A DNA stretch of 64,000 bases from Pegea sp. RAD2-039 (taxonomy: Eukaryota; Chordata; Thaliacea; Salpida; Salpidae): NCBI GenBank assembly GCA_034620365.1, contig JAQGEQ010000084.1:1488001-1552000 (forward strand). The letters are read 5' to 3'. This document shows, piece after piece, positions 1 through 64,000 of the stretch. The stretch's first letter is position 1. Every line of letters starts with the position of its first letter. The position numbers were made by a program, and so were the translations under genes. The notes under the pieces were generated by a model. The model had not been told where the DNA came from, searched no databases, and saw only the letters and a list, made by a program, of their open reading frames with translations.

Positions 1-1
1 T

Positions 2-3000
2 TCAGGACCCTTTATTGTGAATGAAAATTGCAGCATAATCGGAAACACCTTTCAGGTTGATCTTAATTGTTCACGATTTAGACCAGATGAAGCAGCATTA
101 AAAGCAGGTATGATCATATTTGAGCTCCAAAGTTCTACTTCAGATTAAAATCAAAATTTTATAAATTTTGCTGAAATTGTTTACATATTGATCGGTTCAA
201 AAAATAGTTCAGATATTTAACATTTTTCGTTGATAAGTTTGGTTTGCACAATTTGATTTTTATAACACTGAGCTGAATCCTTACAAACGCTGTGAAATGT
301 AATTACAGTCTGTTATTTGTAGGTAAACTTCAAGAACTATATGTCATGCCATGTTTAGAATACAGTAGAATATCTTTGTCTGCTTGGCCATTTATAAAAA
401 GTCGTGAGTATCATGTGGGAATCTATGGTTGGACTAATGTATCTTGTCGAAATGAATACTGCATTTACATTTGTGCAACTGGATTTTGTCCCCTTTCTAT
501 CACGATTTCGAACACAAAAAAACGGTAAATTTTTGAACTTTAGTTTAACGATTTTATATAAAATATCTGATGTATGATAGTTTCATATATCTACTTACTA
601 AATTTCAAGCTAGTTGCTGTTTTTTGAAGTGTTTCCACATAAAGAAAGTGCTCGCTTATAAAAACTATCATCGCATAATTTTTTTAAATCTCAGAGCTAA
701 GCTTAAAACAATTAAACACAATTTAGTCGTATTCAGCTTAGTTTGTTTACTTTATTTGCTGTATTTCAAAGCGTTTGTTTGTTATTTTGATTTCAGTTTC
801 GATATGACAGCTCTTAGTATCATTCAATAACTATTGTTTAGTGAGTTGTGTTGAAAAAAGTTTGGAAACAATTTTTCTAATTCAATAAAAAATAAATGTT
901 CAAGCTTTTTTTTTAAATCTTATATTTTTCATAATAATAATCGAATAGAAATTGATAATGGTAATAAAATAATTATATTCTTATACCTTATATGTAATTC
1001 AAAGTTAGTTAATGTTACATTAGAGTAAAAAAAATTCTTAAACAATTAAAACGTTTACTTTGTATTGAGCCTAAAAAATCTATAATGATAACAACTGTTT
1101 ATACGGATTTTATTCAAATTAATAAGGCGACTAACAACGATAAATATATTTACGATACGCACTACTCACAATACAACTTATCACCGAATGACAACCGTCT
1201 ATAAGAGAATGACGTTTAACATATTTACGTCAGCGGCAAAATACTTTACTATTATACCACAAAATCTACTGCTAACATTTGCTTTTATGCTTGAAATTAT
1301 GAACTTTAAACCATTAGATAGTAATAAATCGCATATGTTATTAAATAATTTATTCAAAAAATATTTTTAGGTCTTTGAATCTATTTTTGATAAAGTCTTA
1401 CGTTTTACCTTTCACTAAATTGCAAAGCTGCATAGTAGAAGTAAAACCAGAATCAGGAGGAAAAATTGTTGGAGATAAATACATTTTGACTAAGGAAGAG
1501 TTGAAAAATATCTACAAGCCTATCAAACTACTTTTCACTTTTGTTTGTGATATCAAAAGCTGCTTGAACACTTTAACAACACCATCATTTAGAATTACAT
1601 TTGAAAACAAACTCTTAACTTGGAGATACCAAGCTTCTATAAAAACCTTTTTATTTCTTCCTAAATGGAAGCCAGATTTATTGGATGAAGAAAAACAACA
1701 AATAGCTTTGAATGAGAAGACTAAAAGAATCTGGAATATTCTTTTAAGTAAAACCAGGCTGAAATTAACAAATATTAAAAATATGGACAAAAAAGAACTT
1801 TGTCCGGTTGAATTAGCAGTTTGCTTGGCATCATTGAAAAGGTGATGAATTGTTGAAATCTTCTGATCTTAAAATACTTTTAAATCTTTTTATCTAGCTG
1901 TTTGAAAACTAACTTTTTTGACTAAAGACTTAATTTATTTTGTAAACCAAAATTTTCACAGAAATGACTCAAGTAATCCTTATATGCTGAAGTGCAAATC
2001 AAATGAATATTTACCGATTATTAGTAGATCAACAATTGAACGTTATGATGGTAAAAGATATATAAAATCACTAGCGATCGCCTATTACTTCAATCATGCA
2101 GGTTTGTTATCGTTCAAAACCTTATTTTTAAGTAAAATTGTGAAATATAATTTGAAAATGATCTGAACTATAGGTTTGGTGGAGACTCAATCATTACGGT
2201 TTATTCCTTATGAAAAATACTCAGAATGGCCGGAAATAAATGTAGCACGTGATAAAATCATCGAAGCTATTGTTCAACCGAGTCTGTAACTTCATAAATC
2301 AAGTTTAACTAAACAATAATTCTGTATGACAGAACTAAACATAGCTTTAACTCGCTTATATTTAAATATCTTGTGAAAGACTGGTAATGTACTTAGTAAA
2401 TTTGTTATAATATACTACAACTCATCAACTAAAAAAGTTGTTTCTGTAAAATATAAAGTAATTTTCTGATATGGTCTGAATAAGTTTTACTTATGTTTTT
2501 ACAGTATCCCAATTTACATGTTGCAATGCAATAGTTGATAAATTGTTGATGTCTGATATATGTTGGACTACTTTTGCTCATGTTGTTAACTTTGGGGAGG
2601 TTTTTGCAGTCAAAGCGATATCTGAAAATTTAAATAAAAAAGAAAAAAAATACAATTTGTATTTTTACATCAAGCAATTTCAGGTATAAGTTAAATACCA
2701 GCTTTTATACTTGTAAGTAAGGGGTCTTATAACTATCTTTGTAAACTATTTTCAGACGTTTTGCGATAATCCAAAGACATCGAGACACTTTCATAAAGAG
2801 ATTTTAAGAAGTTTATTATATATGGAAGAATTTGTATTAGCAGAAGATTTGATGATGGATATCACTTTCTCTTCAATTGCTAAACATTATACAAATTACA
2901 AATCAAAGATCCAAACTCTCATTGAAAACTTATCAAGTAAAACTGAAATGATAGAAAAAAAGGAAGTTTTATATGAAAAAAATAAAATATCACAAGTTAG

Positions 3001-3301
3001 TTCAACGGATATAAATCATTTCAATTAAATAAGTTGTTAAATGGTTTTAGTCGCTAAAAAGCTTAATTCATATTCAAAATAATACAGATAATAAAGCTTG
3101 TCTTTACAGATGAGTCTACAAGAATACTTAGATTACTGGAGTCAAAACATAAAAAATACTCATCGTGAAAAGATTCTAATTCTTGACCGAGTAATCACAA
3201 AGTTGACTCAAGAGTCACATAATATTTGGCCACATTTTGTAGCATCTGTCATCTTTGTCTTTTCTATAGATATTTTGCAAAGTTCTTTGACAGTACTCTA
3301 A
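2..3301 (+). CDS. Unrecognised multi-exon gene, 3' part (5' end outside window)
   Basis: Eight exons join in a single open frame: 2-107, 323-524, 1371-1841, 1962-2101, 2174-2281, 2505-2683, 2756-2995 and 3110-3301. They sum to 1638 bases, 545 residues plus a TAA stop. Every junction has GT...AG borders, and split codons are restored each time (for example AG|A between exons 3 and 4, A|TA between 5 and 6). Introns are 72-846 bp. The second exon is Cys-rich (about six Cys within 40 residues). The middle exons are Lys/Glu-rich and look helical and cytosolic. The last exon ends in a hydrophobic stretch (about residues 520-545) that could be a membrane tail or mis-read intron. I do not recognise a domain. 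The last exon could instead splice onward at a GT near 3239, so the link to the membrane-protein gene starting at 4817 is not excluded. Exon structure fairly sure, function unknown. Confidence 0.62.
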
Positions 3302-4816
3302 AATTAAACTGTTTTTCAGAAAATGTTTTTTATTACTACTGACTTTTAATTACTTTGTTTTTTGAGCTGTGTGTTATGACCATACCAGATTAATTATCAC
3401 TGATATTTAAGTAAACCTAAGTTTAATCCATCATTGACAAGTAGAATAGTTTTTGAAATAACTTTAAGTAGAAGAAATTTAATTAAATAAGTTTGAAATT
3501 TTGTTTAAGGTTTTACTTAACTGATATGTTAATTAATTCATAGGCTTAACTTTGTTTTTATTTACTTTTCTAAGCTGTCTAAACTCTTTCACCAAAAGTA
3601 TTTCTGTAGTTTTATCAATTAATAAATCTTGAGTTTAATCAAAACAGTGAAAATGCTTATTTATATTTTTTGTGGATTGCATGAGTCTAAACGTCGGTTT
3701 TTTAAACATTTCAAAGTGTTGCTTTTGAATTACTCTTTTAGCTATAAAGTAGGTTTTTTAAATAAAATTTATTTGGTAACACAAAAATTAAAAGATATTA
3801 AATTTCAAATAAGATATATTAAAACGAAGTTTTAACTTGAAAATAAAAACGAATTTTTTAATCAATATAAATTAAAGTTATTAAACTTGTAACACTCAAA
3901 TACTTTTAAATAAATACTTAGTTTAAAAAAATCTTAAATATACATTAAATTTCAACTCTTTATAGACCAGCCATTGAAAGTATATAGATTTTTATTTGAT
4001 ATCTTTTTATTTTCATGATCAATTTTAATGGTAATCACTAATACATTGCTTCAACTCAGCTATTCGATAATTATTACAAGCTGGTGTTCTTAAAGGAAAG
4101 TTTGAATCAGAAAACACGATTGATTAATTTAAAATCTGAGCCTGAAAAACTTTTCTGTTGAGAATAAACCAATATTACACCGCCCAAAATATTATCCTTT
4201 AAACATTTGTAGAGCACATAAAGAAGAATATACGTTTATAGAAAAAAATATATTTGATGTAAAAAAAAAAACTATAGCAGTGTTACAGAAAAATGAAAGA
4301 AAAGTGCAAAAAAAATCTCTGAGGTCAACTGGACGCTAAAATGTTTTAGTTGTTAAAAGTTAGAGAGATCATATTATATAGTAAGTTATTCTATATGATG
4401 GGAAAAAACTGAGATATTCATCTAAAGTTTTTATTGAATATATAGAAGGTCATCACTATTAGTATATGATACAAAGCTGATAGTTTGTTTATTATTCAAT
4501 AGTTTAATTAAACATCATCAAAATATTCTTTTAATTAAGCCAAATTTGTTATACATAATACAGTTTTGTTGATGGGTGGCGCTGTTGATGAGTCTTTTAG
4601 CGTTCCTTGCAACCATTAAAATGATTAAAATTGTGTTTTATTTAAACGTGACTTTAACATTTTTTGATAAACTTTTTTATAAAGAATGCTTATTTTCGTT
4701 TATACTAAAATTTTTACTAATTATAATTGGTAGTTTTTAAACCGTATCTAATATTTTTAATGAATTAATTTATCATATTTAAATACAGTAAGTTATATTT
4801 CTTTATTTTTACTGCG
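3302..4816. other. Intergenic spacer between two same-strand genes
   Basis: About 1.5 kb of very AT-rich DNA with no coding exon I can support. The short open frame around 3629-3835 is Lys/Phe/Ile-rich and has no splice context, as expected by chance at this base composition. The spacer would hold the 3' UTR of the upstream gene and the promoter and 5' UTR of the gene beginning at 4817. Confidence 0.5.
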
Positions 4817-7800
4817 ATGGAAAATAATCACGAAAAAGATTCTGGTAGAGCTCAAGTCTCTACTATCTCAAATAAAAAGTAACTTTATGTCTTGTAAACT
4901 GTTTTGGAGTACTTTTTAATCCTATATAATTCATAAATAGCTCCATGTTAAACAGTTTATGGTTCTAGAAAGAAACATGGAGTAGATCAAGAATTTGCTC
5001 CCGCAGAAAGTCCTGAGTCTGCTGAGTTATCTTTATCATACAAGAGATTTAACATGAAAATGGGTCCTGACTCTCACTGCAGAAATCTGCTTGTAATTGA
5101 CACTACACTTCTTATCATAGATTATCTACAAGTAAGCAGCATATATCTTATCATAAATACTTTCTACATAGAAATCAAATACATAGATAAATTTTTTTCT
5201 AGATATTTTCATTGATTTTATCCATGAGTATGAGATGGCCATGGCCAGATACTTGGACCAAAGCAATGTCTTTTATGTTTCTTTTTAATTTGGATTTTTG
5301 GGAACTTTCTAAACGCAATTTCAGTCCCTATGTTGCTGCACGAGATAATTATATTGATAGCTCATCAGTTCCTTACAGTTATTTGTGAGTTCTTCAAACT
5401 TATGTAGAACATTTACTAGATGAGATTTACTCATTTGATTTTAAATATTTTGTCTAAATGTTTCCTGTTAAACAAAGTAAGATATTTTATTAAGACTATC
5501 TGATCTTAGATGAATGAAAAAGAATATTAAATTGTAGGAATTTTTGAAGATACCAACAATTTTTTAATAATGTTTTCAGGGCAAATATAATAATCTGGTA
5601 TTTGGTAATCATTTCTATCACTGCTGCAACTTTTTGGATTTTTAAAAAGCTACAAAAGTTTCGAAACAATGAAAAAAAACTGTTAAAACTCAAAAATGGC
5701 ATCATAATAACTCTCCAAGTAATTAGGCATTTAACTTTCTAAGTTCTTGGCTCACTTTGTTGATCAACTCAAGGTATTTAGCATGCCGGCTGGAGTTCAG
5801 ATTGCAAAACTGTTTTGGTGTCTTCCTTATCCTGAAAATAGTGTCTTGGATGTAGATAACTCTATCACTTGCTGGAGCGGTGGGCATGTCATTCTCGTCT
5901 TAATTGGAATATCTTTACTATTTGTAATATTTTTTCTGTTTCCTTTCTTTCTTTGGAGAAATATTCATCGACAGGTAGTTTAAATGTAGAACTGAGTTTT
6001 TTTGAGACAATTTATTTTCTGTTTAGATTATATCGTCTGAGGAGAGCAAGCATGAGACATATCTGCGTTTGAAGCATTTTGAGAATTTCTCCGGGATAGA
6101 TACATCATGGGTTGATTATAATTTTATATATTTTGCATCTTTTAATAGATTCTGGGCGTTTTATCGACCTATATCACAAGTTTTTAAATTTTTCTTAATA
6201 TGCTTTTATGGAGTTTTATTCAATAGCAGGTGATTATTTTAATCAATAAAATCTTGAAAATTATGAGATATTTCTGAAAAATATTTTCTTAAACAATTCA
6301 AAACAAACAAATTGTTGAAAAATTGGCTCAACACATTCTTCTTCTGATTTCAGACTTTGGCAAAGTAGTTTATTATTTTTGATGTTTGCAGTTCAGTTGG
6401 TTGTGTTCGGGTTTCTACCTCCTTTTAGAGTAAGTGAAACATTAGTTAAAGCGGGTGCAAAAAAGATTAAATTTCTTTCAGGTAACAAGTCTTAATTTTA
6501 TTGTTGGATGGAATTCTTTTTGCGTTATCTGTATGTTAATTATCGGCCTAATGCAAAATATCAACGGAATTCAAAATGTTTTTCTTATTCCCTCCTACAT
6601 ACAGGTACCAAGTCTTCATGTTGTTTGTTTTATCAACTTTTACTTTAGTAGCGTATTTTCCTTAAAATAATTTATCTAAATTGACCGAAGATTTTTGAAG
6701 TTATGTTTTAATTTAATAAGATTCAACAAAGTTCCTGAGAGTTTGTTTAACTATCTTTTTAGTAGTTATTTCAAATCAATCTCTTCATTTGATAGTTTTG
6801 TTACAACTTTTAAGACTTCGAAGTAAAGATGTAATAAAATTGTATTTGCTATTTTAAATGTAAATATTTGCTTCCTCTTAAAAGGTTGAACTGATTTTAA
6901 TAAACCTGTCTTGGATTTTAACGATCTTACTTGTTCTGCTTTATCTTTACTTGAGATGGAAAAAAATTCTATTTAAACAAGCCCAATTTTTTCCATTACT
7001 TTTCAAAGGTGAATTTAGTGGCATTGGTGAAGACAACAAACGGTTTGTTGAATATTTTATATTCATTTTTACAAATATTTTCTTAGCAACGATGTTCTAG
7101 TTTTCATCTTAATAACACTGACTTTCAAAACTTTCAAATTTTACGATTTAGTTTTGTGTTTATCTCTGTAAGTGCAAGAGAGCTACTAACAAGTGTATCT
7201 GAGGTACCAGCTATTCTAGCTCCAACTCATCAACTCTACCATCAGATCAATCTAATTCAAAAATTTTCAATTGAAGCTGAGTGAGTTTTAAAAGAGTAAT
7301 TTTATTAAAATAACTTGCAAGAGTTGATGATTTTAAGGAAGCAATCAAACCCGCTTCAATCGACGTTAAGGAGTCTCCTGGACGAAATGATAGAAGTTTA
7401 TGATCGATATTCAGATGTATCAATATTCACTCTATCAAATAAGAATAAAGTACAAATGACTTCAGCAAGACTAATGAAAGTGAGGCTGTTTGTTAGAAGG
7501 TTCTGACAAAATCGAATCTCTTCTTTTAGGTTCTTCCAGCTTTCACAAAGAGAGTTTATCAACGAGATTTTGATTTGATTTTAGTACATCCTATAAAAAG
7601 AAGACTTTTGTTGAAGATGTTTGCAGTTTCTTGCTTACTAAGTCCTGTATCTTCGCGCTTGAAACGTTATCAAAATCGAGCTTTGAAAAGAGTTTGGAGA
7701 AGAGCGGATGAAGTCTTAGATGAAGGTTTTGAAGAAGGATTCGAAAATACAAGTACGTCTTCAATCAAACATCAGCTTTTGACTCTTTAATTGGAAAAAC

Positions 7801-7965
7801 TCTTTTAATAGAATTCTTGGAAGGAAGCGGTTTACTTTCCAAAGAAAAGTAACAATTTAATTTTAATTATTTTTAATTATACTATTCTGTATATTCATCT
7901 AATTTCTTAAACCATCTTTTTCTAGATACTACGACAATCCAAGCTACCAGTCAACAAGCTGTTAA
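4817..7965 (+). CDS. Polytopic membrane protein, similar to the C-terminal module of GCC2/GCC3 (ephrin-receptor-like) proteins
   Basis: Fifteen exons: 4817-4878, 4969-5131, 5203-5384, 5580-5718, 5744-5974, 6027-6229, 6354-6429, 6482-6604, 6885-7042, 7087-7167, 7194-7280, 7322-7479, 7530-7752, 7776-7848 and 7926-7965 (TAA). The product is about 665 aa. After a polar N-terminus come about seven hydrophobic segments: exon 2 end/3 start, start of exon 4, middle of exon 5 (HVILVLIGISLLFVIFFLF), end of exon 6, exon 7, exon 8 and start of exon 9. A WPWP motif followed by FLFNLDFW, then a short Cys...D.S..CW..H block before a hydrophobic helix ending in FPFFLW, is the pattern I associate with membrane domains of GCC2/GCC3 Cys-rich proteins; that assignment is inference. 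The C-terminus is charged and cytosolic. Three introns are only 23-26 bp. The exons sum to 3n+1 and the frame changes inside 7322-7479, so there is one extra base there (error or mutation). No Cys-rich ectodomain is encoded. Confidence 0.68.
5719..5743 (+). other. 25-bp micro-intron
   Basis: GTAATTAGG...TTTCTAAG between exons 4 and 5 of the polytopic membrane gene. Reading through it gives an in-frame TAA. Removing it joins ...IITLQ to FLAHFVDQ in phase 0 and keeps the frame of the conserved membrane segment that follows. A CATTTAAC stretch near the 3' side could serve as branch site. Confidence 0.6.
7168..7193 (+). other. 26-bp micro-intron with CTAAC-like branch site
   Basis: GTAAGTGC...CTACTAACAAG between exons 10 and 11 of the polytopic membrane gene. 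The donor is a perfect GTAAGT and a canonical ACTAAC branch motif lies just before the AG. Translation without splicing hits TAA at the donor itself. With splicing, CT|T restores Leu and opens 28 further codons. Confidence 0.65.
7753..7775 (+). other. 23-bp micro-intron
   Basis: GTACGTCTTC...AAACATCAG between exons 13 and 14 of the polytopic membrane gene. Removal joins A|CT (Thr) and continues as FDSLIGKTLLIEFLEGSG, then through one more intron to a stop at 7965. Without removal the protein simply ends 14 codons later at a TAA, so this one is less certain than the other two. Confidence 0.45.
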
Positions 7966-8434
7966 CTAATATTATTTAAAGATCTATAATTTGACGATTT
8001 TACTTCTGCTATGATGTCTGACTGCAATAATTGTTCACTACGATCGATTCCTAACTTACAGAGACCTTTCTTCAATTTCACTACAGTAGTTGTATCAACA
8101 CATTTGTATTCTAATTACATTTTATTTATCAACTGTGAACTGAAAAAAAATTATGTGAAATCGAAACCACTGTAAATTGCACGAGTATAATACAGCCAAA
8201 TAGGATGTAGATGACCATCTCATAAAAGAGCACTCTAGTGATGAACTACTTTATAAGTAAAACAAAATGATTGAATAAATTTTTTCGGCAAAAAACTTTG
8301 ATTTACTCTTCTTTGTCTATGAAAGAAACAAAAAAAAATAAATTTCCCATTTTATAAAATTTATAATATATAATTTTTAAATCAATGTAATTACACATTT
8401 CTTTATCATAGACTGGCCTCAGAAAGTATTAAGA

Positions 8435-10000
8435 TTAAACAAGTAGAAAACTCAAACCGAGATTTATTTCGCCATAGCATTTATAGTAACCACTTTCATC
8501 TTTTTCCATCATAGAGAGTAATTGAATAGATGAAGGATGCTCTACACCAAAATCTAGCTCTCCAAAGTCAGAGTAAAACTCTGGCTTAATTTTCCTCACT
8601 TTCTGTAAATTTGATTATTTAATATTATTTGATTGGATAAATCTTTGATAAACTTTCAAATATAGTTTCAAAACAAACAAAATTATTTGGAAAGAGATTA
8701 CATTGAAAAAATATTAATAAAAAAATTAACCTTTTTTTAACTATTGTGGTATGAAAAAAAAGTTCTAAAATATGAATGAAATAATATTAGAAAACTTATA
8801 TTTTAAATGTCTTTGCTTAAGTTTTAAAGATTTTAAACCAGTATCTTAAAAAAAAATCAAATAATTTAATATTTTTTTTATAAAATGATATAATTTAGTT
8901 AAATACATAGTCCCATAGATTTAGCTCAACAAAAATATTTATCTATTTCAATAAATGTGAAGGAGGGTACCTGAAGAGAGCATTTCCTGCCACATACACA
9001 TTCTCAAAAATATATATAAAAAGTATATAAATATATGTTGCTATTATACAACTTATCTATAAAATTTATTAAAAATTTAAGCTTTAATCTTTTCTAATCA
9101 CCTTTCTCAATTGTCCTTTCAACTTATTCAGCTTCATTATTGTGATATGAGGATTGAATCCCCATTCTATATATTCAAAGTCTTTCATTGCAATTGAAAA
9201 ATGATCTTACATGAAAAATAAGTGTAATAAATTATTTTTATCTCTAATAACATTAAAATAAGAAAGGTTAAACATATAAAAATATTTATCTCAAGTAAAC
9301 TGACCATAAAACTGTTTAACCAAATCATAATGCTCATTTTTAGTGACATCTGCATAGATAACTTTATTATCAAAGTTCTTAACTCCAAGAACTGAAAGAA
9401 TCAATGGACTTTTAACAAGTTCTTTTATTGCAGAAGAACATTCAGAAAAACAATGCTGAGCTCTAATAAAAATAAAATAGTTAACTGTAAATATTCATAA
9501 AATACTACAATACATAAAAAATGTAAACCCTTATCTAAAATATATACATATAAAGTATAATAATTTTATAAAGTTAAAGCAATAAACAGGCACAAGTCAA
9601 ATATTTAACAAAAGTTTAGTGAACTTACTTTTCAATATCATCTTTTGTCAAGCTTAACAAATTTAGAGTTATATGAGCAGTTAATGATGATACAACTGCA
9701 TAATTAAGATTAGATTGCTTTGAAACAATATGCTTTTGAACTTCTTTTATTTTTTCTATTAAAAGAAAATATTAATAAATAAATTTACTCATTTAACTTG
9801 TTTTCTGCAATATTTAATAGCTAAATTGATGTATATTCATAAGATAAAAACATTATACTAACAGCTTCTCTAAGACTTTCTAAATATAATGCATTTGAGA
9901 TTTACAGATTATAACTTAGAATTAAGATGTATTATGCATATTTACCCAAAATTGCAGGATTACAAATCCTAATTGAGATGAAAAAGTTTGGTTGCGGCAT
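8435..10000 (-). CDS. AKAP7: AKAP7-like 2H phosphoesterase (AKAP7 NLS / ASCC1-type domain)
   Basis: Minus-strand exons in transcription order: 10000-9946 (MPQPNFFISIRICNPAIL), 9755-9629, 9462-9305, optional 9243-9211, 9181-9102 and 8602-8435 (TAA). The product is 195 aa, or 206 aa with the 33-bp exon. The family folds into two lobes, each giving one catalytic HxT: here AHITLNLL (about residue 46) and NPHITIMKL (near 130-140). The conserved L.V.G...F...V.YA.V strand is present, as is the C-terminal I.P.FY...FG...I.LLSM...GYYKC block typical of AKAP7. All junction phases agree. Members act as 2',5'- or cyclic-phosphate phosphodiesterases or as RNA-processing cofactors; the precise substrate here is unknown. 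An in-frame TAA lies 24 bases before the ATG (eight codons upstream), which supports this start, although an AG just before it could also be an acceptor. The gene converges on the + gene ending at 7965, with about 470 bp between stops. No PKA-anchoring helix was identified. Confidence 0.85.
8951..9006 (-). repeat. Solo copy of the SINE/LINE 3' tail (copy A)
   Basis: About 55 bp matching the shared retroposon tail (plus-strand reading ATAAATGTGAAGGAGGGTAC, then CTGAAGAGAGCA). It lies inside the large intron (9101-8603) of the AKAP7-like gene in the gene's sense orientation. No tRNA-like head or LINE coding sequence is visible upstream (9007-9100), so this is a heavily 5'-truncated insertion, somewhat diverged from the other three copies. 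Confidence 0.75.
9211..9243 (-). other. Candidate 33-bp micro-exon of the AKAP7-like gene
   Basis: Between exons 9462-9305 and 9181-9102 a 33-bp segment is bordered by TTATTAG and GTAAGATC on the minus strand. It is followed by a possible 29-bp intron (9210-9182). Its length is a multiple of three, so the reading frame survives with it or without it. Including it makes the spacing between the second-lobe strand and the second HxT match my recollection of vertebrate AKAP7. The encoded residues (EIKIIYYTYFS) are more hydrophobic than expected. It may be constitutive, alternative or chance. Confidence 0.35.
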
Positions 10001-10500
10001 ACTTGCAAAACAATACAACTTTTAGATAGATATTACGAAAGTAAAAGCAAAAGTTATGAAATTATTAAACAAAATAGATTTATAGTAAAAACCTATAAAT
10101 TAGTTACATCGATCTACAAAATATGACTACTACAAAATTTTTCAAAATATTTTGATAAGCGTCTAGCTTAAAATGCCTTTCAAATTTATTTACATATTAT
10201 GATGAAAATGTTTAATATAATATAAACATTTACCGCAATTAAATATTTTATCAATTTTCAAAAGCTAAATTAAAAGCCTAAACAGAATTCTTACTTTATT
10301 TGATAAAAGAACTTCTTAATCACTATGATCTGAAAAAACTGAAATTAAGGGAAAAAATTATATGTAGGAATTGCAGTAACTCCTATTACTATGTATGCTA
10401 CTTTAAGAATATTTTATTGTTCTATACATTTTGTTCATGAATAAAAAAAGCTATATAAAGTATTTAAAAATTGATATATTTAAATTATTTATTTATATAT

Positions 10501-10556
10501 ATAAATGCGAAGGAGGGTGCCTAAAGAGAGCACTTCTCACTAACACATATTCTCAA
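10501..10556 (-). repeat. Shared retroposon tail inside the SINE (copy B)
   Basis: Plus-strand reading ATAAATGCGAAGGAGGGTGC then CTAAAGAGAGCACTTCTCAC. Nearly identical to the terminal segment of the LINE copy at 58361-58446 (in reverse orientation) and to the solo copies at 8951 and 55488. Confidence 0.85.
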
Positions 10557-10601
10557 GAGTTTTTTATGGTTTTTCTCAGGAGTTTTTATATGTCTCCACC
10601 T

Positions 10602-10612
10602 GGGGTCGAACC
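10602..10612 (-). promoter_or_regulatory. RNA polymerase III B box of the SINE
   Basis: The minus strand reads GGTTCGACCCC, matching the internal promoter B-box consensus GGTTCGANNCC exactly. The A-box-like element lies about 27 bp upstream at 10652-10639. Confidence 0.8.
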
Positions 10613-10660
10613 CGGTACTTCCTAGCTAGGTGTAGTAACCGCTTCGCCACCAAGCAGGAC

Positions 10661-11489
10661 ATCTCAGCCTTGGTAATTTACGGTCGTCAAACCAAGACTA
10701 TTAAAGCAAAATATTATTTTAATGTACTTTTTAAGACTTTCTTCAATGAAACAATTTATATATAAAGTTAATTGGTGTATTACATTTTTTGTTATAACAA
10801 AAGATCATCGTATCTCACACATAAATGTTGTTTCTATGAGAGTTAGACCGGCACGTTTTGTATAGAATCTGTTTTCCTATATAAAACAATGATGTTTCGT
10901 GTTAGTAATCGTTTGTGTTATGCGTATTTTTTAATGAAGAAAAGTTCTCTTAAGAAATTATTATCATTTAGATAGATATTAATAAAACATTAGTAAATGT
11001 GTAATGAGATACTACAAACTTTTATCGGAAGCTTATAAGCGTACTTATCACATTTTTAGTTTTATAAAAATCTTATTGCTGATGATTTTTACTGAGTTTT
11101 CAATACTGAATGACTTTTTACTAATTTTTTTACTTTATACTTTTTTCTAACTATCAAACTAATATGCTGTAAATTGCAAAGTAGATATAGTACAAAATGT
11201 TTAATTAAATAAATCTTGTATTTTCTTATAATATATTCTTAAGGTTTTCTGCTTGTGTTAGATATATGTCCAGTTTTATGTGTTTCAAATTATTAAAAGT
11301 TTATTATATTTAAACTTTTGACTGTTGCTAATGGATATCTTTATTTTAATATTTTTTATCATGGTGGCTATAATTTTGTTATTATTTTGTAACGAGTTTT
11401 ATATCTTTAAACCATGAAGCACTGCCAATATTTTATAAGTACCAGCTAATAGACACTACAATGTTTTTTATAGTTAAAAATATCATACA
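10661..11489. other. Intergenic, promoter side of the PLD6-like gene
   Basis: About 830 bp of AT-rich sequence between the SINE and the ATG at 11490. No exon, RNA gene or clear core-promoter motif was identified. It should contain the 5' UTR and promoter of the downstream phospholipase-D gene. Confidence 0.4.
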
Positions 11490-13697
11490 ATGGATCTTTT
11501 GAAATTAAGTTTTAAGTTACCACTATTTTTTTCTAAAAAAATCCTTGTTGGTACATTATGTATAACAACTAGTGGATTCATCTATCTAATATGGAAACGC
11601 TCTTGGACAGTAGAGCAAAAAAAGAAAGAACATTTCTCTAAAGTCTTGTTTTTTCCAGATGTTCACCCTTGCTCTGATTTCATCTTCAAACCGCAGGTTG
11701 GAAAAGTCGCTAATTAAAAAAAACTTCTTTTTATTTTTCTTTAATGTTGTTCTTCAAATCATATTTTTTCTGCTTATTTTTTTAATACTTGGCTTTATTA
11801 TACTTTGCATGAATTTATATTGTTCCTATTTTTTTCTACTTTTGTTAAAATCTATAGTTACATTATTCTATGTCTTTTATAAGAGCTGTATAATTTATCA
11901 TTTATAGCCAAGTGTTAAATAGGTAAACAAAATTTCTAGAAATTGTTGCTAAATGAAAATATATTTATTTCTAAAATTTGTAAAAAATTGTTATAAGTTG
12001 TAAATTGCTAGAGTTTTTAATTACATAAGTTTTGGTTAAGATTTTTTGTAAAACCACTAGTTTCTTCTGCTAAACTCTTTGTGTTTTTAAGGGTTGTATG
12101 AGAAGAAATTGTGTTGGAAGCCACAATAAGCAGTCTCCATTTAACCAAATGATAAGTCATATTTTAAATGTGACAAAGACTATTGATTTGTGCATGTATA
12201 GCATTACTTGTAAGGTAAGTGATTATCTAATATTTATGTCTAACATCTAAATTTTTAAGACTGAAACTTAAGATTAAAGTCTTTAAGATCTTGTAAGTTA
12301 GCTTCTGGAGCATATGGAGACTTAATTAATTTATTTCTGTAATTATTGACATCCTAGTGTTCTTGAACCAGCTTTGTAACACCAGATAAAGTTTTTTTTG
12401 AAGCTTGTGTTCTAAGACAAAGTTCAACTGTTCAGTACTAATCCTTTGCTTCTTGTTTCAAATGAATATAGTATGAAAGATATGTCTATAAAGTTTCAGA
12501 ATAAGTACCAACAATTCAACATCTTAGACTTTTATGCATAAAAAGACAGCTACTTTTAGTGACACTCTTTTTGTTCAAAATCTTTAAATTTTTGTACTAA
12601 GGCATGTTTCTTACCATCAGATAAGTTCTTTATTATCTAAACTACTCATAAAAATAATAAATAATTTTTCCCAAGATTTGTCTTATGGTTTGTAAAACAA
12701 CTGTATAAACTTAATAATTAGCTGGTGCATACAGCTGTGGTTTCAGCTTTGTGATGATATTCTTATCGTTTTATTTTAAACTACTTATTCAACATCATGT
12801 TGACTATAATATTATAAAAAATTGTGGCGGTTTGGTTAACACGACATATCTTAGATAAAAATGAGGTCTGAAAAGCTTATTTTTTATGAAACCTATTTAA
12901 TAATGACATAGATATTTTAATCCGTTTTAATTGATTCTTATTAAACTTATAAGATTTTACTTAAATTAAAATTTGGGAAATATTTTTTATACAATTGATG
13001 GAAAACTTGGAAAATGTAATTTAACTCTTGTAAAAAGCTTTTTATATTTTTCTTTACCACGTATTGCTGTTATTATTATTGTTTTTACCCATGTAATTTT
13101 TATTTTTTTATCTGTTTTAATTACAATTATATGATTTATCTCAGGAGCTTGCTCAGGCAGTCGTAAAGAAGCACAAGCAAGGGGTTGCAGTCAGAATTAT
13201 TTTTGATGCCACATTCATATCTTTAAAGGGGTCTAGACTAGAAGATTTTGCTAAAGCTGGTAGAAATTATTCGTAATACTAACTATGAATTAGTTAACAC
13301 AACTTGTAGCTTTATATTGAAACTACTAATTTCCTTATCTTCCTAAAGGGATTCCATTTCGTCACAATTCCAATCGGCAAACATTTATGCACAATAAATT
13401 CTTAGTGTTGGACAGTGAAGTGGTAATTACCGGATCAGCAAATTGGACAAAATCAGCAGTGGCTGGTTAGTAAAAAGATCTCTAATTTATTATTTTATTC
13501 AATTTCATTTATTAATTTTGGATTAAACAAATTTGAGTGCAAAAATTACTAGCAGCAAATTTGTGATAACATTTTGAGCTTTTTTAGGAAATGATGAAAA
13601 TGTTATCATTACTGATATTCCTAAAGTGGTTGAACCTTACATTGAACGTTTTAATTATCTGTGGAACCTTTACAATTTTGAAGCTAAGAGTTATTAA
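11490..13697 (+). CDS. PLD6: Mitochondrial phospholipase D-like endonuclease (Zucchini/mitoPLD)
   Basis: Five exons, 11490-11696, 12092-12214, 13145-13259, 13349-13465 and 13588-13697 (TAA), give 223 aa, close to the usual size of PLD6. Residues about 19-36 (ILVGTLCITTSGFIYLIW) form an N-terminal membrane anchor, as in mitoPLD on the outer mitochondrial membrane. Next come KVLFFPD...C, a short Cys/His segment (CMRRNC...H), IDLCMYSITCK, a VRIIFD strand, and a single catalytic HKD motif: MHNKFLVLDSEVVITGSANWT with H-x-K, D and G-S-x-N all present. The end, ENVIITDI...ERFNYLW, matches the family's last helix. Family members have one HKD motif, act as homodimers and cleave piRNA precursors to make phased piRNAs (a phospholipase role has also been reported). 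Active-site residues look intact. Start: first ATG directly before the anchor. A poly(A) signal follows the stop by about 40 bp. Confidence 0.93.
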
Positions 13698-13739
13698 GAA
13701 TGGGTTATCTATCAACGTTTTGATAACATTCGTTAGACA

Positions 13740-13745
13740 AATAAA
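13740..13745 (+). terminator. Likely poly(A) signal of the PLD6-like gene
   Basis: AATAAA lies about 43 bases after the TAA stop of the PLD6-like gene, followed by T-rich sequence. In DNA this AT-rich such hexamers are common, so position is the main support. Confidence 0.45.
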
Positions 13746-16700
13746 TAATTCTTAACTACATCAGTGGTTTTTGGTGCTTTTTCAAACAAACTATCAAACT
13801 TTTTTATTTCATACTGTTGAAGTTAGTTAGTTCCTAGCAGATGTCACTAATTTAATTTTTTAGTCACGTGAAGGATTTAGAGATCAAAGAAGCAATTCTA
13901 TTTTTTTCTACTCTGCAAGTTTTTAAGAAGCTCACTAAAAGTATAGAGTGGTATTTTAAGCAAAGTAGATAAGTTGAAATAAGGAGATAGTGTTTGTAAA
14001 TCAATACCTTATTTTAGTTGTAGTATAAGCTCCTGAAATTCAATGTTATACTTGTAGAATGATTAAGATTTTTACTGTAACTATCAAATTTTTGTAGCCA
14101 TTACTCTCTGTTAGCTGATTTTTCAGTTAAATTCACCTTTAAACTCAACTTTACTTTTATAGTTTTCAATCATCTATTACTCTAAAACACTAAGCTATCT
14201 TAAGAGACTGATTCAAATTTTTTTTTTGCAATTTTACTTTTATCACAACCATTACTTAGAACTATTACATCAAATACTCAGAAGTACTGCCAACTTAGCA
14301 TAATTTTAAAGGGTTTTTAATAAATTAATGAATGGTATCCATTACTAAGTCAATTGGTTATTCTATTGCTCCTGTAATCATTGATGTTAGTTTTATCTAA
14401 GATAGTTTTGCTTCTAGTAAATGTAAGGTATTTGCAAGTAATCAATTAGAGACTTGTAAAATTTACAACTGTTATAAACCTCACCACAAAATTGCTATTA
14501 TCAAGCTAATGGAAATTTAAAATAGCTGAAAATTGATAGATGAGAAAATTTAAGTGTTATAATTAAGAGGTCTCATCCATGAAAGATCAAATACAATTTT
14601 TTACAAATTTATCCCATATACTTACACTTAGGTAATTCATTTTTAGCTGAAAAATAGAATCATTCTAATTCTTTTTAATTGATCTGAAAAATTTCTACTA
14701 GTAGTAAATGAAGTTACCTAAAAGTTGTATAATCTCTATTTCAGCTAATTTGACGAAATGATTTACGTAATACTTTAAGAAGATTTAGTGCTTGAAAAAT
14801 CATCTACTTTTTAAGTATCCAAGATAAATAGAGGTAGTATTTAATGTTTTTCTTTTGTTTTAGATATTATCTTTTTGGACGAAAGCCACTAATAAAGAAA
14901 AAATTTTCTCTGAACTTGTTCAACATAATAATCTTTTTTGCTTCTAATTGTTTAGTTTTTAACTTTTATCTTGTTTTTACTTACAACTTTAATTTTTCTA
15001 TATAAACTGATTATTTAGTGATTACCTTTAAACTCTATTTTATTTAGAAACTATCTTTATTTTCTGTGACAGCTATATTAGATTTTAAAGTTAGAATAAG
15101 CCATAAGCTGATTACTTTAAGCAATAAACAAAGCTCTATATTGAATAAATATTATAATAATTTGGTTTTATCTAGTACTTAAAACTTTACTCAAAGTTAA
15201 GGTAATAAGATAAAAGGTAACGTTATGTCTTCTTTCAACATTTCATTACGGTATTTATTACATTAAAGATAGAATGCACAATTCAACTTCATTTTTATAT
15301 TTATAATAGAGTTTTCAATACTAAGAATTGATTAGTCATGTAATAAAAAATATACCTAAATATTTTTGCCCTTTTTCAGATTTTAAATTATTCATTGAAA
15401 ATTATTATTTTGATTGAACATTTGTTTAAGATGCGAAAAGTTACAAAACTGCAAAAATGTGTTAACTTAAGGATGCATTTTTATTGAAATAACTTAAAAA
15501 ACATACAAGTAAAAACAATTTAAAAAATTTGTTATATTCGCCAATAATTAACGCTACTTTTGCTTATCAATTAAAAGTACAATAATTAATTAACATTCTA
15601 CAATTATGGTTAAAATCTATAATTTAACAACGTTTTGCCAAAACTTTAAAACATATATCCTAAATTAACTTAATGACCTTAAAAACAATAATAAAGCTGA
15701 ATATAAGACTGAAACAATAGAACAACTTCTGAAAAAGTAAAGTTTGAGTATTTTTTTTCTGATTGTCAAATTATTTATACAATGAAATTACATCAGCATA
15801 ACAAACATGTTTGTATTTCAATTTGGTATCATTATTACACTTTGATTCTTCTAAAATATCTTAACATTCATTGGTTAACTTTTTTGCTAATATTTAGCGT
15901 TAATAGTGAAGTAAGAATAATCAAGAAAACTGATTTAGTTAAACTTGGTAAAGTACCAATGACCGCTAAACCTACTTTGTGTTAACTACATAATTAAAAT
16001 TATTTTTCTTAATTTCAAGATATCTTTTTATTCTGTATAGCTTTCAGCAGTAGGAAATAGAATTTATCTCCACAATTCTTCTTTCTTTATACAAAATTAT
16101 TCGTTTACAGACTCTAAACTAGTTGTTTGTCATTATTTGAGATAAACATAATGATAGTACACTATGAAACATTTGATTTTACAATCTCCGCAGAACATTT
16201 TCATTAAAAAATTACTAAATACTATTAACTTGAATAAAACTCCATAAGTCTTATAAATGCTACTTAAAAGTAAAATTGTTATAATTCAAGTTACTTGTAT
16301 ACCATTTAATGTTGTAACATAAAACCATTAAGATATTTTGTTTGCTTGGTTGGCTTACCTTTTATTATTCAAGATCTATTTCTGAATAAATTTATTTTCG
16401 CTTTATTCTCTTTTAACCACTGTTTCACCTTATTTCTATTTTTAAATTTCTTTCTTCACAAATTCATTCACACCATTCTTAAAGCAATATTATGACTTGA
16501 ATATTATGATAAAACTTGACAAATTAGACTCAAATTATGAAAATGTTTTCAAGTTAAAGGTCATTACATATTTAAGAGTATTCTTATAACCCTTTTAAAT
16601 TATAAACAACCAAATAGTAGTAATTTGAGGTTTGTTAGAAATTTAATTCTTTATTTTTAATTTTACTTAGAAAAACTTTTGAAAAAGACTTGTAATTATA

Positions 16701-19700
16701 CAGTAGGCAAATTAATAATACAACTTTCAATTTTAACTATCTAAACTATGATATACAATGATGATAATGATTGATCTTATCAAGTTCAAATAACAAATAA
16801 CTAGATTTGATGATTAAAATTGAGGTAAAAAATATCATATTTTATTTCCTTGTTTTCAATAAATTCAGTGAGAAAAATTTATGATTGTAAGCTTGCTTTT
16901 TACTATTTATAATTTAACTTTATTATGTATGAAGTGATGTCAGGTGCGACTATTGAACTGAAAAGATAATTGAATAAAGGTTAAAAAACATTTTAGATAA
17001 AAAATTTGCGTATATGTATCACGCTATCAACTTTAAAGATAAAAGTAGATAACAAAGAAAAAACAGAAATAACAACTACTAAAAGATTTTAACAACATTT
17101 TTATTATATCCTAAATTTGAAAGATATATTTAATAATCTAAATAAAAAGGTCAGAAAATTTTGAAAATAGTAAAATTGAAAAAGAGCAAAAAACAAAATA
17201 CTTTTCATATCTTGAAGGTTATGTAATAAACTTTGTTATAAAGAATATCAAAGTATAAATCTATGGTAATATACTTCAAGCTACACTAATTTAGTAAATT
17301 GCATATACTAACTAAAGAAATAGAAATGGGGTAATCATATTTAGCATAGTGAATTGTACTTTTTGTAAATCTACTTGGTCGAATGATTACCGAACCAAAA
17401 GTTCAAGTTTCATTAAAGATGTCACATTCTAAAAAGGATGTTTATATTGTTGGTCTAAGATTGAAAATATGTAGGATAGCAAGATTGATTTAAAGTTGGA
17501 TTAAAAAAGTTAAAAGAAACTAAGTTTTGTGTGTCTAAATTAAATGAAATAATAAAATATTAGTGATTTACAACAAAATAATTTATATGTAAAATAAACT
17601 TGAAAGTTTGTTCCAATTTTACTTCTTCGCTTGAAAAATATGAGAATTATAATAACTTAGAATTGTAGAATTATAATAGCATCAAAAAATAAGCTGATAT
17701 CCAATAAACTTGATGACCCTTGGAATTAGTTCAAAGTAAATTATTAAAAGTTATAAAAACATTTTTGACCTACTGTTCATCTACATCCGAAAAGATAATC
17801 TATTCATCAATACAAATAAAAGTTTTATCAATTAGAACAAGATTAAATAAATTTCTCTTCATGTACGAGACTTCTGCAAATGCAAAGAACTTCTTATCTC
17901 TATTCATAACTTTGTCATACACTTTATTGTATACTTAAACATTGCTAGTGAGAGTTTATTAACATCAAAGTTTTTGACAGCATAACAAAGTAATAAAGAC
18001 GTCAAAAGTTGTTTGAACGAAGTTTACGTCAATTTCTAAATGCTCAATCCACAGAACGATGATACAACTTTACAATTAACTGAAGGTAAAACACAAGAGC
18101 AAAATATGAGGAGAAGTAAAAAGTATAAAGTCACGTATAATACTCTGTGTATATTCTAGGACTTTGAATTGAAGGAAACGAGGCGGAAGTACAGACTTTT
18201 ACTCAAGTTGTAAATCAATTAAGTAAATTGTTGAATGATCAGTAAACCTTACACTCCTCTACATTACTTCTGACCAGACTTTGTGTCGCCTCTTGTCACA
18301 AAGGATTAGCTGCTGTAAATTAAAGTCAGCCATCAGCATATTAGATTTGTAAGTTTCTCAGGAAGTCACAAATTGAAATTTATCAATTTTAACTCCCTAT
18401 CCAGAAGCATAGCATTGAAAGGAAGGCTTAGTAAACTTCAAACTTTTTTTAAATAAAATTTACACAATTTGTTTATTTTTACCCAAAGAAGAAAAACTCT
18501 TAAAGCTAGAAATTTTTCTATAACCTTAATCATCTCTAAGAACAAATACACTTAATTAAGCTAGCGGTATTTAACATGATCAAATTTATTTTAAAAGTAT
18601 CAAATTGTATCATATTTTGTATTAAAAGTATCTCAATATTAGTGTTTGCTAAACAAGTATACAACATACAAACAACATTTGATAATCCTTTTGGTGGAAT
18701 GGTTATTTTAAAGATATATCCTTCAGAAGTAAATTAAAAAATGCATTTTCAGATTCAACTAAACTTTTTTTGATCACGTTAAAGATTCCTACGTTTTAAA
18801 TGTACTGCTCTAATTTTACAAGAGAATTTCAATAACTTATAATTCACTTTATTAATATGTCAAAAGCAAAGGAACCTTTTATTTAATTCAATTCTAACTT
18901 GAAAATCAGCCATTTTGGTATCTTAATGACAATTTAATGACTCGCAAAGTCAAGGGTATCACGTCTACCAGCTTATAAACATTTTCAGTTAGTAAATACG
19001 CCGACCAAGCAACTTGTAAATTGATAGTTAAAAATTCATCGGCAGAAAACCAAATAGTAAGAGTTTTAAGTAAAAAATGCAAACAAAAAAAACATGTTAC
19101 AAAATATATATGCTAAATGGGAATACTGAAAACTTTTTTAAAAATTAACTTTACCGCCTTATGTGATCTGCTTATACTATTGTTTAAAACGCTTTAACAT
19201 ACAACCTAAGTAATAAATTTTCTAGAAAATTAGAAATAATCTTAGTTTTAATGAAGAGATAACTTTATTAAAAGTTTTTAATATTTAGAAAAAAAATTAC
19301 TGTAGTTACCGTAATCGAGACATCTTTAATTAAAAACTGCTCAAATTTGTAGAGCAGAATATTGTTTTCTATAAATCATGTTAAACAAGTGAGTTAGTTT
19401 TCTTAATTTCATTCATAATTATTCATTGATTAATATTCACGAATAAACCATAAATTATCGTAAAAGTGTTTTATAAATCAATACCCAAATGCGGTTAAAG
19501 TTAACTTGATCATATATACATCAAGCAATTTGATTAACTTTGAGACGTTCAATAATTTCTTTTTACTTTTCCAGGCCACTTACATTAATATTCCCACTGA
19601 TAAGAAGTTTGCTACAGCTTGATTTTGTAGCACAAGCAAGTTCTAAGCACCGTTATCACCAAGTACAATTATTAGCTAAAAATTTCTTAAAAGTTAAGAT

Positions 19701-22700
19701 GGTAAATTAGTCTAATTGGTTATAGGGTTAGGCTGGGTACTATAGTTGAAAATAGTACTTAAATCCATGAAGTGATGCCTACATAACTTTCTGTGTTGAC
19801 TAAATAAAGTACATTACATCATTTTTATAATTCATTTCTAAAACAAAAGTTTTTTTTTCTCAAATAGCTATAAATTTTCATTTTTGTAGAACAAAGTTTG
19901 AAAATTGTAAATGAATAACGTATTTTATTGTTCTTTATTGTAATACCATCTAGTTTTCTTGTTGTCGTGAGTAATGTTTCAAGAATAAATAAATCAAATT
20001 ATGTATTTGGAGTTAAACCAAAAAGTAGCTCTAACTCTATATACAAAGTAATAAGCTATGTTCTAAGATTATATATATTATAGTTAAGTCTTATTCTGAC
20101 TTAAGTTAAAGTTTAACGATTTACATCTATTACAAAACTATTTTACAAAGAAACTGATTCTTTTACAATTTAAAGATATCAACAAGCTAATATTACGTGT
20201 ATTTTAAATATAGATTTAAAAGTTCTTTCACGCATAAACGCTTTATGTAAAAATATGTCTCTTTAAAAGGATTAGTTTGAAACAATTAAAACGATATCAA
20301 AACAACGATTAGTAGAAAAATTATGAGCTTAATCATTTTGATACTTAAAAATTATATAACTTCAAAATAAATTTTAATCAGTCCTGAAACATTCTTTATT
20401 AGGGTTTTGTTTCATATTTAATTATTATCGAGAATATAAATACAATTTTAATTACAAATGTATGTTATTATCTAAAATATAATTTGTTTCAATTCTTGTT
20501 TGAGAAAGCTACCCATAAAATACGAGGCTAAATGAATGTTTAAGCGATACAAATAATTGAATTAATATGTAAATTAATACAAAAAGATTATTTTAAGAAA
20601 ACATTGTTTCATTTTGTAATCATATGAATGGTTTTAATGTAATAAATCAATCGTCAAATATCTTGAAGTTATTCTTTTAATTTTCATATTTTAAATAACT
20701 TGTTGATAAATAGCAAGTTTAAAAAACAAATTTGTAATCCTCCGAAAATAATTTCATATTTTCGAATCAAATTAAACAAAGTTCAGAAATTTATTCTGTT
20801 GTACCACATAAAAATTCTTTAATACGAACAAAAAAAGTTAACAAATATTTTGGTATTTGCACAAAAACTGCAAGTTTATTTTGATTGAAGTTTTGCTCAG
20901 ACTGTTTTCAGTAGCAACTATAAGAAAGTTGGAGCTCTTGAAACAGACAGCCTTTTGTATGTTTCAATGATTTGTTTGTGAGAAATGCAACTATAAAAAC
21001 AATTGTTACATCACATGTTGATATACAAGAGTTTTGATAAAACTGAAAACTCAAGCAGTTGACAAATTTATGATGGATCCTTTCTATTTGGTTTTGACCT
21101 TTTTGCAACAAAGAAGAGGAATAAATGGATGTTTGAAAATAAATTCCCTATCAAACAGTGAGCATGACGTCATATATGAAAGGTTTGCATTGAGTTATAT
21201 ATTCATCGATCTTAATATTAAGTTCTAGGCGTTGGGAAATTCAGACGAATAACAAATGAATCTTTCTCAAGACGTTTTTCCTTTGGAAAGTTCAAAGAAA
21301 ACTTATCGCTGCGTTGGATAGTGATCTTGGAAAAAATGTAAAATAAATCTGTTCATACATATTTTTCTATACAAGATGACATCTATACATCTTCATAGTT
21401 TTATTAAGCTATGGGATTGAAATCAACTTCAGACTTGTCGCAATATTCAAGTGATTTCAATCTAAAGACTTTTTTGTGAGAATTCTATCTTAAATATATG
21501 AAACGGATTCCTATCTTAGTTTAAACCAACAACGCAACAAACAAATGTTTTTAGTATTAACTAGTTTCTTGAAACTTGTTCCTTTTCATGCTTACTTAAA
21601 AGCTTTTTCTTATCATACAAATTCAACAACCATCATCAAATTGTAAGGATAACAATAAATTTTAAGCACTTTCTACACCACAAAAATGTCAAACTTTGAG
21701 AAAGAGCTACATTGAGCTAGCTACAGTACCAGGTGGTTGAGAATTTGATTTTTCTACAAAATCATTTTTATCCTTTAAGAATATTCATTAAACTAATAAT
21801 ACCTTTAAAGCTTTGGTATTTTAATTATGATGGCAGAAAATATTATGATGGATTATTAATATTAAAGGTTTTAAAGTTTTAATTAAAGTAGTTTAATGAT
21901 GAACTTGTAATCACAAAGTCGCAAAGTACCCTCAAGGTTTTCTTGAAAATATTTTGTTAGGTTATATGTTTCTTATCATTTCGAAACTTATCTATTTCAT
22001 GCACAAAACACAATAAACTATTACAAGTAATCTTTCAGAGCAATTTTATAACAAAACCCAAACAGTAAATGACTCAAAGACATAAATAGAATTTGATATT
22101 CAACTGGCAAGTAACAGTAAAAATCACCAAACAGAAAAACTACCAGCTGTTTACTTTCAAAAAATTTTATAGATCTTATTTCATAAATATTTATTAAATA
22201 TTAGTTTGAAACAGTTTTTAAGAAAAATCTTCGAATTAAAATTAACAATTTTGCTATTTCATTCATAACATCTGAGTTAGAAATTTCTATTTGTCTTTAG
22301 AAAAAAATTAAATTCAATGACTTCGTAGCTTTTATATCTAAGCTATTTTAATGAAATATGTTTTCTTTGCGAATTAAGTTATATTTTTAAGTTGTTCTAT
22401 TCATAATGTTCTTGGGAAGTAATTAAAAGTTTGAAAATATGTAAATAATTCAAAAAAAAATAATTTTTCGTAATTAAGTTATTTACAAACTTTATTTAAA
22501 CATAAATATTCTATAGTTTTAACATATTCTAAATACCATCATTATGTTTTAACACCAATCATTTTTTCCCTGATTAGTAATATTCTTAAATCAAACCCAC
22601 AGTAATGAACGGTTTGTTGATACTCAACTATAAGAGGCCATTAGAAAAATTTTGAATTTTTTATATCAATTGTATTACAGTTTCTGCCAATAACTAGATG

Positions 22701-23249
22701 CATGTTAAATTTTATTATTTAAGTTTTGTATTAAATATATTTAATTACTGATTTGGCTTATAAAAGCAAAACTGTATTAACAATATAATTAAACATTTAC
22801 AAGTTTTTGTAAAGCATTGATTTTTTAAGCTGATAAAGATAACCGTCATTGTTCTAAAAAATCCATTGAACAAACGGATTTAGCTTTAAGCAAACTAATG
22901 TAATTGCTAAAAGATTTTCAACTATCAAGCTCAGTTAAAAAATTAGAAAATACAATTAGATAAATTTCAAAGTTTGCATAAATTGTTTTGATGTTAAAAT
23001 AAGTTTTGTTTCAAAGATTATTATCAACCATTGTTATAAAGATAAACATCTACAAACTTGTAGCAACAAATTAAACTATTTGAAATACTTTTGTTGCTTT
23101 GTGACAGTTTTTTTATTAATGACAATTTATTCAGCTTACAAAAACAAGGCAACTAGATTGCAAAATTTGTTACAAAGGAATTTAAGAAGAATTTATTGAT
23201 TAAAAATTGATTGAAACCACAAAGCGTTGATATAGTATGGTGATAAGTT

Positions 23250-24650
23250 TATAAAGGAAGCAACAGTTAGTTAATGGTGGTTGAGTACGTCAATGTCAAC
23301 CTCTTAGCTATCATCAGTAACATCACTGTGAGAGCGTAATAAACGCATTTTTATGAGCGTTGAGGTTTCTAGTTCATGCTCAAGTATTCTAGTCGGCAGA
23401 ACTCAGTAAAGAATGCAAAGAAGTTCGTTTGCTTCACTTTGAAAACAAGAAAGAAATTCGTTACTGATGATAGACTGGTATATAGGCGAAGCAAAATGGA
23501 TAGTTGCCAGTTTTTACTCGCTATAGATATGCAGTTTTTGCCTCATTGCAGAAATCTATGGCAGCAAGGCTAAAGTTAAGATAAAAGCTTTGTAGGATTT
23601 GATAACTGGCAAAATTTTACGTTGATTGATACATGACCTCTTGATGTTAAAGCGATTACCACTGCAGACCGATGAGTCAAAGTCCTAATATCAACAAGGA
23701 TTTAAAGAAAAGAACAAATGTTTTAATCGCTTGAAAAAGAGATGTAGCGTTAGTTTTCAACAGTCTGGTATCAAAATAGACGTTTCTCTCGTGCTAATAC
23801 ACTATTGTCCAGTTATGTTTGACATATATTAATTTTCAACTTTTAGTTTTAAGCACTTGAAAAATAAAATATTGAGATAATGGCAGGAAAGGGTTGAATA
23901 TATAACATCGATTTTTGATCGCATTGAAGACAAACAAACTATGTTGAGATAAAAGGCCAGACTTGTGTGTTGTTGTTGATTCTTATTACTCAAAGCATTT
24001 TCCTCTGATAAACTTTGTAACTATTTGAAGAATTTTTATATTTTATATGAAGTGTGCGCACGTACCGAGATATCTTCGATATTTTATAACAGCTAGATAA
24101 AACTGACTCTTTTTTGTTCATGTCTAGAAAATTATTTAATTTTTTTTATTTGAGTTGATAATAAGCTATAAGTGTGAAAGTAAACTTTGGTTGGCTTAAT
24201 AATCATAAGTGCTTTCTGCACCAATACAAAGGCTTATCAATGAATCAAACTAAAATTATTTATGACCTTTGGCAAGCTTTCGATTCTACCTTTCTGTCAC
24301 TCAGGAAATGGTTACAAGGAAAGGTCCGCGTAGAGAAAGTACACGTAGCAACTAGCAGACGCGTGCAGAAGACACAGAGCAAGCCCTGATTTCTGTAGCA
24401 AGCCAATTTAACTCAAGCGTCTAAGAACAATCGGCTTAGGGTGAGATTAGTGGCAGTTAACTTCTTTGAGCGTTACACAACAGTAGCGTTTCAAGCTAGC
24501 TTCCATCTACGAGGTGCTCTTGCTTGGGTTGGGTTATTTAAAACAGCTGTGCTCATTCTAATAGAGCGTGGATAAAGAGGTGACGACATGTTAGAGATGG
24601 TTATGTCAAGACAAATCACTAAACTACTTGATAGTTTAACTTACGGCTAG
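23250..24650. other. Less AT-rich island, function unknown
   Basis: By eye this stretch has more G and C and more CG dinucleotides than its flanks, for example around 24300-24600. Both strands show only short open frames. It could be a regulatory element, a non-coding transcript or a remnant of an old insertion. I see no terminal repeats or recognisable coding remnant. Confidence 0.25.
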
Positions 24651-27600
24651 ACAAGTCTGCAAAACAGATTGGCTTAATAAAATTTAGTCTCGATGTTTAT
24701 CAATATATTTTTTTGAATTTTAACTTGAGAAATTTTTGAATGATGAGTTGAACTCGCAATACCGCAAGAGATAAGAAAACAAACTTTTAAAATCGTTGAG
24801 ATTATGTTAAAACAACCTTACATAGCCAGGTGTTTATGGAGCTTGCCAGATATTTGATTTTGTTTAAACACTTTTTTTAAGAGTTTTGAAAGAAATTTTG
24901 CACAAGAGATTTTCTACTTATTTCAATAGCAGCTTAAAATTAAAAGCTTTTGTTGTAATAATATAAATGTTTCGTAGAATTTAGATTCACTTTATAGTTA
25001 AAAATCGGTAAAGGTAAAAAATGATTTTTATAAAATAAAAAGTGTTTCCGTTTTATGTTTTATGAAGCTTTTAAGTAATCTTAGGTCGATCTGTATGTTT
25101 ATACTAAACCGATTTTCAATATTTTATAAACAGTTTGCGGAAACAGCAGTATGAGTTCTATCAATTGCTTATCTTAATTGTGTTTTTTTGAGCGTACAAG
25201 AAAAGTAATTAACAAAAGTAAACGGAGATTGGAACTTAACCAGAATTCCTAGCACTGCAAGATAATTGAAAGTTGTATCAGTAATGCCTTATATGGTAAC
25301 TTTCACAGACATATATTTATAATTGTATTAACAAGTTTATGTAATTTATAATACTTTATGCTTTTTTTGATATGGATCTTAGATTTTACTAATTAGTCTG
25401 TTTCTGTATCATAATTACATCAGTCTTGTTTGAAGTTTAAGTATAAGAAGACTGCTTTTTTTACTAGTAATGTTATGAAAGACTTATTTTTATAAATTCA
25501 GCTGTTAAAGTTAAATCCTATAGATTATTTTGATAATGCAAGTAAAGCAAACAGATAGTTGAAAAGATATAAACAATAGTTCTTTCAATCAGAAAATGAG
25601 CTTAAGCTTTAGCTCAAAAATTTCATAGATTTCGAAAATCAGATTACCTAAAGTTTAATTCACAAATATCTAGACAGAGGTGTTGTTATATGGGTCAAAG
25701 TTATTTCTGTATCTTTATAGAACTCAGTTTTTTAAGAAACAGCTGAAGGATTGATAAATAGAACCAAAGTTATTGTCTAGAAATAGTTTGAATTTGCAGA
25801 GCATATTTTTGTGCTGGTAAATTGTTTTTATCTTTTAAAGTATTTTATAACTTTTTCGAGCTACTTATTTAGTAATAAATCAAAAATAATTTACTTTTGT
25901 AAGTAGTTTATTAAATATTGTCAAAGTTTAGTGATTTATTAAACATCAACATTTAAATAGTCAATTATTTAAGAAGTCAGTTTATTTAATATTCTTACAA
26001 CATTTAAAAGCAAATTTTCTAGCTTAAATTAATTGATTCATTTTGACGGTTGAAATTAAAAGCTCTATTTGTTGTAATAAACAATTGCTGGGTTATTATG
26101 TTTTTTACTGAGTCCTTACTGAATTTTACTTTATTGTTTTTTTCTTTATTTTTTAAGTATTGTTGTACCAGCTGATCAAACTTAGGGGTCAAACGTGTCA
26201 AACAGAAAAAAGAAATTGAATTGTTGAACCAGCTCACTTTGAAATAATAAAAAAAATAAATCAAAGAAAGTTTTGTTGGTTTAATTCCTACCACTAAATC
26301 TTAAGAAAGAAATTTATTTATAATTTACCTTTACAATTGTTTAGAAGAACTCTTGAAATTTTTAATAAAAGTTTAACATGCTACTCAATTTTTTGAAAAA
26401 GAAAGTTATAAATCAAATTGTCACTTGTTCTTTGTAAACTTTTTAATACTGATTTTCATCTCTTATCGTTTTGTTGTCTGCAAAAGGCAGATGTTTTAAC
26501 AACTATTGAAGTTTTGCCTATAAACGTTGAAAAGGATTCTAGCATAATTAAAAGATCTTACCCTTCCATAAGTACGATTAAAGTTCATATTTATAAGATT
26601 ATTAACGATTTTTAATATAGATCGAGCTCTTTTTACCCTTGTTTTCTAAAATGTCATCCATAGTAAAGCTTCAAACCACATATTTTCTTTTCATGTAACT
26701 AATATTGGCTGTTTATTTCTAAACATTTTTTACAATGTACTAGATAGGATTTTATTAACTTTTGTTTAAATTATTGTAAAGTTTTATTCATTTTAATGTT
26801 TATAGTTTAATCAGTTCTAGTAAAACTTAAAAAATTTTTTAAGGTTTACAAAGCTATAAATTTAAAACTTTTTTAATTATAAACCTAATTTAGTTAATGT
26901 TTAAACATTTTCACTAATAAATAATTTCATAATTTGATTTTAATTACCAACTAATCAGTAAAAGTTAATATTGCTGATTATTTAAATTAGATTGAAAATA
27001 TTCATGACTTAAGGGACTCTATTGACTGAATATTTTATTTAGTTAAATTCGTTCTATTGTTTTAAGCAATCTAGAGAAAAAATAACATAATTTATCGTAG
27101 ATAGCAAACAAACTCATAAAATAACTCATTTCTTAACTGCTTGCGTTTAAATATAGAATGAAAGCTATGTAAACATTTCAATATTAGTAATGTAAATAGC
27201 TTGCTAACAAATTTACATGTTAATAAACGTTTTGAATTTTTTCAATACTTATAACTAAATAAATCAACTCTTACCAACTCTTGTTAACAAATATCCTTAA
27301 ATTTACGAGTGAATAGATGCTCTGTTTGCTGGTTAAAAATTATTGATTCATTTGTAATGGTCAACATGAAATAACTTAACCTTTTAGCGATTAATTTCAA
27401 TTAACTGAAGTCAATTATAAAGTTGTTGGTTTCGCTATTAATAAATTGAAAATAGATTTACACAATTATTTGCTTTATTAAATGAATATAAAAGGAAATA
27501 AGAAGCTTGCAAAATTTGTGTCTTTTAACTTCATCAAATGAAAACAAAAATGATTTTATCGTAAAATAACCTTGCTTTAATACTTTTATAATTTTTTGTA

Positions 27601-30600
27601 ATCAAAAATTTGAGGATAAAGTAGTTTCAGGTTAGATTATAGACTAAAAGATGGGTTTGATTGAATATAAAGGTAAAATGACTATTAGTTTAAAATTGTA
27701 AGATAAAAATATTAATCTTTTGTTAATGAACATATTTAAGAATTGGAATTTCATTGAAATAATAGAGTATATTAAGTGTCTACTTGAAAAAATTCTTTTT
27801 TAAGTAACTAAATTCCTGTATCCTCTTAAAATTCTTGTTGTGATGACAAACCATAAATTATAAATCTTAAATTCTTTTATAAAATTACTAAAAAGTTATA
27901 CAAACCGTTGAAACATTTACCACAAAAAATATACTAGATTACCATCAGAAAGTTTTAAGTCTTATCTTTGTATGTGGAAAACAGTTTGATTTGAACGCTC
28001 GATACGATATGAACTTTAATTTCCATTTTTTTTGAGTCTGTAAATAAAAAGGTTTTCTTTTATACGTATGACAATGAACCACAGGTTATTATCTTATATG
28101 AAGCTAATATGTAACGATTCATTCCTAGTTATTTGCATTCTTTTGTAACATGTCATTTAACTTTCTTTTCTTTGATGTTTTTCTTCAAACAAATTATATT
28201 TTCATTTTTTATCAGTTTTTTTCGATCACGTCTTCAACACTAGAAATAATTCAAGTCAAAATGAACCAAAAACTTGTTTTGAATAAACTGAAAATACTTT
28301 TTGTATTTATTTTCAAGTAGTTAGGCTGAATACAGCTTCTGGAAATCATGAATGGCTTTGTTTTAATTTTTCTATCTCTATTTTTTGCGTTTAAATATTT
28401 TGCTAGAATAAAATTACAACACAACTTTAATGACAAAATTACAATATAATTTGATTTCAGAGATTTATTAATTACCTTTAACAAACTATTTAAATTGAAA
28501 CATATTAGAAAAACTAGCAAACCTATATCTATCTTTCTATGAGTTTAAGTTGGTTTTAAGACTAGTAATACAAATCTGCGCAACAAAAGTTTTCTATTTA
28601 TAAACTTTAAAAGCTGCTTTAAATTTATAATAGCTTCTAATTTGAAAAATTATTGTTTTGATTTTCATGAGTTAACAGAACTTTCGAAGTTTCACAACAA
28701 GTATAGAAAATAAATACTATATTTTTGTCAAAGTTTTATTGATTGATTTACAAAGCTATTCGGCCTAGTAATTTAGTTTTATACAATTTATATTATAATT
28801 ATTCAGAAAGAACTAATTTTAAAATAAAAGCAAAAATACTAAACTCAATTTGATTAACTTTAATCAATCGTAATGATTAAGGAAGGTTTATTTGTTTAAG
28901 TTACTGTTAAATACCAAAGATCACAGCTTCGAGATTTTTGTAAACCATCTATTGCCTTCAATACTTAAACCAACACCAGCTTTACAACCTTTACATACTT
29001 ACCTACAATTAATTTTTGTAAAAAAATCTGTTTTCAAAACAAAATTAAAAAGCGAAGCCAAAAAGAGTAGGAAAGAAGAAAATAAATTGGTCCAGATATA
29101 AAGTTTCAAAATAAATTGATACTAGTTAGAAGCAAAGTTCTTGTACTAGTTAGTAGACTAGACAGCCAACAACATCATTTTACTTCTGCTCGCTTTTATT
29201 CCTTAATTTTGATAAAGAGTGTAATTTATCAAATCTAAACGATAAGGTTCACATGGTCTAATTGTTTGCTCAGATAACTCAAGTCCGTTCTTTGAGTTTT
29301 TGTGTGAGTATGCTTTTCGATTCCTGGTTAAAATTTCACATAAAAGTAAACGAAAAAATAAGTTATGTCTGTTTCCAGTTTGCTATATTATTGATATACA
29401 CGATTTAGCGGGATTTAGACTTGGCCAACAGCTGAAGTAATGGACAAATTAAAAAACGTTTAATTCTTACATTTATTGCAAGAAAGTTTTGAAGGCAGAA
29501 AAATACAGTGTTTGCTTTTTAATATTGCAATAGGTTAATTACAGAAAAAGCTTTATCAACATTTTTATCTATCAAACATTTATTTTTTAGCTTCAAACCT
29601 AAAAGAATATTTCTCACAAAAGTTAGTCGTTGATACAAATAGCATGCATACATTTGGTTTTGACTTCAAAGTTATTATTATCTTATGCGATCAGTTATTT
29701 CAGCTGTACACTTAAATCTGAGGTTAGCTTGCTGTCAATTAAACAGTAATTTTTTACCGTCTAATTGAAGAAAACCTTTAGTAGCTCCAAAAAGTTACTC
29801 ATACAATTATTATTTTAAATAAATTCAAACGATCAGGTGTTGCTGTTAAATTCAAAAAGTATTTTTTTCAATTATGTAAAATCTCACGTTTTATTAAGTT
29901 CTAAGCAAGTAAATATCAAAAGTATGTCAGGTTTTTCAAAACAGATGAAGATTAGTTGAAGCAAATGCCTGGCTTTATTTGACATATTTATGCAGTTTTT
30001 CAATTGTATAAGGTTGTAGATGAAATTGTAACTTTTGTATACACAGCTGTACTTATGGTTTTTGTCAATTTTCGACCGGCGGGTAGACTTGAAACTTTTT
30101 ATTTATAATCTTATAAATCAATCTTATTTTCAACACTACACTTTATAATTTTTCTACTTAAAATTATAGTCTTACACGGTTCACATGACAGGTAGATTCT
30201 CTTAATTTATTGACAAAGCAAATAACCATTTGATAATATTTCAATATAGCTCAACGTACTAAGGAAGATTTTGTTGTCGGAACGCTTAAAACAATTACAT
30301 TTGAAATTAGTTTTGGTAGAAAGTTGTGACAAACAGACAAGTTACAATTTGTCCAAATTGATTATATAGTTTGTGAAGAGAAATTCATAATCTTTAAAAG
30401 TTTACCTAAATTGGTAAAAACGTAAAAACTCCTAATGAAGTTTTTCTAACCGTATGATGCATTTTTTAAAGACTTTTATGGGTCTTCGGTTTCTATATAT
30501 AATTTTCAAGTAATTTGTAAATCATTTAAACAATTGTGTAATTATAGAAAACTAATTAATAAAATCATATCATTTAGCTATTAGTTTTATAAACGTTTGA

Positions 30601-33600
30601 ATTAATTATTAATTTTTTGTTTCAACAAAAACACAGTAATAAAAGTAGATATATATCTGAATGTTTTAATGATAAAAAATTGATTAGCCTTTTGAAAACA
30701 ATTTTTTTGAAATGTTAAAAACCTGATTATATATAGATTATTAAACAAATAGACGCAAGATTGTGATATCTTTTATTTGAGTAATTTAAGTCAATGTTTT
30801 TAACTAAAGTATCTTGCAGTAAAATAGTTTATGTAAACATAACCTTTGAAACCCTGCAATTTAGTTTTAATTATCATACAGCTTTAACATTTTTGCCAAT
30901 CACTTTTCATTTTAAAAACTGGGTGAAAATAAACTGATTATTATGTCTTTGAAAACTGATTATTATATAAAATATTTAGTTTAATAAATAAATTTTTTAA
31001 TAGTTATTGTAATTTAAGTTCAAGTTAATCTAACTATTGTTTGAAGCTATTTACTTTCATGTAATAAAATTAAAAAAAATTATCAATTTAAACTATATTT
31101 CAATCATTTAATTTCAAAATATTAACCATCAAAAATTTATTTTAGAGTTTACAAAACGTTTTTAGATAAAAAGCTTAAGAATTACGTTATTTTTAATGAT
31201 AAAGTTGTCATGACAGGAGGTTATTTATATGAAAGTAAGCTTAAAAAAGAAACTCTTACAAATAAATCCTAATCTTGAAATGCGTGAAAGCTTTTGTTTC
31301 ATTGTTTGAAATAATTGTCTTTGAAAAGTTGGCGCACGACTTGATTGATTGCTTGTGAGGTTTGTCTGAGTGTCACAAAGAGGCCGTTTTCATTTATGTC
31401 ACTCGTATTATACAAAATTTGTTTTAAACAAACCAATTTGTGTACATCTAAAATATTTTAAAAGTTTCATCTTCATACTGATTTTATTTACTTTATATTA
31501 AATTTTCTTTGTTCATACAATATTTTTACAATAACTATGTTGTTTTGAGTTTTATTAATTTCTTTGGTATCAAGCGTTCTAGTGCTTTACTTTTGAGATT
31601 AGTATATATAAAAATATATATAAAATCTATTCTAGCTTAAAAAATAGTAATCATCTGTAAGTAACAGTAATTTCAAACAATTTAACTTCATCAAAATGTT
31701 TGTGTTAATTATGAGTGTTATTAACATTAGTATTGATATCATAATGCAACAAAATTTAGTTTATATTTCTTAGGGTTATTATATATTATTTACTGTAAAA
31801 GTAAAATTATACCAGCTTGTTTCTTTAATTAATACCTGAAAGTTTATCAACGTAAATTAACCCAAACAGTTACTACAATAAAAGTAGTTACCGCTTAAAA
31901 ATATTGAATATATAGAAAATGAATAAATCGATTTTTTAGATTCTGGTGAAAATTTATCTATAACCATCATTTTACTCTTCCAAAAGCACAACATTATTAG
32001 CTTTGATTATTACATATATATAGCTATAAATTATATAACTATCAAATAAAAATAAAAAAATTTATAAATTGCTTAACAGGGATTTTGATTGGTGGAAAAT
32101 AATCCAAATATATGTTGAAAAACATAAATATAAATTGAACTGTAAAAAGGATATGTACTTCCTGAAATATTTACTGTTAAGATAGCTATGAAAATGTCGA
32201 GGACGACGTTTTGTCTGCTCTTGAGAGATCTCTTATCTGATTATTCAGTTTATTTGCCGATAGTAAGATCTGGTGTTTGATGACAGTGATAACTCCAATT
32301 ATCTCATAAAGCAAGCATCCAAATATATTAATTAAATCTTTTTTTATGACGGTTTAGTTATTTAAGAAATTTGTAGTATATATATGTTAGTTTAGTGCAG
32401 AAAACTTATAGTTTTATTGGCAATATAGATGAAACAATATAAATGTACGTATTTAAAACATCAATACTCAAAGATGAGATTATTTTAAAGTTAAGTGTTG
32501 ATTAAATATGTCAAACCTACTCAAATACTGAAAAGTGTTTTTAAAAGTTAGCTATTGTTTTTAGTTTGATTAGTTTAAAAGCAGTTTTTTAATGTTCTAG
32601 GGCGACTGGTTATAATTGGTATAATATAAAATCACCGAATTTTAATAAACTTCATATTTCTTGCATCGTTTAAAACTTCTTCTTTTATTTAGACTTTTAT
32701 AACTCCGGAAAATCTGAGTATATTTGAGAAATCTACTGGCCAAATGTATCCTCGCAAAGATTGATTAGATACGAGTAATGTTATATGCTTGAGTGGTATT
32801 TGCTTCAACAACTCATTCTTTAGTTATGACATTTGTATAAAAGATTACGTAAAAAAGAGAAAAAAAATGCTGATTTATTGGCTGTAAGACAAATAAAAAA
32901 GATTTCGCTCAAAAACTATTGCTGTTCTATTCTATCAATTTTCGTCCTATTATTTTCTAAACAATCTCAAAATGTTTTTTTACGATAAGATTAGAGAACC
33001 AAATATAACAAATGAGTTTGATAGACAGCAATTTTTTATACTTAAACTTTTTTTAATAGCTGTTAGTATTTCAATAACAGATCTTTTTTGATAAAACTAT
33101 ATATTTAAATGTTTTCATTTGAAATTGGGTGGTAACTGTTTAAAATTCTTTATAGATCTTTGAGTCACTTTAAAGATGAATGTAAATTACAGAAAAAATC
33201 TGCCCTGAAAAGTTAACTGAGATATTTTAATAATCAGTTTTATGAAATCTCACGAAACATGAAGACTTGTAGGCTTGGTTTTTGATTTGTATTTGTGATG
33301 AATACCATAAAGTATGTTTTATAAAGTCTTTATATGTAGTAGAATTATTGTAGATTGCCAAAATGTTTTTACTGCATAAAATTTATACAGTAAAGTGCTT
33401 TGAATTATCATTTGCAATTTTGATTTTAGTAATAAGTTTAGTAATAAACTACTGCAGAATGCTCTCATCTACCTGCTTAAAGACATCTTAGATCTTTATA
33501 CAGTTTTTCGTTTTAGTAAGTAAGTCTTTGCAATCAAGATACAGTCATTTTTACATTAGTAGTACATTGTTTTATGTAGTAGATTTCGAAAAAGCTATAA

Positions 33601-36600
33601 AATACAAACAATAAATTCTTTCAAGTTAATAGCTGACAAAACAACTAGTTTTGTATAAAACTTTGCATCAATGAAGTGTTTATGCTGAATAATAAAGCTA
33701 CAACTTGACTAGCTGTCAAATAAAACCTTAGCGAAAAAAATTATGAATGGAATAATAGTTTAAGGGTAAACTTATACTTTTTGTTTTATTATTTAGGTAT
33801 TTGTAAAAGTATAACATAGATCAGAGCTTTTTCAATCTGCTTTATTGAGCAAATTTTCAGCTTGAAGCTCTACAAATATTTTTTAACTAGAAAGATGTAA
33901 AATAATCTCTTGTTGACACATATACGACAATTTTAACATATAAATTTTCAAAATATAAGCAAACATATTTGCTATTTAAAGTTTTTATTGGGTGTTACAA
34001 AAAGTTCAACAGAAATCGGTATCTTAATTGTTTTGCTTTCTATTTTTTGTGTAAGTTGTAAACTTCCTAAAAATCATTCTTTTATCTGAAATATTATAAG
34101 AGTTTACAGAAACTAGCTCATAAATTGCTCTGCATTTTGTGAGAGTAACAACATAAGCTCCACAGTTGTGATTTATTATAACGTAACTAATTGAAAAATC
34201 ATTTGGAATCTTCTAAAAATAAACTTTCGCTCAGCTCAAGACTTCAACGATTTTACAATAAATTAATTTAAGAGAAAGCTACCGTTCTCTTTTGCTTCTG
34301 ATCGTCTTTCCATTCTTCTCTTATATGATCCAAGTAGTTTCCACTTTGTTGTGAAGGAATGTTTCTTTACCTATATAGTTTGGCTCATTATCATCCGCTG
34401 CGTTACGAGAATTTCAGATTTAAGTAGGGATTAGCCGATTTATGATCTGCTAGTAAACCCAATCAACGAGTTATAGTCTGTATGAAAAGATAACAGATAC
34501 TTATAATAACTTACCATGCATCACTGAATAATTTTGACCATATTTTTTTCTTTTGAAAGCCGCTATAAGCCGATTAAGCAAAGGTTACTTTACGAAGGCT
34601 TCTTGCAAAGCATCGAGCAAAATGGTCTCATTTCAAGGGATTAGACTCGAAGTATGAAGTGAAAATACACAAAATTATCTTAACATAGAGGAAATAAGAA
34701 TACTAGCATCTGCACTCAGTGAAGTAACCTATGAGAAAACAACAAAATATTTTGCAATTGGAATCTAATAAAAAATATATAAATGAAATTTGACAGCCTA
34801 AAACTGAGTTTAAATTTACTCAAATGTTACTCTCTCTTTTTCTTCGTAAGTTTGCAGTCTAATCATCAACCTAAAGACCGTAGAATCTGTTTATCTAATT
34901 AGAAAACATAATTCAAATTCAACTAGCTGAAAGCTATGTTGATTTTTAACTTTCAAAAACAAATCAGTTTTCCAGAAATATTGTAAAAGTATCAAAGCAA
35001 TTTACGCTTTTTTTTGTTTCTTTTAGTTTGGCTGTTTTTGGCTGGTATCGTTTGCGTTATCAACCTCTGCTTTATAATAAGCTTATTTTTTGTTTTTGAA
35101 TACAAACTCTTTTTCTTGAATAACTTTAAACAGTTGATAACACACGAGTTTTTAAAATCAAAATTTATTACTACAAAAGAGAAAACTTAACAAATTAATG
35201 CTGCTTACTTAATTAGTCTTGAAATTTATTTCTGCCTACAGAAGAATAAATGAGTATTTTCACTTTAGTAGCTGTAAGTTTTAAAAAATTATTTTTCATA
35301 AAAAAGCATTTAACTAGTGGTCTAATATTTTCAAAAACATTTAGAAATTTATAAATATTTTTCCAAATTATTATAAAGCTAGGTTAAAAATGATATAAAA
35401 TTCTTGAAAAACGATAGTGTGATTATTCGGAAGTTGTAGAAACTGCTGAAAAGTGTAATCAATCTTAATTTATCATTGTAAGTCGAAGCTTAGACTTGGC
35501 TTCTATTTCATGGATATAAAACCTTCAAGTGTTCGTTCACTTAAGTTGTTTTTAAAGATTGCTGAAAAGCTTAATACTACTGACAGATGTACGCTGTTCA
35601 TAGTTTTCAACTCAATTGTTTTAAAGAGAAGGCCGAAAGATCATAACTAGTTACTAATTGTTGTAGGCCTGAAACATACGAAGATTGGTCACTAAAAAAC
35701 CTTTAGTAGCTGCAGAAAAAAGGAAAAGTATTTTGAAGGCTAGTGGATGTTTTGAATAGTTGAATAGTACTCCAAGCGTTTCTCATGATGTTATGTGAAT
35801 TGTCAGTCTTCACCCATTTGTTTAAACCTCAACCACACAAGAGTACGTCACAAGGCATCTGTTGAAGAAAAAAAATTACGAAACGTTTTAAGCTTTTACA
35901 TATTAGTTCAACCTTATCGTCTTTAATATAATTCGAATTTTTTGAATGACAGTATTATCAGTTTATACAAAGTGTTTATAGTCCACATCATATCTAATAG
36001 ATTGATTTGATATCATAATAGATATAAAAAAACAACTTTTTCTTTATAGTTTACATTATTTGATAAATTCTTAAGTTCAAGGTATGTCTGATGTAAAATT
36101 ATTTTCTTTAAATTCTTCTAAAAAGTTATTAAATTGATCATAAAAAAGATTATAAAAAGTTCAAGTATTTTTAATCAGTCAGTAGCAGTAAACTTAGGAA
36201 AAACTTTTATCTCAATTTGTTTAAAACTTTTGTAGAAACTTTAATTTTATATATTTAGCTATAAATACGTAATAAATATTTATAAAAAGTTTTTTGTGAT
36301 GAAAATTGCTTTTAATTTGGCAGATTACAAAGTAGAAAATATAAATTGATACTCCGTTGTTTTTATCAAAACACAAGTTTTTCAAAATAAAAGCTTTAGT
36401 TTGTATTTTATTGTTTTGTTTTTGAAGCTATTAAATGATTTAGAAATTATATTTCATGATTAAGTCTTATTTAAGACCAAAAATAATAATCTATTAGAAA
36501 ACAACAGAAAAAATAAATTTTAAAAAGAAATGTATCATATTAAAATTTATTTATCAAAAGTTCTTATTTTCTTATTTGTATATTCAGTAATATTAATTAC

Positions 36601-38976
36601 ATTTTAGTCAATCGTATTATGATAATAAAAATATTATAATTTGACTTTGAATCCTATAAAGTTTCCATGAAATTTGAATCTTATGTTTTCAATTACTCAT
36701 AAATAGATGACTTAATAGTTTATTTAGCTGCCATTGGTAATGTGAAGTTCACAAAAGTGTTCTTAGCAATCCAAGCTTTCATAGAGATAAGGTCTTTCAG
36801 TGATTACATCCTTGTTTGAAGTCTCTTAAACTTCTTAAATAGTGTTTTTGATACTTGCTAGTTATGTTTAGATGAAGAAACGATCTCATTGACTATTATT
36901 TGACAATTCACTTGAAATTTAATGTAGCAAATCTCAACTTGTTGTTTGCTTGAAGAACATTAACAAAGTATACTCACTTCCACAGCTTTCATTTGTTCGG
37001 GCTTTGTCTGTTTATACAGCTGACAACCCTTACTTGTCTGTATTACTTTTAGTGGCCCGTGAAATACTCAAACTTGAAAGGCAAAAGGTGATGAGCTGGG
37101 AAAAGCAAGTTGAAATAACAAAAAGGAGTAAATGACCGATTTCATCAAAAGCTACAAATCAAATTTTGTAATAGAAATTATTATTGAAATCATAAATAAT
37201 CAGGTTTTTGTGCTTAACATGTATTTTTTAGAATCTTAGAGACTTTGCTTTCTTTCTTACTTGATCTTTATTGATTAACGAGCAGCTTCTTTGAGGTAAC
37301 TCAAAAATAAAGCAATAAACGTTAACTCGGTAAGATCAAGTTAATCTGAAAAGCAAATTTACTTGACTTTTAAAGATTTTCACTTTACTTGTACTTCTTT
37401 ATTGATTAAGTAAAAAGTAGAAAGTTGATGTTAATTTGATTTTGTACAATTTGAAAATGTTTTTAAAACAGTTTAAAACTTCAAAAAAGTTTTACTTGTT
37501 TTTATTCAAAGTACTTGGCTCTATTCATAGATCTAAAGAAATACATTTTTTCCAATTGTTATCTTAAAAGATCATTGTGAAAGGAATAAAATATGTAAAG
37601 GTCTAAAAAAATATCATACACAACAGCTGATTTGTAAAGGAAGTGTTACCACAATAGTTAATGCGTTTCATGTACGAGAGGTTGCTCTTAAAACGTTCAT
37701 TTGAAAGAAGATACAGTTAAAATGAAGCTTTTGAAGTCTTTGAATTAAAATTACCAACTTACAAAATACAAGACATCTTCTGTGTACTTGTAATTGTAGA
37801 GATTAAGGCTTGCTTGTCAGAATACGTAATCACGAATTGAATTTGAAAATAATTTGCGGCGGGAACCTTTGCTTAGAGCTCTACAATCTGGCCGTAAAAC
37901 TGTGCTAAAAATATGCTCGCTATTGTGTTATTGTTCTTGTTATTTTGCATTTCTTTCGACAAGAGTTTTCTAGCCTCAATGAACAAAATGTTTTATCTGA
38001 AAACGCTTTCTATCGTTCTCAGGCAATTCTCCTCAACTACAACGACAAGGGTTTATCTGAAAACTGCTCAATAGAAACCTCACATGTAAGTTAACAAAGT
38101 CAAGTAATCCAAGTTTTTGTAATCGAAGCTCACAATTGAAACCGTTTTAATACGCTGTTACATGTGATATATGGTCTATAAGCAGAATTTTGGAAAAAAG
38201 TGAAAAGACGAGGCTGTTTTGCCATATCTGTCTGAAAAGCTTTCAAATCCAACCATCACCTCTGCTTCGTATGCTCTGCTGATACAGAATTTTCGTAACA
38301 ACCCAAAATGTTTAAGACTTGTGCTAGACCTGCCTATCTTTTTTTTCAATCCATCTTCTCTTTCAATCGTTACTGAGCATCCTTTCTATGTTTTCACATC
38401 CTCACTTTTCAAATGCTTTTTTTTTCTTTCTCTGTCACTTGCTTTCTTTTTTCCCTTTTTTTCGCCTTCATAGATTAACTGAATGGGAACTAACATCGAC
38501 AATAGCAGACGTTGCTCAGCAGTACACGAGCAAAAGTGCTCTCTGATAAAAACCAAAGAATTTGTATTTTGTTTGCAGAATATTAGAACTTATAGACAAC
38601 AGAAGTTTTTCTATCTGATTTTGAAAGATTCAATTTTTAATCACATTTAAATTGTATTAGTGACCTGATATTCTTCGGTCTGTTTAGAATAGCTTCGAAC
38701 TTTTTTAAATGAATAAGTCATGATTTATAAATTCAAAATTATCTTGTTTTTAAAAGTGAAAGAAGCATGTAATTGAACTAAAAAGCTATATTTAAATTTG
38801 CTGAGTTCATCGCCTAGTTTAAACAATATTCTTCATTCTAATTATTTTATTTTTTTATTGTAGTCTTAGGACAAATACTATAAAGCTAAGAAAACTATTA
38901 GACGTAAGAAACGTACTAGACGTTACTTCACTGGCTTTTTGTTGAAAGTAAAACTTATTCTTTTTCTGGCTTCCCT

Positions 38977-41900
38977 ATGGTCTCTAGAATGTGGAATGGC
39001 TCAAAGCTACTGGTATCGGCAATCTTATTTTGCCAGGCGTACGCTTTCTGTATAGCAGCTATAACTGAGCTGAATCAAAGAAAAGGTTCAAAATATGGGG
39101 AAGAAGATAGAGCAACTGTTGATCAAAACGAGGCTAGCCTATTGAAAATGTTTGGTTTGCAACGCCGGCCGACTCCAAAGAAAAATCAAACTGCTCCAGC
39201 AATCATGCAGCATTTATACAAAGCTCATTTGGGTGATGAGTTTAAAGATCAAGAAAACCTTTTAAAAACTTGGGAAATTGGATTTGATCTTCCCCCTGGA
39301 AAGATCAGAAAAATTTCTAATACAATTCGTAGCCTTCATCACTCAGGTAAACAATTATTTGCTTCATAATTTTAAGTTATGTTTTTTTTGTAAATTGCTA
39401 CGAGGTAATAAATCTATTTTTTATGGAAGTTTAAATTTTGACAAAGATTTTGTCGATTATTTCACCATAAAAACAGCTTCGAAGACATTTTCTCGATATT
39501 ATCATTTATAAACAATGTATCTGAGTCAATTTTAAACAAAAAATATTAAACAAATTTCTTATTTTTTGAAAGCAATCACCGTCATAATTTAGTTGTCTTT
39601 AATCAGTCGTTGTTACTAAATATATCATCAGTTGGCTAGATAGCAGTGAATTAATTATAAGTTGAGTATCGAATATTATACTGCACTTTTCAATCTCCAT
39701 GAATTTTTGTGTAAGTATCAAGTTTCCAGTTATTGAGAAAAGCTTAGTACAATCAAGTAAAACACTTTCTTCTTCAACCAAACAGCTTCTGTAAGTCAAC
39801 TTACCGTGACTAGCCTTACAAGTAAGACAAAATATTCAATTCCGTCTTTTAGTTGATTTATAATCTAGTTGCGAAGATGTTTAGATTAAAATTCGATCGA
39901 TATGAAACAGTTTTTTAATTGTTCTTTCTTGATTTAAGTCCTAATCTTCGTGTCAAACGTTATCACTCAAATAAAGCAAAAGATTTGGTTTAGCTTCCTG
40001 GTTACAAACTTAAAGCAACATATAAACATCCAACTGTTTTTTACAGCTAAAAATAAAATATTGTTGTAAGAAAGAAAGTTAATAAAACATTTTAAAAAGT
40101 CTGAATGAAATAAATACAAACTGCGCTCATAAATAGTTAAGATAAAAAATTGTTTTATCAAGTTTTATTTCTTCATTTGAAAATAGGTTGATTGAAACGA
40201 AATTGTATTAATCTTTTATGAGAACTATTTAAAAGTAGAAGCAAAAAATACTAAAAATTGTTGTAATGTGAAATACTCTAAACAAACTTCTTTTTTCATC
40301 ACTGAATTGTGAGCCATTTGCCTGTTTGATAAGCCAACAATGTAAAATTTGATTTTTAAACAATTTTCAATCGTGGAATGCGTTTGCCTATACAAATAGG
40401 AAATGAAATCAAAGTTTCAGATACCACTGGATGAAAGGTTTTTTTAGATGAAAGATTCCTTTGAAAAGATCTTTAAGATAAACGACCCTTTTCAGAGTTT
40501 CATGCTCCCATATTTCAAAATTCCAAATTGACCACATATGATGACCACAAATAAGATGAAAGATAATCTTCTGATGATTCAGAAGATTTGAGAGATCCAT
40601 TCGGCTTGGATTGGTTTTTTAAATACTTGATTCAAAAATTCTTTAGAAGTATTTTTCCTGATAAGATTGAAACAAGGAGAGTTAAAATCGGTGAGCAAGT
40701 AATCAAGGAAAGTTGTCACCTATCAGTGACCACAGATCAATTGTGTCATAAGAGTTCAATTACTCATTTCATTTGAACTTTTGGTAATCACTAACGATTA
40801 TATCTGTCAACACTTTCTGTATGGAAATATTTCTGTTCTCACTTTTTGTATCTTAAGCGAGTCATTTGTAAAAATCTACAACCATTATCACTAAAACGAT
40901 CACGCAATCTTTACGTCTACCTCTTCGTAGTGACGACATGGCATGACCAAGAAGACTTCTCGGCAAATAACCAACCATCACCTCAAGTTGTAATAACAAC
41001 AAACCAAAAAAACATCTCTCGATGACTGACAGGTGCAGATTGCCACCATTGAGCATCAATTTCTCTTTTCTCTCTTCTTCTAACTTACTTCTATCGAACA
41101 AACGAGCTCGACAGGGGTCTCATACTCACCAACCACCATTGTGAGAGTTCGTTATCTAAACGTAAATGCTCTTCGGCCTATGTGCGTTTACTAGTTAGGC
41201 TTTGTATAACCTGATACGCGGCATCTCGAAGGATTTGTTGTTTTCTTTCCAACAATCTTGCCGTGAGTTATTGTTGCGTTGCAGATAGCTTTCATCCAAC
41301 CGCAGGCAGAGAAAAGGGGTCCTTTAGATGGAGCTAGAAAAAGAGAAAAGAAAAAAACCAACATTAAAATGTTGAAACAAGTTATTCATTGCTTGTTACA
41401 TCATGTTAACGACAAAATACTGAAATCTGATTTCTTCTGGCAACATGTATGATCTTACAGAGGGTCTCTAAACCTTTCCACACTGCAAATCGTCAGACTT
41501 ATGATTTGTTGTTACAACAGACTCGTTGATAAACATGACTCTCACTTGCCACGTCACAACTTTTTCACTTCCAAGTATCTTTGTTTTACGAGAACCCACT
41601 CATTTAGCGAATCCTCAAGCAAATGTTTTTATGTCAACATCTTTTCACTCAAGTCATTTCAGGAATGAATAATTTCTGACTTTTTTAAAGTGCCGAAAAC
41701 TATAAATGGCCGACAACGTTGTGAATAGAAATAGGAAAATTCTGAACTTTCCAATCACATCGTTTGTTCAAGAGAGTTATTTGCTGACAACTTTTGATTA
41801 TTTATCTAAATTGATTTAAAATATTTACTCAAATTTTTGTAATTAGACTTCTACGATTTGCAGATCGAATACTTGCTTAAATAGTTTTGTCAAAAACACC

Positions 41901-42937
41901 AATTACTAAATAAGAAATCTTTACGACAAATTGGTTAGACTTAATTTACTACTAATTTGATCTTTTATTTATATTTTTTTTAATCAGAAACTGAAGAAAT
42001 TTTTCCTGGGAGTAAACACGGTCACTTTGTACGTTTGAAATTTAATGTGAGCCAATTACCTGATCATGAGATTCTACAAGCTTCTGAGCTATTGCTGCAC
42101 AGACGAGGGCTTGAATCGAGTGCCTTGAATCTTCAAAAGATGAACGTGTATGAGATTACAAAAAGTTTAAGCAAGAGATCTATGATTGATGAGAAGAGGA
42201 AGACCTTTTTGAGGCTGATAAGTAGCAGAACAATGAATGCAACTAATACCACATGGGAAAGATTTGATATCAGTTCGTTAGTTAAACGTTGGCGGTTGAA
42301 TAAAGCAAAAAACGACGGATTACTGATTGAAGTTACTCAAAATGGCAATGAAGGAGCTCCACCTAATGACGAGATCAAAACACATGTAAGATTGCGCCGT
42401 GATATTTCTGATGATGAGCTTGATGATCAAGAATGGCAACATCAACGCCCAATCCTTCTCACCTATCTTCATGATGGCAAAAACACATCGCTCGAAGCAC
42501 ATGGACGTTCACGACGTAGCAACATTCCAAAGACTAACGGATCTTCTACAAATGTATCCCGAAGAAAGAAGAAGCGAGACGCTAACTCTCGAAAGAAAAA
42601 TCGAAAGCGGAAGAAACGCGATAAAATTTGTCATCGGAGTGATCTTTACGTCGACTTCAAGAGTGTTGGATGGAGCGATTGGATTGTTGCGCCTCATGGT
42701 TACTACGCCTATTACTGTCAGGGTGTATGTAGCTTCCCTTTGTCCAGATACATGAACGCGACCAACCACGCAGTGGTCCAAACACTTGTCAACGATGTTG
42801 ATAAAACGGCTGCACCTAGAACCTGTTGTGTCCCAACCAAACTGGGTGAAATATCGATGTTGTATTTGGACGATAGTGACCAAGTGGTGCTAAAAACTTA
42901 CCCGGAAATGGTCGCTGATGAGTGCGGGTGTCGGTGA
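38977..42937 (+). CDS. BMP2/4 (dpp): BMP2/4/Dpp-type TGF-beta ligand precursor
   Basis: Two coding exons, 38977-39346 and 41988-42937 (TGA), with G|AA restored at the junction, give 439 aa. Residues about 9-24 ([16 protein letters not shown]) form a signal peptide. The prodomain has [20 protein letters not shown] and NTIRSLHH, both BMP2/4 hallmarks; as I recall, the intron after this HH block is also where vertebrate BMP2/4 genes have one. The mature domain (Cys338 to Arg439) has all seven knot cysteines, [33 protein letters not shown] (with the conserved N-glycosylation site) and a CGCR end. Basic processing sites are clustered: RSRR about 297-300, RRKKKR 315-320 and [10 protein letters not shown] 325-334. 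The ligand is secreted as a dimer and signals through BMP receptors and Smad1/5/8, usually in dorsoventral patterning. An in-frame TAG upstream near 38900 and no ATG between support the start; ATG 38989 is an alternative. Separate 5' UTR exons are likely. Confidence 0.96.
39347..41987 (+). other. Intron of the BMP2/4-type gene
   Basis: 2641 bp with GTAAAC donor and a pyrimidine-rich TTTTTTTTAATCAG acceptor. The 40850-41660 part is clearly less AT-rich than the rest and carries several CG dinucleotides, which could mark an intronic enhancer or a UTR exon. Short open frames inside are not protein-like. Confidence 0.6.
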
Positions 42938-45900
42938 AAGGCTCCCGGCTCTTTCGAGGTAGTTTTTACGACCAAATTAGTAGATTGAGCAAAACTTCTT
43001 ATCCGAGCACATGCCGATTTGGAAATGAAGTGGGCAGCATGTGAAAAGCTGTGTATAATTCAGAGCAATTTATAGAGTCTCCTCGCCTTCTTAACTTGCC
43101 CTTATTATTACATTCTACCATTTTGTTTGTTTTAAAGTTTTTTACTGCTTCTAGTCATATTATTAGTCTTTAGTCTTAACTATTTTTACGTTTATTTTCA
43201 CTTTGCATATTAAACAATATTTGCTGGTTTATTCATTACTCAGTAATTAATCATCTAAATACTTGGAGTACACAACAGTTAAAACTAATTAAGATATTAA
43301 AAAACTTTCAACTTTGTATTCAAGTAGTGGTCATTTCTTTCTGTCACTCGCTTATCCTTGAATTTCTATCTTTTGATATGTTGGTTGAAAAAATCGACCA
43401 GGATAATCTTTCATAGATTATTTTGGTTGCTCAATTTATTTATCATGTTATTAAATTTTTGTGATTACCCTTCCCAGCATATATTACTTCCTTAAAAATC
43501 TTCTTCAAATCATGAGCTTTGTTCTTACAGGCCTCACTCTTTAATGTAAAGTTCTAAAGTTAAAAAGAACGAAGTAAATTCTATTTTTAAGTTATATTTT
43601 TGGCCAAGGTTGAATATATACTGTTTTAACAACTAGAAACTTATATTGTTTGTACTTTTTAGCTCGAATGTTTTTCAGTGGTGTAACTATTAGCTTTCTG
43701 ACAGAGTAAAGCTCAACATTTTTTATCAATTAAACTATTTATTATAGCTTAATAACGCTTTTGCAGTTTTTTAAATTACAAGTTGTGCTATCCAATTTAT
43801 AAGTTCGTTTAGATCTATATCAATTTGATCGTCCAAAGCTTTAATCAGTCGATAAGACATTATTTACATATATACTTACTTTATATTTCCGTAAATACTT
43901 GCTTATTGTTGATGATATTCTCTTCAAGTTTGTTCTTTTTTAATGTTGTATATATATGAGAGGGTTTTATTTCTAACAAACATTGAAAGTTAATCTTTCA
44001 TCAATTAAACGGGATTGTTTACGAGCAGTAGTAAACATTTAAACGTTTTCAAATCTAGTTTTCTTTAAAACTTTTCTTACTGGTTAAGTACTTTTATACA
44101 AAGGTTATGTTTGATAGCTTCGCAAGTGGCTTAACCGTAAAGTACCACTAAAGATGCAAATAAACATTCAATCCATGTATAGCATATATTTAAAATAAAT
44201 TGAATTTATTATACAACTAGTTGAGACTGGAAACATCTACAATTAGAAAATTAACGTCTTCAGCTATTTTGAAGAGGAAACAGCGTTGACGCGTATTCCT
44301 TTGCTTATCCTTTTTATCTTCAATTTTTTCTATCCTCCCAAGTTTTTATTTCTTTTTCTTTACATTTTTATTATGATTATTAAAGCTTCTCACCAACTTT
44401 TATGCGTTTAATTTCATATTTATAAACTGTACAAAAAGTTATTGAATAAAAAGTTGAACAAATAGAATTCGGGAAAATTGGAACTCTTTGTAAGAATTAA
44501 TCAAATAGAAAAAGATATTTGATTAAGATGATAATTCGAACGTCGGAAGATATCGAATCACGTGAATCACAAGCAACGATAATATATTTTCATTATCTAT
44601 GTTTCAAGAAGAAGTAGCCTATAATACTTGCTACACTTTAAAAAGATACTTGAAAATTGAGTTGAGATAAAAAGCATTTGATTTTACTTGTAATTTAAAA
44701 TATCATGAAACCATTTACTGGAAAGTTCACAATGAAGCAAATTTCGCCTTTCAGATAAATCATAATAAACTTTTTTTCAATATCAAACTTTTTGTATTTT
44801 GTTTTTGTATCAAGTTTGTTTGTTTGAATAAAATTGATTTGCATTATCTTCAAATCAAGGCTGAAAACATTTTATGTATTGCGTTTAAACAAAATTTAAA
44901 AAAATTTGTTCTTAAAAAAGGTTAGTAGTAATCAATGTAAAGCAAAGAAATTCAACCCTATTTATGGTACTAATGTTGTGAAAATAAAATCATATATTAG
45001 TCTGTAAAACGAAAGCAATTAAAAAAACATATGTAAACTGTAATTTTAAAAAAAGCGAAATGATAAGCTCCTTACAAAAAAATTAAAAGGAATAAATTTA
45101 AAAGAAATTTAAAAATGTACTTCATTAGATTAAGAACATTTAATAATATAAAGTAAAGTATTAAGTGCTTAAATCTAATTTGTCATAAAAAAACTTTAGA
45201 TGTATTTAAAGCAGCTATGTGAGTTTTAACTATTTCGAATAATGTTCATGTAAGAAATTACCAAATAAATTCACTATTCGTAGAGATACTATTCGCAGAG
45301 GTTAAAATATTTGTTTTTATTTCAGCTAATTATTAGAATTCAGTATTGTGTCAATAAATTATTTTTTCACAAAGTTAACTAGTCAGGTATTGAGTAAAAA
45401 TGTTAAAACTATTTATAAAACTTATTTATTTTAACAAATACTAATCATATTACTATAATATTTAGATATCTTCTCTTATTAACAAAAATATACAATTTCT
45501 TAAACTAAAACTAACAACTTGTTTTGAATTCTTTTTAGGTTTACGAGTTTATATACCAAATTTTTCTCACTTGTCTAATAACGGTTAATTCAATTATGTT
45601 TATCAGTAAAAATTACGTTCAAATTAAACAAAAAAAAACATGAAACAAATAACAAAATTAGCATAATAGCAATGAATATGTTATAAAACAACAAATATTT
45701 GATAGAAACAACATAAACAAAGATATAGCTAATATGGTTTCCAGTCGTCAAGATCTGCATCGTTTAACTATTTATGACGTAATTATATGAAACAAGCGAT
45801 GGAAACAGATTGTGTTTGTTTTGTGTTTTCTCCGTCAAGTATTCGAAAGTTCATTAGTTAAGGCGCCGCGGCTGTTCAAACAACAACTCAAATCTTCGCT

Positions 45901-48900
45901 GGGTTGCTTCAACAAGTGAATGGTGCTGTGCTTTTGAAACAGCTGCAACAAACTGCTTCAACAACCAGCAAACCTCTTATACCAGTAACTTACTTGCGGT
46001 GTGATCAGAAAAAAGTAAAAAAAACAGAACACATCATTATCTTGATCTTCCAGTAGCTCGAATCGACCTAGTGCTGCTCCTCCCACTTTCCACTCTCTAA
46101 TCTATAGCACTTTGTCCACCTTACTTTACTGACCGGATTGAATAGACTGTTGATTGACAGTAGCCAAGGGCCGTAGCGAAAAACACTGGTCGTAGTGTGA
46201 CCAATGTTCAGTCATTCACTCTTTGATCTGTTTCTTCGAAGTCTTCTTTTAGAAGCTTATGAGTGGCCCTCGAACCAAGTTATTGCATTACACCAGCGAG
46301 CTATTTTTCTTTGCCCCCGCCCAACAATCTGTTGACATTTATTAAGATAAATAGCAGTGGAACTTGTATTATATTCTGTCCAACACTTTAACAATTGCAG
46401 TAAAATAAAGTGTAGTTTTGAAGAACAAAATTAGAATACGTTAGAAAGAGTTGCATTGTAAAAAGCACATTATGGTTTTATTGGCTTCAAGGCTGTAATC
46501 TATTTAAAGGTTAAAAGTAAGTATGAAATTGTATAGAAAATAACATAGTTGCATTGAGCCTTTTACCATTGGGTCTAAAAGCCTTTTTTATGCAACAAGC
46601 TGAATTGCAAAATATAGATGTCTTAAATATGGCCTTAAAAGTTTCTTGTGAATTTGTATAGGTAACATACACTATCAAGTATACTTATGTAGCTTTTTCT
46701 TAATTTGAAAATTAAAATCTTAAATTTAAATTTATTAATTCTATATTCAACAAATTGTAATGAGCCGTTTTAATTTACAGGGATTATTTATCATTAGATA
46801 ATACATTTTTCTTGTCAATTATGGGTATTATTATCATTTAATAACTTTTAAGTATACTATTGATAAAATTAAGTACCTTGTAGCTATCGGCCAACTAAAA
46901 GAAAGATTGTTCTCTTAGATCTTATATAGAATATAGTCATTCAAATTTAGTTTTTCTATTTAAGGCAAAAACATATGATAATTTATATCCTAACCACCCT
47001 CTTGTTCTGCTCTAAATATTTTATTAATCAATTTTTCATTAAACTTTTTATTTCATTTTTTACTAACATACAAAATTATTTGATAATAATATCAAAAATG
47101 TTAATACAAGCTATAATTTTTATTGGCGAAATTTTAATTATTAAGTAGCTTTACATCTTTTTAGTAAATCAACTAACAAATATTTAGATATCGAAATTAT
47201 AATATTTTCATTTTTCATCATTTTATATAACAAATTAACGAAACTATTTCTAAAAAGCATCAGTTACACTTACAGGTAAAGCTTTTAGAAATTCATTACC
47301 ATTGTTGTGGGTTATATTTTATATCTAAAAGTGTTAATAAATTTAAATGTAGATTATATTAATTAACATTTCTAAAGTTAGTGAGCTTGCACTACTAAAA
47401 GGTTACAACTTAAAGTAATTCAAAATGTTGACTTTAAGCTTTCAATGACTCAACTTTATGTAAATAAAAAATTTTATTACTCTTCTGCATAAAGACTACA
47501 TTTATATAAGTTTCAAAGCAATGGTTATAAAAAGGTTTTTGCCGCCTATTGCTGAAGCTCTTTTTTAAGTTTTTAGTTTTGGGATCATTTAGCGGCTTAA
47601 CAACTTAAAGTTTAAAATTCTTTGACAAAAGCACTTCATCTATTTGAAGGTATCAAATTTAGCAATTGATGGAACTACAAAAGTTCACGGCCAGCGCACA
47701 AAGTTTAAGTTTTGTATTTGCTTTGAACGTAAAGATAAACTTTAAATCAAGGTTGGCCAAAACATTTTGACCTTAAGTAGAAATAATAGTCAATTGGCTT
47801 AAAGTTTTCTCCAATTTTTCAGCAATTGTAAAAAAGATAACTTGCTTTTATCCCATAGGATTTACAAGTGTAAGATTATATAATAAATAAGAAGAATTTT
47901 AGATGATTTTATTTTTAAAACTGTTTTGAAAGTTTAACTTTGAAGTCTGCTAAGCTTTAAAGAGTTAAACTATTTGAAGAAGCAACAAAATAGAAAATTT
48001 TTACATTATACTGGCAAAATCTTGATTAAAACAAAATATCACTTGTCATACAGGATAAAAAACTGAGAAATGTTAAACATAATAAATGACAGGAATATCA
48101 AAAGCTGTTTGCTAAATCAATCAATAAGTTTTGTAAATAAACTTTGCGATTTCATAAAATCCTATTTATAAAAAATATTCATAAAATTATAAGGGTTTTA
48201 GGTTACATAAATTCCAATTAAGGTGAATAAAAGTAACTATTGTTAAAATGTTTTATATTTTTACCTGATTAAATTTGAAACACTTCAATCAATGTGAAAA
48301 TAATAAATGTTAATTTTACAAGACCCTATAAATTTGCGAACTTAAAATAGGTTCAACTTTTTTGATTTATAGTATACTGAGTATCGTAATTTATTTTCGA
48401 AAACTTCTAAGTGATCAAATATAATATTCAGCTAATTAAGGTTGTGTCAGGTTCTCTAATTAACTATTTCTAAAACCTTAAAACTAGATACAATTAAATC
48501 AAGAAATTTTATTTTTTACAAGAAAATCTAAAGTTTGTATATAAACAATTTAGTTGGTGTCAAGAATGTTTGTTTCTAAAATAAGCTCAAAGCTTGACAC
48601 TTTATAAGAAATATAGGTTTTCATGCCAACATTCAAATTGAAATGTTTACCGTTAACTAGTTGAGGAAACATTTGATTGTTGATATTGTCTTGGTCCTAC
48701 TAAATAGACCACCCACAATAGAAGCTTACGGCTCCTTGTCTTCACCAACATTGGATCTTAAGAAACTTCCTTATGTTCTTTTTGTTAAGCTATCATAATT
48801 GGCGGAGGGGTGACAGTAAAAAGACATTTCCACGTCTGTCGGAGACAGTAAGGAGAAAACAAATACTTTTTGTCTTATTTTTAGAGGGATCTCTTCCAAA

Positions 48901-51900
48901 TATTTTCCCAAGCTAGCTATATGACGTCATCGAAAAAGATCGCCATAAAGTGTTTTTTCTTTCTCTATCTGCTGCGCGTTCCTAAGGATCAGTGATAAGG
49001 CGGGTGCTCATAATGAATTCGGTGAAGCGGCGGTGGTAAGACCGCGGATTACATCCACCCTTCCTTCACACGATGCTTCTTATTTTCTTTGACAATCGTT
49101 CTCATATAAGCAAACAACAAGATGAAAGCGATCTCCTCGAACCATCAGGAGATTATTTATTAAATGTTCTTCTGTTTTGCACACTGTCTTCTGTATACTT
49201 TCCAACATCTTCACTTCCGATAGTTGAATCTTGTCAATTAGTTGTGGGGCTGGGACCTGAAAAAAATTTGAAGCTTCTGGCATTTTGTTCTTTTAATAAA
49301 CGTTTTAAAAGATAACATTTTAACCTTCATATTATAAAAAATCTCAAATTTTAATTGATTGAAAACTATTTTTAGGAACTTTATATAAAAGGTTTTTTAC
49401 AAATCTTATTAGATTGTTTGTTACACAATCTCTTTTAAGAATCTTTATTAAAAAGTATTTAACTTTTAAAATAAAACTTTCCAAAAATAAAATCTTTGTT
49501 TTCTTAGTGACGTAGCATTAACGATATCTCTTAAATCAAAACCTTATTTGTAGATAAATCAATAAAACGAATTGAAGTAGGCAACTGAGGCTTTTAATTG
49601 AGTCATCGTTTCTTTCGTTTTGACATAAATCTTTATGTGAGCAATTGAAATCGTCAGACTGCTTTTACTTTGTTTTACACAAGTCACAAAGAAGCAAGCA
49701 TAAACAAATTCAAACAATTTCTCTTTCTGACAAAATAGTTTTTGTTTACAATGGATTATCTTTACATTTGTTTATTGAATCAACTACTTCAGATATTGCA
49801 AATAGAATAAACAAACTATTAGAAGGAATAGCTTATTGCGAGCATGTAAATGAGGTCTTTGAAAGCAGTACAGAGTCTGTGTATCTGGAAGGGGCTTGTA
49901 AAATATTTGCAATAAAATCTATTTATTGTTTAAATGTATTTCTGTTTGCACAATTATTAGAATCAATTTTAAAATAATCATTTGCTACATGAAGTTTGTT
50001 TTTGTTGTAACAAACTAATGTTTAAAGATATAAAATACTTGACTATTTCATTAGACAAATTTTGTTTGTTATAATCACATTGGCACAACTTTCAGCAAAA
50101 TAAGCCATCATATTAGCTTATAAGAATATTTTGATTTTTGGCTCTTAACTAATTCAAATTTTTTGCAGAGGCTGACGTAGTCGCCTAAAAATATACAGTG
50201 GGAAATGAGTAAAGTTTTTAGTATTGTAAACGTTTTAGTAGGAGTAAGCAATAATAAGGCTGTCTTTCTAGAGTGATGTAAAACACTTATCCAATAGGGA
50301 CAAAGTCTTTTTTAAAACACTCTCAGATTTACGCAGAAGCTAACAGATTATAAATATTCTTAAAAACTTTTAAATTACCACCCACTCAGCCTACAACAAA
50401 AGTTTCCCATAAAACTGAAGAAATTCAGATGCTTGCAAAGTTGGTCATGTTTAAACTTCAGGATTTTACACAATTTTTGGAATTCTTATGATAATTATTC
50501 ATTTACCCATCATTCATTTAAAAGTACTTTATTTTTTATTACAACAACAAACTTTTAAGTTATTATATTTCATAATAGAAATTAAATATTACTTATTCAT
50601 TTACAGTTTATTTTCAATCTCTTTTGGTAGCATTAATCATTGGTTTAGTTTTTTTTTCTCTCTTAAAAACGTTTAAAAGATTTTTTGAACTTGATGAAGC
50701 TTGTAGTGTAAAAGTTTTATTGCTGAATATAAAGCTTACAGAAAAATAGTTATTAGAGTTTTTTGTAAGTTTACAAGACTCACAAACCTTTATTGTAGGC
50801 TATAATTTAGGGCCACCTCAGAAATAAAACATAATTTCTTTTAAAAAACGAGATTTTGTAGTTTTAAATTTCATAATCAATCATCACAGAAGTTTCTGCA
50901 ACCATTCTGTACGCTGTGTTGTTAAAACTTACATCAAGCTGATCAAGTAACTTATACAATGTAAAGAGCTTGATGAGCACCACTGAAAGTTTCTCCTTAA
51001 TTTCAAAGCAACTGATGACGAGAATTCGTGAGTCACAAAGCAGTACAACATCTTAAACTATTATCCAGAAAACATTATTATCGTTTCAAAAACGATTTTT
51101 ATGCAAAAGAATGTATCTTGTACAATCCAGACAACAGGAAAAGAGGAGATTGTTTTTTTTCACTGAATGAGCATCTCTAAGCATCAGTAAGACGCAAAAT
51201 ACAATTTTCCACGCGTCCCCATTGCAACCTGTCACTCATATGTCACAATTGACCTCAAGGCAGTGATCGACTAACATAACACTGGCAATTACTAAAGCAC
51301 GGAATAAAATGATTTCTTTTTTCAGATAAACATTGGTCGAACTTTGCCAAGTGGATTTTAGCTAACCTTAATATCGTTCATATCAAGCAATTGTCTTTAA
51401 ATCTGTAATTAGCTGGATCGGAATCAGTTCAAGTATCTGCGAGTTTCTCAACTTCCTGGATCTTCAAGCTGTGGTAAACAGAGACTTCAGCTTCTTCTTT
51501 TTCAGATTATTTGTAACTTTCTTTGCTACTACTCCAACTAACTGCTTCTAGGAAATTTGGAAATGGAATTTTTTAATAATATAAATCATAAGCTCATGTG
51601 AATTTTAAAAAATTCTAAAAGTTTCCGCTTTCAAACTGACTTTATTTATGGAATAAATTGTATTATATAATTTTTAATTTGTAAAATTTATAGGTATTTC
51701 CAACCCTCCTGTTACACTAAACAAAGTGGCTTTCTATTTGTTTTAATTTTTGTTATTTAATTTCACGGTAACTATTTTTTATCTGCAAGATATCATAAAA
51801 TGTAGTTCAATAGGATTGACTAAAACCTAAACTTTTTTTTTAAGTTTTGAATAAGAATAAAAAAAGATTATTTTAATTTAGGTTCAGTTATTTCCACTAA

Positions 51901-54900
51901 GTATGTATATTTTTCATAAAAGAGTAGATAAGACTCACAAAGAGTGAAAATCTTTTAAAGAATTTTTATAGCTAAAAAATCAAAATTAAAGCTGTTTAGT
52001 TTGCGATGATTGATAAAGAAAGCTGAAATCGTTGAATACTATAGAAGAAATCCACTTCAGTTGTTGATAAATATTTCGACTATTCACTTCCAAATGAGAT
52101 CTTGCTTAGAACAAGCAACTTAATCACGTGAATTCTTAATTCATTCAAGTATTTCTGAATGATCAAGACTAGTAAAAACTGACAAAGAAGCAAAAGAATT
52201 CAAAGAGCAAAATAGCGACTTTGGTGTCTCGCTTTATTATTGCTGTGTTTAGTGGAATAACGTTTACTTTCTGCTTTTTGTGTAAATTTACAAAGTTTTG
52301 AGTTCAAGATGAAAACATCTTCCAGTCTTAACCTCAGTTATGTGATCAGTATTATCAGCAAATCGAGCTATTTATGCCGCCTTAAAGATTTTCTTCGCTT
52401 ATGGTGGTTACCTCATTATACAAGCTTCCCTTGTCAGTGTGCTTTCCTCTTCTTCACATGAGGCATCTTGAAGAATTTACGGTAAAATGGTTCAACATGC
52501 AAAGATCAAAGCATGTGATTGAGCAATTTAATAGCCTGTTACTAGACATCAATCTGAATCTATCCAATTTGAGAATAAAATGATTGCATTACGAATATCT
52601 CGATCTGAAGACACTTTTAAAGTGGCTGCATTTTTCCCAGACTCTTGAAAGCAGCACCTGATCATCATTTGTTTAAACTACTTTCAAACTTTTCGTAAGT
52701 TAAATTTAGTATTAAAAATATTAAAGCTGTTTTTGATTGAAGTGAATAAGCACTTTAAACTATTATCAACTAAAAGAAAAATATTTCTTATTTGGGACTT
52801 AAGAAGGCTTTAAAAGTTGTTTTTAGGAATTCTTTTTAATCTAACACTTAAGTCAACTTAAGTAGAACATATAGAAAGAACTTACCTAAAGTCATAATCT
52901 CAACAAGATAAAAGTTAGGCGTATGGAATTACAGTCTTTTGATTGTAACAGTCTTATACTACTTTTCCCCTTAAGTTATTGTTTAATGTGAAAGAATGGA
53001 ATGGAAAGCCACAAAATAAGGTTTTTTTAACCATCTATTTTGAATAACAATTAAAAAATTAACTGTCTAATTTCCGTGCGAACATTAAAAGTTTATTCAG
53101 TACTTTTTTATTTGCTTGCTTTTATGCTTCAATGAACTTCTCAGCTTGCATATTTAGTGTCATCAATTTAATTGCTCTTGAACAATCAATAAAGTCACCC
53201 GTTCATACGAAAATGAACATGTTCATTGTTTACAAAAAGATGTGTTCTAAAAATAAATGATTCTTATCCGAACCGAAAATTGCCTTTTATCTGATAGAAT
53301 TAAATTATAATGACAATTCTCAGGCATTGATGATGTACTGATGCCATGAGCTATCGGTTGTTAAGTTTTAAAATGAAGCTATTACTTGTACAATCTCATC
53401 AATTGCTTCATTCTACTTCTTCAGCAACTGAATACTTTTTTTTTATTAACTTTAAATTAATCATTAAAAAATATATATCATTATAAGGATTGCAGGTAAA
53501 ACAAAATAATAAACTTCTTTGTTTTGTCTTACTTAAATAGTAAATCTGTTTTTTATATAACAACTTAAGAAAATACAGAAAATCTAAAATTTGAAAGTTC
53601 ATGAAATAAACTGACTTCTAAATTTAGGAATAAAAACGAATAAAAATTGAATTATAATTCCTTGCTTTAAATCTATATATATATATATAATAATAGTATA
53701 TTCAAAGATATAAATTAAATAATAAGTTAGTTTTTTAACACTTTTTTAAAACTATATTTTCTCTAACTTTGTCAAATAAGACAGATGTTTTAGAAGTAAA
53801 TTTTGTAATCAATCTAAACCTAGAAACTACTTCAATTGATTCTATTGGTACTTATTAAGAATTTGTAAGGAAAGATGTAATTAGTATTGAAGACTTTAGA
53901 AAATGTAAGATCATCGTTTTCAAAGTATTTATTTTTTAAGCTACAAATACAGTCAATATTAATTATCTCAATTGATTTACTAATTAGCCTTAGATAATTT
54001 TAAACCATTGTCATCAAACAGAATAGATAAAGTAAAAACATTTTATTTCAAGTTTATTTTTCATTTCATGTAACATTTAAAGATTATTATAATTACTTAA
54101 ATATTATTGCTTCAAGATTTTTATTTAAATCTATGACTTATAAGCGATACAAACCCGAATGTCATTTTACGATACAAACCGTGAAGATATGCCTCATATG
54201 GTTCGGCCCTTTGATGGGTATCACATGACCTTTTGAACATTTAAGTTTGTCAATGAAATAAACAGATATTCAAGAGGTACTAGTAGTCATAGCAACATCC
54301 ACAATTTGTAATTAATACCCTGAGTTGGCAAAACGTACTTTGCCCTTTTCGAATCACTACGAGTGCTTGCTTTCTAAGTTTGTTGTTTTAGCCTGTCAGC
54401 ATGTGAATGAATAAATTGAGTTCGGTACTAATTAACCGTATAGTTAAAATTGGAGAAATACTTAAAGAAGAAGAAGACTTATTCCATCTTTTCAAAGTAT
54501 GCGTCTGGCTGAATTAATATAAAGGCAAATTGACAGAGTCGGAAGAATTGCTTATTTGCAAGATTCAATTGTTACTGTGGGAAGCTGTGTTTTTTAAGAT
54601 GATTTTTGTATAATCACCATAAATGTGACATATGTAATAAAGTACTTCCTTACTTATCAACGTAATAAGTAGCAAGCAGAAGGATTCTTTTTATAAATTT
54701 TCACTTAAACCCAAATGATTTATTGACAACTAATAAATATAAATACTCAAAAGTTGTATATCGTTCTTTGCCAGGATTTTATCTACTACTTCGATCATAA
54801 TAAAAATCAGGCAAAATTTTCGTTTTTTAGAAGTTGAACAAGCGAACATGTAGGTAGACAAAATGTCATGGGTGATTGATCAGTTGCGAGATCCTGCTAG

Positions 54901-55487
54901 GGACTATATGTAAAGTGTTTTCGATTCTGTCGTAGGAAAGGTTTGGAAATGAAGATTAAGTACTTTTTCGTGCAAGCAAAAAAGATGGTATTAAAATATC
55001 GAGAGAAATATGATTGATGTCTTGCTTTTATTCATATCTAGCTGTGTGAATCAGATAAGAAACAAATAAATTCAATGAGAAACTAGCAGCTAATATTTCT
55101 ATACACTTCTACCAACCACCTCATTATGATTACAAATGTTTATTTTGGTTTGAAAATGCGCCGGAGCCTAGAAGACACATTTTACTACTTCTTTTAACCA
55201 CTCTGAGTGAATTTACTAATAGTGCAAAAAAATTCCTAAGAAGGTTTGTCGATCTTTATAAAAAAATAGTCTAAAGTCTAAAGATTAAAAAAAAATTGTT
55301 TCAATTTTTGGTATCAAAAGTATCTTATAAGTTTTATTGCGCAGTAAGTTCTCATTTAGAAGAAGTCAGTGATGCTGGTAATCCTGAACTAATTCATTTA
55401 GTTTTATGATATACAATTTGCAAATAGATTTCAACAGATCAATAAACAGAAAAAGGTTTTTTGATTTATCTGCATGTATTTATTACA
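42938..55487. other. About 12.5 kb mostly non-coding region downstream of BMP
   Basis: Contains the BMP 3' UTR, then AT-rich DNA without a supported gene. Less AT-rich islands lie around 45750-46340, 48690-49070 and 50900-51500, and each has CG dinucleotides and mixed sequence. At 49010-49040 an ATG followed by six codons runs into a GTAAGA donor-like site (end of the second island), which could be a first coding or 5' exon, but no partner exon is identified. A dinucleotide (AT)n run lies near 53674-53690. An open frame at 49624-49977 is listed separately. Confidence 0.4.
49624..49977 (+). CDS. Unassigned open frame, possible terminal exon
   Basis: An open stretch from an in-frame TGA (just before 49626) to TAA at 49977, about 116 codons, long for DNA this AT-rich. 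It has no in-frame ATG, so if real it must be entered by splicing, for example after a CAG at about 49658 or an AAG at about 49684. The residues are varied and protein-like (SDKIVFVYNGLSLHLFIEST, then Glu-rich CEHVNEVFESSTESVYLEGA), with a hydrophobic end. I recognise no family and see no linked exon. Chance remains a strong alternative. Confidence 0.2.
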   Translation, partial: HKSLCEQLKSSDCFYFVLHKSQRSKHKQIQTISLSDKIVFVYNGLSLHLFIESTTSDIANRINKLLEGIAYCEHVNEVFESSTESVYLEGACKIFAIKSIYCLNVFLFAQLLESILK

Positions 55488-55542
55488 ATAAACGCCAAGG
55501 AGGGTGCTTGAAGAGAGCACCTCTCGCTAACACACATTTTCA
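55488..55542 (-). repeat. Solo copy of the SINE/LINE 3' tail (copy C)
   Basis: Plus-strand reading ATAAACGCCAAGGAGGGTGC then TTGAAGAGAGCACCTCTCGC. Closely matches copies B and D. On the minus strand it is followed by TTTATTGTAATAAATA, as at the LINE end. No tRNA-like head or LINE coding sequence is seen upstream in its sense direction (55543-55800). Confidence 0.75.
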
Positions 55543-56847
55543 CAAATAATATTATATATAATAATACCTATTTTATATAATTAAGTTTGAAATATAGAAA
55601 TAGGTGCAACACATGACATTTAAGTAGTTTCCAAAATATATAACAGTGAACTATTACATAGAATGTTAATAGTATCAAAAAGAGAAAAAGAAGAAATGGC
55701 AATGTTGACAATATCAAAACGGTTCAACTTCTGCTTGAACAGCACGAGTGAAAGTTCAAGTTAAGCTTAAAAAACAAACCTTAATCTTTAAAGTTTCTTC
55801 AAACTGCTTAACTGAAGACTAATAAAGTTATCTATGTTCATAAAAATGGTCAATAGTATTTGTATGTAGTTGTTCTATCTAGTTTAAAGTATTTTAAACT
55901 TGAGCTATGTCTGTTAGCATATTAATTACAACTCAAGGTACTAAAATATATTGCCTGCTAGCGGAAACTTAACCTTTCAACCATTATAGAGATGATGTTA
56001 AAAGCAAAGCTGCGACCATTATGGCCATAAATGTAAACGGGAATACATGATGTTTGGAGCTAAAAGTCAGAAAATTGAAATTGATTAGCTCGTAAACAAA
56101 AAAATGAATAACAAATTTAATATAAATAAATGATTTTAAGATGCCTGAAACGCTAAAAACTGATTTATTCTCCTGAAGCTAAGGAAGGAAGAAAATAGAA
56201 GTTTGAAGATTAACTGAAGGAAGAGACATACCATAAACGTAGCTACTTTTACTGGAATGAGGTGAGGTAAACACTTTCAACCACTAAGAAATAAACTCGT
56301 TTTTGTACAAGTTTTTTATTGGCCAAAGCTTGGTTTTATAGGCTAAACAATATCTAAATAATGAATATTATTTGATGTATGTAAAACTAGGAAAAGTTTA
56401 AATTAGAGCGCCTGATCCTGTAAGCTCAGAGTTATCAGGAATGAAACTTTATTGAGGTCACACAAAATGATTCAATAGAAATTGCTTTTTAATAAATTTT
56501 CCAAAATAAATCATTTTTCAGCAGAGATTTTTGAAATATTTAATTTTATAAATTGAACAAAAAAGTTAAATATATATAATTTTTAATAAATTAAAAAAAT
56601 TAAATGTTATTTTGTACAATCAATATATGGATGAAAGGTATGAATTTTTGTTTATGTTGAATTTTCAAAACTCTTTCGCTCTCTTAATTACTATCATTGA
56701 TAACACCATATTGTTTTTTGCTTACTATTGTATTGTTTATGTTTTTATTTAATAAACTAGATTCTTAATTAAAATTAAATACGATAATTATAAACATTGT
56801 CTCAGTTTCTTAAATTTAGATACTTTGGAAATTTGATAGATTAAATG
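55543..56847. other. Non-coding spacer
   Basis: About 1.3 kb between the solo tail and the first LINE fragment. No coding exon or repeat was recognised. Composition is AT-rich with mixed patches. Confidence 0.35.
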
Positions 56848-57134
56848 CGACTTAATTCTTAATTCTAAAATTATCCCCAATTTAGTTGACCTTCAATTCG
56901 ATAGTTTCTTTTCTATTAGTCCTTCCTTCAAGTTATATCAACTCAGAGGACACGCATTACATCTTGATAAGCCCATATCACCTGGTACGTTAATCAGAGC
57001 AAATTCTTTCTCATACCACACAATTAGTAATTGGAATCAGCTGCCATCAGACATTGTCATGTCAGAATCACTCGCGTTGTTCAAGCAGAAGTTGAACCGT
57101 TTTTTAATATTTTTAATTTTTAATATATTAAAGT
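56848..57134 (+). pseudogene. Non-LTR retrotransposon fragment, C-terminus of reverse-transcriptase ORF (copy 1)
   Basis: An open frame encodes the C-terminal tail typical of CR1/L2/jockey-like LINE proteins: FKLYQLRGHALHLDKP, a basic and Ser-rich linker, SYHTISNWNQLPSDIV, then SLALFKQKLNRFL and a stop at about 57134. The motif W-N-x-L-P followed by S-L-x-x-F-K-x-x-L is what identifies it. The copy is 5'-truncated at about 56848, where similarity to copy 2 also begins, and lacks the polymerase domain, so it is dead. Its 3' sequence diverges from copy 2 after the stop, and no shared tail is visible. Confidence 0.78.
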
Positions 57135-57950
57135 AATTGTATATTGTGCTGGTTCTACAGGTGTTTTAGATTGTATTTGAGTTCTAAAAAATATTTACTG
57201 ACAAATAATTTTATCAATAATATATTTTATTGTATGGAAAATTTAGTTGATGTAAAATAAAGCTAATAATTTAAGTTCTTTATTGCTGAGGATGTATAAA
57301 GATGTATAAAACTAAACAGAATCATTAAAATTAAAAAATAAAGTATTTCAGACGAATCAACTTTTTTGTAATTACTTCAAATAGTAATATTTATTAAAAT
57401 TAGAAATACCATGTTTACGACTAATGAAATAAAAGTATCATTAAAAAAATTAAAAAGAGCTGAAACTACAATTTGTAAAGTTTCGTTTAATTTATTTAGT
57501 TTTCTTTGACCCTGACCTTATTTCAAAACTTGCATCTATGAAATAATTTCTAGTTTTTAAAATGTAAAATTTTAAGTTCTGTTTTAATAATTTCTTATGC
57601 AGCGCGAATTTTTAACACCTAATGACAATAAAAGTCCTCATGAAAAGAAACATTTGAATTTTTAGGAATAGCAAAAATGTATACATTAATTTGGTACTAA
57701 CAAATTTGACTTGCATCTTTTAGCTTTATTTGAAAATTTGCGAACCTAGTTAATTCATAATATATTTTTAAGATTTTCTAAGAATTTGTTTTGAAATCAT
57801 TATAACAAAGTTACTAAGTCATCATATTTAGTCAAAAATGAATTATTTGAAGTTTAAATTCCTTAAAAATCAGCATAAATAAAATTAAAAGAGAAAATTG
57901 GTCAATAATTTTGAAAATAAACAGATTTCACTTATAAGTGTAATATAACG
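57135..57950. other. Spacer between the two LINE fragments
   Basis: About 800 bp of AT-rich DNA. It may include diverged 3' UTR of copy 1, but I cannot trace a tail. No gene seen. Confidence 0.35.
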
Positions 57951-58446
57951 ACTTAATTCTTATTTTTAAAATTATCCACAATTTAATTGATCTTCAGTTT
58001 GAGGATTTCTTTTCCATTAGTCCTTCCTTCAAGTTATATCAGCTCAGGCGACACACATTACATCTTAATAAGCCTATTTCACCTAGTACATTGGTCAGAG
58101 CGAATTTTTTCTCATACCGCACAATTAGTACATGGAACCAGCTGCCATCAGACATTATCATGTCGGAGTCGCTCGCGTTGTTCTAAAAGAAGTTGAACCG
58201 TTATATTGCCAACATTGTCATTTCTAAACTGTGATTTTTTCTCTTTTTTATATTATTAACATTCCATGTAATTGTTCGCTGTTATATGCTTTGAGGGCTA
58301 TCGAAATACTATTTGTTACATCTTTTGCTTTCTATATTTTTGACTAAATAGATGTTATTTGTGAGAATATTTGTTAGCGAGAGGTGCTCTCTTCAGGTAC
58401 CCTCCTTCGCATTTATTGTGATAAATAAATGAATAAATAAATAAAT
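57951..58446 (+). mobile_element. 5'-truncated non-LTR retrotransposon (LINE) with 3' tail (copy 2)
   Basis: 57951-58200 encodes the same C-terminal segment as copy 1 (FKLYQLRRHTLHLNKP, then SYRTISTWNQLPSDII), but a TAA replaces the CAG codon in SLALF-x-KKLN at about 58183, so it is defective. After about 160 bp of 3' UTR it ends in the shared tail (58361-58425: GTGAGAATATTTGTTAGCGA, then GAGGTGCTCTCTTCAGGTAC) and a run of TAAATAAATGAATAAATAAA. Both fragments start at nearly the same point in the ORF and lie about 1.1 kb apart in the same orientation. They could come from two insertions or one local duplication. Confidence 0.82.
58361..58446 (+). repeat. LINE 3' terminal tail shared with the SINE (copy D)
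   Basis: The reverse complement contains ATAAATGCGAAGGAGGGTAC then CTGAAGAGAGCACCTCTCGC, matching copies A, B and C. It is followed by an imperfect (ATAA)n-type microsatellite end, expected at the priming end of a LINE. Confidence 0.85.
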
Positions 58447-61201
58447 TTCATACAATAATAAAAGATTAACAGTTTTAAAATAATTTATATTTGTAGTCAA
58501 TAGTTATCTATCACGATATAAAAGTATTCACTTTTACTTATCGTAGGAGTCATGATCTCTTTTTTGTTGTATGCTCCCAATAATATTCAATCTCTTTTTA
58601 ATATTTTTCTTCTCTAAATTATGGATTACCATAAATTAATTACTTAACATAATCAACGATGTAAGAAAATAGATATATTCAACGATACACCAACTCAATA
58701 TTCTTTTTTAAATAAGGCCTATCTGAGATAGGTGAAATAATTTAAAATACTTGGCGGTATTTTGATAAACTTTTTTATCTGTTGTACATGTATCACTCTG
58801 TATATCTTTTATTGTAGTAGGTAGGGAAAAACGATCAATAAGAAAAAAGAAGGCATATAAAATAATCAAAGACTAATGTTAAACTATAAAGAAAAGTAAC
58901 TTTTAGTAGTTTATTTTCTAATGAAAATGAGTTAGATGTTTATAAAAATAATGACTGGATGAAAGGTTGAAATGTTTGACGGCATTTGAATAGTTGTTAA
59001 AAAGTTCAACTTTTACTTTATTAAATGCGGACATCTTATTATGCTAGATTGAAATAATAGTTTACTAAGTTTTCGGTTTTTAAAAAAACTGTTAATTTCT
59101 TTGTGAAACTAATGATAGTGAAACTACATTTTTGCCATCGGCTATTAATGATTGGTCGATCAAGTTTGATTAACGATAATTTTAAAATTTTGTATTGTAT
59201 AAAAATCATAAATTTTTTGTTACGTATGTTGACTTATTTAATCATTTAGTCTACTCAAAGCAGGAAAAAACTATAAACATTTAAAATAATGTTCGATCTT
59301 CGTATAAAGAAATTCTTAGTTTAATTAAACGATAAGAGGACTATCTAAACTTTTGGAGGTTAAGCATTTTTTGAATAATAGGTATTTTGAAATCAAGTTA
59401 TAAAATTTATAGTTGCCTTTTAGCTGATGCATAAATCTTTCAAAGTTCCATTTTTGTAGAAAATAATTTTTTGCCTTTGAATTAAAGGATAAACCTTAAG
59501 TATATGTATAGCTTTGATCTATTACATCAATTGAATATTCTTAAATGTAAATTAATATAAATTTTATTCTTAAAAATATGACTTCAATTATAGCTGAAAT
59601 ATTTATTTCATACTTACGAAAAGCAAAAATAAATTAAGGAATATTAAATTTTATCTTTAATACTAACTTAGTGACTAAAATTATTTCTTATAATCTAAAA
59701 ATATATATAGAATAATATTATGTATTTAACATTGCTTACTCAACAATAACGCCATAGCCGGTTTTTATTTATGCATCGTGCTTTATTAGTTAATTTTTTC
59801 CGTTGATAAATTATTTTAATGCAACAGTTTATAAGCATAAGCTTGAGTTAATGTTTAATAACTCAAGTTTTTCTTCTCCTTTTGGCATTGTTTCTTCCAT
59901 TCTTTTCAAGCTTTGATGTTTGTTTTAAAACTTTTTGTTCAGAATTTTAGATATTTTAAGATAATAATGTTTATATTTTTCAAATAAAGAAACTTTGATA
60001 AAATTTTTTAAATTGTATTTTATGAACAAAACTTTTATTCAAGTTCATGTTGTTAACAGCGTTATTACAAAATCAAGTTTGTATACTTGCTGAATAGTTT
60101 TTTGCGAGTGAAGTTTGGTTTACTATTGTTTTATAGTTATTACGCATGATTTGAAATAATAACAAATATCAGTCTTCAAAACAACTCAACAGTAAAGTTG
60201 AGTTTACTAAGTAAAAAGTTAAGGAAATTATATTTATATTATGTATCTTCTAAATCGTCTATAACAGTTACAGTAATTTTTGTATCTACCAACTCTTCAA
60301 ATTTAATTAATTTTATGAAATATATAACTTAGATTCAATTTAACTTTCTATTATTAGTAGAACAACTTGGTTTAATTTTATTTCATAATAATAAAGTTGT
60401 TACAAAAGTTTGTTTTAACTACTGTAATTTATAATTTTTGTAATGTAATATATAATTGTAATACATTAAATATAAATATAATATAAAGAAAGTATTTGTT
60501 GCATACAAAATATAATGTAAGTTAATGTTTATTTTTATGATTAAATAAATATTATGTAGTTCTTAGAATATTATTTTATTTCTTTTCTTTAAACATTTTT
60601 AAACTAAGTTCATTCTTTTGTGTGAAGCTATATAATTTAAAGAAAGGATAATTTTTATTACTAATTAGTTTAGATAATTTAATAAAATATATTTAATCAT
60701 ACTAAGAAATCACTTATATTATTTTTATTTTTTAGAAGTTATAAAATATCTTTTACTTAGGTGCTTTACCTTTTTAAAGTTTTGCTGAAATACAAACATA
60801 TCACTAAATTCAATTTGTTTAATTTTCTTATATTGTTTTTGTTAAAGATTTTATTTTTGATATTATTTTATTTAATTATCATACTTTGTACATAATTATA
60901 TAAACAATGTTTTGAACCATAACAGTTTCTTATAATATCTTCTACCTTGAATATATATGTTTATATTTAATAATTATTCACTTAAATATAAATTATTGTT
61001 TAGAATTTTTATTTCTTGTTTAATTTATATAAAAATCATCAAATATTTTATAAAAAAAATGTTTAGCTTAATTTCTGTGATTAAGGTTAAATATTATTAT
61101 TATATTTATTTTTTAGGTCATATAATGTATATATTTGAACAAATCGTTCAATTAGAAACACTATTGTGAATTAAAAGAGAATTTTTGGTGCCTTAAAGAA
61201 A
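58447..61201. other. Region upstream of the Ca2+-ATPase gene
   Basis: About 2.75 kb between the LINE end and the ATG at 61202. It is extremely AT-rich, particularly 60400-61150. It should include 5' UTR sequence and possibly upstream non-coding exons of the ATPase. A T-rich tract ending in TTTTTTAG near 61113-61114 is a plausible acceptor for the exon containing the ATG. No other gene seen. Confidence 0.4.
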
Positions 61202-64000
61202 ATGGCTACAAATGACAAAGAAAGAGTCGCTTTGCATCAGCAAAATGGAATGGGCTCATCAAATGCTGAATTTGGCTTATCTTTGTCAGAGTTGAAAAGT
61301 TTAATGGAGAATAAAGGAAAGGACTCCGTAACTGAAGTTGAAAGATTATATACAGATGTTGAAGAAGTTTGTAAACTTTTAAAAACATCTCCAACTAAAG
61401 GTTAAGACTGAAAACTATTCATAAATGTTTAAAGTTTTAAACTTTTCTAGCATATGCTTTAATATCAAATTGTATAAATTGATTATAAAAATATTTAGAT
61501 ATAGTATAAATTATGGAAGCATACTTAGTATTACTATCTTTGTCAAATCTGTAGACTATTTATTTTGAAACAAATTGTGCCAAATATAATGTTATCAGAT
61601 TTGTCATCAATCTTATTTGGTTTCATTTTCTTTTATTAATATAATTTTTTCTTTTATAATTTTTTTTATTTCTAAAAATAAATCAAATGTTTTGGACTCA
61701 GAATAATATTTGAAATGTTATTGCTAATTTCAGAAATTTAATGTTTAATGTTTAAAGGAATTGCTGGGAGTCCAGGAGAATTAGAGAGAAGAAAAAGTGT
61801 GTATGGAGCAAACACAATTCCACCAAAAAAACCAAAAACACTATTAACACTAATATGGGAGGCTTTGCAGGATGTAACTCTAATAATTTTAGAAATTGCT
61901 GCTGTGATTTCCTTAGGATTATCGTTTTACAAGCCAGGTGGTGACACTGGGGGTAGGTTTTTCATTTAATTTCTTATATTTCTATTTTTTTATCTTTTTG
62001 TATTGTAATTTCAGCTTCCATAGGTTCCTATTTTTTATAATTTTTATGATTTCATTTTAGGTTGTTATAAAAATTCTTAGCAAGGTCTGAAAATAAAGCT
62101 TTGTAAAAAAATATATTATTTTAAGTAAGCTTATTGATGTTTATTTGAAATCTTTTTTATAGTTGTCTTTTTTCTATAAAGATGCTTCAACTGTTGGTTT
62201 TTTAGTAGGTCTTGTATAGTTGAATTTTTAACTTGATTCATAAAACAATTATTTAAACTCTGAAATTTACAGTGAAAAGCTGTGTCAATCAATACTGTCA
62301 AATTTGAGCTTTTTATCAGTTGTAAATAGAATTCTTGGTTATGACAATTAAACCATGATATGGTTTGCTTGGGTAGAAATTTCCTGCTCAGTTTTGAGGT
62401 TATATTATTAAGATAATAATTTTATTCTGTTGTCACTAAATCATGCTAAATTTCTGATTATTCATAATAAAACTTCTAATACCTTTTTATATATTTATAT
62501 CCTAAATTGTTTGAAAATATTAAATGTCCAATTAATCATTAAAGCTATTTTTTACTCTAATTTGTAAAAAGTTTTTATTTATTTTGTTTTCAGAGAATAA
62601 TTTTATTTACCAATATTTTTATTTATTGAACCGTTAGCTTTATCTAAATAATGTACTTTGTTTTTTTGCATAATGATTAATAATTCAGAACCAATTGTTC
62701 TTGAAACAGTTATAGTTATTTATGAGGAAAGGAACTGTTAGCCAACAAAAATAATTTAAATCTGCTTAAGTTTTGATGAAGTCTTTAACAATAGTGATTC
62801 TTGTCTTTAGTACTCTCAGTTATTCTCTGTCTTGAATTTATTTGCTTGATAAATAGTCAATAGAAAATTTCAATTCAAACTGTTTTACAAACATATTTTT
62901 TAAAACAAAATTCATCTATTTAAGAAAATTTTTATCCAAATTAATAATTTGTATTCTTAAAAATGAAAATCTTTTATTAAAATTATATCTTGAAGATTGC
63001 TGTCAAACTACAAACTTATTTATATGAAAAGTAACGAATACTTTATTAGTTTTTCATTACCCACATATTTGTGAAATTTTAAAAGTTATTTGTTTATATG
63101 AATAATTTCTTTTAGCAGACATTTAGAATTTTTTTCGAATAATTCACCAGAAGTAGTTTGCGACAGACTTACATCAAGTATTCTCTAATATTTTAAGACA
63201 ATTTTTAATTCACTTACAAGAATTAAAAATTTGTTGATACAAATTGATTTGATTATGCTAGTTAGTACTAACGTCTGAACGTTTGTATTTGTTAAAGAAC
63301 AAACATAACTCTTCAATTTACTAAATTGTAATTTCAGTGAAATATTTCTAAGTCTTTGGTGTCAAATTTCCGTCTTAAATTCTTCTTCTATCTGTTTGTT
63401 TGCAAATTATTTGTTATCAGTTTTTTTGTCACTGACGTAATTTGTTCACAGCGAAAGACTGTTTACCTCACAGTTTGGAAGCAATTGGAGGTGGTGATGT
63501 AGAAGAAGGCGAAGCTGGTTGGATAGAGGGTGCTGCTATACTGATTTCAGTTGTAGTCGTTGTACTAGTGACAGCCATTAATGATTATACGAAAGAAAAG
63601 CAATTTCGAGGGCTTCAAAACCGAATTAAAAAAGAACAGAAATTTGCAACTATTCGGAACGGAAACACAATCGAAATTGCCGTGGCAGATATCGTAGTTG
63701 GAGATGTATTACAAGTGAAATATGGTTAGTTGTCAACTGTGTTATGAGTAATTGTTGTTATTGTTTTAGCCAAGTTTTTTTTTACTTATTTCATCTTATT
63801 TAATATGAAAAGACATCTTTGTTAAGAAGATAAATTTATGTCAGTGTATTAATCCATCACAGCAGATTACGTTCGCATGCTCTATTTTCCAGGTGATCTG
63901 CTACCTGCGGATGGAATCTTAATCCAAGGCAATGATCTGAAAGTAGATGAAAGTTCATTGACAGGCGAATCTGATCTCGTAAAGAAACGAAATGATAGAG
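61202..64000 (+). CDS. ATP2B: Plasma-membrane Ca2+-transporting ATPase (P2B type), 5' part
   Basis: Four coding exons: 61202-61400, 61758-61952, 63452-63724 and 63893 to the window end. All have matching phase-1 junctions. In order they encode an N-terminal segment ([13 protein letters not shown]...LKTSPTKG), then R-x-x-x-Y-G-x-N...[16 protein letters not shown], first membrane helix ([20 protein letters not shown]), [20 protein letters not shown] as second helix, [13 protein letters not shown], and the actuator domain with [20 protein letters not shown] and ESSLTGESD (TGES is the dephosphorylation loop). The wording KEKQFRGLQ and DLLPADG points to PMCA, not SERCA. The protein exports cytosolic Ca2+ across the plasma membrane under calmodulin control; the phosphorylation DKTGT site and calmodulin tail lie beyond the window. 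Start: ATG in AAAATGGC, directly before the conserved N-terminus. The gene is truncated here only by the window edge. Confidence 0.96.

Follow-up and report, generated by a model that had tools for sequence, protein, structure and literature searches.

A SINE and a candidate CR1/L2-type LINE end in a common 3' tail in a small AT-rich animal genome

The data obtained from the window (the whole stretch of 64,000 nucleotides analysed here) and from a sample of the genome to which it belongs point to a SINE/LINE pair, in which a candidate LINE of the CR1/L2 type mobilises a SINE by way of a 3' tail common to both; we put the probability of this reading at about 0.94. Short tRNA-derived elements commonly borrow the copying enzyme of a longer element through a common 3' end, and the pair described here is of this well-known kind. 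The original prediction had proposed such a pair from the window, and the consensus families, the single junction and the common terminus found in the genome sample speak in its favour.

The window has a GC content of 27.1%, in an assembly of 105.7 Mb, and it contains a BMP2/4-like gene, which indicates no more than an animal host. Two Brachionus plicatilis primers (PMC11219915) are without a match in the assembly at up to two mismatches, a result that does not speak decisively against the genus since primers may cross introns, and a COX1 gene was likewise not found there. The 20-mer GCGAAGGAGGGTRCCTGAAG is matched four times in the window at no more than three mismatches (at 8957, 10507 and 55494 on the plus strand and at 58391 on the minus strand), and not once at this threshold in 100 dinucleotide shuffles. 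Extended by BLAST and given in the orientation of the element, these tails occupy 8937–8982 or 9006 (minus), 10470/10487–10555 (minus), 55457–55543 (minus) and 58361–58446 (plus). The fourfold occurrence predicted for the tail is thus borne out, but the predicted length of about 55 bp is too short, the common part amounting to about 70 bp when the run into the terminal repeat is included. Upstream of the tail at 8937..9006 (minus strand) neither a SINE head nor a LINE 3' UTR was recognised, and this is probably a 5'-truncated copy.

The SINE copy of the window occupies 10485..10660 on the minus strand, with bounds taken from a 30-locus alignment; its 5' end is at 10660 and its 3' end falls in the AAAT run near 10485. 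An element with A and B boxes had been expected at 10478–10660, and both can be read from the sequence, as an A-box-like motif TGGCGAAGCGG at 10639..10649 and a B-box-like motif GGTTCGACCCC at 10602..10612 (both on the minus strand), which we take to match the pol III consensus. The family is about 180 bp long, and among 28 copies with distinct flanks the A box is exact in 26 and the B box in 27; an internal TTTT terminator is absent from 26 of them and occurs once in each of the remaining two. The head aligns to the native tRNA-Val(TAC) with a z of 6.6, the runner-up among the seven tRNAs tried reaching 2.4; the head is not called as a tRNA by ARAGORN, nor does the Rfam tRNA model match it at E values up to 10. 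The SINE is a composite in which a short AT-rich linker joins a tRNA-Val-like head, bearing a putative internal pol III promoter, to a tail of about 60–70 bp that matches the LINE 3' end. In the window copy this tail (10487..10555, minus strand) shares 85% identity with that of the LINE at 58362–58436.

The LINE is represented in the window by a 3' end at 57941..58446 on the plus strand, which comprises the ORF2 C-terminus, the 3' UTR, the tail and an AAAT-type repeat. The tail itself (GTGAGAAT...CATTTAT) lies at 58361..58416 on the plus strand, after which the repeat runs to 58446. The assignment of 58361–58446 to the end of a LINE agrees with the end of a non-LTR ORF2 lying upstream of it (at about 57941–58200), and the terminus reads AAATAAATGAATAAATAAATAAAT. 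On the minus strand, 55457..55751 is a more diverged LINE 3' end that has the tail; it aligns to the LINE consensus and shares 71% identity with the copy at 58 kb. On the plus strand, 56848..57101 holds a tailless piece of ORF2, which over 254 bp has 86% identity with that same copy. A homologous LINE copy matches RVT_1 (E 6.1e-34) and Exo_endo_phos_2 (E 1.4e-9), and the ORF1 gives a PHD match with an E of 0.015 that is under the Pfam cut-off. The CR1/L2 lineage is characterised by an APE-type endonuclease together with a reverse transcriptase and, in many of its subgroups, by a PHD domain in ORF1. According to the part of the source consulted, LINEs of the CR1 and L2 lineages have a possible PHD finger in ORF1 and an ORF2 made up of an endonuclease and a reverse transcriptase (PMC4120745); the LINE family described here has both enzymatic domains, its ORF1 PHD match staying below the cut-off, and may belong to the CR1/L2 type.

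The two consensus sequences were compared on either side of the junction. Upstream of it only 14 of 60 bases are identical, and the local alignment score of 15 is hardly above the shuffle mean of 14.1, being equalled or exceeded in 103 of 300 shuffles; in the tails 62 of 70 bases are identical (52 of 56 ahead of the repeat), with a local score of 92 against a shuffle maximum of 19. The similarity sets in at a single junction and continues into an AAAT repeat that the two families have in common, the boundary that the original prediction had proposed to examine. After removal of duplicates, an AAAT repeat lies no more than 36 nt from the end of the tail in 27 of 30 SINE tails and in 46 of the 50 LINE tails that were located (5 of 55 were not); it also follows 8 of 11 tails having neither a SINE head nor a LINE 3' UTR, compared with 54 of 1840 control windows. 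The LINE consensus ends in the tail at 29 of 30 aligned loci, all chosen by their similarity to the 3' end of the window copy, tail included, and in the thirtieth (L010) the tail lies at 1660–1729.

Both families are abundant. At up to three mismatches the assembly holds 2440 matches to the tail core, 2117 to the LINE-side junction and 343 to the SINE-side junction, and the reversed-pattern control of each gives none. The loci studied were the best 40 of 3275 candidates for the LINE and the best 40 of 1894 scored for the SINE (41 genome matches to the copy at 10485..10660, itself included), of which 30 were cut for each element, together with L061–L090, the 30 that came first among 129 exact matches to the tail. 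Since these loci are top-scoring matches, ages and identities are biased towards copies resembling those of the window. Four loci (L037–L040) were left out of the SINE consensus because they have a flank in common with L036.

One may suppose that the tail is a separate repeat, a satellite or a small element in its own right, beside or into which both elements inserted. The sampled sequence contains 98 distinct tails (duplicate places removed, L039 still being counted apart from L036–L038 and L040, with which it shares a flank), and 13 of them, preceded neither by the SINE head nor by the model of the LINE 3' UTR, could be taken in that sense. Several of these partnerless tails, however, retain LINE-like sequence right up to the tail, and others begin at tail positions 1, 2, 4, 7, 10, 32 and 39, in the manner of 5' truncation. 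In addition, the LINE 3' UTR precedes 55 of the 98 tails at a fixed junction and in a single orientation, and the tail follows each of the 34 SINE head matches (30 of them distinct, making up the 30 SINE-headed tails of the sample). The flanks differ from locus to locus, a few duplicated ones excepted, so the tail does not stem from a third element that received both insertions, the outcome that would have spoken against the pair. We therefore regard a separate repeat as exceedingly improbable. The likeness of the tails might instead be of no functional consequence, the SINE being a chance chimera that a relaxed LINE moves by means of the A-rich terminus only. The AAAT repeat could by itself serve for priming, and the structure of the tail lacks compensatory support: predicted folding is modest (z of −2.57 for the LINE and −1.49 for the SINE, with a further value of −2.69), and compensatory change was seen in none of 16 consensus pairs in an alignment of 27 of the 73 distinct near-full-length tails. 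Against this stand the presence of the tail behind every sampled SINE head and the good conservation of its columns in both families (mean identity of 91% across the same 27 tails), for which recent shared ancestry accounts in part. This explanation seems improbable to us.

The direction of the exchange admits another alternative, namely that the donor was not the present LINE: the LINE may itself have acquired the tail from the SINE, or both may have obtained it from a third LINE. The LINE and SINE consensus sequences differ at 4 of 56 tail positions, and the tail is present on LINE copies with different 3' UTRs, as this alternative would have it. On the other hand, the tail also ends the diverged LINE copy at 55457–55751, with its changed 3' UTR and indels, and the SINE-type TTTAGGCACC core occurs in two LINE copies. 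These two LINE 3' ends (L097 and L098) were selected visually among roughly the first 100 matches listed for the LINE-side junction and the tail core; among 12 hybrid cores they are the ones that were read, one more (C93:46453) lying inside a SINE match. On balance we find it rather unlikely that the LINE was not the source. In the preferred reading of a SINE/LINE pair, the donor may well have been a LINE subfamily with the TTTAGGCACC core or with a diverged 3' UTR, not the one resembling the window copy. A tentative proposal, which we would not yet favour as a whole, is that the SINE tail can be traced stepwise to a minor LINE subfamily, in which a LINE body is joined to the SINE-type core, and that the SINE afterwards fixed changes of its own; the animal group would be one for which few SINE/LINE pairs, or none, have been described. 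The same proposal has SINE inserts sometimes starting with an additional copy of the SINE 5' end, as though the reverse transcriptase had switched between SINE RNAs.

The SINE inserted as a discrete unit at two sites (L041 and L046), where it lies within LINE copies that have empty counterparts elsewhere (four loci listed for L041 and three for L046). Compared with these, the insertion at L041 has a target duplication of 3–5 bp, and that at L046 has an AAAT overlap alone. Over 28 SINE copies the signal of target duplication is weak overall (permutation p of 0.007, 0.037 and 0.11 in the three windows tried), and long exact matches reveal duplications of at least 9 bp in one of the 28, against 0.4 expected. 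In the part of the source available, ZfL2-1 inserts have 5-bp target duplications and ZfL2-2 inserts carry extra nucleotides at their 5' junctions, features to which the L041 and L046 insertions may be likened on the basis of only two empty sites (PMC4245944).

The mechanism that we propose from sequence is as follows. The SINE would be transcribed by pol III, and the tail of its RNA would be bound by the endonuclease-reverse transcriptase of the LINE as if it were the LINE's own RNA. The LINE enzyme would then nick the chromosomal DNA, and the SINE RNA would be copied by target-primed reverse transcription after annealing at the AAAT repeat. Recognition of the tail by the LINE reverse transcriptase, transcription, priming and the direction of borrowing are all putative.

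According to Ohshima, who tabulated SINE/LINE pairs with a common 3' end, the LINE partners come mostly from the CR1 and RTE clades; in the portion seen of the table, the Protostomes are represented only by Gecko of Aedes, whose partner is an I-type LINE (PMC3747384). The tabulated pairs resemble ours in the tRNA-related head, the LINE-derived 3' end and the common terminal simple repeat, and differ from it in sequence and host (PMC3747384). UnaSINE/UnaL2 of the eel and HAmo SINE/HAmoL2 of the carp likewise unite a tRNA-headed SINE with an L2-named LINE; they are likened to the window pair by description, the latter being known from its sequence alone, and for the eel pair experiments are cited there as backing tail recognition (PMC3747384). 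In the open-licence literature searched (rotifers or Brachionus; tRNA-Val SINEs and CR1), no title or beginning of an abstract dealt with the pair, which is weak evidence of absence, and the portions consulted of two papers (PMC6555955, PMC7943196) mention SINEs merely as a class. The pair leaves the general view of SINE movement unchanged. It adds to the known systems a well-resolved example from a small AT-rich animal genome, with its junction, the origin of its head, candidate donor copies and empty sites, and could provide a compact system in which stringent recognition of the tail is put to the test.

The tRNA-headed SINE and the LINE begin to match at one junction and end in the same AAAT repeat, as the comparison of their consensus sequences and the repeat counts demonstrate, which bears out the original prediction that the two elements form a pair with a common 3' tail in this genome. 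The consensus tails agree at 62 of 70 positions; ahead of the repeat the figure is 52 of 56. Over the 60 bp upstream of the junction an ungapped comparison of SINE with LINE gives 14/60 identities. Local alignment of the two upstream sequences does no better than shuffles: its top score is 15, the shuffle mean is 14.1 and 103 of 300 shuffles score as high. After removal of duplicates the sampled sequence held 98 distinct tails, 55 with the LINE 3' UTR, 30 with the SINE head and 13 with neither (before removal 107: 59, 34 and 14), and because the sample was selected for resemblance to the SINE, to the LINE end and to the tail, the proportions are not genome-wide. The AAAT repeat follows 27/30 SINE tails, 46 of the 50 LINE tails located (of 55) and 8 of the 11 other tails located (of 13), duplicates removed, against 54/1840 control windows. 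All 34 matches to the SINE head (30 distinct) continue into the tail, and some tails with neither partner begin at varied points within it, which is what 5' truncation gives.

A 20-mer from the tail has four matches in the window and none in 100 shuffles. BLAST with the whole elements places tail copies at about 8937-9006 (minus strand), where the upstream sequence holds no recognised partner, at 10487-10555 (minus, the SINE), at 55457-55543 (minus, a second and more diverged LINE 3' end) and at 58361-58446 (plus, the LINE); the elements at 10.5 kb and 58 kb match their earlier description. The window also carries a LINE ORF2 fragment (56848-57101) whose match, unlike the usual 5' truncation, stops short of the 3' UTR and tail, and a BMP2/4-like TGF-beta ligand gene of at least two exons (38977-42937). 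The first exon of this gene matches the propeptide just short of the cut-off (E 1.1e-5), the second matches both the propeptide and TGF_beta (the latter at E 6.7e-36), and the closest PDB sequence is BMP-2; such a gene marks the host as an animal. Across the assembly (105,744,746 bases, 387 contigs), patterns allowing up to 3 mismatches matched the SINE-specific junction 343 times, the LINE-specific junction 2117 times, the tail core 2440 times and a 30-base stretch of the SINE head from the B box on 228 times (reversed-pattern controls all 0), counts that are not to be summed because pattern stringency differs per family. Exact matches to a 32-base pattern from the tail, degenerate at two positions, number 129.

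An alignment of thirty SINE loci, the window's own included, extends from GTCCTGCTTAG as far as the AAAT repeat and yields a consensus of about 184 bp, part of the repeat included. Their flanks are unrelated except at L036-L040, which have one flank in common; these five loci (contigs C346, C341, C331, C330 and C163) carry the same insertion within near-identical flanks and are a segmental or assembly duplication. Of the 28 copies whose flanks differ, 26 have an exact A box, 27 an exact B box and two an internal TTTT. Aligned to tRNA-Val(TAC) from this genome, the head reaches z 6.6, against at most 2.4 for the six other tRNAs tried; the valine gene compared came from L045, a locus where one SINE copy adjoins it. 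There the gene lies at 1425-1497 and the SINE starts 5 bases downstream, in this one of 28 copies, which may be chance. Neither ARAGORN nor the Rfam tRNA model (E up to 10) accepted a tRNA in the head, which is therefore at best a decayed and rearranged tRNA relative. Elsewhere, tRNA genes are clustered at about 200-bp spacing on contigs C19 and C77, and many with equal scores lie on contigs C50 and C208.

The 3' ends of 30 LINE loci, among them that of the window's copy, align with one another. In one copy, on contig C19, open coding pieces extend to about 3.8 kb upstream of its 3' end. The ORF1 piece matches PHD weakly (E 0.015, which misses the Pfam cut-off), while two further pieces encode endonuclease (PF14529, E 1.4e-9) and reverse transcriptase (PF00078, E 6.1e-34); in the PDB the LINE reverse transcriptase is closest in sequence to R2 and L1 ORF2 proteins. 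Because PHD-bearing ORF1 is known in the CR1 and L2 lineages, according to a passage of PMC4120745, we call the LINE 'CR1/L2-type' by its putative ORF1 PHD, a label that stops short of a clade.

Tails of the LINE type come in two forms, TTCAGGTACC, which is the consensus of those loci that most resemble the window's LINE copy, and TTCAGGCACC (13 and 17 of 30 exact-tail loci read); the SINE tail core reads TTTAGGCACC. At two loci, L097 and L098, both LINE 3' ends, the LINE junction is followed by the SINE-type core. Their tails agree with the SINE consensus at 66/72 and 69/74 positions, respectively, whereas the LINE consensus tail agrees with the SINE consensus at 65/73; the assembly contains 12 exact copies of the hybrid core, at least one of them inside a SINE. 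These sequence comparisons suggest that the SINE tail may have derived from a LINE subfamily of the L097/L098 kind. Folded singly, the tails are slightly more stable than their shuffles, with z values of -2.57 (LINE), -1.49 (SINE) and -2.69 (hybrid). RNAalifold on 27 tails predicts 16 pairs, 0 of them with a compensatory change, and one pair alternates frequently from G-C to G-U (16 and 11 sequences); a predicted stem-loop in the tail is plausible.

Two SINEs, at L041 and L046, interrupt copies of this LINE, and the empty sites can therefore be read from uninterrupted LINE copies. The L041 target reads ...ACCGTTATGTCAAG..., with ATGTC on both sides of the insert; because ATGTC is partly confounded with the AAAT repeat, the duplication is put at 3-5 bp. 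At L046 the repeat overlaps the AAAT of the target, ...GATTTAAATTTGG..., and an extra CCTGCTTAGATT stands ahead of GTCCTGCTTAG at the start of the insert. Across 28 SINE copies, short matches between the two ends are in slight excess (p 0.007, 0.037 and 0.11 in three windows). Short duplications and extra 5' nucleotides, comparable with those at L041 and L046, are reported for ZfL2 elements in a passage of PMC4245944. By eye, an extra CCTGCTT or longer lies just upstream of the SINE 5' end in 3/28 copies (L034, L046 and L054); it repeats the SINE's own start and suggests template jumping between SINE RNAs.

In stringent LINEs the reverse transcriptase recognises a 3'-end sequence and SINEs sharing it get copied, as described in part of PMC3747384, and the anatomy of the present elements fits this mechanism. 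Pol III would transcribe the SINE, the LINE reverse transcriptase would bind its tail and copying would be primed at AAAT; we infer the direction of borrowing to be from LINE to SINE. The composition and boundaries of the elements, their common terminus, the LINE coding domains and the precise insertion at L041 are shown by the sequences. A passage of PMC3747384 counts 58 SINEs of the tail-sharing type and lists one under protostomes. The SINE/LINE pair of this salp is real, ordinary in kind and well resolved and, as far as limited literature searches go, new.
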